Of a stretch of 64,000 nt of DNA, positions 1 through 64,000 are shown piece by piece. Location of the stretch: positions 930,001-994,000 of the forward strand of contig JAYJMM010000114.1 in the NCBI GenBank assembly GCA_037349105.1, given 5' to 3'. The translations under genes and the position numbers were made by a program. The notes beneath the pieces are model-generated. The model had not been told where the DNA came from, searched no databases, and was given only the letters and a program-made list of their open reading frames with translations. Source of the stretch: Limnomonas spitsbergensis. Its lineage: Eukaryota > Chlorophyta > Chlorophyceae > Chlamydomonadales. Position 1 is the first letter of the stretch. The number at the start of each line of letters is the position of its first letter.

Positions 1-371
1 ACCAACAGCATAGCACGCCACCTGGGGTTTATCAGGGTCATTCCGTGCCCACCCGCCTCCCTGGTGTTTCTATCATGCATTGCTAGGAAATTTTATTTCC
101 GGACGATTCATGCTTTGCTGTCATTTACTGGTTTGGTTCACATCTGTGCTACCATAGCTAGTTTCTTTCTCATCTTCAGCTTCGTTGCTTTGTGCTCTGA
201 GCTGGGGGGGGGAAGGAAGATCATCTTAGCAATCGGCGCTGGCTTCGCGCCACTGATTGCTAAAGCCACCGTGATCTTTTATATTCAGCTCAGGCCCTCG
301 CTGCCGAACCTAGGGCCATGAGGTCTGTCAAGGCTTGCATACCAATTGTTGCATGAGCTACTGTCATACCG
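1..371. other. No gene recognised; flank of a decayed retrotransposon
   Basis: An 85-codon open frame at 64-321 (+) has hydrophobic runs, but no recognisable domain and no splice context. This stretch probably belongs to the decayed Ty3/gypsy element that becomes recognisable from about 372. Confidence 0.4.
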
Positions 372-421
372 CGCAGAATGCTCAAGTATGCATCTGAGTC
401 TCCTGATCATGAAACGCTTAT

Positions 422-1264
422 GTGACTGTGCAGAACATGGGACATTTATGTGCCATGGATAGCACTCGGGTACCGAGACACAAGCATGCCAGCACCTTGA
501 TGAGTCCCTACCAGCTGCTGTTTTCCTGTGAACCAGTCATCCCTCCCGCTATCATGGAAAGGTTGAATGGGGATCAGGCAGTGGATTACTTGGATGTGGA
601 TGCTGCTGCTGAACTTGTACTGTTCCGTTCTGAATTGCTAGCCAAGAACTGCGTGATGGTCGGCCAGAATCTTCTGGTGGCTCAACAGCGGAATACCCTG
701 CGTTACGCAAGGCTTCGTAGTGGTGGTTACCTTCCATCAATAGCTAAGGGGCAGTTTGTGTATGTGAGGGATGAGAACTGGCTGCACTCCACTGCAAGAC
801 CTTACGTGCTTCGAGTGTTTGATGTACGGCCAAGCGGAGTCATTGTCCTGCTGGTTGGTCGCAATGGGGTGACTGTGGCTGAAAACGCTATTAACTGCGC
901 ACCATGTCAGCCCATAGAGGGACTCTTACCCCCATCCAAAAGATGGCAAAAGCCAGCACCAGACTTCCCTTGCCAGAGATGCCTGCTGCCTGATAATGCT
1001 AAGAAAATGATTCTGTGTGGTAGTTGTGGTCGAGGCACTCACACGTACTGTTTGGTACCACGGCTTACTACTGTCCCCGCTGGTTACTGGATTTGTGAGC
1101 AATGCAGGACTGCTGGGGCTGACGCTACTGGTGCTGCAAGACGTGATGTTGCGGCGGAACTGGAGGAACCAGCGGCCGCCGTGACAGGTTACCAGCTGCG
1201 GCCTGCTAAGCAAAAGAAGGCAGGAAGGGTGATGGGAGCCGCCAGTGGTGGTGGCCTTGTTTAG
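422..1264 (+). pseudogene. Integrase C-terminal region with PHD finger (gypsy)
   Basis: The 280-codon open frame carries the integrase C-terminal segment (residues about 23-165) followed by a perfect C4HC3 PHD finger: C184, C187, C199, C202, H207, C210, C225 and C228, with W223 at the conserved aromatic position. PHD fingers bind histone H3 tails, so the domain probably steered integration to particular chromatin. That role is an inference from the family. The stop at 1262-1264 is followed in the same frame by an acidic stretch (GEEEGHAEDKEEDADC) up to another TAG at 1490. Both are best read as decay of a longer polyprotein. The first ATG is only where the frame opens and is not a true start. 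Confidence 0.75.
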
Positions 1265-1620
1265 GGTGAAGAAGAAGGACACGCTGAAGACAAGGAAGAG
1301 GACGCAGATTGTCTTGCCGGGACCGCCTCAGGCGGTGCCGGAAGCAATGCGGTTGAGCTTGCCGGAACCGTTGCAGTTGTCAGCAAGGAGGAAATCGCTG
1401 AGGAGGTGCAACCTGATGAGCGCCCTACCCGTGCCTCCGTGAGAATCCGCGTCCCCAACAAAAGGTTCGAAAGCCATGTCACTCATTCTTAGGTGCCCCC
1501 AGATTTCATCAACTGGAGTGTTCGTGGAGATGCGGTGGATGCTCTGAAGGCCCTGATGCCTGGGGTGTGGCGAGAGCGTGATGAGGCTGCGGTCTACTTG
1601 GGCAACAGGATGCCGGGAGG

Positions 1621-2217
1621 ATGGGCGTACCACTCTACCCTCCTTCACCTCTCACCATTGAAGACAGCGACTGCAACACCCTGCTGGACTGCCTTGACCT
1701 ATCCCTGTCCCCCAGCATTCTTTTGCTGTTCAAGGATAATGGGCAAGCCACCGGGCTTTTGCAAAACAGCCAGCTTTACCCTTACCCTCAATCCCTCCAC
1801 GTTCTCACCAATTCGGGCATCGGCGTCAACGTTCCTGCAGACTACTGTGCTGATCCGCTGCAACCCTCCACCTACGAGTTTCTGCTGCGACAGCATGGGC
1901 TGCACGTTCTTATCACAAATCCTCCGGCTGAATACGCTGATATCTACTGTGCTCTTGCGGTCAAGTACGCACGTCATGTGGCCTGCTGCTTAGTCGCCCA
2001 AGATTTCCTTAAGTGTCATCCTGCAAGGTTTGAGTGGTTGTCCCAGCTCCGCAGAGAAAGGCGGCTAGTCATTTTGCAGTCTGTCAGCTTCACAGCAGGC
2101 CTGGGAGCTAACCGGTCCATGCACGGCTGTTGCAGTAATAAAGTGTGGATCCTCGTGTTTGCAACAGCGGCTATCCGGGCTAGGATGATCCCACCAATGC
2201 ACACGTTCATCCGTTAA
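1621..2217 (+). pseudogene. Amino-methyltransferase-like domain of the gypsy element
   Basis: A 198-codon open frame holds a segment with the motif TNPPAEYADI at residues 99-108, followed by an alpha/beta pattern (HVACCLVAQDFL). This resembles motif IV (N/D-PP-Y/F/W) of Rossmann-fold amino-methyltransferases such as DNA N6-adenine enzymes. The fourth motif residue is Ala instead of an aromatic, which would impair catalysis. The frame is shifted relative to the PHD part. A diverged second copy lies at 18205-18398 on the other strand and conserves the same block, so this is a recurrent element domain and not a chance frame. The exact methyltransferase class cannot be told by eye. Confidence 0.55.
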
Positions 2218-2944
2218 TACTTCAGCGTACTGCTTTCTAGTGACAGAATATGACTGAGTTTCCTTCGTTTGATTTGACAATTGACTGTGTATCTGAGCGG
2301 AATTTTCACTGGATCTGGGGGGGGGGGTCTGGGACATAGGATTTGAATTTAGGAATTGAATTTGTGAGCCAAAGTTGGAACTGGATGACTGTGAATATTT
2401 GACTGTGAACATTTGATTTCAAACAAAACAAAAATTGTGTGCAGTTTTCAATATCTGGGGGGGGGGAAAGGTTGTTGTGCATAATACGCACTTTTAGGGT
2501 TTAGGAGGTGTCTACCGTGAGGTGGCATTCTCATATGTCTGGCGCGAGCCTATAGGCATCCTCGATCAGGTGTTAGTTAGGTGGTCGGGAAGTTTGAGAT
2601 GGTGTGGATTGGGAAACCAATTGCACTAGAGCAGGGCTGATGTAGTCTTCTGGACTTGGGGTCGATTGGGCCCTGGGGGAAGGTGAACAGTACCGATGGT
2701 GACGAGAACTGGGCTCTTCAGCTTGAAGAGGGTCCCTTAAAGCGACTGTGGCGAGTTACGGTAAAGCGTAAAAGTCACAGCTAACGTACGCATTATATCG
2801 GAGGTTATTTTTCCTACCGGTACTTGTGCCCCATGGACTCTGGGCAGGGCCCAGGGGTGGGAAGTCTGATAACAATACGCAGTTCTTAAAACGCTGTCGT
2901 ACTTGTTTATTACTGCCTCCAGTGTTTTTCGATCTGGGGGGGGA
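2218..2944. other. Non-coding; G-homopolymer-rich
   Basis: No gene seen. Runs of 8-10 G occur at about 2318, 2457 and 2935, each preceded by a similar ATCTGG context, which suggests small duplications. A short telomere-like stretch (TTTTAGGGTTTAGG) lies near 2492. Confidence 0.5.
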
Positions 2945-3873
2945 ATGTCTTGTGTTCTTTTCGCTTGGTGCACCCATTCCTTAGGGTGCACCTCTGTGCC
3001 GCGACAGCTGTCACGACGTATGACTGCACCGTGCGTTTGACTGCGCCAACTGCTTTTTCGGTTGGAAGTTATGTGTGAACCTGAACTAGTGTGGTTGCCG
3101 TCTTAGAGGATCCCGAACTGGGTCCTTTACTTTTTCTTTCTTACTTTGATCTCACGGCCTACAATAGACTCTTAACGTTTCTAGCTATTGTCCCTGATTA
3201 TCAATCTGCAAGTTAATCGTCAATCCAAGTCTTACTAAGGGGAAACTGGCAGAGCAACTAGGCCAACAGCGACTCTATAAGCATCAACAAGTCTCCTGAT
3301 ACGAAGCTGGCAGTGCATCTAGGCCAACAGTGACTCTATAAGCATCAACAAGTCTCCTGATACGAAGCTGGCAGTGCATCTAGGCCAACAGTCGACCATC
3401 TGCAGCAATTAGCGTTATTCCTGCCTCTTAACAAGGCATATCTCCAGTCTTGCAGCTGGATATTACCACCAACCCACCATCACACCTCCAATCTACAGCC
3501 TTTCCTTTGGCTCCAAGTCGACCGTCTGATTTATCAGAGATATCTTCACTCATCAGAAGTCGCCAAGCAAGCGACTCATCACACAGATCAACGGCCACAA
3601 TCGCCCAAGATCGTCCCAAGAACCCCATAAGTACCTCAAGTGTCGAGGCTTTACGAGATCTTGTCAACAGTATCGAAGAAGTCCAGGTGAAGTAGCAAGA
3701 GCTATCACCTGTTATCGAGCTGATTTCACTGAGTTACAGCAGTGGATCGAGAAGCTCTTACTATAAGCTCTGTAAGAGTTTATTAGTACTTGTTTAAGTA
3801 CTTGTTTAATGTCTTGTGTTCTTTTCGCTTGGTGCACCCATTCCTTAGGGTGCACCTCTGTGCCGCGACAGCA
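2945..3873. repeat. Direct repeat pair of about 66 bp enclosing an A+T-richer block
   Basis: Positions 2945-3010 and 3808-3873 are virtually identical (both contain TTCGCTTGGTGCACCC and TGCCGCGACAGC). The enclosed 0.8 kb is A+T-richer than its surroundings. It contains a 66-bp tandem repeat at 3240-3400 and an 81-codon open frame at 3450-3695 (+) rich in Ser and Pro that I do not recognise. The direct repeats could be degenerate LTR pieces or a segmental duplication; no target-site duplication was found. Confidence 0.5.
3240..3400. repeat. Tandem repeat, period about 66 bp, 2.5 copies
   Basis: Units share TAGGCCAACAGYGACTC and AGTCTCCTGATACGAAGC. It precedes the unrecognised open frame at 3450-3695. 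Confidence 0.7.
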
Positions 3874-3887
3874 TGGGGAGTGATAGT

Positions 3888-3970
3888 GAGTTAAGAACGG
3901 TTCATGATACCCACTGGGCCCTGCAGAATGCTCGGCCATGTGGGGCTGGTAGGGAATGACTAGGTTTAGT
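3888..3970 (-). mobile_element. SINE 3'-end fragment
   Basis: Read on the minus strand this gives CTAGTCATTCCCTACCAGCC, the GGCCGAGC block, then GGGCCCAGTGGGTAT. It is the same order as in the SINE copies at 28430-28695 and 45930-46090. Only the 3' half is present. Confidence 0.65.
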
Positions 3971-4075
3971 GGTGTGCACAAGCAAAGTGAGGGGGAGGTG
4001 ACCATGGGATTCCAATTGGTTCCAGAAAGGTAACGACTGAGCGTGCCTTGAGGAATACTTTCTTTTCTTTAGGCT

Positions 4076-4215
4076 TTACAAGGTGTGAGGCCGGCCGCCC
4101 AACTAACCCTAGAAAACCTGAAATAAACGCAGACACACACAAAAACTGACAGCCCTGGTGTGCATAGGGCCCTCGCCGGCAGCTGAGAAAAGGCGAGCAG
4201 GAACAAGAAAGGCAT
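4076..4215. repeat. Dispersed repeat family Y, copy 1
   Basis: Starts AAGGTGTGAGGCCGGCCGCC and runs through CCTAGAAAACCTGA to GAAAGGCATACGGCCAACAAG. Partial copies are at 25336-25420 and 47100-47200. Class unknown. Confidence 0.65.
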
Positions 4216-5190
4216 ACGGCCAACAAGCACTCACACGGCCACAATAAATCATGCATAAAAAGTCGATAAATGTCTTAAAACCTGATACCCCGCCACGACA
4301 CCCCTCTAGCTCAGGCACGCGACCACCATAATCCCACCTGAAAGCGGCTTCACACGTTTCCACCAAACCCGGAAAACGGTATCCAACCTACAGAAGGAGA
4401 CAAGAGCTGACAGGGGGCCAGAAACGGAGAAGCCTGGGCACTATGAGGGCAAAGGGCAGAAATACGGTATTTAAGCTTGCCGATCAGCATGTAGGATAGT
4501 GTGAACTTCCACACCTATCAAGCAAATAGCCCTAAGACTGGATTCCCCTGCAACTCCCTGCTAATGACTCTTAATAAAAGCACGTTAAACGCCTTACGCT
4601 GTGATAATTTTCTGCAAAGCTGCGAGGTGAGATTCGGAAGTCAAGCGCTACCGTAGCTCGTCTCTTTCGCAACCTCCATTTGCAAATTTTAACCTTCAGA
4701 AGTGTCCAGCCCCCATGTCTTCTGGTTCTTGATGATATAATGTTTATCTCATGTGGAACAAGGAGGCTGAAAGGGCTGTAAGATTCTGCTTCCGAAAGGA
4801 TACGTTGCAGTGTGCAAAGGGTCTAGCATATCTCTATTTGCGTTGCTTGCCTGTCCTTCATTGGGTGGGGAGCATGAAATAGACGTGCCAGAGTTTCAGA
4901 AGCCCAGGCCCTGTCGTTGCCTTGTCTGCCCACGTCAGTGCGCCGCAGACCCCTCCTGATCCTTGCTTGTCTTGACACACCGCAGGAGGAGCATTTTGTT
5001 TCCGAGTTCTTACGTCTGTATTTGTTGGTGCCTAGAGGTGAGTGAGCCTGACGAACATAAGCGGATGGACGCAGGAAGGGATCGTCGCGTCACCCCTACA
5101 GCCAGTAGCCCGCCCTCATCCTTTTTACGACCACGACAATGGCCACGTGGGCAATGTACCTGCCCGTGGGGTCCTGTGGTGGCCATCCTA
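4216..5190. other. No gene recognised
   Basis: Only short frames on both strands; no domain, repeat array or splice-consistent exon was seen. Confidence 0.4.
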
Positions 5191-5780
5191 AACGTTGCTC
5201 AAATCACCATTAGATAGGTCATCATCTATCATCCAACCTGCTGCTTGCCTATGTGGGAGGGTTCGGTTCAACGTTGCATTGCCATGTCGGTCCATGCCGC
5301 GGGTCCGCCCACCGTGGCGACACCCACGCGTGTTCACCCAATGGTGTACCCCACGCGTACACCCACGCGGGAGGGGGGTGGACCCACGTGGGGGGACCCA
5401 CAGTTGTCGGGTGGCATCCCCACTGGGTGGTCGTGGGTATACCCACGCACAGTTTCCCCGATCGACGTGCATGCCCTGCTGTCCTATTGGAGGAATGTCA
5501 TTCTCCTGTATTTCCTCACTATTAGTGGGGTGGGTCAGTGTTGACCATCCCAGGCAGCATTGATGCAGCTGAACCAGCCTCCCTGCAAATAATGAGTACC
5601 GGTACTCCTCAATCATGTTGCTTGGCGTCAACACTGACCCGCCTGCATTCCTCATCCCAGCATTCCGTCCTTCAGATAACCTACACACCAAAATACTCGA
5701 TAATATGATATGTCGGGGCCAGTTATTAGTGATTCGCCCCATCACAGGTCATGGTGACCAGAGATTATGCTTACGCAGCG
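5191..5780. repeat. CACCCACGCG-rich low-complexity block
   Basis: Between about 5290 and 5450 the sequence is built from variants of CACCCACG and ACCCACGCG on one strand and CCCACGTGGG palindromes. This opens several overlapping frames on both strands (up to 185 codons). They share no recognisable domain and are treated as a by-product of composition. Confidence 0.5.
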
Positions 5781-5792
5781 ATAAATACGTGC

Positions 5793-6115
5793 AGGTGCTG
5801 CACATCAGCTACATTTAGCTACATCCCAGCTACACATCAGCTACATTCTAGCTACACATCAGCTACATATTAGCTACATTCCAGGTACACATCAGCTACA
5901 TTCTAGCTACACATCAGCTACATATTAGCTACACTCCAGCTACACATCAGCTACATTCTAGCTACACATCAGCTACATATTAGCTACACTCCAGCTACAC
6001 ATCAGCTTCATTCTAGCTACACATCAGCTACATATTAACTACATTCCAGCTACACATCAGCTATATATTAGCTATATTCCTGCTGTTCATCAGCTACATC
6101 AGAGCTCAGCACCTG
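5793..6115. mobile_element. MITE-like element built of an 11-bp AGCTACANNNN array
   Basis: It is bounded by inverted ends CAGGTGCTG and CAGCACCTG. The interior is an array of an 11-bp unit (AGCTACATTCY, AGCTACACATC, AGCTACATATT) with a higher-order order of about 33-55 bp. The same 11-mer in inverse orientation forms an array at 6574-6700. Two copies of this unit also sit at one end of the hAT-type MITEs elsewhere in the window, so this may be a relative with amplified subterminal repeats. No clear target duplication was found. Confidence 0.6.
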
Positions 6116-6573
6116 CACCTGATACGTTCAGGTACTGGGCTTAAAATGCTAGTCGCTTTTATCGTTTTTCTTGCCTTTGTTGCCGCAGATTAGATTTGCC
6201 TTCCCTCAAGCATCCAGAACTTATTTCTTTGAAGGCTCTGCCCTCAGGGCAAAGTGTCAACAAAAAGCCATAAGTTCCCAATGAAAACTGGCGTCGACAA
6301 TGGGTCATTAGTAAATGAATGGATCCCTCAACCCCAAACAAAGTTCATTATGAGGGAAGGCAGAGCAAATCTATGGTATATCACTGGTATTGGTTGTGCG
6401 CACCAGGACAGGCCATCTTTGAGGGTTTACCGGACGGCCACCACCAGGGCTGATTGCGATGTGCGAGTCCACACTGTGTGACACTGTCCACACTGTGTGA
6501 CCGGCCAGTGGCCCAGGCAGCCGATCATGTTGCGCAAGCAGGACCCCCCCTGGCTGCATCCCTGGTCGCAGCT
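6116..6573. other. Spacer of the foldback; contains family Z copy
   Basis: No gene. About 6180-6270 (minus) matches 54890-55010, sharing TTTGCCCTGAGGGCAG and GAGGGAAGGCAAATC, and more weakly 8755-8850. Confidence 0.5.
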
Positions 6574-6700
6574 GATGTGTAGCTGGAATGTAGCTGAAAT
6601 GTAGCTGGGATGTAGCTAAATGTAGCTGGAATGTAGCTAAAATGTAGCTGGAATGTAGCTGATGTGTAGCTGATGTGCAGCAGGAATGTAGCTGAAGAGG
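6574..6700. repeat. Inverse array of the 11-bp unit (TGTAGCTGGAA)
   Basis: About ten units of TGTAGCTGNNN, the reverse complement of the array at 5793-6115. Together the two could fold into a long imperfect hairpin. Confidence 0.75.
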
Positions 6701-6729
6701 GTTTGGAAGAATACTGGACCTCACCCCTG

Positions 6730-7080
6730 CTCCCCGTCCCCGCTCACCCTAGCCGGTCCCTTCGCACTTAGATCCAAACCCTTTCACCTTATCCCTTAGA
6801 CCTAAGCCCGTAAAATCAGCCCTCAACCCTTAAGGTTCCCTTAACCCTTAACCCCAAACCCTTAGCCATTACCCCAAACCCTTAAACATAACCAAACTGG
6901 CAGCCCTGAACCCTTAATTCCAAACCCTTAGCCATAAACCCAAACCATCAGCCCTGAAACCTAAACCTCAAAACCTTATCTATGACCCCAAACCCTTAGT
7001 CCCAAACCCTACACCCTTTGCCCTGAACCCTTAACCCTTAACCCTCAACCCTAGAACAACCTCTGCTGTCCCCATCCCCA
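6730..7080. repeat. Degenerate telomere-like CCCTTAA/CCCTAAA tract
   Basis: Dozens of variants of CCCTTAACCC, CCCTAAACC and CCCAAACCC in a single orientation. It is an interstitial, diverged relative of the plant/algal TTTAGGG telomere repeat and runs directly into the 94-bp array. Confidence 0.75.
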
Positions 7081-7583
7081 CCCCCCACTCCCTCTCCTCT
7101 CCACCAGACCCCCCTGGGTCTGCCGGGATCTCTTAACCCTAAACCCTCAACCCTTAAACAACCTCTGGTGTCCCCATCCCCACTCCAACTCCCTCTACTG
7201 TCCACCAGATCCCCCGGGTCTGCCGGGATCTCTTAACCCTCAACCCTTAAATAACCTCTGCTGTCCCCATCCCCACCCCCCACTCCCTCTACTGTCCACC
7301 AGACCCCCTGGGTCTGCCGGGATCTCTTAACCCTCAACCCTTAAATAACCTCTGCTGTCCCCATCCCCACCCCCCACTCCCTCTACTCTCCACCAGACCC
7401 CCTGGGTCTGCCGGGATCCCTTAACCCTCAACCCTTAAACAATCTCTGCTGTCCATATCCCCACCACCCCACTCCCTCTCTCACCACCAGGCCCCCCGGG
7501 TCTGCCGGGATCTCTTAACCCTCAACCCTTAAACAACCACTGCTGTCCTTATCCCCACCCCCCACTCCCTCTCTCACCACCAG
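7081..7583 (+). repeat. 94-bp tandem array of an acceptor plus exon start
   Basis: Units recur at spacings 100, 94, 94, 94 and 93 bp (TGCCGGG at 7121, 7221, 7315, 7409, 7503; TTCCGGG at 7596). Each holds a pyrimidine tract ending in CACCAG, then ACCCCCTGGGTCTGCCGG, then telomere-like TTAACCCTCAACCC. The last unit passes into a longer open reading frame at 7584. The array therefore looks like repeated copies of an intron 3' end plus the first bases of the following exon. Confidence 0.75.
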
Positions 7584-8600
7584 ACCCCCTGGGTCTTCCG
7601 GGATCTCCCCGTATCATGGGAGCGAGCGGGGCGCAACCTGGGGACGGGCGCGGAGGCGACGAGGCGGAGGGAGGCGGAGAGGGACCAACGGGGGACATGG
7701 CATCGGTATCTGAGGCATGGGCTGGAACAATATTCGCCTGCATCTCCATCCAAGCGGCTGCACTGGCGGGGTACGCGGCAATTTTATTTCAGGGTTCAAG
7801 GTTCAGGCTTCGGATTCAGCCATACAACTATACAAAACATGCGGGGCAGTGGGGCATGAGATCCATCCCTTGGGTATCAGATCCACTCCTAGGGTATTAG
7901 ATCCACCCCTTGAGTACTAGATCCACCCCTTAGGCATTAGCTCCACACATTGGTTATAAGATCCATCCCTTGGGCATTATAAGCCCCCTAGGGTTTTAGA
8001 TCCACCCTTTAGGTAGGACATCCACGTCTTGGGCATTAGATCCACCCCTAGGGTATCAGAACCATCCCTTAGGGTATGAGATCCACCCCTTAGGGTATGA
8101 GATCCACCCCTAGGACATAAGATCCCCCTCTTGGTTGTGAAAGCCACCCTAAAGGTTTTAGATCTACCCCCAGGGTATGAGATCTACTCCTTGGGCATGA
8201 GATCCACCTGTAGGCCCCCCTCATGCATCATTTTCAGATTTGCTGCCGAGGCCTCCCTGAATTGCTGGCAGCTACACCGCGCGCATGCAGCAGGGTCCTC
8301 GGCATTGGATAGCACGAGAGTCTACAAGGCCGCATTATTTGCTGATATGGAAGACTCCCTGGCCACGCTGCCGGCAACTGTCCGGTGGGTTTGGGCTTAT
8401 GGGGGGGAGGGGGCTGAGGGGAGGGAGACAGAAGGGGGCTTGCTGATCTAAGTGACGCCCGGAAGGGGAAGCTCAAGTGCTTTCTTCAGGGACTGACGGA
8501 TGCTGAGCTATTTGCCAAGATGACACAATACGAAGTTACAGATGAGGAACACCCGGACAGCATCACTGCCTCCCTGGATTTCATATATGAATTGTCAGGT
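7584..8600 (+). CDS. Candidate multi-exon gene fragment, product not recognised
   Basis: I do not recognise the product. Three exon-like blocks were found. Block 1 starts after CACCAG at 7584, encodes a charged stretch (TPWVFRDLPVSWERAGRN and a run rich in R and E) and has a possible donor at 7771. Block 2 starts after CATTTTCAG near 8239 and encodes MEDSLATLPATVR before a GTGGGT donor near 8383. Block 3 begins near 8452, encodes KCFLQGLTDAELFAKMTQYE and DSITASLDFIYELS, and ends at a CAG|GTGAGG donor near 8600. Blocks 2 and 3 join in phase across a TAAG acceptor; block 1 to block 2 does not join cleanly in phase, so a boundary is wrong or an exon is missed. It may be a real gene interrupted by repeats, or a gene fragment. 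Confidence 0.35.
7855..8215. repeat. 22-bp minisatellite (AGATCCACCCCTTAGGGTAT)
   Basis: About 16 diverged units with core AGATCCACCCCTTRGG. It lies in the presumed intron of the candidate gene. Confidence 0.75.
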
Positions 8601-8754
8601 GAGGAATATGTACTTGCGTGGGGGTTAACACCCTGAAGTTCAGAAACATTTTGTGGCATCTTCATCGCTTTCTCTATGGAAATAATGAATAGTGCAAATT
8701 CATATGACCATTCCCCGAACTGTTGGTCTCTGTTGATTTTTTGCTTTTGGTGTC

Positions 8755-8850
8755 ATTTACAAAAACGTTATTAAAGCTTCCGGTATAGATTGTCAAGAAA
8801 TCGTTGTTTGACGCCGGACGGAAGGCAATTCAAATCTACGGTAGTTGGTT
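8755..8850 (+). repeat. Dispersed repeat family Z, diverged copy
   Basis: Shares GACGCCGGACGGAAGGCAA and CAAATCTACGG with 54890-55010, and in reverse with 6180-6270. Confidence 0.45.
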
Positions 8851-11800
8851 TGTCCAGTTTTTGTTTAACTAAGTTTGGTTTCTCACTGAAAACCACTTAA
8901 GCATTTGGTGAGAGCTAGAAAGGGACCGGAAGGAAGCACAGGCGCGTTCCCTAATAACTAAGGTAAACATCATATTTTATTATTTGAGCAACTGAAGCAG
9001 AAAATAACACAATAAAAACCTCAGACCTACTGCCGCTCTTGGTAATGCTGAGCCCTGGCCTTGTGCCTCTGGCCCGCTGGTCCACGTTGCCATGCCGGAT
9101 CCCGGCAACTGCTGCAACCTCGGCTTTCCCATCGGCATTAGGGGTGCTATGCTGCCTATGGCGTTGTTGTGGCCGCAAGGGCTGTTGCAGCCTTGCCCCT
9201 GCGCGTGGACGCATTGCCGCCGCATATATATGAGCTAGCAGAACATGCCTAACCTCCTCATCACTGCCATTGCCCTCAGCGCTGCCCTGATCCTAGCCAC
9301 GTCGCCCCCTAACGACGAGGGAACGTTTACAACATCACACATACCAATGGTAATGCGGCGAAACGCCATTTTCTACACTTTTTCTTACACAAGCGTTTTT
9401 GTGCGCTTGTTAGGAGTTGTTGCGGCCTATTGAACGCTTTATGACGACTATTTGCAGTGGTTTCAATTGGTGAAACCATATGTGACACTAAATGAGTAAA
9501 ATGAGATTGACGGTACGGTATAGGTCAAGGCCATCAACCACCTCATCTCAGTTTGAGTCATTCTGTAGAACCGGTTTCACTCCACTTTTAATTAATTATT
9601 TGGGGGGGTGCGCGAACAACATGTGCAGTAAAAATAATTCAAGATTTATGATGCGCGAACTTGTCCGTCACAGAGCAAAAACACTATTTGAGGGGGTGTG
9701 CGGAGTATATTGCCGGTTCCCAATATCAAATTTTGCCTCGAGGGAGCCCTGACTCCGAAAGAGAACGCTAAGGTTGCGAGTTCGACACTATTTACTGTTC
9801 GTTTGGTCCCCAGGCGATGTTTTTGATTGTGTCGACAGTACGTGGTGGCTATTTTCCATGCGCGAAGTTGGTTTGTTTGTAGCTGCGCGGACATTTATTA
9901 ATAAGACCTTAAGGGCTGCACAGTCAGGAAATAAAACGTCTTGCTCAAAATGGCTGTTGCGCGGTTAAAGCGCTACGCGGACACATGCCATTTTTTGTTG
10001 CGCGGACGATTTGCTAAAATATTGAAATCAGGGGTGCGCGAACCCTATTCGGTTCTACGGTACATAATTCTTGTCCACAATTCTTGTATACAATGTCCAT
10101 TTCTTGAATTCAATATCACTTACTAGCCCTTAAAGCCTGCACAATAAATTTCGTCAACAGTATTCAGCTGCCTCGTTTCTGTCAGTTCCTTACATGCCTC
10201 TGTAAGGAAGAAAGCTACGCCCCGTGGGAGGTGTGAGAGGTAAGGAAACATTTCAGCGCAGCATGCTCGGAAGCCACGTCCGCGCTATTCCATACAAATC
10301 GAAAGAAAGACATAACCAAGTTGATCGCGTGGTCTACGTGGTCTTGTGTTTATGTATCTGTTCATTTCTCACTGATTTTTGTTGATCCGGTGAGGCAATA
10401 CTCAAGTATTAGCCTTGTCTGCATTATGTTGTTGGTCTTTAATACCGCTAGCTTGCATTTTGTTATCACATGTTTCCTTATGGTAGGTGGATAAGCCCAT
10501 TTGTTGCATGCTTTGCATGGTTTGTGCAAGGTAGTCTGTGCCGGGGATAGATCCCAATCAAAAGGGGGATATGTTTTATGTTGCATCGCTTGTAACACTT
10601 TGCATGACTGACTTATGGAAGCCAGTTAGGCATTGATGTGACGGTTAGCATCAGCTTCCACTGCCACAGCGTAAGTGTCGTGTGTTTGATCCGACTTAAG
10701 CGATTTCCTACCTGCCCATCTCTTTGCCCCCCTTTTTGAAAAACAATATGTCAAAAATCCGAGAATTGTAACACTTGTGCTTATTGCTTATAGGACCGGC
10801 GGCAAGGGCGGATTCATGGGCGGAAGAGTTGGCATCAGCGAGGGTGAGGGCGGCAGCAGCGGAGGTGAAGGCGGCAGCAGCAGAGGTTAAGGCGGCAGCG
10901 GAGGTGAAGGTGGCAGCAACGGCGGCAACAGGTGGGCTCCCATAGTGTTAATCCCGACACCGATTGTGTTCCTCTGTCCTCACTCCTTCTTCAATGTTGG
11001 TCACATTGCTCCCTCTTGGCCCCATTTGTGCCCCACATGCACATCCCTACCCCCAACTCAGCCTGACTGACTGGGTTGCAACATGCATTGGGGTTATGAT
11101 GGACAATTGTATGTGCCTACCACATTCCCTTTCACATGGACATGATGAGGCATGCTTGTTCATGTTTGTGTCCAGCCAACACTTGAATCGGTGAAGTTTT
11201 TGAACTCCAAACTCTACTAGCCATGACCACCATGACTGAAATGTGATACGCCAAGGGCCTAGCATATGGTGTGGTTTTATTCTCGCCTGAATCTCGTTCC
11301 CCTGTGTAATACCTGTTGTCAAGCGTAGCTGTGATTACAAAGGGAAAATGCTTCTAATATCAATTACTCCATGGCACTCATGATGAGCAACATCAGAGTT
11401 TATTATTATCTTGAGTATATTATTATATTAGCCAAAGTGTTATCTGAAGTACAGTATAGAAGTATTATCTCAAGTACGCTCCCATGACTATACAGATGGG
11501 GATGCAACGGGCGTCGCTCGTGGGATCGGTGTTATATCGGCGGGTGAGCGCAATTAAGGGACTAGGTCCATGGGGGAAAACTGTCAATTTTTTCGTTGGC
11601 CGGGGAGCCTTGTAAGCTATGTAAGCACCCATCCCCTCCGTCCAGATATATACCATGGAGTGCACTCTAGGTCCTAGAGTGGTTTATGTTACTGGCCACA
11701 GAAGGTAATAACATGGGCCACCGCAATTGCCACCGCCTCCATAAGATTAATGGACGCAATATTTCCCCTAATTCGCTCCCTCCCCACTGCGGTATTAGTT

Positions 11801-13179
11801 TCTTGACAACCTTACTTTGCAATGTGTCGGATAGGGATTATTTTATGGTCCCTCATTTTTAGTCCGCTATATTGCGACATATGGCCGTGGTGGTTGCATG
11901 GTGCAACAAGCCCGCCTCTTTAGGTAATGTATATGCTTTATTATTTATACTGTGTAGTCACCATTAGTTTGCCCATTGGCGGGGCATGCGAAAAGAGGCA
12001 TTGTGCGCACACAAACGACCACTGGTGGACACCATGAGTTGATTTTTGCCATGAATGGCCCAATGGTATCAAGGATGGCCAAAGTTAACTTGTGTATGAC
12101 GTTTTAGCGCACTCAACACTACTACCGGTATTGTGCCATGTTTAGACTTTCTTGATCGATGACAAATTTCAATTGTTGAAATTGCTTCATCTGGCCAGTT
12201 GTGGGCCCGTGGCATTGTCTTACATATTCCATTGGCACAAGGGAGGTACATGTTCTTCCTTCGTGTAATCGAGTGTGAGCATTTAGTGGAGCACATAGGT
12301 TATTCGTTTTATAGATATTCCATTGCCTGAGTGTATGCTATCTAATGTTGTCTTTCTAAACCAAGCTCGTTGCTTTCAATCACTAGGTAAGAAGCAAGAT
12401 TCAACATTTGGCGGGTATGCCGTCGGGGGGCTTCGTAAGCGCTTGTTTAGCCTGCCCCTCGAGATGCTGCCATGAGAAAATACCAATGAGGCGGATGATT
12501 CGATTAAACGAAAATACCGCGCACATGTCAATTATGGTTTGGGCCTCTGAATGATGGATTGGAGCAGATTGCATTTGAATGAATGAACAAGGGAAAGCCA
12601 TGTTGTGTTAAATGGGCCCCTTTTTTATTGCCTAGGATACGACCCAATTTAGGCAAATGTCACATCAACTAATTCCACTTCAAAACTGGAGTGCATGAAA
12701 GCATTTGCTCGTTTGTTCACTATGAACCCATTGCATTCACTATGTTATTCATGTAGGTCATGAGTGACACACAATACGAGATGACATTGTATGTATGTGC
12801 AAGGCGCCATATGCCTTGGACAAAGGAGTTACGAGGTTACCACTTAGAATGCAAGCCGTGATTTCTTGAAGACTTCATTTTGCACATGGTGGACGAAAGT
12901 TCGGCAAAGTCTGTGTATTAATGGATGATTGCAATCACCAATACACCAAACGAGACTGCTAGGTTTCATCTTAAGATTTCGTTTGTGGCTTGATCTCCCT
13001 TTTACTAGCCCATGTATGTTACTTGCATTGCATTGACATCAAGGTCGTGCACATTTCGTTGCCGATGCCGCATAGTATGACAGTTATACACTAACTTGAC
13101 GGAGCAATGTACAACCATCATGTGCACATACCCTTAACAGTCAAGACACCTCGAGATATGTCGAGACATATATCGAGGT
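8851..13179. other. No gene recognised in 4.3 kb
   Basis: Only short, domainless frames. At 10793-10935 a GGC/GGT-rich stretch follows a possible acceptor (TTGCTTATAG) and would encode Gly-Ser-Glu repeats interrupted by a stop; it may be a decayed exon or simple sequence. No tandem array, RNA gene or element ends were seen in the remainder. Confidence 0.4.
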
Positions 13180-13235
13180 CAATGACGTTACTACACCTCT
13201 GGGCCATGCTCAAAAAGCTCGGCCGCGTGGGCGCC
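13180..13235 (-). mobile_element. LINE 3'-tail fragment
   Basis: The reverse complement reads GGCGCCCACGCGGCCGAGC, a short T-rich linker, then GGCCCAGAGGTGTAGTAACG and TCATTGACC. It is the dispersed tail seen in full after LINE coding sequence at 46690-47098. Confidence 0.7.
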
Positions 13236-14291
13236 TTACTAAAAAAATCTTGCACGCCAGCCGACGTCCGGACGCTGCTTCCCAGGAACCCACCAACACC
13301 CTGGTGGCGTCGATTGCCCTCTAAACTCCCTCATCTTGTTCACAGTATTTTCTGGTTCGTCGTCTTGCTTATCTGGCACGCGCTTCCATCCTTGGTGGTC
13401 GCAATTCTGTAGTGCACGGCCAACATGATGACCATGCCAATCCCATGGCCCATGAAGATTCCGCAGGCTGTTCAAAACATCCTTCACGCCCCGGACATCG
13501 TCAACAAAGGGCGGAAGTGGATAGGGAATATCCGTCACATGAAGAGCAATTGGGTCAAACTCCGAGGACGCCGTGTGGGCGCTTACCAGCCTTTCGACTA
13601 ATATAGTGGCAAGTCATGATAAGCGGAGGACCACCATCGGCTTGGGTGGCTCAATTAGAATGCACACCTAGTTAGGCTAGCTCTGACTTTGGCTTACTTC
13701 AATGGCTCTTGTGCTTAACGTCGTCTCCGGTATTTGCCTCTGTAACCTCTGGCTTTGACAGGCAAAGATCGTCTGTATCGAGGCTACAAAGGCAAATATT
13801 GGAGACGACATTAAACACAAGAACCATTGAAGTAAGCCAAAGTCAGAGCTAGCCTAACTAGGTGTGCATTCTAATTGAGCCACCCAAGCCGATGGTGGTG
13901 CTCCGCTTGTCATGACTTGCCACTGTTAGTCGAAAGTCTGGTAAGCGCCCACACGGCGTCCTCGGAGTTTGACCCAATTGCTCTTCATGTGACGGATATT
14001 CCCTATCCACTTTCGCCCTATGTTGACGATGTCCGGGGCGTGAAGGATGTTTTGGACAGCCTGCGGAATCTTCATGGGCCATGGGATTGGCATGGTCATC
14101 ATGTTGGCCGTGCACTACAGAATTGCGACCACCAAGGATGGAAGCGCGTGCCAGATAAGCAAGACGAACCAGAAAATACTCTGAGCAAGATGAGGGAGTT
14201 AAGAGGGCAATCGACGCCACCAGGGTGCTGGCAGGTTCCCGCCGGGAAGCGACGTCCGGACGTCGGCTGGCGTGCAAGATGTTTTTAGTTA
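13229..14291. repeat. Near-perfect 1.06-kb inverted repeat (arms about 520 bp, loop 30 bp)
   Basis: The left arm 13229-13749 and right arm 13780-14291 are reverse complements over their whole length with few mismatches; the loop is 13750-13779. A transcript would fold into one very long hairpin. Both arms read the same peptide outward from the loop (TDIPYPL, VDDVRGVKDVL, LRNLHGPWDWHGHHVGRAL) with only conservative changes and a 3-bp in-frame indel. The arms therefore probably derive from a coding sequence, possibly a transposase, that I do not recognise. The left end abuts a LINE tail. It could be a foldback transposon, an inverted duplication or a small-RNA precursor. Confidence 0.9.
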
Positions 14292-14499
14292 GGTTTAGTT
14301 ACATTGCTTATCCAGCAGCTACCGGGCAGGTGCCATTTGTAACTGGCTGGTTGTTGCGAACCGGAATGATGTAACGGCTACCCCAACCTGCAGCTACCGG
14401 GCAATTGCTACCTTGACACCTTGACGGTTCGGTAAAACAAACTCGGGGCTCTAGGCCCTCCGCCCCCTCATCGGCTGTCTATGCCGCCTCGTTCACCGC
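14292..14499. other. No gene recognised
   Basis: Contains a short duplicated CAGCTACCGGGCA motif (about 14310 and 14391); nothing else was seen. Confidence 0.4.
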
Positions 14500-15290
14500 A
14501 ACACTTACCACCTTGGATTCAACCGTTACAACGAGGTTGGTGGCGCCATGTGCTTCGTTTCTACAATGCAGCGGTAGCACAGGGTGCACAAGGGGTAAAG
14601 TTATTGACAGGGTGCGAAGGACGACAACCCATTCATGGCAGCAGCCATGGCGGCTGATGTGGAGCTCGCGCTCTTAAATCAGACCACTGGAGGACGCAAT
14701 TGGTGCGGTGAACTGCTAGGTGCCTTAGATTAGCTAGAGCGGGGAGCACCCGTCCCCAAGCAGCGTCAGGTAGCGGCTGGCCTACAACTTCTCCTTGTCG
14801 CTCATGTGCTCGCGCTAGTGGATGCTTCTTATAAGCGGGCGTAGATGGAGGTCGTCGGCCGGGGAGACCTGAGGGACCGGAGGTTGTCGGTCGGGGAGAC
14901 CCTAGGAACCCCGCCACAAAACATTGTTTAAGTGGCAATCGTTTGCGGCCGCCTACCACGCTTGCTTTCAACCTATAGCAGGCGCACGCCAGGGCCCGCA
15001 CTAGCAAAAGGGCGTGCTTGTGTGTGCATTAACTTAGTAAGGCTGCGACTCGGAGCGGCTAGCACAGCTGACAATAGAGGACGGCGCATCGATCAGCAAC
15101 ATGACACGCGCTACTGCCAACGGTGCTGGGCTGAGGGACACGGCCAACAAGTGGAGGACGCGTGACATGCGTGCTTCCAGTGCCCTAGCGTGAAAGAAAG
15201 GTTGAGGGCGAGAGGTTGGGCAAGCCTCCCGAAGGAGCCACGGACTTTCAACAGTTGTACCCCCTGTCAAGAACGCCAGGTATGGAATTG
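14500..15290 (+). mobile_element. LINE 3' coding remnant, copy 1
   Basis: Fragments in several frames match the copy at 20936-21510: RFYNAAVAQGAQG, then MAAAMAADVELAL with GGRNWCGELLGALD. Near 15150-15250 there is a Cys-containing stretch (HACFQCPSVKERLRARGWA) that parallels FQCPSVQNQLREHGWAGP in the copy at 46690. The order post-reverse-transcriptase region then Cys-rich C-terminus fits the end of a chlorophyte LINE ORF2. Frameshifts and stops show that it is dead. Confidence 0.65.
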
Positions 15291-15589
15291 CCAGGAATTG
15301 CCAGGAATGAAAGGTACAGTCGATTACACTCCGCGTCCCGGCATAAAACATGCTGTTCTCTTGCTATTGAAAATATTTTGGGTTATGTTAAGGACTTCGC
15401 ACTGCACATGATCTAGCGCGGGTCACGTATCTGTCGCCTACGAAAAGTTCGAAGTCGACCCGTTGGCCCTTAGCTAACTTCGTATTTCGGGCCCATGCCT
15501 ATCACTGGTATGGGCGCAGTTAGGGCGCGATCGCTTTAATATCCCCATACCATACGGATTCGCCCCATATTACACAATTCGCCATGACT
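15291..15589. other. No gene recognised
   Basis: Contains a short direct repeat AATTGCCAGGAATTGCCAGG near 15291; otherwise nothing was seen. Confidence 0.4.
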
Positions 15590-16800
15590 AGTCCGTGCAA
15601 GCTGCAGGTGAATCACCGGTGCAGCATTAGGCACCTACAGTCCAACCAAGAGCCAGCATGGTGCCCGCAGCATGATACATGCAACATTGATTTACCGATG
15701 CCGCCCACGTCTATACTCAAGTGCGCAGTTGCGCATTGCAAGGGCATACCGAAGACCGATCCTGGTATGGTCCCAATCATCAGCGCATGTGCAATAATAC
15801 CAGTGCAGTTGTTACGGGTAACGTAGCCTCATGCCCAACCAATAGATTGCATGATACCCACATGATGATGTATGTAGCATTGAGCTGACGATGCAGCACA
15901 TATCCATACTCAAATGCGCAGTGTGTGCCTGTGTGGGCAACGGGCGGTAGGCCGGTCCATGTGTGGTCCCAATCAGCACTGTGCGGCTCTTATAAGATAC
16001 ATGCTCATCCAAGAGCATGCATGATATCCACAACATGATATCATGAGCATTGAGTTGCCGCTATGGCACAGTTCCATACTCAAATGCGCGTTGCAGGGGC
16101 AACCGGTTGTAGGCCGGTCTGTGTGTGGTCCCAATCAGCACAGGTGCAACACAGGTGAAGCTGCTAGCCTAGTTCTTAACCAAGAGATTGCATGATACCA
16201 ACATTATGATATCAGTAGCATTGCGCTGCCACTGCGGTACTGGTCCATACTAAAAGGCGTTGCGGGGGCAACCGGCGGAAGGCCAGTACATGTGTGGTCC
16301 CAATCAGCAGAGGTGTTGCACATGTGCAGCTGTTAGCTACATGCTCAAACATGAGCATGCATGATACCCACAACATGATATCAGTAGCATTGAGCTTTAC
16401 ATGCGGATCAGGTCCATACTCAAATGCGTGGCAGGGACAACCGGATGTAACCCGACCCATGTGTGGTGCCAATCAGCGTGGGTGCACCGCTGATACAGTT
16501 GTTAGCCTCGTGCCAAACCATGTATTGCATGATACCCACAGTATAATATTAGTAGCATTGAGATGCCGCTGCAGCAAGGTCCATACTCAAATGCGTGATG
16601 TGGGTACAACCGGCTGTTGGTCGGTGCAGGTGTGGTCCCCATCGGTGCTTGTGCAGTACCAGTGCAGATGTTAGCCACATGCTCAAGCATGAGATCGCAT
16701 TATACCGGCACCACACCATGATTTCAGTAGCATTGAGCTGCTTAAAAGGCACATGTTGATACATAAATGCAGCAGCAGTACTGATTGCGCTAAGCGCCCG
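15590..16800. repeat. Satellite array, period about 169 bp, 7 copies
   Basis: CCATACTCAAATGCG recurs at about 15709, 15905, 16074, 16244, 16413 and 16581, with a degraded copy near 16758. Each unit also has GCATGATACCCAC, GTAGCATTGAGCTG and TGTGGTCCCAATCAGC. Open frames across it (such as 16294-16674) are products of the repeat. Confidence 0.85.
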
Positions 16801-17265
16801 CACCGACTTAGGGTTCTTCATTTCATGCACCCGCTTTCAGGTGGGTCACTTTCTTTTTAGGCTTGGTGCCTACTGGCCTCAGTAAATCTGCGGTTTGGCT
16901 TAGGGTATCTAGCGGTAAGGAGGATATCATTGAATAAATGAAGATAACCTGGCCGGAAAGTTGCTTGATTGCATTGCGCATCCGCTGTGAGTTGGTTCAC
17001 TTTCTGTTTAGGCTTGGTGCCTACCGGCCTGAGTTGATCTGTGGTATGATCTAGGTCATCTGGCTGTAAGAGAGTTTGTCATTGAATATATTAAAAATCC
17101 TGACCGAGAAGCTGCTTGATTGCATAGCGCATCCGCTTCTTGTTGATATACTTCCTGCTTTGGCTTCATGCCTACTGGCATGAGTGGATCTACTGTATGG
17201 CCTTGGCTGTAAGGCATGTTGCTATTGAATAAATTAAGAAAGGAAAACCGGAAAGCTGCACAGCC
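16801..17265. repeat. Satellite array, period about 150 bp, 3 copies
   Basis: TTTAGGCTTGGTGCCTAC near 16857 and 17007 and a diverged copy near 17160, each followed by CATTGAATAAAT-like sequence and GCTTGATTGCAT. It directly adjoins the 169-bp array. Confidence 0.8.
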
Positions 17266-17770
17266 GCATCTTCTGATGAAGTTATTTTGGGCCCCAGCTC
17301 ATCCCATTTTCCTCCCCTGTAAATGGTCCAAGAAAAGTCAGATTTCAACGGGATAAAAATATTATGCATCTGCATGAGGTAAGCAGTTAAGAATATCCTT
17401 CACACTTCGATGAATTCTGATGAAGTTGATTTGGGCCCCAACGCATCCCATTTTGCCCCTAGCGCTCAAAGCCCGCCGCTTGAAGGGCCGGCATGCAACA
17501 GGTGATTAAAGAAAAGTCAGACTTCAACAGGAAAGAAAAATATTTTATGCATTTGCTTAAGCAACTAGGACTTTCCTGCAAATCTTGATGAATTCTGATG
17601 AAGTTGATTTGGGCTCCGGCTCATCCCATTTTGCCCCAAGCGAGTGCGCTCAAAGCTTTAAGGCATAAAGAGCAAGGAAAGTCAGATTTCAACGGGACAA
17701 TTTTTTTTATGCATCTGCATACCAGTTAGCAGCTAGGACTATCATGCACACCTTGATGAAAGGTATGGAA
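17266..17770. repeat. Satellite array with TTCTGATGAAGTT core, 3 copies
   Basis: TTCTGATGAAGTTGATTTGG recurs at about 17270, 17414 and 17592. Each is followed by CTCATCCCATTTTGCCCC-like sequence and AAAGTCAGATTTCAACGGG. Confidence 0.8.
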
Positions 17771-18204
17771 TAATCTCCCCCCCTCACGGCCGAGGTGACC
17801 CCTGGAGATTCAATCCATGAATTTCTTGTTTAACACACTCAAAATTCTTGACTCAGGTAACCGAGGAATAGAGCTAATCAATGATTGCGCAAGGGGATTA
17901 CACAACATAGAAGACTAAGAGCATCGTGGCTAGTAGCCCCCCCTGGCTGCAACACCAGAAACCCAGCATTTGCACATAAAGGCAAAAACAGCTCAGATGT
18001 CACTTGTGGTAAAGACGGAGAAAGCAAGCCAAGTCCGAGCATCCGTGGGAATCATCCGAGCACGCATGCTAGCTGACGCAAACACTAGGATATGAACCAC
18101 ACGTTATTGTTGTAACATCCATGGATGGACTGGGTGCCTCCGAAGATTGCTTTCATAGTTTGATGTAGACAGAGGGCAAGATGACCATGCGTTCTCTACT
18201 TCTC
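17771..18204. other. No gene recognised
   Basis: No domain, element end or array seen. Confidence 0.4.
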
Positions 18205-18398
18205 TCTACGCAGTCGGGATAGCCACTCAAACCTTGGGGGATGGCACTTCAAGAAACCCTATGGGACAAGGCAGCAGGCCACGTGGCAAGCATGGACAGC
18301 GGCGAGGGCGCAAACGACATCAGTATAGGCGGCCGACGGATTGGCAATGATAACGTGTAGGCCGTGATGTTGAAGGAGAAACTCGTGGGAGGTGGGTT
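18205..18398 (-). pseudogene. Second copy of the retroelement methyltransferase-like block
   Basis: On the minus strand it reads QPTSHEFLLQHHGLHVIIAN, then PSAAYTDV, CHVACCLVP, a TAG stop, GFLKCHPPRFEWLSRLRRE and a further stop. This is collinear with the block near 1850-2060 (STYEFLLRQHGLHVLITNPP and FLKCHPARFEWLSQLRRER). It has NPSA where the first copy has NPPA. Both are decayed copies of one element family; the two DNA strands differ by many synonymous changes, which suggests past selection on the protein. Confidence 0.7.
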
Positions 18399-18404
18399 GC
18401 ATAA

Positions 18405-18885
18405 GTTCGGTCCAACCGCCCGTATGTACAGTGCCCTACCGGTGGGTGCAGCGCTCCACCCGTATGGACTGTGCCTTAACAGTAGGTGCAACGCGACTGC
18501 CCATATGGACTGTGCCCTACCGGTAGGTGCAACGCAAATGTCCATATGGATTGTGCCCGACCGGTGGGTGCAACACTCTATTCATATTTCTTGTACCCTA
18601 CCGGTGGGTGCAGCGCAACCGCCCACATGGCCTGTGCCCACAGGTGGGTGCAGCGCAACCGCCCGTATGGACTGTGCCCTACCGGTGGGTGCAACGCTCC
18701 AATCATATTTCCTGTACCCTACCGGTGAGTGCAACGCAACTGCCCCTATGGACTGCCCTACCGGGGGTGCGTTGCATCCGTATGGACCCTGCCCTACAGG
18801 TGGCAGCGCAACCGCCCGTATGGAATGTGCCCTACCGGTAGATGCAGCGCAACCGCCCCTATGGACTGTGCGTCCTCTTTATGGC
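18405..18885. repeat. 42-bp tandem array (about 11 copies)
   Basis: The unit is about TATGGACTGTGCCCTACCGG followed by TGGGTGCAACGCAACCGCCC. Because 42 is divisible by 3, all three plus-strand frames stay open over much of the array and encode 14-residue repeats (such as YGLCPTGGCNATAH). No start or splice context supports a gene. Confidence 0.8.
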
Positions 18886-18889
18886 GGAT

Positions 18890-19650
18890 GAAACGCCGCT
18901 TGCGCTCCTCCGAGATAGCCTGCCCAAGGACTTGTGAAGAGGCGCCAACCAAGTTGGTTGTATCAATGTATCGTCAAGCTGGTGCACAACCGGCAACTCA
19001 CTGAGGCTGAGTGCATGCGCATAGGCTGGTGCTCTGCCCACCATTGTGGCAACAGCTTCTTGGCGTGCTGCCCCGGAGAGTCTTCCTGCCACTTGCTCGT
19101 CTGAGGTGTGCTGGCAATCTCCGTTGAAGACCACGCGTAGCTCGCCTTGAGCATCACGTGCGAGTTTGCATGAGCATGCTTGCCCCAGGGCACTTGTTTT
19201 GCATATGCACATAGCAGCAACAGAGGTACCACAGGGCATCCTCATAGATAGCTTTACCCAAGACCTTTGTGCAGTTGGTTTCACTTGGCCTATGCTTGAT
19301 GACTGCACGGCTTGACAGTTGTGGCCACCATGCTGACCATGTTGCCCTTGCAGTCTCCACCGGCCCAGCTGTTGGCCCCGCTGTGACTGCCGCCCCTGCA
19401 GCACTAGCATTCCCTGCTGTTCCAGCTAAACTGAGGTAGCTAAACGAGGCTAGTTCTTTTTGCAGATGAGGGCCAGAAGTGAGGAAGCGAGCTGGCCAAA
19501 AAGCCATGAGGGCAGCAAAAAGGTTGTTCACTGCATCCATGGCGGTTGACCTGAAGCCCGTTGTTGAGGCAACGACCAGAATTCTGGCATCCACGAAGTT
19601 CTGATCAACTTGCTCGTCTGTTGTGTCTCCATGCGGGATCACCAGGCGGA
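18890..19650 (-). other. Overlapping minus-strand open frames, not recognised
   Basis: Two long frames overlap on the minus strand (19154-19642, 162 codons; 18859-19410, 183 codons). The second contains ELRVVFNGDCQHTSDEQ and APAYAHALSLSEL. The frame change suggests one broken coding sequence, perhaps of a retroelement, but no domain can be named. Confidence 0.3.
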
Positions 19651-20935
19651 ATGCATCTTACCCAGCCCAGGGGTATGACGAAATTCAGGTTGCTAAAAGT
19701 TCTGGCAGTGCCAGCAGTAGACATAAGCTGATGCAGATGCAAGGCTAAGATGCCATTAAGCTCCTGTCTGCTTTTCTCCTCCATCCGTCGTTATCCGCTA
19801 CGAAATCGGGTGGGCGCTAGCGATTAGCCTCAGGCTGCGGACCCCGATTCGACCATGTACATAATTGCATAAGGGGAACACCATTTTGCGATATAAAAAA
19901 TTGTGAGACGTTGTGAGACTCGGCGACATGTACCTTTCATTCCTGGCAAGTTCATACCTGCTGGCGTTCTTGACATGGGGGCAGTTGTACTAGGGCATGC
20001 ATGGGTCAATAACGTTACATCTCTGGGCAAGCATGGGTAAGAGGCTCTGGCTGTTGTTGAGGACGCGGTACACTTTGTTGATGGTTTGTCTGTTGTCTTT
20101 TTTGCCTCCCTGTGACTGGCTCTTTCCCTGAGGTCGTGTTTCCACTGGTATTCTGTCGGGCAACCGACGCGGCCCATTTTCGACCCAACTGCCGCAAACC
20201 GACACGGTTTAGGCCTTTCAGTTCGAGGCCGATGACCAGGGGTGCGTTCGCTTTGGGGGTCATCCGAGCCAAAAGTGGGCGATGTACAGAATCATGAGAT
20301 GATCCTAACTCGATCCACACAAGAGGTGCGAGTTGGGCGACAGTTAGTCGTTGTACTTTCGTATACATCTAGGATCATTACGAACGTCGTCCGTCAGCAG
20401 GCTTTTGCCTCGCCGTACGAGGAGGGTTTTGTATGACATCGCGGTCGGCCGTTCTGTGAAAGGTTGCGAGCGCCAAGCTTTCATAGCCGCATAGTGTGAA
20501 AGAAAAGAAAATTACTGGAGGGCTCAGTAGTACCATTGACGTACCAACTACTGCGACAGAGCCGCGGTTCTGCACCTGCAGAATCGGCGCGCAAGAAACT
20601 GACCACATCGCGGCGTGTAAGGTACTTTCCATAATTTCCCAACGCTGGCATGCCTGACGCCGATCTAAATTGCTGCTGGCAGAGCTTTGAAACTAAGGGG
20701 TTCCTATCGATCGCTTCAGTCATGACGAGCATACAGAAGGTGATGCGCCTTTCAATGGGAACTGGCCGCGCATATACTACTGCTTTAAATTTCCGCCCTG
20801 AGGGCGCCGAGCTTGATGAAGTGATGATGCTGAATCTCAACTCATCCGGGTAGGTCTTGTCAAGAAGTCTCGTTCGATCAACCGAGGTTGCACGTACAGG
20901 CTGGTGAAAAGCACGGAGCGAGATAATCCAATTCG
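19651..20935. other. No gene recognised; short LINE-tail fragment
   Basis: 20002-20030 (minus) reads GCCCAGAGATGTAACGTTA, the end of the LINE tail. TTACGAACGTCGTCCGTCAG near 20378 recurs at 23718. A minus frame at 20481-21140 overlaps the LINE copy and is treated as a shadow. Confidence 0.45.
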
Positions 20936-21822
20936 TTGCCACAACCACTGCCCTCGTGCATGCCATGCAAACAAACAAGCCGCACCACCTACCGAAGGGC
21001 AGCTGTGTACGCAGCGCCTGCGGCCAACTACGGCGACGTGGTGTGGGCCACCAGCCACCTTCGGCCGCGGCAATGTCTCTCCAGCAAAATGCAGTCCAGC
21101 TTGCTTCAGCACCTACGCCAGGCCGCGGGGCTACCTGCATCAGCCGCCAGTTGGGGAGTCATGAGAGAGCTGCAGCTCCAACCACTACAGCGAGACAAGT
21201 GGGCCCATATCCTCCGCTTCTACAATGCAGCGGTGGCACCGGAGGCACAGCAATACAGCCCTCTCATGGCTCAAACCATGGCAGCAGATATGCAGCTTGC
21301 AATCAGCCAGGGCACTGGCGGCCGCACGTGGTGCTCTGATTTGGTGGGTGCATTAGAGGAGCTGCCCTAGTGTCAGGGATCAGTTACGGGAGCGTGGGTG
21401 GGCAGGTCCTCCGGGCGCTGCCACTAACTTCCACCAGTTGTACCAGGCTGAGCATGGGTGGGACGCACTTGCTTTTGTGGACTGTGTAGTGGGTATTATT
21501 GAGGGTTAGTCTCCAGGGTTTTTGAGGCCGATGTCGTTGGCCTTTCCGGCCTTCTCTTTTGGCCCTTTTTTGTTGTTGTTGTTGTTTGCCCCCTTTTTAG
21601 TTTCAGCTCTTCTCCCTTCTCATCAGTGGAGCGCCCTCGCGGCCAAGCAGGGGTGGGATACGCTTGCTTTCCTGGACTTTTCTTTTCTTCGAGGCTTTGT
21701 TGAGGGCTAGTCTCTAGTGGAGCTCTGGTGTTGGACTTGGTCTGCTTTGCCTTCTCGGCCTCTCATGTTGTTCCTTTCCCCCTCTCTTCCTTTTAGTTCC
21801 TCCTTTACTCCTTCTGAACATT
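20936..21822 (+). mobile_element. LINE 3' coding end and 3' UTR, copy 2 (interrupted)
   Basis: The open frame 20936-21370 ends with ELQLQPLQRDKWAHILRFYN, AAVAPEAQQYSPLMAQTMAA and GGRTWCSDLVGALEEL. This pattern (ELG..PL...W..RFWN) is typical of the region after the reverse transcriptase in algal L1-like LINEs. After frame damage the C-terminus HGWDALAFVDCVVGIIEG and a stop follow near 21508. A partial tandem duplication repeats that end (KQGWDTLAFLDFSFLRGFVEG, split here as two blocks, stop near 21712). A T/C-rich 3' UTR runs to 21822, where a 1.25-kb insertion splits it; the tail resumes at 23088-23131. Confidence 0.7.
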
Positions 21823-23087
21823 TGGGCGCCCAGGGTAACCCGGTACGGAAAGACGGTACGGGAATACGGTGCGGTACGGTACGGATACGGTACGGGCAAA
21901 AGGGACAGTACGGTAGGGCAATACGGTCCAAGATTTCCCCCATTTTCAAGGCTCTGAACAGCAGGATCCACACAGAGAAACACATGCATGCAACACTCCC
22001 ATGACTGTTCCACCCCATGCACATCCTGACATACTGCATGGCTGCATGACAGCCCCCATGCAATTTTGCATGGCCCCCCAATAAACACCTAGGATCTCCA
22101 TGCATGCTTGCAGATTTACCATGCTGACATGCTAGGGGAAAATATGATCATTGATTCAATCCCAAACTCCTCACACATCGCCATTACAATGTTCCAACAT
22201 GCCATTCAGCATTTCAGTAATTCAGCCAGTCCATATAAACGCTACCCACCAGCATGGCACATGAAATTTTGCATACATGAATATAGCAATAGAAACAAGA
22301 GGCCTCAGAATCACCTTCCATAGTTGCTGAGTTGCATCATTACATGGCATGCATGGAAATCACTTCGTAAGGAGACACGGAGCTCTTGTGTCTTGCCTCC
22401 CTCGCTCATGGGAATCCTGGACACGGATGCTCCTACTACTCCTAGCCTCCTCCCTCCATGTACGGTATGCAGCTTTGGATTGTGAATTGGCGCCAAGTTG
22501 TGTCTTATTGCCACTGAGTATTGGAGTAGACTTGGACTTTTACGAGCAACGAATGCCTCTTTACCTCTGGAAGCGAGCGAGCTTACGTAGATTTTGATGT
22601 CCTGGAGGTGTGGACTGTGAACTTTGTGGACTTGCCAGACGAGGGAGACGATCACACGACATCACCGCTGTATGCCTGGCTGTATCACCCGTCCTAATTA
22701 ACGCCTTACCCTTTTACACGCCGCAACTTGTCCTGCTATGCCCGCGAGGTGATTTGTAAATCGCATAGTGCCGACGATCATCTTATCGCTAAATTTACAT
22801 CGCCCACTTGGCCTGGCCAGCCTTCGATGATGACGCACGGCTGCAAAATCCAATGCGCATCAGCCGTGTACGCTGCCTTCCTAGAACTTGTTCTCAGCGC
22901 TGCCTCTACGTCCATCCTGATAATATCTGATATGTCTGACTGGTCAGTGCACTTATGCTCCCATGCAGTCATGCAGTGCAGGAAATGGCGGCCGTACTTG
23001 GCCGTGTTGCAAACGGTACGGTGCGGTACGGATACGGTACGGGATTTTAGGCCAATACGGCCCGTACTGGGTAACCCTGTGGGCGCC
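21823..23087. mobile_element. Non-autonomous hAT-like element with 8-bp TSD
   Basis: The element spans 21831-23079. Its ends are CAGGGTAACCCGGTACGG and, inverted, CAGGGTTACCCAGTACGG. The 8 bp TGGGCGCC stands immediately outside both ends (21823-21830 and 23080-23087). CAGGG-type ends with 8-bp duplications are the hallmark of hAT transposons. Both ends carry clusters of CGGTACGG, likely subterminal transposase sites. The interior has only short frames and no transposase. Removing it restores an uninterrupted LINE tail (GGCGCCCACGCGGCCGAGC). Confidence 0.85.
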
Positions 23088-23131
23088 CACGCGGCCGAGC
23101 TTTGAGCGGGCCCAGAGGTGTAACGTTATTG
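23088..23131 (+). mobile_element. LINE 3' tail, continued after the insertion
   Basis: CACGCGGCCGAGC, TTTGAGCGGGCCCAGAGG and TGTAACGTTATTGACC complete the tail of the LINE copy at 20936-21822. Confidence 0.75.
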
Positions 23132-25335
23132 ACCTACCAAAGGGCTTATTTTGCGGCATACATTAGCAAGCTTCATGCATCACCTTGACATTTCAAATAA
23201 GTGCCCAGAGGAGCATACCAACAATCTTAATTTGAGACTTCCTTGGCATGTACATGCTCAAAGCTTCACAAGCTATGGCAATGTGAAACATGCGGCACAT
23301 TGCCCATTATTGCCATGCAACACGCGCATACCGGAATCCGTGTGGAGGCACAACGCAATAAGTTCTCAACTTATTCCCATGCCATTTCAAGTGCCTAAAT
23401 GGTAAATACATGGCAGACATGCATGCATTGTTTGAGACTTCATTGGCAAGGACATGATCGAAGTTGCGAAGTTAGCTATTGCAATGCGGAAGTTACGACA
23501 CCGTGCGCTTCGCATGCTACCATGCACCAACCACACCTCAAGCCATGCCATGGACCAAGCGTCCGGGGCGTCCTCCAGCTATTCTAATTTTTGAGCGCCA
23601 CCACATGTATGGGCGGCATGTCAATCAATGAAGCTTTGCGTCAGCTCACAAGCCAACAACCACAACGCAACTTGAGGGTCCTCAACAAAAAAGGGGGGTA
23701 GCCTACGTTCGCCGCTAGTTACGAACGTCGTCCGTCAGGCATTTGTACCTTCTCCCTTGATTTTCCTAGCTGATATGATTGGTTGTTTGCCGACGTGGCC
23801 GAGCTTTATTTAAGCAAGGCCCAAAGGTGTAACGCCATTAACTAGAAATTAATGGGAATATAAGGAGGTGCATGGAGTGCAAGAAATTGCTGGGATTGCG
23901 CCTATTGCCGGGATTCAAGGGATTGATCGGTATTGCTTGGTGGATTGCTCGGGTTGTTTGAGGAAGTGAATATAAGCACACGGCTGAACTCTTTAGCGCT
24001 GGCGCTATGATAGTGGTCGGTCACTCTGTCGTGTTCCACACTTCCACCTACATCCCGTTTCGGGCACGTGCACCCACACTTGCATGGTCACATTTTGATG
24101 GTACTCACAACGCTGCTCACTGCTTCGCGCCCCACTTGCGTTCAGCGATGACCGATTCTGTGTCGACAGCATCGTGTAAGAGTGCGATCGAGTACAATTT
24201 CGCGCCTGCGAGTGGTAAGCCCACACGTGCCGAGAGCTAGCTACTCATCTTCCCATTATCCTATTGCGCTTGAAAAAAAAGACGCAACTGGGACGGAAGA
24301 AACTGTGTGTTTTGGAAGGAACTACTGCTGAAGAGTTGGAGAGGTATTGCTGCGCATCGACTGCCATGACCCCAAGGAACAAACTCGAACTCTAGTATCT
24401 GCATCAACTCCTGCTGCTCCCTGTCATCCTTGGCCTCTCACTTTTCTGCGTCTTGTACCTTTCCCTATTCACTAGGAAAGACTGGCAAACCTCCCCTGAC
24501 CCCCTTCTCCCATCTCTCCCTGAAAGACTCACTGCTACGCCCCCCCCACCCTTGGAATCCTGCCCACCCTGCATGCTGTGCACACCCTTCGAACAGGACG
24601 TGACTCGCTGGTGTATGGCTCCGCGCGCCCGGGGGCGCGTGGCCAGCGTTGTTGGAACCCGGAGGACAAGGTCACTGAAGCAGAAGGTGGGGAAGATGTA
24701 GCGTTCTTACTTCTTACCAGTTAGACCAAAGGATCCAGATGTAGTAAACGTCATGTTGGGTTATCAGGATCGTTCCAGAAGATGCGAGAAGAACAGGGTG
24801 AGGGATGACTGCTCAAGGACTCGAGTGCTGCATCATTCATGTGTCCCTGTCCCATTGGAAGTGTGAAGTGTATGATCATGTGTGGGGCCATGTGCCAGTA
24901 GGGGCGGGTTTACTTGGGTTCATGCATGCATTCAATCCTATGGAATCTTCTACTGGACATGGTCATCCTGTCCGGCCACCCCTCACCTTAGTATAACAGT
25001 GCTAGATAACCCCGACCAGTCGGTTGGACGCCCACGCGGCCGAGCCTTTTTTAGTAGGGCCCGGAGGTGTATAGTCATTGTCATGCATATCAGCATATGA
25101 TTATTGAGCTGCCTGGACGATGGGCATATGGGGCCATGTGCACCTAAGGCAAAGAGTCGTTCTGGTACGTTGGGCTGCATTCACTCAACTTCAATGATTT
25201 GTGGGCTTTGTCGATGGTCTGGCCTCTGTGGCAATGCCGTTCATGATTTGGTCACTGCATGCCCACTCCTACGAGCAACCTGTGACTTCGAGGAGGTCTG
25301 GCTGGTCGCCGAAGCATATTATTTTGCTTTGACTC
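23132..25335. other. No gene recognised; two LINE-tail fragments
   Basis: Short domainless frames only. LINE-tail fragments lie at 23790-23842 (CGACGTGGCCGAGC, CCCAAAGGTGTAACGCCATT) and 25026-25082 (GCCCACGCGGCCGAGCC, GGGCCCGGAGGTGTA), both on the plus strand. Confidence 0.5.
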
Positions 25336-25420
25336 AACAAGGTGTGAGGCCGGCCGCCAAACCCTAGAAAACCTGAGACGCTAACACATAAAACAACCCG
25401 GGTGTGCATGTGGCCCGCAT
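25336..25420. repeat. Dispersed repeat family Y, copy 2
   Basis: Begins AAGGTGTGAGGCCGGCCGCC and continues AACCCTAGAAAACCTGA, as at 4076. Confidence 0.65.
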
Positions 25421-25568
25421 ATCCGCAGTCATGCCGCCCCAGCGCCCCACCAGGAGCGCAGCTGGAAGGAGGTTTGAACGCTTCACACTTTCCATGTGCA
25501 CAATATGGACTGCTGCCTCACGGCAAACTGACCCTAACTGATCTGGGCAATGCTCATTTGAATTGCAG

Positions 25569-28159
25569 TGATGGAGTGGGCAGAGTTTATGAAGGCAAAG
25601 GGCATCACGCGCGTGGTGGGGTTGCTCAGCAAGTGAGTGAACGCTATCATGTGAGGTGGCCCAGTGTTGCGGCTGAACGATTGGCTTCCTTAAGCCATGC
25701 CCCATGGCAGTTTTTCGAATGGATGTCTGCAACAGTTGGCCGGAAGGTACCCAGAAGTTGCCCAAGAGCCACATAATATGCCTGGGGCAGGCGCAGTGTA
25801 CTGGTGCATTTCTTCTGGAGCAGAGTTAATACAAATAAATTCGTTCAAAGATGTGGATTGGGATACTCGATGCCCTGTATGAACCCTAAATCCGGAGCCT
25901 TCACGTGAAACCCGGAACATCTGTTCAGGTCGGAACGCGAGGATACCTACGGGCGACCACCTGCCCAAGTGCTGATGGAAGCCGGTTTCGTCGCTTGCAA
26001 CATCGATGTGGAAAACAACTCAGGTGCGCTTGCTGGTGGCTGAGGGCTGGAGCAGCAGGTTACGGGTGAGGGCGGCGAGCTGGGCCTGAAGAAATTAACA
26101 TGATTAGAGGTACCGATACTTTTTCCTTACTGAAATATAGGAGCTATGTTTCTGGGCTTTTGCGGGGCATGGCTGCGTGAGGGTAACGTGGGTTAAGGGT
26201 TTTAGGGTTAAGAGTTTAGGGTTTAGGGTTTGAGGGTTTATAGACATGTTGCATGATGGCTGGCTGCTGCTGCCCCTGCTGCTGCTTGTTGGTGCTGCAG
26301 AGGAAGGGACCCGCGCCGTCATCGCCGCTATCTGCGAAGCGACGCAGGCTCAGCAGAAGGTGGGTGGATGGAACGAGGAGGACGTGTCTGCGTTCTGAGG
26401 TGGTGGCTGCATTCAGAGGTGATGGCTTTGTGAAGCTCTATCACAAGTCCAGGAGCTGTTGACTTTTGGCATGGGCTATGCCCCTGGAGGCATGACGTCG
26501 CCTCGCTGGGGGGAGATACTATGTATGTATGTATGTATGTATGTATGTATGTATGTATGTATGTATGTATGTATGTATGTATGTATGTATGTATGTATGT
26601 ATGTATGTATGTATACTAAGTTGGACAGTGTTTTGTTCTCTGTTCCTGACTCTGCACGAGTGTGTTGCCCAGGACTTGTGGCTGTCGTTGACCATTTCAG
26701 AATAGACTGCCTTTCGTTTGCTGACCCTAAACCCTAACCCTAAACCCTGTTAAACCCTGAACCCTGCTTAACCTTGAACCCTCCCACTGGCAGGTGGTGG
26801 TCCACTGCTGGGGAGGCGGCGGCAGGGTGGGGAGGTTGCTCGCAGCATACCTGGTAAGGAGCTATCTTGCGTTTTTATAGGGACATGGCGCCTTCGGTTG
26901 CGATGGTGAAAGCATGCTGTGCGGCATCATGTGAGGTGCTGAGCTCGCGGGACTTGAGTCTCGAATATACGGCTACCATCCCCTGTTTTGTATCATGCCG
27001 ACACAAAGACATGGTTCATCGGCTCATGTGCGCATGCCCATGTGAGCGTGTGCTGCTTTTGTCACGTCCAGGGGAATCCTTCATTGTTTAAATTATGACA
27101 TAAAGAGGAGGGTATAATGTTGACATTTGTGCACCGTCGTCTCAGGGAGGACAAACCGCCGCTTTTGACCATCCATCCCATCCTGACAAACGTTTTCCTG
27201 ATTTTGCAGCCTAGTTTACAGCCCTTGTGGGGCGACTCCGGGTTCCAGCATGGGTTATAGACCTTACCATTTGCTACAAACGTCATGTGCAGCCCATCTT
27301 CTTGACCTGTTCCTATCTCTGCCTGTCAGGTGTTGCAGCTCATCTTCTTGACCTGTTCCTATCTCTGCCTGTCAGGTGTTGCAGCCCATATTCTTGACCT
27401 GTTCCTATCTCTGCCTGTCAGGTGTTGCAGCTCATCTTCTTGACCTGTTCCTATCTCTGCCTGTCAGGTGTTGCAGCTCATCTTCTTGACCTGTTCCTAT
27501 CTCTGCCTGTCAGGTGTTGCAGCCCATATTCTTGACCTGTTCCTATCTCTGCATGTCAGGTGTTGCAGCCCATATTCTTGACCTGTTCCTATCTCTGCCT
27601 GTCAGGTGTTGCAGCCCATATTCTTGACCTGTTCCTATCTCTGCCTGTCAGGTGTTGCAGCTCATCTTCTTGACCTGTTCCTATCTCTGCATGTCAGGTG
27701 TTGCAGCCCATATTCTTGACCTGTTCCTATCTCTGCCTGTCAGGTGTTGCAGCCCATATTCTTGACCTGTTCCTATCTCTGCCTGTCAGGTGTTGCAGCT
27801 CATCTTCTTGACCTGTTCCTATCTCTGCCATGTCAGGTGTTGCAGCTCATCTTCTTGACATGTTTCTATCTCTGCATGTCAGGTGTTGCAGCCCATCTTC
27901 TTGACCTGTTCCTATCTCTGCCTGTCAGGTGTTGCAGCCCATCTTCTTGATCTGTTCCTATCTCTGCCATGTCAGGTGTTGCAGCCCATCTTCTTGACAT
28001 GTTCCTATCTCTGCCTGTCAGGTGCTGCAGCACGGTCTGTCGCCTGAGACTGCCGCAGAAGAGATCACGGCGTACGCAAAGGACCAGGGCTCTTCCCGGC
28101 GAGTGGACGCCGCTGCACTCAAGGCTGCGCTGGGAAATGCCCCAGGTGTTGGGGTGTAG
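25569..28159 (+). CDS. Cys-based (dual-specificity/PTP-like) protein phosphatase, 5' end not defined
   Basis: Five exons join in phase: 25569-25632, 25929-26023, 26301-26359, 26794-26853 and 28022-28159 (stop TAG). Exon 1 here gives WAEFMKAKGITRVVGLLS, exon 2 RPPAQVLMEAGFVACNIDVE, exon 3 GTRAVIAAICEATQAQQK. Exon 4 carries the active-site loop VVVHCWGGGGRVG (HCx5R: Cys nucleophile, Arg phosphate binding). Exon 5 gives a helical C-terminus, VLQHGLSPETAAEEITAYA. The order matches small tyrosine or dual-specificity phosphatases of plants and algae. The residue after the loop Arg is Val where Ser/Thr is usual, which may weaken turnover. About 140 residues are visible; one or more 5' exons upstream of 25569 are missing, and the ATG at 25571 need not be the start. 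Substrate unknown. Confidence 0.75.
26160..26250. repeat. Telomere-like TTTAGGG tract in phosphatase intron
   Basis: GGGTTAAGGGTTTTAGGG and TTTAGGGTTTAGGGTTTGAGG, about 50 bp upstream of the acceptor of exon 26301-26359. Confidence 0.8.
26518..26616. repeat. (ATGT)n microsatellite, about 24 units
   Basis: Perfect GTAT tetranucleotide run in the phosphatase intron. Open frames across it encode CMYV repeats and are artefacts. Confidence 0.95.
26722..26790. repeat. Telomere-like CCCTAAA tract abutting an acceptor
   Basis: CCCTAAACCCTAACCCTAAA and relatives run up to the CCCACTGGCAG acceptor of the active-site exon at 26794. CTAAC in the repeat resembles a branch-point sequence. Confidence 0.8.
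27284..28021 (+). repeat. 46-bp tandem array copying the last acceptor of the phosphatase gene
   Basis: About 16 units of 46 bp (CATCTTCTTGACCTGTTCCT, ATCTCTGCCTGTCAGGTGTT, GCAGCC). The final unit is the true junction CTGCCTGTCAG|GTGCTGCAGC at 28021/28022. Every unit therefore carries the intron 3' end plus the first bases of the exon. Two unit types, CATATT and CATCTT, alternate irregularly. Confidence 0.9.
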
Positions 28160-28429
28160 ATATGCATCCAGATCATGCGTGTCTAGGGCCCTCATGTCCT
28201 GCACGCAACGTGTTTTTTTTGCACACACTGGTAATTCATACTGTGCTTGATAGCGTTCCTTGTGATGTTTAAGGCTGACGATGTGTCCAGCCCCTGAACA
28301 CCCGCATGCCTCCAATACCTTCTATCGGCCTTTAGTGAAACCCTGAAAAACAAGGCATGACACCGGGTTGAAAGTGCACACCTTAACTGAGGTTTGGGCG
28401 TGTTGAAGTCACCTACACCGGTAGCGTAG
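28160..28429. other. Downstream of the phosphatase gene; nothing further seen
   Basis: Presumed 3' UTR and spacer; no TGTAA polyadenylation motif was noticed here. Confidence 0.35.
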
Positions 28430-28695
28430 AGGGAAAATGGTCCAGTGGTAAAACGCTGGTGGCATCCAAACCCAGAGGTTGATGGGTCAAACACAGCCGC
28501 CACACGATCTTCTATCTCTCCCCGCCTAGAGCGCCGGGTTCCATGTACATGACCCCTCACACCGGGGGGTGGTTTGACTGCACCATGGCCCAGGCTGTAC
28601 ATTGTAGCTGGAACTGAGCTTAGTCATGCCCTACCAGCCCCACGTGGCCGAGCGTTCAGCGGGGCCCAGCGGGTACCGGTATGCACCGTTCTTGA
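28430..28695 (+). mobile_element. tRNA-headed SINE with LINE-like 3' tail
   Basis: The head contains a Pol III A-box-like TGGTCCAGTGGT (28438-28449) and, 33 bp on, a B-box-like GGTTGATGGGTCAAAC. The body has GGGTTCCATGTACATGACCC and CACCATGGCCCAGGCTG. The tail CCCACGTGGCCGAGCGTTCA with GGGGCCCAGCGGGTA closely resembles the dispersed LINE tail. Related 3' parts lie at 45930-46090 and 3888-3970. The head is too diverged to be a tRNA gene. Confidence 0.65.
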
Positions 28696-28734
28696 CCTAA
28701 ACCAGTAGTGTTGCTCAGCTAGTAAAGTTTGTAG

Positions 28735-29185
28735 AGAGTCCGAGGGGGAGGGGGCAAAAAATAAATTATGCCCCCCCCTAATTCTCCAAAACTCATCCGA
28801 TTGACCAGGGGAGTCACACCTACGAACTTTTGGGAGGGTATCTCGGCTTCAAGGGGGGAAAAAGTGTTTTAGGGCCTTAGACCCCCTCCTCCTAGTTTGA
28901 CTTGCGTTGACCGGGTACTTAACGCTGACGATGCATAGGGGGGCGTTGGAAAGCCCTGGCCCTACCCTAAGCAGTGAGATCTTCACGTTATGCAGTTGTC
29001 TCGGGGCTGAGATGTTGTTCGCAAAATGAGCTTTTGTGAAATTTACGGAATCCTCATTGTTTGGCTCTCTGTACCTCAGTCACCGTTGGGCCAAAAACAT
29101 TTTAAGACCAGCTATGGAAAGCTCTCGTCAAGCTCCATACTTTTCGAGGATGGGGTCTTTATAGTTGTTTTATGCCCCCCCTTCG
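28735..29185. repeat. Dispersed repeat family X, copy 1 (about 450 bp)
   Basis: Nearly collinear with 47318-47787, sharing TTGACCGGGTACTTAACG, CCTCATTGTTTGGCTCTCTG and TACCTCAGTCACCGTTGGGC. A short third piece is at 48226-48275. No coding content or terminal inverted repeat was recognised. Confidence 0.8.
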
Positions 29186-29673
29186 AGAGAGTCTGGAAAT
29201 AATTATCGAGAAGCTGCCATTTATGTCTGTCAACCAGAACAACACAGATATTCAAATCACCCTATCCCTTCTCTGGGCTCACCAAGTGGCATGTTCAATG
29301 AAATAATATGCCTTCAAAGCCAAGGCTCGGCGTTCACATGAGCGGTACGAAAGTGTCCTTAATTTTAAATGATTCAGGCTAAGTTGCTTTTACAGCATCA
29401 TTTGAGCACCTGATGGCCTCTGTGGATTCACACCCTCTCTTCATGCAGGGAGTTAGCTTACCTCATGCCTCCTCCTGGCGTGATATGTCGGCATCCCTAC
29501 CAGGTGGGCCCAGGGAAATCCAGTCCTAGGGAATGTGACCCGCCTACACATACTCTCGTGCACACACCAGAAAGGACACCATAATAGAGAGCCTATTTTA
29601 CCCTAGTCAAGTGCTATGAAAACACGGGAAGTGCCATCGAGGATGACCTAGCTCCACTCGAAATGCACTCCCC
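29186..29673. other. 3' flank of HSP60; possible TGTAA signal
   Basis: Transcribed leftward from the HSP60 stop at 29674. A TGTAA motif, the usual green-algal polyadenylation signal, is present on the minus strand near 29390. No other gene was seen. Confidence 0.4.
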
Positions 29674-32600
29674 CTAGTACATGTCGGGAGACGGCATCGA
29701 CGGCATCCTCTTGTCTTCGGGCGCCTCCACGATGACGCACTCCGATGTGGTGATCAGGCTGGACACGCTTGCGGCATCCACGAGCGCCGTGCGCACAACC
29801 TAGGTTCAACAACACATCCGTTATATGAGTCGCTGGCTGTGCCAATGCTGTGTGCCCACACTCTTGGTACAAGGAAACACAGCCATTCAAAAAGTCCCTA
29901 CCCTACAACACATTCAGTATCTAAGTAAAAAATTAAATACTGTTTGGGATGCCTCGCGTGCACATGCTGGTGATGTGCTAACTCAGATCTGTGGAAGTTA
30001 CATAGTCCCCCCCCCCACTCCCCCAGAGGCTTGCATCCAACACGTGCCTCCGCAAAAGCCTGAAGAGCACTTCAAACACATCATGCTGGGTAAAGCAAGG
30101 TCAGCTCCCCCAAAAGGGTTTTGACCCGGCAAGCAGATGGCATGGGCCATGTAGGCAGGCAACCATTCCCCCCTACGCTGGAACCGTGGGTTGGATTCGG
30201 TGTCCCTCGGAGATAAGGGTGCATTCCCCAGGACATGAACCTTGAGAAACCGTTATTTTTAGTTTTAGTTTTGGTCAGTGCGCGTCAGCTACATCAGCGC
30301 GTATGGCCTGGAGGGGGGAGGCCTTGTGCAGTAAGAGGAGGTGCGGAAATCCATGGTATCTTCAGGGGGTGGGAAGCCACAGGGGCCGGATCTGCAAAAT
30401 GTCCAGGGCTTGGCCTAATATGGATATAATTATGTTTGTTGAACCTAGACATAGATATTTGATTCTGCTGGCGACCTGGCGTGGCCTCCCACCCCCTGGT
30501 ATCTTGCAGCTGCTGTTGCTGCTGTTGGCTCTCACCTTAAGGGGGTCAATGATGCCTGCCTTGATCATGTCCGTGTAAACGGCAGTTGCTGCATCGTAAC
30601 CCATGTTAGGGTCGGTGTATTCCAGAACCTAAATCGAGCAGATGAAGGTGTGGGGAGATCGAATTGAAGCAGGGGCTTTGCAGGCATCTTCTAAATCAAG
30701 CAAGTGAATCAGGGAGAGAATTGAAGCAGGGGCTTTGCAGGCATCTTCTAAATTGAGCAAATGGGGGGGGGGGCTAATTGAAGCAGGACTTGCAGGCATC
30801 CTCTACATCTTCATGGCCCACACACATCATGCCAGCTGGAAATAGCTTGTCATGACGCACATGCGTATCACGACTGATCCCGCATGCTCAACATTTTTCA
30901 TCTGGCATGATGCAAAGAGAGTCCGTAGCTGTACGCTCGACAACGACACATGTGGGAACAGGAAACGAGCTGCTACAGGCTGTCAGTGGTGGTAAAGGAA
31001 GGGGCGTGCTGGGAGCCTGGGAAGCCTCTGCTGGGAGGCCATCCCTTGTAGAAGGAAGGAGATGGACCCTCCAGGGCAATTGCTGGCCCCTCAATTTCCT
31101 TGCAGCCTTACTCTTTTCTTGACTCAGCTGCATATCAGATACACTGTGGCCTTCGGCCGGAGACCCCAGATTAGGCCAGCCATGCTGCTTGCGCCGCCGG
31201 CCACGGGCCGGCCCAGACTTGGTCCCAATCGGGCCCTGGGCGCCCCTCAAAGGTGGCCTGGTAGCCATAAATTAAACACGTTCCTTGCAAAACCGTCATG
31301 TCAACGGTGTCCGTTTGTAAGCCCACCTGGCTGATCATAACCGCATCTGTCCCAAATCCCGTTTGCTTGGCCCAATTGCTTCTGCCAGACCCTTGCTAGC
31401 TTGTGCTAACCCCATCTTCCGAAACCCTGCAGGCTTGCCTTAACCCCTTTCAGTCAAAACCCTGCAGGCTTGCCTTAACCCCTTTCGGTCAAAACCCTGC
31501 AGGCTTGCCTTAACCCCTTTCAGTCAAAACCCTGCAGGCTTGCCTTAACCCCTTTCAGTCAAAACCCTGCAGGCTTGCCTTAACCCCTTTCAGTCAAAAC
31601 CCTGCAGGCTTGCCTTAACCCCTGTCAGTCAAAACCCTGCAGGCTTGCCTTAACCCCTGTCAGTCAAAACCCTGCAGGCTTGCCTTAACCCCTGTCAGTC
31701 AAAACCCTGCAGGCTTGCCTTAACCCCTGTCAGTCAAAACCCTGCAGGCTTGCCTTAACCCCTTTCAGTCAAAACCCTGCAGGCTTGCCTTAACCCCTGT
31801 CAGTCAAAACCCTGCAGGCTTGCCTTAACCCCTTTCAGTCAAAACCCTGCAGGCTTGCCTTAACCCCTGTCAGTCAAAACCCTGCAGGCTTGCCTTAACC
31901 CCTGTCAGTCAAAACCCTGCAGGCTTGCCTTAACCCCTGTCAGTCAAAACCCTGCAGGCTTGCCTTAACCCCTGTCAGTCAAAACCCTGCAGGCTTGCCT
32001 TAACCCCTGTCAGTCAAAACCCTGCAGGCTTGCCTTAACCCCTTTCAGTCAAAACCCTGCAGGCTTGCCTTAACCCCTGTCAGTCAAAACCCTGCAGGCT
32101 TGCCTTAACCCCTGTCAGTCAAAACCCTGCAGGCTTGCCTTAACCCCTTTCAGTCAAAACCCTGCAGGCTTGCCTTAACCCCTGTCAGTCAAAACCCTGC
32201 AGGCTTGCCTTAACCCCTGTCAGTCAAAACCCTGCAGGCTTGCCTTAACCCCTGTCAGTCAAAACCCTGCAGGCTTGCCTTAACCCCTTTCAGTCAAAAC
32301 CCTGCAGGCTTGCCTTAACCCCTGTCAGTCAAAACCCTGCAGGCTTGCCTTAACCCCTGTCAGTCAAAACCCTGCAGGCTTGCCTTAACCCCTGTCAGTC
32401 AAAACCCTGCAGGCTTGCCTTAACCCCTGTCAGTCAAAACCCTGCAGGCTTGCCTTAACCCCTTTCGGTCAAAACCCTGCAGGCTTGCCTTAACCCCTGT
32501 CAGTCAAAACCCTGCAGGCTTGCCTTAACCCCTTTCGGTCAAAACCCTGCAGGCTTGCCTTAACCCCTGTCAGTCAAAACCCTGCAGGCTTGCCTTAACC

Positions 32601-35600
32601 CCTTTCAGTCAAAACCCTGCAGGCTTGCCTTAACCCCTTTCGGTCAAAACCCTGCAGGCTTGCCTTAACCCCTGTCATTCAAAACCCTGCAGGCTTGCCT
32701 TAACCCCTGTCAGTCAAAACCCTGCAGGCTTGCCTTAACCCCTGTCAGTCAAAACCCTGCAGGCTTGCCTTAACCCCTGTCAGTCAAAACCCTGCAGGCT
32801 TGCCTTAACCCCTGTCAGTCAAAACCCTGCAGGCTTGCCTTAACCCCTGTCAGTCAAAACCCTGCAGGCTTGCCTTAACCCCTTTCGGTCAAAACCCTGC
32901 AGGCTTGCCTTAACCCCTGTCAGTCAAAACCCTGCAGGCTTGCCTTAACCCCTTTCAGTCAAAACCCTGCAGGCTTGCCTTAACCCCTTTCAGTCAAAAC
33001 CCTGCAGGCTTGCCTTAACCCCTGTCAGTCAAAACCCTGCAGGCTTGCCTTAACCCCTTTCAGTCAAAACCCTGCAGGCTTGCCTTAACCCCTGTCAGTC
33101 AAAACCCTGCAGGCTTGCCTTAACCCCTGTCAGTCAAAACCCTGCAGGCTTGCCTTAACCCCTGTCAGTCAAAACCCTGCAGGCTTGCCTTAACCCCTGT
33201 CAGTCAAAACCCTGCAGGCTTGCCTTAACCCCTGTCAGTCAAAACCCTGCAGGCTTGCCTTAACCCCTGTCAGTCAAAACCCTGCAGGCTTGCCTTAACC
33301 CCTTTCAGTCAAAACCCTGCAGGCTTGCCTTAACCCCTGTCAGTCAAAACCCTGCAGGCTTGCCTTAACCCCTTTCAGTCAAAACCCTGCAGGCTTGCCT
33401 TAACCCCTTTCAGTCAAAACCCTGCAGGCTTGCCTTAACCCCTTTCAGTCAAAACCCTGCAGGCTTGCCTTAACCCCTTTCAGTCAAAACCCTGCAGGCT
33501 TGCCTTAACCCCTTTCAGTCAAAACCCTGCAGGCTTGCCTTAACCCCTTTCAGTCAAAACCCTGCAGGCTTGCCTTAACCCCTTTCAGTCAAAACCCTGC
33601 AGGCTTGCCTCAACCCCTTTCAGACAAAACCCTGCAGGCTTGCCCTAACCGCACATACAAAATCCTCCTCTTTACCTTTCCAACGATGACTGCCCCCTCC
33701 ACACCCGCGTTGGATGCGATGGTCTTCATCGGGACTTGCAGCGCGCTCTGAATGATCTGTGCAGGCGGGCAGCAGGAAGAGAAAATACAGATCAGACACT
33801 GACGCTTATGCCCACCTGCACTTCCACATCAACAGGCTAGCACATATCAGCCAGGCAGCAGACTGCCAGGACACCCCAGTGCCAGCCGAGTGCAAGCCAA
33901 GACTCGGAAAACCCCCTCGGTGCCAACTCCATACTGGTCCATCAGATTCCACCCCAAATAAAACTGTGAAGAATTTGCACGATTAAAGATCACCACAAGA
34001 CACACACACACGCACCAGTCTAACGAGTGAATTTGTCCAGCTTGGCCTAGACATCGCACTTGACCCCCCTCCTAGCAGAGAGCTACAGATTCAGAACACG
34101 AGCAGGACTTGCCCTTCCATTACCTGCACTCCGATCTTCTGGTCGAAGTTGTCCAGCTTGGCCTTGACCTCATCCAGCGTCTTGCTCGCGTGCAGCAGCG
34201 CGGCGCCGCCTCCTGGCACGATGCCCTCCTCGACCGCCGCCTTGGTCGCGTTGAGCGCGTCAGTCACGCGATCCTTCTTCTCACCGACCTGGACAGTACA
34301 GACCAGGAGGGGCGAGTAGGGTGCGTCAGGAAGAGTGACATAAGAATGAGAGAAGGGTCCTCCTTCTCACCCACCTGGACAGGACAGACCAGGGGGTGAG
34401 GAGGGTGCGTCAGGAAGAGTGACATAAGAATGAGAGGGGGGCCGCACGTCGCGAGGAAATCGGGAATGGAGCAAATTACGAGCCATGCTTTCTGTTCACG
34501 CGCACAGATGGCGCGTCCCCCTCCCTTCCCCCTCAACATGCACCACCACCACTCTCGCCTTGCATCATCGCTTTTATGCCCAACACTGATGTCATGCTGA
34601 GTGCCCGTTCCAGTGTTTTATTTAAGCCGCGGTATACCGCGATTCGCAACAGGGGGAAATCGACCCTGACCACCGCGGTAGAACCTAGGCTTCCCTCAAA
34701 TATACCGTACCATACTGGACACGCTTTTTATTTTGCATCCTTCTGAAGAACGGTGTGAAGAAGATAATTAATACATGGCATTTTCAAACTGTCCCTCTAG
34801 GCCTCTTACCTCAACCTCGCTGCCTCCCCCAATCTTCAGCACCGCAATGCCGCCCGACAGCTTGGCCAGGCGCTCCTGAAGCTTCTCCCTGTACATCAGC
34901 CAGCAGGCGGGGGCCAGAGGGGGATCAGGCGGCCGGCACACACACGCGCGCGCTAGGGGATCAGCGGGGTCGGGCGCAGATCAAACCAGGGGACAGATGG
35001 AGTCATGCAGCTATCGGCAGGCCCCGGCCATTGTGATCAGGTTTCGGGGTCAAGCACACTCAATCAGACTTGGTGGGTCTAGGCCCTGCCAGGGCAGTCA
35101 CTAAAGGCCTCCAAGGTCAGGTCCAGGTCCAGGTCCAGGTCAGGTCCAGGGCAGGCGTGTTTCACTTACATCTCTCTCGCTGCCTCCCCAGCACCCAACC
35201 CCGCTCTCAGCCCGCACCTGTCATAGTCTGAGGTGGTGGCCTCGATGGACTGGCGGATGCTCTCACAGCGGTCCTGGATGTTGGGCTTGCCGCCCCCCCC
35301 GTGCAGCAGGATGGTGTCGTCCTTGGTCAGCGTGGCGCGCTTGGCTGAGCCCAGGCTGCTCAGCTCCAGCTTCTCCAGCTTCATGCCTAGCTCCTCGCTG
35401 ATCACCTAGTTAGGGGTTAGAGGTTTAGGGTTTATTTAGGGTTAAGGGTCCAGCTTCTTCAGCTTCATGCCTGGCTCCTCGCTGATCACCTAGTTTAGAA
35501 TTAAGGGTTTAAGGTACAGCTTCTCCAGCTTTATGCCTAGCTCCTCGCTGATCACCTGGGAGAGGAGGTGAGAGGAAGGTGGAGGGTGGGGGACGGGACA

Positions 35601-38600
35601 CGCTGGCAGGGCAGGGCTAGACGGTGGGACAGGACAGGACTGGACAGGGGCGGGACAGGGGAGGGGGCCATGGAGGGGACATGGTACATCGGGGCGGGGC
35701 GGGGCGGGGCGGGGCAAAGTGGTGGGGCAGGGCAGGACAGGTGAGGACGGGAAGGTGAAGGGGCGGGACGGGGTGGGACAGGGCAGGGCGGGACGGATGC
35801 GCACTTTAGGGTCCCATAATTAGGAGGGATTCTCCTTGAGAGAGCGCAGCAGTACAGAAGTACAGCTGCATTGCCCTGTACGTCAACTCCACCCTAACAC
35901 CTGTCAGCACAACAAAATCCAGTCCCCCCGCGAGCCCACCTCCCCCCCGTTTACGTCACCTCTGGGCTTACTCAGCACAACAAAATCCAGTCCCCCCCAG
36001 CTAGCCCACCTCTCCCCCCGCTAGCCCACCTCTCCCCCGCTAGCCCACCTTTCCCCTGCTAGCTCACCTCTCCCCCGGTCAGCGCTGCAATGTCCTGCAG
36101 GTTGGCCTTGCGGTTCTCCCCGAACCCAGGGGCCTTGACTGCGGCGATCTTGAGGCCCGCGCGCAGCTTGTTCACGATGAGCGTTGCGAGCGCCTCGCTC
36201 TCCACGTCCTCGGCGATGATCAGCAGCGGCCGCTGAGCCGCCACCACCTTCTCCAAGATGGGGAGCAGGGACTGAAGGCTGCAAGGGGGTAGGGCTTGGA
36301 TATTCAGGATAAGGGTGAAAGGCTTAGGGTAGGCAGGATGGGCCGCTACCACCCAATCCAGGATGGGCAGCAGCGACTACAGGCTGCAAGCGGGTGGGGT
36401 TTGAGGGTTCATAATCAGGGTACGGTTGAGCAGGACAGGTTGCCAAGCCGCCATTGCGATTTCCAGTGAGGTGGCAGGGACTGCAAGCTACAAGGGGGTA
36501 GGGTACGAGGATTCAGGATGAGGGTGAAGGATGTGGACAGGATGGGCCGCTGAGCCACTACCACCGGTTCCAGGGCGGACAGCAGGGGCTGCAGGCAACC
36601 AGGTGGGAGGGCTTGGGGATTCAGGATGAGGGCGAAGGGCATAGGGTGGACTCCATGCAGACCCACCCCGCGATCTTCTTCTCGCAGATGAGGATGAGCG
36701 GGTTGTCCAGCTCACACTTCATCGTCTTCTGGTCCGTAACGAAGTAGGGACTAATGTAGCCACGGTCAAACTTCATGCCCTCGACAACCTCCAGCTCATT
36801 CTCCAGAGTCTTGCCATCCTGTCAAGGACATGAAACGGGGGAGTCAAGAGTGCAATGCAGCATGAATCACACTATTTGCCCTCCACAGCTGTCAACTCGT
36901 TTTCAAGCATCTTGTTGTCCTATCAAGGTCCTTTCAGACTGGTGGGGTCACAGTGTCACACTTCATGCCCGCGGCAACCCTCGCCTCCTCCTCGAGCGTC
37001 TTGCGGTCCTGGAAGAGGACAGCTCAGCGATCCTCTCTTTGAGGGAACTCGAGAATTCAGGGTTTAAGGTTCAAGGTTGAGGATTAACCTGAACCACGGT
37101 CTCGCTGCAACCCTGTTCAAACTCCTTAAGGCGTTTACGAATCAGGTTTGAAGGTCATGCGTTAGGGGGAACCTTCAACACAGATCTCACCGCCACCATG
37201 ATGATAATCCTCGTTGTAGGCCTTGGGTTTCAGGGTTCCAGGTTTATGCCTAACCTGACACCAGGGGCCTGACAACTTATCTCTGCGTGACCGTAATGAC
37301 GTTCTCCTCGCCAGGTGAAGGGTTTACCGCTGGACCTTCAACTGAGGTCCGTGATTGTGATGACATCCTCCTCGAGGTACAGGGTTTCAGGCACCGGGTC
37401 AAATCCTTAACCCTCTGCGCGACCGTTATGACACCCTCCTTGCAAAATGAGGGTGTTACGCTAGACCTTCAACCCAGGCCACACCGTGATCGTGATCAGT
37501 GTTTCTAGTTCCGGCTACAAATGGCCACATGTAGCAGACCGCCCCGCGGCCACCGAAGGCCCCATTGGCTGGAGTGTAGCTGACATGAAGCTGAGACACG
37601 AAAAAAGGAACACTGATCGTGATGCCATCATCCGAGCAAGGTTGAAGTTTCAACGTAAGACCACAAACCATTGCCTTACCGGGTCAAACTGGGACATTCA
37701 TGACACTCTTCTTGTAGAGTTCAAGGTTGAGGGCTCAAGGCTATGGGGAAGGGTAAAAATCGGACACCGCAACTGTGATGACGCCCTCCTTGCAAGGGGA
37801 AGGGTTTACCTCTGGACCTCAACGAAGGTCGGACCTTGGACCTGATGACATCCCCCTTGCAAGGTTGAAGTTTCAACGTAAGACTTCAAACTGATGCCTA
37901 ACCGGGACCTTGATAACACTCTTCTTGTGGAGTTCAGGGTTGAGGGTTCAAGGTTACGGGGTGAGAGAAAAGCTTTAAACAGTGTCTCACCGCGACCGTG
38001 ATGACGCCCTCCTTGCCGACCTTCTCCATTGCGCGGGCAATCAGGTCACCGATCTCGCGCTCACCGTTGGCGCTAATGGTGCCAACCTGTGAGAGGACAT
38101 CGAGGGGGGGGCGGAGGAGGAGGCCAGGGATAAGGCGGGCAGTGGGCGGCAGCCCATCGCACAGGTCGTGCATGACGTGGGCCTTGCTGGCATGAGATCG
38201 CTCCATACAAGCGTTAGCTATCCATGCAAGCCGCACCCCGTTCCATGTCTATAGATCTTGAGCTCCCCCAGTACAGCATCCCCGTATACCCAATTACCAA
38301 TCCTTGGTAGCGCTAGTTAGGGTTTAGGGTTAAGGTTCAAAATAGCACTACGCGTACCTTTCACTTCCTAGTGCTGTTGACCAGCCTACTCCTTGACCCA
38401 TCCAGGAGACTTCTCACTGCCCCACTGAGAGCTAGGAGTGAGATGCCCAGTAGAAAAATGCATAGTTGTGACCCTGACCCTCATCCAGCCATATCTTTAG
38501 AGATGAGGGTCAGAGGGCTCAGAACCCTGAGCCCTTAACCCACCTGGGCAATCTCCTCCGTGGTGGAGATCATCTTGGCTCGGCTCTTGAGCACCTGGTG

Positions 38601-39677
38601 ACACCACATGAGAGGGCATGGGTGACATGGGGATAGAGAAAGCAAGGAAAGCCCAAGAGTACCTCACTCAGTCTCTATCCGGCAAGGAGGGGTCTGACAG
38701 ACGGTCTCTGGAAGTAAGCAAAGCCTCCACAGACGGCACCCACCTTCACAACATGCTCCACAGCAATGTTGATTCCCCGCCGCAGGTCCATGGGGTTCAT
38801 CCCTGCAGCCACAGACTTGCAGCCCTCGCTCAAGATGGCGCGTGTCAGCACGGTTGCGGTGGTCGTGCCTGTCACAGGCGCGCAAGTGCGGTACATTTCT
38901 TGTGTCGGCAACTAGCTTGGCAACATGGTGCATGGCACATCAGCTTTACAGCTGAATTGCTATGCAGCATGGAGTTTATGCACCATCTTCCAGCTGTGCG
39001 TGCTCTTATGTGCCAGTGGCATGCACACAGGCGACCTGGCTACCACACATTCGCCATGCATGATTCACGGCCCCCTCGCTCGCCACTTACCATCGCCAGC
39101 CACATCGTTGGTCGCTGATGCCACCTGCTTGACGAGATTAGCCCCGATGTTCTCGAACTTGTCCTTGAGCTCGATGGCTTTGGCGACTGTAACTCCGTCC
39201 TTGGTAATCTTAGGGCCACCATATGACTGCTCGATCATAACATTCCTTCCCTGGAATAGGTGGCATGGATTGCATGGGTGTGATACGTGGATGTGCAGTA
39301 GCCAAGACGCGTCTGCAGACATCGTCCCCGGTGGCAACCGCACGCCATACCTTGGGGCCCAGAGTCACTTGCACGGCATCGGCAAGCTTGTTGACCCCTG
39401 CCAGGACAGCTTCTCTACATTCGATTCCGAATCTAACGTCCTTGGACGCGTAGGCTCGAACGATCTGGTTCAAGAAGGTCTGCGATCGTACAACAGCATA
39501 TTGTGAGGCCGTCTCATAGCTGATAAATATTTTGTACCATCATTTCGATCGTAACATGTGATCGGCATGAAGCATTGTGGTTTATAATGGCAGGTGCTGT
39601 AGCAGGGGCGGATTCCGTCGCACCTGACTGTTGCTCTTGCTGCCCGAGCCAAGGATGGTTCGGCCGATGGTCTGCAT
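29674..39677 (-). CDS. HSP60: Mitochondrial chaperonin HSP60 (Cpn60), 14 exons, 569 aa
   Basis: Group I chaperonin that folds imported matrix proteins with its Cpn10 co-chaperonin. Exons on the minus strand: 39624-39677, 39351-39479, 39091-39250, 38744-38868, 38544-38594, 37991-38086, 36667-36818, 36068-36278, 35218-35405, 34810-34888, 34124-34288, 33676-33756, 30536-30628, 29674-29799. All phases match and total 1710 nt with stop. The start [10 protein letters not shown] opens a presequence ending near RAYA, before SKDVRFG, which is mitochondrial and not plastid style. The ATP site DGTTTATVL follows AGDG (residues about 114-122); the Cpn60 signature [12 protein letters not shown] is at 432-443. 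Length is normal, but the C-terminus ends [10 protein letters not shown] without the usual GGM repeats. Introns hold satellites, two MITEs and copies of splice junctions. Confidence 0.95.
30640..30790 (-). repeat. Tandem copies of the intron end before HSP60 exon 13
   Basis: On the minus strand TTGCTYRATTTAG recurs three times, each preceded by GCAAAGCCCCTGCTTCAATT. The last copy is the real acceptor of exon 13 (CGATTTAG|GTTCTGG). The copied part is intronic; the exon bases are not included. Confidence 0.75.
31103..31279. mobile_element. hAT-type MITE, copy 1 (HSP60 intron 12)
   Basis: A 177-bp element with TGACTCAGCTGCATATCAG near the left end and a GGCCGGCCC palindromic centre. It is flanked by TTTCCTTG (31095-31102) and GTTCCTTG (31280-31287), a 7 of 8 target duplication. 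Same family as 37497, 53428 and 61727. Confidence 0.7.
31405..33655. repeat. 35-bp minisatellite, about 64 copies, in HSP60 intron 12
   Basis: The unit is AAAACCCTGCAGGCTTGCCT followed by TAACCCCTKTCRGTC, exactly 35 bp (12 units per 420 bp). Three main variants differ at CTGTCAGTC, CTTTCAGTC and CTTTCGGTC and are interspersed. The unit contains telomere-like CTTAACCCC. There are no unique spacers. Confidence 0.95.
34290..34440 (-). repeat. Duplicated acceptor and start of HSP60 exon 11
   Basis: On the minus strand a decoy GTCCTGTCCAG|GTGGGTGAGAAGGAGGA (34360-34390) precedes the real TACTGTCCAG|GTCGGTGAGAAGAAGGA at 34288. About 75 bp of flanking intron (GTCAGGAAGAGTGACATAAG on the plus strand) is duplicated too. 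Confidence 0.85.
35406..35565 (-). repeat. Triplicated acceptor and start of HSP60 exon 9
   Basis: On the minus strand GTGATCAGCGAGGAGC, GGCATRAAGCTG and GAGAAGCTG occur three times, after CTCTCCCAG, AAACTAG and AACTAG. Spacers are telomere-like (CCCTAAATAAACCCTAAACC). Only the last copy (35405) runs into the full exon. All three keep an AG acceptor. Confidence 0.9.
35575..35800. repeat. G-rich low-complexity tract in HSP60 intron 8
   Basis: GGGACAGG and GGGGCGGGGCGGGGC runs on the plus strand (C-rich on the transcribed-sense strand). It could form G-quadruplexes on the template. Confidence 0.7.
36279..36612 (-). repeat. Quadruplicated acceptor and start of HSP60 exon 8
   Basis: On the minus strand the true junction is CCTTGCAG|CCTTCAGTCCCTG at 36278. 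Upstream lie copies near 36386 (CTTGCAG|CCTGTAGTCGCTG), 36490 (CTTGTAG|CTTGCAGTCCCTG) and 36598 (CCTGCAG|CCCCTGCTGTCCG), about 105 bp apart. Each continues with 25-50 bp of diverged exon sequence and a shared intron piece (TTCACCCTTATCCTGAAT). Confidence 0.9.
36840..37015 (-). repeat. Triplicated acceptor and first half of HSP60 exon 7
   Basis: Decoys on the minus strand: CTTCCAG|GACCGCAAGACGCTCGAG (about 37012) and TTGATAG|GACAACAAGATGCTTGAA (about 36942). The real exon is TTGACAG|GATGGCAAGACTCTGGAG (36818). The copied exon segment extends about 45 bp, to GAGGGCATGAAG in the first decoy. Confidence 0.9.
37140..37990 (-). repeat. Repeated exon 6 3' edge and donor in HSP60 intron 6
   Basis: Variants of AAGGAGGGCGTCATCACGGT and CGCG|GTGAGA, the exon 6 end at 37991, recur about eight times: near 37195, 37295, 37355, 37435, 37625, 37780, 37845 and 37915. 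Some keep a GT (GTGGCG|GTGAGAT near 37190); others lost it (GTCGCGCAGAG). Shared spacers such as TTGAAGTTTCAACG are repeated with them. Confidence 0.85.
37497..37615. mobile_element. hAT-type MITE, copy 2 (HSP60 intron 6), perfect 8-bp TSD
   Basis: A 119-bp element with ends CAGTGTTTC and, inverted, CAGTGTTCC. ATCGTGAT flanks it on both sides (37489-37496 and 37616-37623). It is inserted within one of the repeated exon 6 edges (CCGTGATCGTGAT). Confidence 0.85.
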
Positions 39678-40620
39678 CTTGTTCACAACCTGCAATCTGA
39701 TGCCGGATGCTTTCTTGGGACGAGCGGCAACTGGAACCTTCCTGCAGCGGCCGCGGGGTTTAGATCCGCGCAAAACCCCAGAGCATGAAGCAAAAGACAC
39801 GGCTTCAGACAGGGACTTTAGAGGCTAATGCGGTACTCGGAAAACTGCCCTCAACCTTCGCCAATTTTGTGCGCCGAGATTTTCCCCTGCCTGTAGTGCA
39901 ATTCGGGCATTTTCTTCAGGTCTTAGTGCCTCCGGCCTCTGTCCCCTGACTCCTTGAGAGTGGCAGAAGATTTCCCCCACATCTCACCCCGCCGGCCTTC
40001 AGTGATGGGCAGCTTCATTGTCGTCCAAGGAGCGTGTGAGCTGACAGTCTAGCAGGGTGATCTGGGGCGTTCATGTGTGATGGTTGCTTATTTTGATGTT
40101 ACTTGCGCTTCAGGGCGGTTTCCTTTGCAGCTCAAGTAAAAGATAGCCTGTCCTGTTTAAGAGCTATGTCAGGGCGCGAGGCGCTTTGTGCTAAAGTTCA
40201 TAGCAGTTTGTTGAGGCCAGGCTTTCAGGGCGGTGTCTTGCTGGAGACTGGAGTCCAGTTGGATAGGCAGGCGTTCTTGGATTTATCTCACTTCGAGTTT
40301 TCTCTGTCCTGCCTGCGCTAGTGCGCTGTACCTTGTCTTCAGGGAAAGTCATCTCTTTCAGAATGAGGTCTTCCTGGATCAAGTTTTCCAATTTATCAGG
40401 TCTTCTTCAGACCTCCTGGTCGTTACTGGCTTTAATCCGGCTATTGGCTAGCTCCCGGTATCTATCTGAGAACCCAGCTTCTAGTATTACGGGGGATCTC
40501 CGTTGCCTTGCGGCCAGCCTAGTCCTGGTAGAAATGAAACGTCGAAATCCCCTCAGGCATGGGTACGGTGCCTGATAATCCATGTCCATAGAGACCAAAT
40601 TGACTGCGTGTCTTGATTCG
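39678..40620. promoter_or_regulatory. Upstream region of HSP60; no other gene
   Basis: The frame of HSP60 exon 1 stays open upstream to about 39800 but has no earlier ATG, so the ATG at 39677 was chosen. A minus-strand frame at 40191-40598 (ENLIQEDLILKEMTFPEDK), broken by one stop, is not recognised. No TATA box or heat-shock element was identified with confidence. Confidence 0.35.
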
Positions 40621-41194
40621 CATCACTCAAGGTCACCTGCTTAAGTGCTCTGAAATTCACTAAGTAGCCATCACTCCAGAGCCGGTAGCAACCAGAAGCT
40701 CAAAACTCAGCTGCCCTGGATAACGGGCCCAGGAACTGTAACATGCGGCACAACCGGTACCATAAGATCGGATACCGTAGGGTTTGCGGACGCCCTATTT
40801 TTCACAATTTATGTTTCAGCTCTGAGCAGGCAAAAATACTGAACCCCGCGCTGTTGGCCCTTGCTGGCCCTGGATAGCCTGGATGGACCTGAATGGACCT
40901 AGATGGACATCACTCAAGGTCACCTGCTTAAGTGCTCTGAAATTCACTAAGTAGCCATCACTCCAGAGCCGGTAGCAACCAGAAGCTCAAGACTCAGCTG
41001 CCCTGGATAACGGGCCCAGGAACTGTAACATGCGGCACAACCGGTACCATAAGATCGGATACCGTAGGGTTTGCGGACGCCCTATTTTTCACAATTTATG
41101 TTTCAGCTCTGTGCAGGCAAAAATACTTAACCCCGCGCTGTTGGCCCTTGCTGGCCCTGGATAGCCTGGATGGACCTGGATGGACCTAGATGGA
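40621..41194. repeat. 287-bp tandem duplication
   Basis: 40621-40907 and 40908-41194 are nearly identical (start CATCACTCAAGGTCACCTGC; end GCCCTGGATAGCCTGGATGG). The right copy runs into the 10-bp minisatellite, whose unit is already present at the end of each copy. Confidence 0.9.
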
Positions 41195-41960
41195 CCTAGA
41201 TGGACCTAGATGAACCTAGATGGACCTGGATGAACCTAGATGGACCTGGATGGACCTGGATGGACCTGGATGGACCTGGATGGACCTGGATGGACCTGGA
41301 TGGACCTAGATGGACCTAGATGGACCTGGATGGACCTGGATGGACCTGAATGGACCTGGGTGGACCTGGATGGGACTCGATGGGCCTCAATGGACCTGGA
41401 TGGACCTGGATGGACCTGGATGGACCTGGATGGCCCTAGATGGACGTAGATGGACCTGGATGGACCTAGATGGACCTGGATGGACCTGGATGGACCTGGA
41501 TGGACTAGATTGACCTGGATGGACCTGGATGGACGGATGGACCTGGATGGACCTAGATGGACCTGGATGGACCTGGATGGTCCTGGATGGACGGATGGAC
41601 CTGGATGGACCTAGATGGACCTGGATGGACCTGGATGGACCTAGATGGACCTGGATGGGCCTGGATGGACCTGCATGGACCTAGATGGACCTAGATGAAC
41701 CTAGATGGACCTAGATGGACCTGGCTGGACCTAGATGGACCTAGATGAACCTGAATGGACCTAGATGGACCTGGATGGACCTGGATGGACCTAGATGGAC
41801 CTAGATGGACCTGGATGGACCTAGATGGACCTGGATGGACCTAGATGGACCTGGATGGACCTGGATGGACCTAGATGGACCTGGATGGACCTAGATGGAC
41901 ATGGATGGACCTAGATGGACCTGGATGGACCTGGATGCACCTGGATGGACCTAGATGGGC
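41165..41960. repeat. 10-bp minisatellite TGGACCTRGA, about 78 copies
   Basis: Long array of TGGACCTGGA and TGGACCTAGA. It opens frames encoding DLDGPGWTWM repeats, which are not genes. It lies between the divergent HSP60 and NOT2 genes. Confidence 0.95.
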
Positions 41961-42886
41961 CCAATTTCTGTTGAGGGAACCGTTTCACCCCTGTTGAGGG
42001 AACTGTAGGAGGAGTGTTCTAAATCGGTGGCAACAGCAACAGCACGCTCTTGTTACCAATGTGTAACCTGACCCATATCAACTGCGCCTCGCCCTGTTTA
42101 ATTGGAGTACAAGCTCTGTGAATTTCCAGGCTAATATCAAAAGCATCAAGTGCGTACTGCATGAGCCAATGAACCATGTGTCCCATGGGTATTTCAGCTT
42201 CATGTTCCTATCAGCTTCAAGGGTGTCTGGATGCATGACTGAATGCTATTACACTGTAGCTTTGTCTTCAGGCTTTAAGCTGAGGCAAAGAAAGAAAGGA
42301 AATGCCTGAGCGTGTCTTGGGGAATACATGATTCGAAATGCTGTACATGGCATTTGCTACTGCAACAGGTGGAACTAGGACAGCATAGGAGGTTAAAAGC
42401 CGGGCAAATAACATGCAAATGTCAGGGCTTGAGAGGAACAGGCGTTGCTGTCATGGTCATGACGGGAAGGCTGTTTCATGCAGGTGTCATGCCCGGGTTT
42501 CACGCTGTGGGCTCCAGAAACAGATTCCGGAGCGGATTTAGAACTTTGCCACGATTATGATCGGTTGCGTATAGATCTCTGGTAGCGTGCGAGATCGAAA
42601 ACAACTGCTGCAAGATGCATACATTTTCCTTTAGTGCCTGGACAGGACGTTAAAGACAGCGCTGGACGGGGGAGTTTCGTAGTTGCAGCTTAGCAAGGAC
42701 AACCATTTCTCTCCGGTATGAAACATATAGATCATAGGAGACATGGGATGCGCGATTGACGCTCCATCTGCCAGCCAGGCAATCCATTACTATGCTCCCA
42801 TTTATTTGGCTCTACACCGCGTGTGCAAATATTTTATAAATGGAACCAACAGTGTCTTTCACTCGCTGCTTCCCACCCAGGTCTTC
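41961..42886. promoter_or_regulatory. Upstream region of NOT2
   Basis: No other gene. GTTGAGGGAACYGT is duplicated near 41973 and 41992. A CCCACCCAG|GT acceptor-like site at 42880, just before the chosen ATG, suggests a 5' UTR intron. Confidence 0.35.
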
Positions 42887-45618
42887 ATGCTAAACCAAAC
42901 TGGGCTAGACCCATCGCGGGCGCAATCATTTGGTCAATCAGTTAATGCTGGATACAATGCTCCGTACACACTAGGTGAGCCCATGCATCTCACTCCCGAC
43001 CAGGATAGAGCCGAACTTGAAAGGATTTCCCTGCTCGCCCCGCAGGTGGCAACCTACCGAGCTCACTACACGGGAATGGGATGCAGTCGCAATTAGGTGG
43101 AAGGTGAATTACAATGTCTTCTCATGCATTGTATGCACTTCGGGCTTGTGCTGACGACTTGTGTTTTTCGGGGGTGGACAATTCAGAGGCATGGCAGGTG
43201 TGCAAATTGCAGGAGGAGCTGCCACTGGTTCTCAGCAAGTTGGCCAGGGGAGATTTCCGCAAGCTATCCCAAGCAACGTGCAGCAGGTAAAATAATGCCG
43301 AAACCCGCGTTTTGGGTCCAAAATCGTAGCCGTGAGTTCGCGGTCCCACATGCTGTGATGTATGCCAAGACTCGCAACTCGCTTTACATGGTGCTGTGTC
43401 GCAGCTGGGTCAGTACCCGCAGCAGCGTCAGGGCACGCTTGGGAACGCGTCGAGCTTGTCCAACGGCATGGCAGCAGCAGCTGCAGGTGTGCGGGGTGGT
43501 GGCATCGGGAACATGATCCTGGGGAATCCAGGGCTGGCATCGACGACGATGCGGCCTGGTGGTGCGAACCTAGGAGCTGCAGGCAACAACCTGAACATCC
43601 ATGGCTACGGACAGACCGGCCCCATCGGCTCGCAACAGCAGCAGCAGCTCAACACAACCCGGGTGCCCGTAGGGGGAATGGCGGGTAACCTGCAGAACAC
43701 GGGGCGCATCGGACTTGGTAACGTTCTGCAGCAGCAGCAACAGCAGTCGACCGCGCCCGGCGTCAATCCGTCGCAAGATCTGCTTTCGATCATCGGCGGG
43801 CGGCAAAAGCTGGGCGCCGGGGTGGGCTTCGGGGAAGCAGGTGGCCTGAGTTCCGTGGGCAGCTTCCAGGAAGAGTTCCGCAGGCGAGGGCAAGATGGCC
43901 TGCCCGAGGACGGTGGAGGACCAGGGCCGCTGGATGAGACAAACTATCCCACGTTGGGCGGAGGGGCAGGCGGACGTCTGCAAGCGGGCCTCCCCGGCAC
44001 CTCAGAGCAGTCCTCGCATCTTGGCATGCGGAAAGGCGCAGGCCCGGGTGGCCACGGCTCGGAATTCTCCATGCAGAATGAGGACTTCCCAGCGCTAGGC
44101 GTTGTGCAGCGCGGAGACGGGGCAGGGGGCGGGGGTGGATACCCTGGCCTGGCTGGGGGAGGTGGGCGGGGCGGTTTCCCGCTATTAGGTGGAGGCGGCG
44201 GTGGAGCGGCCGGAGACCAGCAAATGCACGGTGGCGGTGGCGGCCAGACGGGATCTGCAGAGTACGACCAACAGCAGCAGATGCTCCGGTTTCAACAGCA
44301 GCAGCAGCAGGGACGCTCGGCAGCGGCAACGGCGGGCGCTGCATTGCGAGATGCCTCGGGGGCAGTCCCAGGCGGGCCGGGCGCCCTGCAGGACCGGGCA
44401 GGTGCAGCCGTCGCGGGCGCGCCGGACCGATTCGGTCTGCTCAGCCTCATGCCAATACTCAAGATGACGGACCAGAACTTGTCGATGCTGACGTTGGGCA
44501 CGGATCTAACCAGCCTTGGGCTGAACCTCAATGCGACGGAAAGCCTCCACCGCTCCTTTGCCTCGCCGCTATCCGACAGCCCGGTCAAGGTGGAGCCCGA
44601 GTTTGAGCTGCCGACCTGCTACCGCCACAACCCTCAGCGCCTGCAGCCGGGCTACCTCGGCAAATTCAAGGTAGTGACCGGGTCTTGCCCTGGGCCTTGC
44701 CTCCTGATTTCTGCATGCATGCTTTGTTGGTTTGAAGTTTGAGGAAGCTCTGGGCCTCCTGATTTCTGCATGCATGCATGCATGCATGCATGCTGCACTA
44801 GGAGGCCAGACCCAGGGCTTTGAAATGCATGCATATTTGCATGCATGGAATCATTTCTGAATAAGAAGCCGGGCTAGAAATCAATGAAACAACCAGCAAT
44901 CATAGACCAGCAAAACAGGAAATGTACGAGGTGAAGCTGAGTGGACTGCGTGCACACGCCGTGCATGGCCTCCTATGCAAACATAACCAAGTTGCCAAGC
45001 TAAGTCCTGCAAGTGGCTGCCGTCCTCATCACGACGTGGCCCGTTGCTGGGTTCCTACCCTTCAGAATATTTTAGCTTCAGCCATTAGGTGATCAAACAC
45101 CGCCTGATCCTTGGCACCATGCCCTTGTCTGGAGGAGACGCACTTCTTTGCCTTCTAGTGAATGCTGCTTGAGGAGTCCCAGTTTGTGAAGGCGGCTGTA
45201 GGCCGCGATGTCCGTGAATTGTTAGCTGCGGCCCTTTTTTGATAAACAGCTGCCCCCTCTGCCATTCTAGGAGGAGACGCTGTTCTACGTCTTCTACTCG
45301 ATGCCGCTCGAGGAGGCCCAGTTTGTCGCTGCCGACGAGCTGTATGCGCGCGGCTGGTTCTGGCACCGGCGCTTCAAACTCTGGATGATCGCAGCGCCTG
45401 GGGCGACAGCGCCGCAGAAAACGGGCCGCGGGGAGCGCGGCTCTTACCTGGTGTTTGACCCAACGGTTTGGGAGGTGGTGCCGCGGGAGGTGGAGGTGGT
45501 GTATGAGGAGCTGGAGCAGCACCCGCGACTGCCGCGGCCGAATAAACAAGTGGCTGGAGGGCCAGGGGCCCCTGGACAGCAGCAGCAGCAACAACAACAG
45601 GTCTCGGGGCGGCATTGA
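42887..45618 (+). CDS. NOT2: CCR4-NOT complex subunit NOT2 (CNOT2), 4 exons, 599 aa
   Basis: Scaffold subunit of the CCR4-NOT deadenylase, which shortens mRNA poly(A) tails; NOT2 pairs with NOT3/5 and docks on NOT1. Exons: 42887-42974, 43189-43286, 43405-44670, 45271-45618; phases agree and total 1800 nt. The N-terminal 400 residues are low-complexity, rich in G, Q and A (poly-Q runs). They contain two short NOT2 motifs, LDETNYPTLGG and FSMQNEDFPALG, equivalent to the FPAL motifs of animal CNOT2. The NOT2/3/5 domain spans about 402-580: DRFGLLSLMPILKMTD, LTLGTDLTSLGLNLN, FASPLSDSPVK, LFYVFYSMP, ELYARGWFWH, GERGSYLVFDPTVWE. A short Q-rich tail ends at TGA. The ATG used is the first in frame; an upstream coding exon is possible. 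Exon 2 uses a CAGAG acceptor. Confidence 0.93.
44767..44848. repeat. GCAT tetranucleotide runs in NOT2 intron 3
   Basis: TGCATGCATGCATGCATGC at about 44767-44793 and again ATGCATGCATATTTGCATGC near 44825; self-complementary. Confidence 0.85.
45125..45210 (+). repeat. Diverged copy of the start of NOT2 exon 4 in intron 3
   Basis: CTGGAGGAGACGCACTTCTT, CTTCTAGTGAATGCTGCTTG and AGGAGTCCCAGTTTGTGAAG parallel the true exon 4 start (GGAGGAGACGCTGTTCTACG and CGAGGAGGCCCAGTTTGTCG). The offset is about 135 bp and the copy has lost its acceptor (CTGG for CTAGG). Confidence 0.85.
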
Positions 45619-45929
45619 CAGGACCGGGATTGGGTCGGGGCAGGATATCCTTCTCTTGTATGACGGACTCTTGTACTGGTGGCGGGAACTTCAAGCATAC
45701 TTGCACCAGAAGGAAGGCCAGGGGTTCATCATTGGATTTTGGTCGACATTTTTATTTCTATGACGCTGAGTAGAGCGACCCTGTGGCAGGGTGGTTCTTG
45801 CTTGGTGCATCTCATCTGTTAATTCTTTAGATAGCGCTGGCCCTCAGTGCAATGCTTTCATGGAGGTTGAACGACCACGAAGAGTGCCGAGAAGAAATGG
45901 AGGCACATGTAGTTGAACCCCGTCCAGAA
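45619..45929. other. 3' flank of NOT2
   Basis: Presumed 3' UTR; no further gene seen. Confidence 0.4.
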
Positions 45930-46090
45930 CGTCGGGTTCCATGTTCCTGCCACCTCACATAAGAGGATGGCATGGCTGCACCATGGTCCAGGCTGTGCAT
46001 GGTGGCTGGAATCATGGAGCCTAGTCATTCCTTACCAGCCCCATGTGGTCGAGCGTTCAGCGGGGCCCAGCGGGTATGCACCGTTCTAAA
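45930..46090 (+). mobile_element. SINE 3' part, copy 2
   Basis: CGTCGGGTTCCATGTTCCTG, CACCATGGTCCAGGCTG, CCTTACCAGCCCCATGTGG, GGGGCCCAGCGGGTATGCAC. It is collinear with 28520-28695. The tRNA-like head is not recognisable. Confidence 0.65.
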
Positions 46091-46689
46091 CATTTAGTTG
46101 ACGTGCTGGGCACTGAAAGCAGCCATAGAATAGGAGCTGCACGCAATTTTGACTGCGGGTGGGCTCAGAAATCAGACAAAGGGAAGGAGGTACCGAAAGG
46201 GGGGCAAAAAAAGGCCAGAGCAGCACCATCAGCAAAGAAATGTGCAACGACCCCTAGCTGACCGCCCCCTCGCCTCCGGAACCTAGTGAACCCTTCATTT
46301 CTCGGTCGAAAATCAGAACGTGGGAGGGCGTCAGGGTTCATTCCAAACAGCTCAACAGTGTGCTTCCATTGGTATTTATCAATGCAGATGGATCATTTAT
46401 GTCAAATGGTGAAATAAAGAAATCAAGTATCCGACACCATTTCTCTAGCTACCTATTCTAGCTAGAGACCATGAGGCTCCTGAAGCAAGAGGACTCGAGC
46501 ATCACACTGGGATCAAACATCAGCTTGCTGATGTATTCCTTAGGAACTTGATCTTATACGCCTTTGGGACCTCCTTACCCACCCACCCCTCAAACAGAGT
46601 GCTGATTGCATATCTCGTTATATCTGCCTCTGTCAGCTCCTGGCCAGGGTGGGCTGACTCCATATGATCTAGGAAGTGACTCCACACGT
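46091..46689. other. No gene recognised
   Basis: Short frames only. Confidence 0.4.
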
Positions 46690-47098
46690 AAGGATGGCGC
46701 AGTGGTCAACAGCGTGGCAGACCGTGCGGCCTGCGATTTGGGGCTAGGGGAGATGGCGACCATGTGGAGGACGCGCTGCAAGCTTGTTTTCAGTGCCCCA
46801 GCGTGCAGAATCAACTTAGAGAGCATGGATGGGCAGGTCCTCCGAACAGTGCCAGATACGTTATAGAGTTGTACGGGGGCAGGCTTGGGCGGGATGCCCT
46901 GGCCTTTGTGGACGACGTGGTAGAAATCGTTAAGGCGTAGACGTTCTCAGAGACCGGAACTTCCTTTGCCTTCCTTTCCAGCCTTTTGTCTGTCCCTTCC
47001 CCTTTTTACCCTTTTCTCTTTTTTCTGCCCCTTTTATTTAGGCGCCCACGCGGCCGAGCCTTTTATGAGCAGGGCCCAGAGGTGTAACGTCAGTAACA
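46690..47098 (+). mobile_element. LINE 3' end with intact tail, copy 3
   Basis: An open stretch reads GDGDHVEDALQACFQCPSVQ, NQLREHGWAGPP, YGGRLGRDALAFVDDVVEIV and ends in TAG near 46940. A T/C-rich 3' UTR follows, then the tail GGCGCCCACGCGGCCGAGCC and GGGCCCAGAGGTGTAACG. The Cys-containing C-terminus followed by a short 3' UTR is the usual end of L1-like LINE ORF2. This copy links the dispersed tail motif to LINE coding sequence. The copy is 5' truncated. Confidence 0.75.
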
Positions 47099-47099
47099 T

Positions 47100-47200
47100 A
47101 AAAGGAGCATGGGTGCGCATGTGGCCCTCGCTGTAAGGTGAGAAAAGGCGAGCATGAACAGGAAAGGCACAAGTCCAACAAGCACACATATGGCCCCAAC
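47100..47200. repeat. Dispersed repeat family Y, copy 3
   Basis: GCATGTGGCCCTCGCTG, GAGAAAAGGCGAGCATGAAC, AGGAAAGGCACAAGTCCAAC; corresponds to the second half of the copy at 4076. Confidence 0.6.
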
Positions 47201-47317
47201 AACGAAACAGCTATATTTTTCTGTATAAGTCTTTTGCCTTTGCACCGTTTAATATTAATTGGCCCGCACGGAATCATTACCGTACCGTCAGTTTCGAATG
47301 TTTTTTTTGAGAGGTGT

Positions 47318-47787
47318 AACGAGGGGGGGGGCAGAAAAATAAATAAGGGACCCCATCCCCCCTAATTCTCCAAAAGTCATCCGTTTGACATGGGAGTTGC
47401 ACATCAGGACTTTTGGGAGGGCATCTCGGCTGCAAGGAAAAAGCAAACCTTTTTTTAGGGACTTGGATCCCCCCCCCTCCTAGTTTGATATGCGTTGACC
47501 GGGTACTTAACGTTGACTGTTGACCATGCATAGGGGGTCGTTGGAATTTGGAAAGCCTTGACCCTAACCTATGCTGTGAGATCTACATATCATGCACTTT
47601 ACCGAGGCTGAGATGTTATTCGCAAAATAGGTTTTTTTAAAATCTACGAGATCCTCATTGTTTGGCTCTCTGTACCTCAGTCACCGTTGGGCCAAAAAGC
47701 ATTTTAAGACCAGCCATGGAAAGTTCTCGTCAAGCTCCATACTTTTCAAGTATGGGGTATTTTTAGCTTTGTTTTGTCCCCCCCAGG
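47318..47787. repeat. Dispersed repeat family X, copy 2
   Basis: Collinear with 28735-29185, including CTAATTCTCCAAAAGTCATC and TTTTAAGACCAGCCATGG. A 50-bp third fragment (CTTTTAAGACCAGATTTGG) lies at 48226-48275. Confidence 0.8.
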
Positions 47788-48685
47788 TGCAAGGTTATTA
47801 ATTTGCCTTTTTACTTTGGTCCAGCATCTTGGCCTTGAATTTAGCCTAACTTACCCAACCAAAGCACGCAATAGCACACCGATTTTTATTTCAAACCCGA
47901 ATTTGGTTTCTCTGGAAATAATTTCCGAATTGCTTTGTCAAGAACATCCATCTCAGTCTAGAAGACCATGCATGCCAGTTGATGCTAGTCCATGCCACAC
48001 TGCGTTGCTAGTCATGGAGTTGCATCTGCATCATAGTCTCGGTTAAGTGCTTCGTGTGTCCTTCACCTTGCCGCCACTCAGGCTTGTGGCATGAACCGCA
48101 ACCGCGGCTATCCCATCGGCATGTGGGGCATCAACAAACCCATGCAACTGATTTAATGTGTGAGGGATCAGGGGCTGCTGGCTCTGGGGCACACACCTTG
48201 CCCCCCTTCATCCCTCCCCCCTGTGCCAAAATACCTTTTAAGACCAGATTTGGAATGCTCTCGTCAAGCTCGTCATCTTGGTGTGATGGGATTTATCCAG
48301 CTATGATTTGCCAATCTTTTCTTCGTAGTGCAGGAGAAAAAACCCAATCACAAAACATGACGTTCCAGGTTCTCTTGAAGGAGTTCAGTGGAGCACTGCC
48401 GCCTGCGTCAGAATGAGGAAGGCTGAAGCAAGATGACACTCATTTGCTTGCTGATCATGCTTTGCCACTAATTCACTGGCCTCCTCAGTGTAATAACTGG
48501 TCAAATAAACAGACGGAGACTACGTTTTTAATCCGTGAACGCTGCTCCACACCTGGCCATGTGTCCACCGCATGTGCCCCCCGTGAGGGTGTGGAAGTGT
48601 GAACAGCGTCAAGAAAACAGCTTCTTACGCGTGCTCGTCTCCGCCGACATTGACCCCCCTAGTTCTGCAGCCGGACCCCCCTGCC
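47788..48685. promoter_or_regulatory. Upstream region of the DNAJC11-like gene
   Basis: No other gene. The exon 1 frame is open upstream to about 48599, but the first ATG is at 48686. Contains the family X fragment at 48226-48275. Confidence 0.35.
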
Positions 48686-51600
48686 ATGGACGATCTAGAT
48701 GATGCCGGGACCGACTACTATGCGACCCTGAACGTCTCACGCGAAGCAAGCCAAGATGAGGTCACCAAAGCTTACCGCAAGCTTGCTTTCGTGTTTCACC
48801 CGGATAAGCATCAAAGCCGGGATCTAAAGGACGGTGCCCAAGAGGCCTTCAGCAAGCTGCAGGAGGCGTATGAAGTCCTCAGCGACGAACAGAAACGACA
48901 GATCTATGATATCTACGGAAAACAGGTGCGGCCTGGCGAGCCATGGAAAGAGCCCTACGACCCTGCGACCACAAGGCTTGCAGTGGGCCTGTCATAGCAA
49001 CTATTCCTCAAGGGCAGGGGATGATAGCAGCTCACCTTCAAATGGGGTGCCATGGATGGATGCCATGCGTGATGCGTGACTGCAGCATGTGTCGCCTGGT
49101 GTCACGAGCGTGCTCTCAGGGTACTCGTGAGCATGCATGGGGATGGCCGAGCCTCATGTTGCCATGTGCATGCGCCTTGGGCCTCTCCTGTACAGCTCCT
49201 GCTGTAGCAGCCATGTCTGGCAATCTTTGGGAATACGCAGCGCCATGCAGCGGGAACTGGTCTGCCCTTCATGTGAAATATGCCATCCATGCCAATTACA
49301 CACTACCAGTATCTCTGGTATCCATTAAGTAAGGACAGCGCAGTATTGATCATTTGATTACTTTGGCTACGAGCAGTGCAGGTTCCAATATGACCGATCG
49401 AGGCCAAACCTTGGCCTGCCAGCAAACATAGGCCCAAGCAGCATGGCTGGTCGCGCATGGGGCCTGTGGACGCAGGCCATGAGGTAGCTGTAATGTAGGC
49501 CAGCCACGCTAAGGAAGCACTTGACCAAAGCAGCCTCCTATGCAGTCATGAAGCTCAGCGGAGCAGCAGGACCCTCGCTGCCAGCACCCACGCGCATAAC
49601 CCCGGGAGACGCCACTGTCATTCTTGCTCTGATGTTCAGAATACTCCTTGCTGGATGCCGGGAGTGGCCCGGATCAGATCCGGGGATCGGATCTTTCTAG
49701 ATAGACTGGCCAGTGGTCTCCCACTCTTACGACGGGGACTGAAACATTCAGGAGTGACAGCACACCTCATCGACACAAAGAAAGGCAATCGCTCCGTCAC
49801 TCCTATCCTGACTGCTCAACCTGCGTGAGTGTCACTGCCCATCTCACGTTCAATCTGTGCTTTTCCGCTGTACCCCCATCAGGGACTAGCTGCTGGCTTC
49901 GAACTTGGCGAGCGGCTGCGCAGGTCGGTGGGCGCCTGTGATTATACCAAAGTATTTAGTTGGAGCGGCAATCAGGGAGGGGGGGGACTTAGGGCCATGG
50001 TCCGAGGACTGGGGAGCAAGACTGGGCTCACTGCTTGCTCCGTCATTTTTCCTGCTGCTTGCCATTCCTCGGATAGACTGGGGCTGATGGCATCTTAGTT
50101 GTGGGCCGCTCCGCCAAAAGCTGCAGAAGCGTGTGTTTCCAAATCTCTCTCTGGGACTGAGGGTGGTTGCGCCACGGGCATGGACTTGGCTCGCATGCTA
50201 CGCCGCCTTTCTGTGATGGTGCATAAGGGATGTAGACATAAAGTCTTACAGCGTTCATTTCGAATGCCTTGCCTTAATTACCGAGGCCCCTGCACACAGA
50301 GCATGGGCTGTGGGAGGCAGAGGTTGAGTTTGTGCTCGCGTCTCACGATGCCTCTTCCCTATCACCCCCTGCCCACTTGCCAAAGCATGCCTCCTCTGGG
50401 GCCTCTGCCCACACATTGCCATGGGTGTGTATCCCCTTGCCAGCATTCCTGCTTGGTGCGCCCTCTCTTGGTCAAAATCGTCATCCGCTCCCCTTCCACT
50501 CACGTGATGTTTTTGTCCATGTCCATGCTCATGTCGATACCCATGCGCATGCCGCATGCCCATGCTGCATTTCAAGCCTCTCTCTCTCTCTGGCACTCCT
50601 GCTCACTTCCCTGCTCCTGCTGACCCCCCCCCCACTTACCCACACACTCCCCCGCTCCCGCTGCAACAGCCGCGAGGAGCTCAAGCAGGAGTGGGAGGAG
50701 TTTAAGCGGAAGCAGGATCAGGCCAAGGCCGAGAGCTCCACAGTCATCAAGGGCTTGTACCAGTGCCGCATCGACGCCACCGAGCCCATGAGACGCGGTC
50801 TGGTGGTGCGGTCCATCGTGGTCACCAACTCGTCGGATGCAGCGGTCGGGGACAATGGCGACATCATGCACGTGCAGGTCAGAGGCGGCAGGTTTTCTCT
50901 AAAACCTTGGTTTGGGTGCACAGCTTCTCGGCAGGTTCTACTATTCTTCGCCCTGTCCTCGACAAGTTCTGATGACCTTGTCTGTCCGGTTGTTTATTTT
51001 GTTGGGCCAGTCCACTGGCCCAAGCAGAAAGCTAGCTGTACTGAGCCCTTCCGGACGCAGGCCAGGTTGTTGCTGAGTTGTAGCTTAAGCCCCCGGAAGT
51101 AAAGACGACATAGCTGCCCTCCTGCTTGTCGGCATAGCCTTTGGCTTCCTGACTGACATGGCGCCAACCCTAGACCCTGAACCCTGTCCCGCCCTGCCCG
51201 ACAGGGCCAGGCGGCGGTTCGTAACCAGGCCGGCTCTGGAAACATTGTGTTTGGCTACACGCGGCAGCACAGTCCCAACGACTCGGTGACCGGCATGGCG
51301 GTGCTGGGGCTGCGCTCGCTGTTGACGCTTACCTCCACGCGGCAGCTGGACCCACACACCGTGGCGACGTCGGTGCTGTCTTGGGGGCCGCAGGACGGGC
51401 TAGGGCTTCAGGTGGGTGTGCATGGGGCTTCATGTGGGTGGCCATTATGGGTTTAGGGTTTAGGGCTTCAGGTTGGTGTGCATTATGGGTATAGGGTTAA
51501 GGGCTTCAGGTTGGTGTGCATTATGGGTATAGGGTTAAGGGTTTAGGGCTTCAGGTTGGTGTGCATTATGGGTATATGGTTTAGGGTTAAGGCTCCAGGT

Positions 51601-54600
51601 TGGTGTACATGTACATTATGGGTTAAGGGTTTAGGGCTTCAGGGTGGTGTGCATGATGGGTGTATGGTTTAGGGTTAAAGGCTCCAGGTTGGTGTACATT
51701 ATGGGTTAAGGGTTTAGGGCTTCAGGTTGGTGTGCATTATGGGTATAGGATTTCGGATTGTATCCGTGAATATGTGATAAATCTTGTGTCGGGTAGATCT
51801 CGTGTGAATCGTGTGTGGATTTTGTGCAGTCCATCAGAGCATCACCACTTATTGCATAAGACAGGTGCCGGCAAGCTGGTTCGAGCATTGAATAAAACAG
51901 GCTCGCGCCACGCGAGTGGAGAAACAGAGATATCTGCAATGAGCAGTGCCACCAGCCTATTCCTGTGATCTGCCACTGGTTTTCCGCCATTCTATTTGTA
52001 GCTCGATGATGATCCAGCCCGCCCCGAACTCTGGGGGCTGAAGCCCTGCCAGCTCATTACCTTCCGATCACCTTCTGTTGCCTGTTGACCATACCTCTGC
52101 CAGCTCATGACCTTCCGACCACCTTCCGTTGCCTGTTGACCATACCTCTGCCAGCTCATCACCTTCCAACCACCTTCCATTACCTGCTGACCATGCCTCT
52201 GACCGGGCTGCGTGTTGTGCTGCTCGCTGCTCAGCTCGGCACGACACGGCAGATGCCGTACGGCTGCACTGGGACACACACATGGGTGCTCGGCCCCCAA
52301 GGTGCTGCTGGGATGTCACTCCAGGTGAGAGCGAGGTCACACATTCCACACTAGTCTCCCACCCCAGGTCACTCACATTCAGCTGAGCAAGGGCAGCAAG
52401 ACCGCTCCATGTGGGTAAGCTTGCGAGGCACATGTGTGCGCCATCCATCCCTTTTGCCATGGCGTCTGTCTCAGGGTATTTGGGATACCAGCGTACGGTG
52501 CTGAGGATTTTGTGTGATGCTGGGAATTTGCATCGGCAGAAGCAAGGAGCTCGTGCTTGCCTGTGCTGTTGACTGTGTTTTGCAAGGTATGTACTTAAAA
52601 CATTATTATAAGCCTTGTCTTTAGTTACTTCTTGTTATAAGGATTTGACTTGATAAGAAGTAACTAAATACAAGGCCTTGATTATGTTTAAGTGCCAATT
52701 GGGTTGGACGCTTACTGAGCGCTGAGCCCTGCTGGTCCCCTGATGCATGAGGCATACATGCCTGCCCATAGCCAGAGGAGCCCCCGCTGACACACACACT
52801 CACACACACACGCATACTTCTCCTCATTTCCATTATACTATGCCTCCACCTTCTCCATCCCTGCCCCCAGTCCGCATGCCGTCCTCTACCCCCTATCCCC
52901 ATCCCCTTCCCCTGCCTGCACCCCATCACACACCCCCCCCCCTATCCCTGCCCCCCTGTCCCATGTTCCTCACCCCGTCCCCCATCCCGCTTCCCTGCTT
53001 GGTTCACTCCCCAGCCCCCTGCCTGCCCCCCTCCCCTCCTATAAATAAACAAATACGCCCTGAGGCGTGGATTAAAGAAGCCACCTGTTGGGCCGTCGCA
53101 CTAGGTGAGCTACCATACCCCCTTCTATCCCCCCCCCCCCCTCTGTCCCATGTTTCTCATCCCGCCCCTCGTCCTGCTACCCCACTTAGTTCACCCCCCA
53201 GCCCCCTGCCTGCATCTCCCCCCTCCTACCCCCCCCCTCTGTCCCCTCTCCCTCATCCCGCCCCTCGTCCCCAATGCGTGCAGGTCACTAAGCGTGGGAA
53301 CCGTGCAGTTTTCCAGGGCAAGGTGGAAGTGGGCGCAGTCACGGCCCTGTCAGCGAGGGCGACAGTCATGGTGAACAGCTCAGTCAGCCTGAGGGCAGTG
53401 GTAAGTGCAGAGCTTGCAGCATAGGAGCAGATTTTCCTTTTTGCGTGACTCAGCTACTTGTCAGCTACACTCAGGCCTCTGGCTGGGGGCCCACTTGTGG
53501 CCAGCCATGCTGCTTTGGCGACCAGTGTTAGGCCGGCCCAAGTTTGGTTATAATCGGGCCTTCTGCGGCCGTGGGTCGGCCTGCCGGAGGTGGACTTGGT
53601 CGGAAAAATAAACTCAGCACAGGAGGGGGTACGAGACATGCAGCAACGGCCCTGTCAGTGCGGGTGACAGGCATGGTGACCAGATCTGTCAGACTAAGGA
53701 CAAGGGTGAGTGTAGACCTTGCAGCATAGGAGGGTAAGAGACATGCAGTCACGACCCTGTTATGTCGACCAGCTCAGTCAGCCTGAAGACATGGGTGAGT
53801 GCAGACCTTGCAGCATGAAGGGCACCCTAGCACACCACGCATGCAGTCGCGGCCCTGCCAGCCTTGGCCAATGGGCCACTGGCCACTGGCCACTGGGCCA
53901 CTGTCATGGTCCACACAAGCGTCATAGTCCTCCGGGGTGTAGGGTGTAGCGTCTATAGACTCCGGCACCTCTACTGATCAACGCCTGAAGGTGCGTATGG
54001 TGGCGTGCTCCAGATTAGGGGCATGTGCTGATGTATGCCCAATGGTGCGTTTGGTGGTGTGCTTCATATCCTCATTGGCGGTCCCCGGTGGCCTGTAATT
54101 AGCAAGGCTTGATGTGTCAGGCCCTCCTAATCTCGGGCCGTGATGTAGCTGAGTTGTAGCTGATGCACCCTTAACCCTAACCCTAAACTAGGATGTAGCT
54201 GAATTGTAGCTGATGCACCCTAAAATATGCCCTTGCCGCCTACCAGTGCTCCTTTGAGTCGGCTCAAGGTGCCCAGGTGTTCATTCATGAAGTTTCCAGT
54301 GGCTTACCATAACGCGCCCGTGCCTTTTCTGTCAAGGCTGGGGACAGTGCCATTCGAACCTCTCGCTCTCGTCTGAGAGGGCATGGCCTACTGCACCTCA
54401 TGTCTCCTTTCCTGACCCTTCACCCTACACCTTACACCGCACCATGCAGGAGGGTGTAACTGCTGCCCTGGACCTCATGATCACATGCATCCTACCTTAT
54501 CCCTCGCCCCCTCCCCGCCCCAATGACACTGCAGGCTCGTGTAGGATCCACAGGCGTAGATGTAGAGGTTGGCGCCTCCAACCGCTTCAGTGAGCATGTC

Positions 54601-56905
54601 AGCGGTTATCTGGGCACACAGGTGCGCTGCGGGGGGGCGGGACCATGGACTGGAGTGGCGGGTGTCCTGGGTCTTCTCGCTGGGTCTTTGCAGTTTTCTA
54701 CTTTGTCTCATGGACTGGAGAGGCTACCCTGTGGTCAGGCTGTCCACCGGTTTAATTTTACGCTACACCCCATGCAACTGGGACTAGTTTATTTCCCACA
54801 CTATATATTAAAAAAAACTGTAGATTTGCCTTGCCTTCCCCCTTATTAACTTTGTTTGGGGTTGAGGGATCCATGCATTTACCTAAGTCGATTGTCGATG
54901 CCAGTTTTCAGTCAGAAATTAAGAGTTTTTGTCGACAGTTTGCCCTGAGGGCAGCATTAAAAGAAACCATTTTTTGATGCCCGAGGGAAGGCAAATCGAA
55001 TCTACGGGGTCCTGTAATTTTGATTAGGCAAGCTAGTAAAAGGCATGTACATAGCCCTTCACGTGCTCGCCCTCTCTGTGCTGGTGTGACTGTGGACATG
55101 GACATCAGTGCAAAAAGACGCATCCCCAGTGGGCGTCTCATATGTTGCACCACGCAGGTCAGGGCAGGGACTGAAACCTAAACCCAAAAGCCAAAACCCT
55201 AACAGAGCGCTGCGGACCGATGTTGGGACACTGCTGCGGACTAGGGAGGGGCTGAATCACATCGGTCACGTTATATATCTGCTCTGTTGCTCTGGCGAGC
55301 TGCCGCACGAGCTTGTTCTGCGTCCGGTTGGCTGCCGCAGGTGGGCCTCATGGGTGTGGTGGTCAAGGTGCGCGCGACCCGCAACAACCAGACGGTGGAG
55401 TTCCCGGTCATCCTCTCCCACCACTGGGATGACTGGCGGGTGGTCGCGGTCGCGTCGGTCGGGCCGCCGCTGCTGTTCCTTGCGGCCTCGCGGCTCGTGG
55501 TGCGACCGCTGCTCGCGTGGAGCAGGGCGCGGGCGGCACGGCTGGCGCGCGAGGAGCACGCCGAGGAGGTCGGCGTCGGGCTGCGGGCGGCTGCCTCGGA
55601 GCGCCTGCTGCTCGCGCCCGTCGCCGTGCGCAAGGCGCGAGCGGAGGCGGCGCGCTGCACCGCCGCTCCCCCGAGCGGACTGGTGGTGCTGGACGCAGCC
55701 TATGGAGTCATCTCGTCATACACGGAGGCCGTCGCCCTGGAGCAGCGGCAGCAGCAGCAGCAGGGCGGCATTTCAGGTGGCGCGGCAGCTGCCCCGCCAA
55801 GCTCTGTGGGAGGCGCAGGCTCCGACGCTGGGCCTGCCACTACAGCAGCTGCCCCTAATGCGAACGCTGCCGCTTCCGAGACGCCCTCCGTCCTACCGCT
55901 TGTGCCTCAGTGGGTGCGTGTCACTGAGGCACTGCAGTACCTCGTCGTGGATTCGCGCCTCGTGTTGCATCCGGGAGTATGCAAGGTGCGTCAAGGAAGG
56001 CCAGAGAGGCTTGGGAAGGGGACTCAAACGACCCCCACGGGGTCTATCCCCAGAAACTTCTGCGGCCCTGAGCAAACAGGGCTTTGGGGGGATGGGCCCG
56101 GGGGGAGATTTATAGCCCCCTTGGCCAGGGAGGCTCAGGTGGCAGGCTGCGTAGATTAAAGAGTGAGTTGGCTCTGACCCCTGTCCATCCTGTCCTTGCT
56201 CATTTGCCTGCTTCCTGGGGACCTGCGTACTCACTCGCTCCCCCTTAACCTGCGTCCCCTCTCGCTCCCCCTTGACCTGCGTCCTCTCCGCCCCCTCCTG
56301 ATCTGCGTCCCCTCCCGCCCCCTCTTGATCTGCGTCCCCTCCCGCCCCCTCTTGATCTGCCTGTCAATCCTGTTCTTCAGGCCGGCCTCATGGCGTTCTG
56401 CGACCCCGCCCCGGGCGTGACGGGCAAGCAGCTGTATGTGGCCTACCTGGATGGCGCGACAGGCACCGTCCGCGAGGTGCTGATTGACGACCTTGGAGGC
56501 CTGATGCTACCTGCTGGCAGCAGAGCGGCGGGCGTCCCCAGCGCATCTGGGGCGGGAGCAGAGCGGGCCTCGGCTGCGCAGGGCACTGGCACCTCGATAC
56601 CATCGACGGGGACCGGGGATTCACAGGCGAGGAAAGGCACGGCTGCGAGGCCGCATCGCTCGTCGCCGCCGGGCGGCATCGATCTCATGAACGAGACCGA
56701 CGAGGCGATGTCTGGAGGGGCATGGGGGGCAGGCGCCGCCGTGTCGTCTCAAGCGCAGCATGCGATAGTGGATGACGTCGGGCGCAGGGAGCGGCTGCTG
56801 CGGCGCGGCGCCGAGTGCCTGGGGCTTGAGTTCCAGGCCTTGTTGGCGGGTGTAAGGGACAGCGCCGCTGCTGCTGCTGCTGCTGCTGGGCGGCAAGCAA
56901 GCTGA
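48686..56905 (+). CDS. DNAJC11: DNAJC11-like mitochondrial J-domain protein
   Basis: DNAJC11 is a J-protein associated with the MICOS/SAM complex that shapes mitochondrial cristae. Well-supported exons: 48686-48925, 49883-49923, 50670-50877, 51205-51411, 53284-53400, 54535-54621, 55341-55985, 56381-56905 (stop TGA). A small exon at 52368-52414 is possible, and at least one exon lies in 52002-52324 with unsettled limits. The J domain is at residues about 11-73, with H38-P39-D40, [13 protein letters not shown] and [24 protein letters not shown] follows. The central part ([33 protein letters not shown]) corresponds to the beta-strand-rich region. A hydrophobic segment ([19 protein letters not shown]) and a DUF3395-type C-terminus ([27 protein letters not shown]) close the protein, with low-complexity A/G/Q insertions. 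The order matches the human protein end to end. Confidence 0.88.
51406..51752 (+). repeat. Array of the exon 4 3' edge plus donor in DNAJC11 intron 4
   Basis: The real junction is GGGCTTCAG|GTGGGTGTGCAT at 51411/51412. About seven further copies (GGGCTTCAGGTTGGTGTGCA, some GGCTCCAGG) occur near 51464, 51505, 51548, 51594, 51637, 51683 and 51719. They alternate with telomere-like GGGTTTAGGGTTAAGGG. Every copy keeps the GT. Confidence 0.9.
52044..52200 (+). repeat. 51-bp tandem repeat next to an undefined DNAJC11 exon
   Basis: CTGCCAGCTCATSACCTTCC recurs at about 52047, 52097 and 52148 with TTGCCTGTTGACCATACC. It overlaps the region where one DNAJC11 exon must lie. Confidence 0.8.
52608..52682. 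repeat. Short hairpin with about 24-bp arms
   Basis: AAGCCTTGTCTTTAGTTACT and, inverted, AAGGCCTTGTATTTAGTTAC pair with one or two mismatches around a 20-nt loop, inside a DNAJC11 intron. It is either a tiny foldback element or a small-RNA-like hairpin. Confidence 0.75.
52835..53283. repeat. C-rich tandem duplication in DNAJC11 intron
   Basis: CCCCAGCCCCCTGCCTGC, CCCATGTTYCTCAYCCCG and CTTRGTTCACYCCCCAGC each occur in two blocks (52925-53040 and 53110-53235). Open frames here encode Pro-rich repeats and are not separate genes. (CA)n lies at about 52790-52812. Confidence 0.75.
53339..53900 (+). repeat. Tandem copies of the 3' part of DNAJC11 exon 7 with donor
   Basis: The exon end TCACGGCCCTGTCAGCGAGG ... 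GTG|GTAAGTGCAG (donor 53401) is repeated at 53643-53735 (ACGGCCCTGTCAGTGCGG ... AAGG|GTGAGTGTAG) and 53749-53812 (CACGACCCTGT ... CATGG|GTGAGTGCAG). A fragment is at 53849 (CGCGGCCCTGCCAGCC). The second copy would encode [19 protein letters not shown] against [19 protein letters not shown] in the exon. Both full copies have a GTGAGT donor and an upstream CATGCAG that could act as acceptor. Confidence 0.85.
53428..53617. mobile_element. hAT-type MITE, copy 3, with neighbouring empty site
   Basis: A 190-bp element, flanked by CATAGGAG (53420-53427) and CACAGGAG (53618-53625). It carries GACTCAGCTACTTGTCAGC and GGCCGGCCC. The adjacent tandem copy at 53712-53745 reads CTTGCAGCATAGGAGGGTAA without an insert, which is the pre-insertion state. 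Confidence 0.85.
54120..54230. repeat. Telomere-like tract with TGTAGCTGA motifs
   Basis: GATGTAGCTGAGTTGTAGC, TGATGCACCCTTAACCC, TAACCCTAAACTAGG, then the same TGTAGCTGA block again. Lies in a DNAJC11 intron. Confidence 0.7.
54890..55010 (+). repeat. Dispersed repeat family Z, best copy
   Basis: GTTTTTGTCGACAGTTTGCC, CTGAGGGCAG and GAGGGAAGGCAAATCGAATC; matches 6180-6270 (inverse) and 8755-8850. Lies in a DNAJC11 intron. Confidence 0.6.
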
Positions 56906-58109
56906 GCTCACAGGGGGTGGGTAAAGGTGCTGTTTTCTTACCGCGGATGAGACGGGAATGCAAGTTCACCTGTGCTTGACTTTTGAGTAGCCTAGCTGGA
57001 GATCAGCCATGCCTTAAATAAACCTGAGGCTGATACAGATAGCTTGGGTCGAACGCAGTCGCTCTGACATTTGACCACTGAGTCTAGGAAACATAACATG
57101 GACACATTGACAGCGTTGTTTTGGAGGCTGAATGGGGGTATTGGGATGCATTGAACTGGTGACTTGTCACGAGGGGCTTTCCTGGGGCTGTTGTCAAAGA
57201 GATTGCAAAGTGCCATTTAGATTGGAGCACCAGCCACGCCTTGATCTGCAGTGACCTGTCTCTGCTGGCCAGGGGCAATCCATCATCACCGCTTTCCGTG
57301 ATTGGTGGCTTGGGCAATGACAGTCCACCTCTGAGCCATGCTGCAAAGGCCCGGCCGCGCGGGTGCCCGACTGTCTGGTTGGGAGGAAAGTATGCTTAAG
57401 GCTTGAGTGGCTTCATGGTGGAAGTTTATGGGGGATTCTGGGACCTAGCTGGTTTTTTTCTCGTGAAGTTTGTACCTTTCTTGGTTAACTCCACCGTAGG
57501 TACGAGTCCCATGCGCTTTCTGGCTTAATTTACAGCACGGGCGCTCGGTGAATATGTGCAATGGTCCTAATTTTTTAAATTTGGCCAGTCTCCTTCATGT
57601 TCCGTTCTTGATGCCGTAACGTGTGGTTGCTTGTTGACCATAAATCCCTCGCACAGTAAATTCCTAAATTGCGAAGGTCGGAAGCAGGGGTCGGTCGGAA
57701 GCAATTTCTTCATGAGCGTGCTACATCAGCCATTGCGCTCTGCTCAAAATCTGTGTCAGGAATCCAATATGTCAGCTCACCCACTCACTAGGCTGCGGTT
57801 TCAGAGTCCAGCTGACTGGTAAATTAAAGTTGCCCTCGGTTATGGAATTGTGAGGGGGTGTCAGCCACGGTTCGTTGCACATTTCTTCGATGTTGGGAGT
57901 TGACCTTTTTGCCCCTCCCTCTCGTCCAGGCTCAATCTGGGGCTAGATGTTTCACTATTTGGGTATTTGAAGATTGCGAAAGAGGTTAAATTTGTTGAAT
58001 GAACAAAAAAAGAAAACGCCCGAGCGTGCCATTCTAAGCACTTCGTTGAAATGTTTTGTGACTGAGACAGATTTACCAAAGGCTGGGTTCCGGAGGCAGG
58101 GGGTCCAAC
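56906..58109. other. 3' flank of DNAJC11 gene; LINE-tail fragment
   Basis: No gene. 57336-57368 (minus) reads GGGCACCCGCGCGGCCGGGCC, a diverged piece of the LINE tail, given here as two joined short blocks. Confidence 0.4.
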
Positions 58110-59392
58110 TAAGAGGCGATTCACACCGGCGAACCGAATGTGGCAGTTGGTCCAAGCGAACCCACGCTATCTCGCGTTCTCAATCCGACCGCTGGAGACC
58201 GATTCACACCAGATATATTCTCCAAAGTATCAAAAAATCCTCTTCCTTCCAAGATGGGACATTCTAATGATTCCATTGCTACTTGTTGTTGTCGCGAGTC
58301 TACATCGTACCACTTTGATCGCCGTCATTGCTTGGGCCTTCCTGACTGAACTGATTGACATCTCTGAGGCGCCAGGCAGGATAACGTGGGCTTTGCACAT
58401 GACATCTGACTTCTTCACTTTTCTGGGACCAAACCTCCCTTCTGCATAGGTTCAGTATATGCCTTATAGGACCGACTATCTCCAGCATGTGTGCATTCAG
58501 ATACATCCCAGCCTATGGCCGCGGCGGCTTGGTACAGCATGCATGCCCTGCTGCTAGGAATACTTTCACATGTCCAATTCAGATAAACCCCAGCCCATGG
58601 CCGTGGCTTGGTGCAGCAGGCATGCCATGTTGCCATGACTAATTTTACCATGTCCAACACAGATCCATCACGGCCTTTGGTTGTGGCTTGGTGCAGCTTG
58701 CATGCCTTGCTGCTGCGAACAATTTTACATGTCAAATTCAGAAACATTCCGGCCTATGGCCGTGGCTTGGGGCAGCAGGCTTGCCATGATGCAAGGACTC
58801 ATGCAAGATTCCATGCAGAGCTGCATGGAGCCATAGCAATCAACTCACTTTTCTTCTTCAGTGCCTTGTTGACCTTTGCTGCAACATACCGCCACTTGCT
58901 CTCAATTTGATAGCATGTTCATCATCAGTCATCGCCTAGCCTAAGCACCAGGCAAGTAATAAGCCGAACTGACAACACACACCTCGGCCTAGTGGTGTAA
59001 CGTCATTGCCACACCTCGGCTACAAGCCTCCTTTTCGCCTTCCGTTTCTCATTCGACAGTGCCCTCTCCGCACCCTTCTCCGTCTGCTGTCGGTCACGTT
59101 TATTAGCCCTTTCTACATCGGGCGTAACCATAACTACGGATGCTCTCGGCCACACGATAAAGAGGCGGCAGGACGGAGAAAGGGAAAATATAGGGGCGAA
59201 CGCAGATGGCCTTCGGGAATCGCCAATGTGGCGAAAGTGGCCGACGCGAAATGAATCTGGCTCAAAATGCCATATTCAGTTGGCGTCGCCAATCCGGCTC
59301 CAAAGTGGTTGTTTTGGCGAAGCGAACCCATGCCACTTTCGGAGCGAAAGTGACCAATCTGACCAATCCGACCCGGTGTGAATCGCCTCTAA
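58110..59392. mobile_element. Non-autonomous PIF/Harbinger-like element
   Basis: The element spans 58113-59389 (1277 bp). Perfect 17-bp terminal inverted repeats GAGGCGATTCACACCGG are flanked on both sides by TAA (58110-58112 and 59390-59392). A 3-bp TWA/TAA duplication is typical of PIF/Harbinger. Subterminal parts also match in inverse orientation (CGAACCCACGC against CGAACCCATGC). The 103-codon frame at 58138-58449 has hydrophobic stretches but no DDE transposase. A four-unit repeat (58500-58800) and a LINE-tail scrap (58984-59011) lie inside. Confidence 0.75.
58500..58800. repeat. 83-bp tandem repeat, 4 copies
   Basis: GCCTATGGCCGYGGCTTGG recurs near 58509, 58595, 58675 and 58752, each with GCAGCAGGCATGCC-like sequence and TTTTACATGTCCAATTCAG. 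Confidence 0.8.
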
Positions 59393-60222
59393 GCCAAAAG
59401 TTACCGTTTTTAGGTTGGGGTTGTTGGCTATCTCGCCCCCCTCCCCCCCTTGTAGCTTGGAAGCCTATCATGACAATTGAAGGGAAAAGGAAAGATGACC
59501 GCCAGCTGATCTTGCACGAACTTTATCGAGCAGGCAACATATATGTGCAGCAGCAGGCAACCTTTCTTCGATTGTGAGTACGCGAACTAGAGCGAGCCGT
59601 ATCAGGGCGCTGTCAGAAGATCTTGCCATCGTTGCGTACCTTTGAGCATCAGAAATAAACTAAGTGGCATCATTGCATGTGCGTGTATTGTATATAGCCT
59701 TCCGTTTCTTCTAATATGTTCGGGGTGAGCCTGGGAACAACTAACGCTCGGGATATTCCGTGTTACATACAGCCAGGCAGAAGTCCCAACGATCCAGCCC
59801 GCTGCCTGCTGACAAGTCGTGGACGGACGACGTCGCAGCGTTTCATTGCTTGAATTGCACAACGTTTTAGTGTATGGCCTGTGTGACACGGTGTGCCTTA
59901 CTGTGTGACACTGGGCTTCATCGTTTCCTCCACTTGGCAACTCCTTTTCTTTGATTGATGCACCGCACGTACCACGCATGCATACATACAACCGGTGGTC
60001 TGATTGCTGCTATCTAGTTTGGTGTGCATGAGAGTGCGGGACGCACACACCGCTGCATCCAAAACACCCGATCCCGTTACATCTTGCAACCTTCCACCGT
60101 GCCCCAAATAACCCCCCATGAACAACTAAGGCGTATCCCAAGTAAACCGCTTCATCCCCGGTCCCCGCAGACCTGCCCAAGAGCTCCACGGCTTCCGGCA
60201 CTTTACGACAAGCACAAGCACG
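59393..60222. promoter_or_regulatory. Upstream region of the pherophorin gene
   Basis: No other gene seen. TGTGTGACAC motifs are duplicated near 59880 and 59905. No TATA box was assigned. Confidence 0.35.
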
Positions 60223-62982
60223 ATGGCCTACTACGCCTCAAACATAAGGGCAGCAGCATGCCTGGTGATCGTCATGGCCTTAGGATCCTTCACCGCAGCG
60301 GCTGAGCAGCGCAAGATCGATGAGACCTTCCCGTACCACCGCTGCTCTGGTTCTGCCGCCTCATCCCTCCCTTACGAGTTGACTCCACCTGCTGAGGCCA
60401 CTCTGGGCAACACAACCATGTACTGCATGACGCTAACCTTCAAGGGCGACCAATCCAATGCAAGCACCTGCTACAACCTGCTGGCCACCACCAGAGGCAC
60501 ACGCCTGATCATGGGTAGTGTGGGTGAGTTGCCATTCTTCTGACGACGTGACCATTACCCGTGCTGTTTCCTGAACCCTCGCACCCCTGCGTACGAAGTT
60601 TTCTTTCTCTCGCTCTCGACGATTCCTGCTGCACCATTCATTGGACTGCACAGCGCCAGCGACAAAGACCATGGTGAATCTGCCCCCACTCTGTGAAAAC
60701 CCCTAGGGGCAGCCATTGAGCCAACGCACTTGTAAATGTAGACCCTACCTGTGTACGGTACCTGAACTGACCTGCAGTCTTACAGAAAACCAGCAATTAC
60801 CAGTAACACACTCTCAGTGTCAGGTGCTTGCTCTCCCGCCATGACGCCCAGCCTCTTCGTCTAGCCACATGCCTCCATTCAAGCACTCAAGGAATTAAGC
60901 ACCTGGAGATGTTATGAATATCATATTGTGAAACAGGTCGCGTGTCATGTGCGCCCTCCTGCAGACGCGGCCTGCGAGAATGCCTTTGACCCTAAGGACG
61001 GCATTTATATCGACGGCCAGGTCAAGTCTTCCAGCGTCGAGTGGCTCAACTACCCCACAGGATCAGCTATCAAGTTATACAACATGGTAATCACTCCAGC
61101 CATGTCAGGATCGACCATATGCATTAAGACCAAGGCCAAGACCTGCCCGACCATGCGCCAGTTCTTTGAGACCTGGCAGGGACCCTTCTACTTCCCTATC
61201 AACTATGCAGTGGAGAGCGATTCGCCGCCTGTCTGCTGCCCAGTCAACATGCCCCCTCCTCCATCACCGCCCCCTCCTCCATCTCCTCATCCCCCACCTC
61301 CACCGTTGCCTCCACCCCCCTCACCCCCACCCCCTCATCCTCCCTCCCCTCCCTCATCCCCCAAAGCCCCCTCCTCCCCCCCCTCCTAAGCCTCCCCCTC
61401 CCCCTCCGTCCTCCCCCTCCGCCCAGGCCCCCTCCGCCTCCGCCTGTCTGCCAGGTTTGCGTGGATTTCTGCGTCTCAAGGGCGCCCACAAACCCTGAGC
61501 AGCCCCCCTATCCCACACTGACCCGGTGTGCCTCACTTGTCAATTACATGAACGCTTACAGCATGGACGTCCTGGGACACTCTGATCTCCAGTTTACATG
61601 CTCGCTGTCGAAGAAACCGGGCTTCTGCACATCACTCAGCATGTGCCACAGGCTCCTTGGAAACCACCACTGTGTGCGGCAGCTTGGTGCCTGGCTCCGC
61701 TTTAGCGGTAAGCAGAAGCCGCATGAGTTTCTTTTTCCGGCCACTAGTCTACCTTTGATGGGCCGCCACGCCGCCGCCAAAGGCCTGATTAGGCTCAAAC
61801 CTGGACCGGGCTATGACTGGTGGCCAGAGCAGCAAGGCTAGCCACAAAGGGGGCCTCCAGCCAGCGGCCTGAATGTAGCTGACATGTAGCTCAGTCACGA
61901 AAAAATAAGCACTGCCGCATGTGATGAATGACGTGGATGAACGGAAAGGCACAAGTTATGCCCTGGCAGTGACAGGTCGGTACTGTTGCACCTCGAACAA
62001 AAAGGCCAGGGAGTTTGCTTCAATTGACGCATCAGCATGCATTTGGATTGTCGGTGCTCAGCTATGTCAATTATGTTACTCAACCGACACTCGTCGAGGC
62101 TTCCTTTATAAGGCCTTTATGAGAACCTTGAATGACCTCGAATGCTAGATACGGTTGGCGATGGTAATCCTGGACAACCTTGGCTTTCAAATGGCAACCA
62201 TGGCTTTCGAATGACAACCTTTCAAATGACAATCTTTCAAATGTCAACCTTGGCTTCCAATGCATCAAAAGCATGTGGGTGTGAGTGTTGCAAGACCATC
62301 CGATGCTCAACATTGGAGATTTCCGGTCTCGCTCAGCATGCATGAGAGAGCGGGTGCCGTTTTGCAGGCCTGTACCCTATATTCTGCAATCTGTGACTAC
62401 ATGGCTGTGTCCCGCAACCCCCCTGCTGCAATCTGTGACTACATGGCTGTGTCCTGCAGTGTTTGACTGCATGGCTGTACCTTCCCCTCACAGGCATTGC
62501 AGTGCAGCATTGGGTACGGCCAATACAGCTGTGGCACAGCCATGGTTGTGGTCGGGTCCTGCGGCTGCCTAGTTGAAGATGCATCCAAGGCTTGCCAGGA
62601 CTACAATCCGCCTCCTCCGTCCTCTCCTTCTCCTCCTCCTCATCCCCCCTCGCCTCCTCCCCCTCCTCCCTCTCCCCCCGATCCACCCCCCCCTCCCCCC
62701 CCTCCTCCTCCCCCTCCCCCACCCCCACCCGCATGCGAAATATGTGTCGAGTTCTGTGTCCCCAAGCCCCCCAACGACCCCACCCAGCCCCCACGCCCAA
62801 CCGCATCCACCTGCAGCACCCTGGCTAGCTACATGCACGAATATAGTAAAAGCATGATCGGGTCGATGTTCAAGTGCACGTCGTCTCCGCCCGGGATACC
62901 CAGCTGTGTCAAGGTCTGCGCCAAGGGCTCTTACTACACCAACATCGTTTGCAGGAGCTTCAAGCCAAGCTCGTCCCTGTTG
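60223..62982 (+). CDS. Pherophorin-like extracellular-matrix glycoprotein (with a frame break)
   Basis: Pherophorins are secreted hydroxyproline-rich glycoproteins of the volvocalean cell wall. Exon 60223-60523 starts MAYYASNIRAAACLVIVMAL, a signal peptide to about residue 27, then FPYHRCSG and glycosylation sites NTT and NAS. Exon 60965 onward joins in phase (DAACENAFDPKDGIYIDGQ) and enters a Pro-rich spacer (PPPPSPPPPPSPHPPPP) ending in a stop at 61387-61389. The second domain (VCQVCVDFCVSRAPTNPEQP) continues in another frame to a donor at 61708. Hence one base is lost, or two gained, in the C-rich tract near 61378: a true frameshift or an assembly error. A further exon (about 62494-62982) gives YGQYSCGTAMVVVGSCGC, a second Pro spacer, and a repeat of the domain (CEICVEFCVPKPPNDPTQP) up to a GTGAGA donor. 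Later exons probably lie beyond the window. The 62494 acceptor phase does not fit, so that boundary is unsure. Confidence 0.8.
61727..61914. mobile_element. hAT-type MITE, copy 4 (pherophorin intron)
   Basis: A 188-bp element with GAATGTAGCTGACATGTAGC and CAGTCACGAAAAAATAAGC at its right end. CCGCATGA and CCGCATGT flank it (61719-61726 and 61915-61922; 7 of 8). The left end lacks the CAGT of the other copies. It starts only 19 bp after the intron donor. Confidence 0.75.
62375..62470. repeat. Short tandem repeat in pherophorin intron
   Basis: CTGCAATCTGTGACTACATG followed by GCTGTGTCC occurs twice (62384 and 62426), with a diverged third unit at 62460, just before the presumed acceptor at 62493. 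Confidence 0.75.
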
Positions 62983-64000
62983 GTGAGAACGGGGTCTCCA
63001 GCCATGAGGGCCTTTGATATGTCGGGAGTATAATGATGGCGGGGTGGTATGGGGAGGTAGTTTAGGGTGGCGGGGGGTACGGCAGGGTACGGGCAGGGGG
63101 GGAGGGAGGGGAATGGGTGGTACAGGAGGTTAGGAGGGGGGAACGGGAGAGTCCGGGGAGTTCCTGGGGAGGGGCTCCGTGTCTCATGGGTGGTCGGTGT
63201 CGCCAAGATCACCCAACAGGCTTTGATCCTTACCTGCCTTTCATGTTTCTATAAGAAACCATCAATCAAACAATATTTTGACATACCAGATCATCCACAC
63301 GTGTATCTGTCCCGTTGCTGTCAGAGATTTTACTGTCTATTTGAATTTGCCAAGTTAGCTTTCGGTTAACGGTAGCTAACCCAACATCAGATTAACACAG
63401 ATGTGGCGACAACAACACCTTGCATGCATACAAGTTATCTCTGCCATCCATGTCTACAGTTAGACCTACCGTGACCATGTGTGTGTGTGTGTCAGTGTGT
63501 GTGTGACCGCTAGAAGCTTGACCCCCCCCTCCCCCTCCCGCTGTCCCTCTCCCCCACGTTACCTGCTGAGGGCTGACGAGCCTCGCGTCAAAGGGATTTC
63601 TCCCCAGCCCGTCAGGCCCGCTGCATACCGGCTTCAAGTGCACATTAAGTCATAACATGGGGAGCCTCTGATGAGCGCCGAGATCCGCTCAACGTACTCA
63701 CGGCCGCTGATCCTGCGGTTGTGGGCTACATTCAAATTATAAATTTGAACGTCAGGCAACGGTGTCAAAAAGCCGCTCAGTTCTGTGCTATAGGGGCGTT
63801 TCGCTCAATCTACTCGCCGTCGCTGGTTCTGAGGCTACCAGTGTCATTCAAACTTCAAATTTCCAAGTTGAATTCCGTCCAGGTGCTTGACGATGGGGCT
63901 CAGCTCCGTACCCCCCACAGTCTACGACCCTCCCAGTGTCTGTCCCCAGCGGCCCTCACCCCCCAGTAGTGACCTTCACACCTCCCCCCCCTAGTAGTGA
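62983..64000. other. Presumed intron or 3' part of pherophorin locus; no exon recognised
   Basis: G-rich tract at 63040-63180, (GT)n at 63478-63506 and a diverged tandem duplication at about 63675-63900 (CGCTCAACGTACTC against CGCTCAATCTACTC, each followed by ATTCAAA...AAATTT). No further Cys-rich pherophorin exon could be found before the window ends. Confidence 0.4.

Follow-up and report, generated by a model that had tools for sequence, protein, structure and literature searches.

Tandem copies of exon edges enlarge introns in several gene families of the green snow alga Limnomonas spitsbergensis

Genes and repeated junctions in the window

The analysed stretch of DNA, hereafter called the window, comprises 64,000 nt of the green snow alga Limnomonas spitsbergensis (assembly GCA_037349105.1, contig JAYJMM010000114.1, forward-strand positions 930,001 to 994,000). 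A 14-exon HSP60 gene occupies 29674..39677 on the minus strand; its joined exons form an open frame, its junctions follow the GT-AG rule and it gives PF00118 matches. According to the gene model, exons 1-7 lie at 39677-39624, 39479-39351, 39250-39091, 38868-38744, 38594-38544, 38086-37991 and 36818-36667, and exons 8-14 at 36278-36068, 35405-35218, 34888-34810, 34288-34124, 33756-33676, 30628-30536 and 29799-29674. All exon lengths are identical in the paralog L024. On the plus strand the window carries NOT2 and DNAJC11, for which Pfam supports the NOT2 assignment and the J domain, respectively, and a putative phosphatase gene; this last name stems from the initial annotation, and the two pieces of the gene that were scanned gave no match above the Pfam cut-off. 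Many introns of the alga are enlarged by repeats of the adjoining exon edge, often together with its splice site, resulting in rows of look-alike splice sites within the introns.

For each junction, a probe of at most 80 nt was searched against the adjacent intron by blastn (E<0.01). Matches were obtained at seven of the 26 HSP60 junctions: the donors of exons 6 and 8, the acceptors of exons 7, 8, 9 and 11, and the donor side of exon 11. The exon 6 donor and the four acceptors had been named in the initial annotation, and all of them have adjacent-intron copies. On the minus strand, copies of the exon 6 end with its donor are located at 37185..37793 (37765-37793, 37418-37443 and 37185-37204, with weaker ones between). 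The start of exon 7 with its acceptor recurs twice at 36877..37021 (36955-37021 and 36877-36928; 76% and 71% identity), that of exon 8 three times in units of about 105 nt at 36339..36615, that of exon 9 twice at 35449..35557 (96-98% identity) and that of exon 11 once at 34358..34393 (92% identity). At the exon 8 donor, 19-nt repeats with about 9-10 exonic nt occupy 35995..36039, and the match at the donor side of exon 11 (34029..34055) copies a segment 22-48 nt from the donor without the junction itself. In an exon-only shuffle test with 30 exonic nt, the exon 6 donor and the acceptors of exons 8, 9 and 11 scored above all 100 shuffles, whereas the exon 7 acceptor (20 vs 22) and the exon 8 donor (18 vs 20) stayed below the shuffle level. 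With 60 nt the exon 8 donor passed (54 vs 22) and the exon 7 acceptor failed again (27 vs 29).

Extra intronic copies are likewise present at every other junction named in the initial annotation, all on the plus strand and in unrelated genes. The further claim, that exon edge and splice site are copied together, has to be restricted for several of these junctions. A 46-nt array at 27288..28031 ends in the last acceptor (28022) of the putative phosphatase gene and contains 15 copies besides the original, where about 17 had been counted initially. Its units comprise only about 10 exonic nt, as do the five copies following the DNAJC11 exon 4 donor (51412..51749, junction 51412), and the exon-only shuffle test failed at both the DNAJC11 donor and the phosphatase acceptor (22 vs 25 and 15 vs 23, respectively). 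Copies of the DNAJC11 exon 7 end with its donor lie at 53401..53862 (junction 53401): two of 93 nt and 58 nt run across the junction (53640-53732 and 53759-53816; 82-83% identity), and a third of 20 nt is exonic only (53843-53862). At NOT2 exon 4 the exon edge is copied once (45131..45187; 57 nt, 81% identity; true acceptor 45271), but the splice site is absent, as the copy starts at the last intron base and reads TG in place of AG. Finally, a 94-nt array with five copies precedes the AG at 7583 (7037..7607); up to 24 nt are shared beyond this AG, and the exon following from 7584 is putative.

Among 26 junctions each, the window HSP60 gene and L024 carry arrays at seven and eight, five of which are common to both (P=0.014; P=0.051 if weak matches are counted too). 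Between the two genes, copies at the exon 8 donor and acceptor are nearer to the exon of their own gene, and those at the exon 9 acceptor weakly so; at the exon 7 acceptor the L024 copies are nearer to the exon of the window gene than to their own. Judged from these sequence distances, separate hits on the two paralogs are borne out only in part.

Exon-edge copies in sampled introns of the genome

Beyond the window, the sample consisted of introns predicted in CCT/cpn60, kinesin and HSP70 genes. Two of the 72 PF00118 matches lie in the window and were excluded, as was any match overlapping an earlier one, and the loci L025, L026 and L027 yielded no junction pair; seven HSP70 loci (from 88 matches) and ten kinesin loci (from 139 matches) were used. 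Together with the window, 128 introns were available, of which ten shorter than 150 nt were omitted from the profile and four shorter than 120 nt from the copy list (248 junctions). Of the 96 introns left without the HSP60 pair, 28 contain a copy of the outermost 30 nt at the start or end of a neighbouring exon. Repeats of exon edges, known earlier from a few animal genes, are now found across several gene families of a green alga. The pattern is not uniform among genes, since the HSP70 genes are nearly free of such copies (1/38 introns). The duplicated stretch straddling a junction typically measures 57-195 nt, tandem spacing is common among the copies (e.g., 82 nt x6 and 89 nt x8), and most copies diverge from the original by 5-25%.

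As a refuting test the initial annotation had set a comparison of exon edges with random exon or intron segments, and for 30-mers the two comparisons differ in outcome. Edges are copied far more often than deeper exon windows (0/347 on the acceptor side, starting at +60 to +90; 3/449 on the donor side, starting at -120 to -80), but not clearly more often than random intron segments: the first 30 nt were copied in 21/96 and the last 30 nt in 13/96 cases, vs 263/1587 and 262/1452 (0.17-0.18) for intron interiors. In a first profile of 80 introns, which included the HSP60 pair, edge rates were higher (25/80 and 17/80); this profile is superseded by the one of 96 introns. In a paired test against the adjacent intron, edges were in excess at acceptors (P=0.0096). 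An excess is visible only in this comparison with the adjacent intron or with each array counted once.

Placement of arrays, decay of copied sites and possible origins

Tandem arrays were identified by TRF, each array being counted once, and those with periods of 45-300 nt were regarded as long-period arrays. Outside the window, 16 of 25 arrays with periods of at least 45 nt straddled a junction by at least 8 exonic nt, seven at acceptors and nine at donors. Random placement in the same introns predicts 8.2 straddling arrays (P 5e-4), or 7.2 if 40 nt are kept upstream of the acceptor (P 7e-5). Relative to the density in gene flanks, junction-straddling long-period arrays are in 3.8-fold excess (CI 1.8-8.1), and relative to that in intron interiors in 5.9-fold excess, as estimated from 16 straddling arrays of 11 loci and 16 arrays in flanks; the two backgrounds are about equally dense (11 interior arrays in 70.8 kb of intron, 16 flank arrays in 79.8 kb). 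The process acting on boundaries proposed in the initial annotation gains support from an excess of about 4-6 times over background among long-period arrays; the edge rates per 30-mer, which are near those of intron interiors, count against it.

Tandem duplication might also be blind to exon boundaries, with arrays arising anywhere, being purged within exons and tolerated over junctions. Since introns measure a few hundred nt, units of about 100 nt take up much of their length, and many would straddle a junction by chance. The similar rates of edges and interiors per 30-mer agree with this, as do the short-period arrays (75 in total, eight of them wholly exonic and omitted from the placement test), which under the looser null and without the window have no junction excess (4/60 vs 3.1, P=0.37). 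Under the stricter null, however, they lean to junctions (4/60 vs 1.7, P=0.081; with the window 5/67 vs 1.8, P=0.029), and the placement within introns and the excess over flank density of the long-period arrays speak against blind duplication. In simulations of such duplication, with slower exon change built in and with parameters of the analyst's choice that make them a guide rather than a fit, the edge-to-interior ratio came out at about 0.3 for acceptors and 0.38-0.55 for donors, below the observed values of about 1.3 and 0.75. We consider this explanation possible, though rather unlikely. Another one, which we rate as unlikely, ascribes the junction excess to visibility: as the exonic copy is conserved, old arrays over junctions would stay recognisable longer than old arrays in intron interiors. 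It follows from exon constraint, and divergent copies (71-80% identity) are present at junctions. Arrays with at least 2.5 copies, detectable by their intron copies alone, nevertheless show an equal excess (10 vs 2.3 expected, 4.3-fold), and the slower change of exons is already contained in the simulation.

Selection for redundant splice sites, which the initial annotation had considered, could maintain spare sites, either for redundancy or because they act as decoys in regulated splicing. AG is intact in 45/62 acceptor copies and GT in 38/52 donor copies, and, as raw counts, lags are multiples of three in 22/52 donor copies and periods in 9/17 straddling arrays (about 5.7 expected by chance). 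Sequence identity, however, predicts practically the same numbers of intact dinucleotides (45.9 and 40.4), and in a raw comparison per junction AG is retained at 0.80 vs 0.835 for neighbouring bases and GT at 0.90 vs 0.88. The copied splice dinucleotides are thus lost about as fast as the bases beside them, and this speaks against spare sites being kept by selection; acceptor lags, moreover, are multiples of three in only 11/62 copies (raw count). AG|GT is not enriched at acceptors with arrays (Fisher P 0.47) or at donors with arrays (P 1.0), so there is no sign of recursive splicing. On this evidence maintenance by selection appears very improbable. Still less credible is an artefact of long-read data: the assembly was built from PacBio CLR reads with Canu and polishing, as described in the passages of PMC11228838, and the copy number of near-identical arrays can err, but misassembly does not create the divergence found among most copies.

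Probably, short stretches straddling an existing junction duplicate in tandem, expand and lengthen the intron, while the extra copies decay neutrally. A short piece of DNA over the splice junction would be duplicated in tandem and might then expand; the duplicate would come to lie in the intron, so that the exon is kept whole and the intron becomes longer. The site adjoining the exon body would stay in use and the other copies would decay as neutral intron sequence. In HSP60 the exon-proximal splice sites yield an open, homologous protein, and from reading frame and protein homology these sites are presumably the ones spliced. The junction excess would then reflect a mutational bias towards exon edges, not a longer persistence of the arrays located there, and if the 4-6-fold excess holds, it suggests a mutational process for which exon edges act as a signal or as a limit. 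The genome contains diverged paralogous gene pairs in which exons align and introns mostly do not. The end of homology at exon edges might make them hot spots for tandem duplication, a diverged paralog serving as repair template, although we regard this as a long shot: on reaching the exon edge, repair synthesis would run out of template, and re-annealing some tens of nt back in the exon would copy the junction repeatedly. If so, introns would grow genome-wide from their own borders.

Comparison with known boundary repeats and intron growth

In the literature searched, including the passages of PMC3887541, PMC8226300 and PMC11228838, no report of such arrays from a green alga was found. At the sequence level the anatomy of the arrays is that of the amphioxus "mirages" of Adh3 and the globin genes BflGb6 and BflGb9, known from PMC3087553 and its ref. 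68 and described in the passages of PMC3087553 as minisatellite-like tandem repeats straddling the exon-intron boundary at acceptors and donors. According to these passages, the units measure 150-160 nt in BflGb6 (81-100% identity), 157 nt in BflGb9 and 10-72 nt in Adh3, AG/GT is kept in many but not all units, copy number differs between haplotypes, a handful of genes is affected and RT-PCR suggests normal splicing. As in these mirages, the alga's units combine exonic with intronic sequence from a single boundary, with the exonic NOT2 copy as exception, occur at both acceptors and donors and keep the splice dinucleotide in many, not all, cases. Unlike the mirages as described there, the alga's arrays, known from DNA alone, extend over 28 of 96 sampled introns, with a measured junction excess and decay of the copied sites.

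In human segmentally duplicated genes, which are recent paralogs, exon-intron boundaries carry variable tandem repeats with an average unit of 30 bp, according to the passages of PMC2812944. These repeats alter intron structure; 27 intron modifications were recorded there, and novel introns were proposed. The alga's repeats share the position and the effect on intron structure, but here the introns were already present and are growing, and the exon is unaltered. In the AGGT model, as outlined in the passages of PMC3443670, tandem genomic duplication over splice-site-like sequence turns a duplicated exon into a new intron. The alga's duplications are likewise in tandem over splice-site sequence, whereas the intron pre-exists: in HSP60, the gene for which intron positions were compared, the introns are co-positioned in both paralogs, with or without arrays, and intron gain of the AGGT type was rejected there. 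For green algae, the passages of PMC3887541 report more tandem repeats near intron-exon junctions, where the arrays lie as well; the abundant intron motifs named are dinucleotides and copied exon edges are not described in these passages, whereas the units found here copy exon edges.

Array junctions constitute a natural set in which the splicing machinery meets several near-identical sites in a row. In classical experiments with duplicated splice sites, site choice was tried in a few constructs. IsoSeq data have been reported for L. spitsbergensis (passages of PMC11228838) and could reveal the chosen site, junction by junction.

Exon-edge arrays are a common and visible way for introns to lengthen. 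The intron enlargement by copies that the initial annotation had put forward is confirmed, as the extra units of straddling arrays account for 7.1 of 70.8 kb over the 128 sampled introns, window included. A recent difference in intron length between two paralogs is shown by the tandem pair L033 and L032: the L033 intron measures 1190 nt and carries a fresh donor array of eight units, and that of L032 measures 534 nt and has none, a copy-number difference established between paralogs only.

Exon-edge copies in the window and in a second HSP60 gene

The initial annotation had claimed that splice junctions are tandemly copied into adjacent introns in at least four unrelated genes. Copies were present at each junction it named, including those of NOT2, DNAJC11 and the presumed phosphatase gene and the array before position 7584, a putative exon start. 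The NOT2 copy contains the exon edge and lacks the splice site; the repeats in DNAJC11 (exon 4) and at the acceptor of the presumed phosphatase gene include only about 10 nt of exon, and neither passed the exon-only shuffle test. For HSP60, a gene model built by eye from the sequence gave a single open frame across 14 exons, and for 7 of the 26 junctions copies lie in the adjoining intron (E<0.01); the exon 7 acceptor was not above shuffles in either shuffle test, nor the exon 8 donor in the exon-only one. The 35-nt array at 31422-33650 within intron 12 (about 64 units, 98% identity) stops short of any exon. A 57-nt array at 30661-30809, ending close to the exon 13 acceptor, appears by eye to repeat an acceptor-like intron end and no exon.

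A second HSP60 gene (L024, contig C84) has 14 exons and intron positions identical to those of the window gene and carries exon-edge copies at eight junctions, alignments under 20 nt excluded. Five of its array junctions coincide with those of the window gene (intron 6 donor and acceptor, intron 7 acceptor, intron 8 donor and acceptor), an overlap with a chance of 0.014, or 0.051 with weak matches included. The same junctions may have been hit separately in both genes, with evidence that is mixed by junction: pairwise identities favour separate hits at the acceptor of intron 7 and the donor of intron 8, favour them weakly at the intron 8 acceptor and favour neither separate nor shared origin at the intron 6 donor; at the acceptor of intron 6, those of L024 are nearer to the window gene's exon. 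The same appearance of separate origin would also arise by gene conversion inside each gene. Diverged gene pairs on different contigs were also seen for CCT, cpn60 and HSP70 besides HSP60 (loci L018/L019, L022/L023, L026/L027 and L042/L043), NOT2 being likewise paired on contigs C114 and C84, a pattern suggestive of a hybrid origin or of duplication on a large scale.

Distribution of copies and arrays over introns and junctions

The assembly containing the window comprises 124 contigs and 260,226,709 bases, with 10,736,355 bases in contig C41. The published genome of the Arctic snow alga Limnomonas spitsbergensis, assembled from PacBio CLR data and polished with Illumina reads, is described with 260,248,090 bp, 124 contigs, a largest contig of 10.736 Mb, IsoSeq data and, under the merged annotation, a mean intron length of 788 bp (PMC11228838). 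By matches to PF00118, PF00225 and PF00012, 32 loci were fetched, and introns were predicted by pairing neighbouring exon matches in a frame-aware manner, with weights for the splice sites. Eleven CCT/cpn60 and 10 kinesin loci contributed 62 predicted introns and seven HSP70 loci a further 40; including 26 from HSP60, the full sample consisted of 128, starting with GT in 125 cases and GC in three.

For the 118 introns of at least 150 nt, each 30-nt window close to either junction was matched against the intron itself and against shuffled introns. With the HSP60 pair excluded, the exon's first 30 nt were copied in 21 of 96 introns, its last 30 nt in 13 and either edge in 28. Exon-interior windows were copied in 4/96 cases at +30 and 0/347 at +60 to +90 (acceptor side), and in 5/96 at -60, 2/96 at -70 and 3/449 at -120 to -80 (donor side); the values for intron interiors were 263/1587 and 262/1452, respectively. 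Exon edges are thus copied far more than exon interiors and, counted per window, at about the rate of intron sequence. At acceptors, with the HSP60 pair left out, the edge rate is above that of the intron stretch next to it, from -100 to -40 (paired P=0.0096). An earlier, coarser test using HMM-defined exon edges and including the HSP60 pair gave hit rates of 16/89 for acceptor edges, 8/89 for donor edges, 1/146 for mid-exon probes and 24/142 for random intron probes. Edge copies occurred in 16/29 kinesin, 11/29 CCT/cpn60 and 1/38 HSP70 introns, and in 17 of the 28 introns of at least 600 nt. HSP70 genes (L038-L044) have short introns (median 246 nt) and a single long-period array in 40 introns.

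Because the per-window intron rate is inflated by long, many-unit arrays, arrays were also tallied once each. TRF yielded 103 arrays, 75 with periods of 15-45 nt and 28 with 45-300 nt. Seventeen of the long-period arrays straddle a junction, the criterion being 8 or more exonic nt; they extend 18-58 nt into the exon, in one case 96 nt. Outside the window this applies to 16 of 25, where 8.2 are expected for one unit randomly placed in the same introns (P=5e-4) and 7.2 under a stricter null in which 40 nt upstream of the acceptor are kept (P=7e-5). Short-period arrays straddled junctions in 4/60 cases, which is no excess by the looser null (3.1 expected) and a marginal excess by the stricter (1.7 expected, P=0.081). 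Long-period arrays have a density of 0.20 per kb in gene flanks (16 in 79.8 kb) and 0.40 per kb in introns. Scaled to the junctions, the 16 straddling arrays compare with 4.2 from the flank density, a 3.8-fold excess (1.8-8.1, P=2e-4) over flanks that may include unrecognised exons, and with 2.7 from the intron-interior density, a 5.9-fold excess (2.5-15.2, P=1e-5). A boundary-blind simulation gave edge-to-interior ratios below those observed. Longer visibility of arrays anchored in an exon could also produce a junction excess; however, it does not readily account for multi-copy arrays, and those with at least 2.5 copies exceed the flanks 4.3-fold at junctions.

Intron growth, decay of copied splice sites and possible origin

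Tandem duplication across the junction, decay of the copies and a recent difference in length are all observed. The kinesin genes L032 and L033, 15 kb apart on contig C124, have one intron in common, which measures 1190 nt in L033 versus 534 nt in L032. In L033 the donor and 49 nt of exon recur in eight repeats of 89-nt units (96-100% identity), an array that L032 lacks; this donor and its copies start with GC. By eye, about 14 nt of the L033 units (intron after hit 4) are missing from the sequence past the last unit, and these nucleotides are possibly filler from end joining.

Among copies that span the junction, 45 of 62 at acceptors keep AG and 38 of 52 at donors keep GT, where sequence identity predicts 45.9 and 40.4; copies of the same array are not independent. 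Averaged per junction, AG reaches 0.80 versus 0.835 for neighbouring bases (27 acceptor junctions) and GT 0.90 versus 0.88 (18 donor junctions). As raw counts, copy lags are divisible by three in 11/62 acceptor and 22/52 donor cases, and the period in 9/17 straddling arrays; AG|GT is not enriched at array junctions. Retention at the level expected from identity lends no clear support to the suggested selection for redundant splice sites, and the fate of the copies fits neutral decay. The exon-proximal site is probably the one used, because this choice yields an open, conserved protein; it would fit exon definition. On the boldest reading, repair templated by a diverged paralog would lose its template at the exon edge.

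Known boundary repeats and further features of the window

By their anatomy the algal arrays are mirages, the name given to boundary-straddling tandem repeats in the Adh3 and globin genes of amphioxus; there, RT-PCR pointed to splicing that was not disturbed, and the authors described the mechanism as unclear (PMC3087553). Related repeats lie where exons meet introns in duplicated human genes (PMC2812944), and the AGGT model of intron gain is a further related case (PMC3443670). For green algae, a higher density of tandem repeats close to intron-exon junctions has been reported (PMC3887541). The novel points, as far as the literature was searched, are the lineage of the arrays, how frequent they are, the boundary excess measured here and the decay of the splice sites they copy.

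The window further contains, at 40621-41958, a 287-bp tandem duplication followed by about 81 units of the 10-nt repeat TGGACCTGGA. Plus-strand reading frames at 60100-63000 have proline-rich stretches and presumably resemble pherophorins. An ORF at 413-1261 encodes a PHD finger (PF00628, E 9e-10) and is possibly part of a mobile element.
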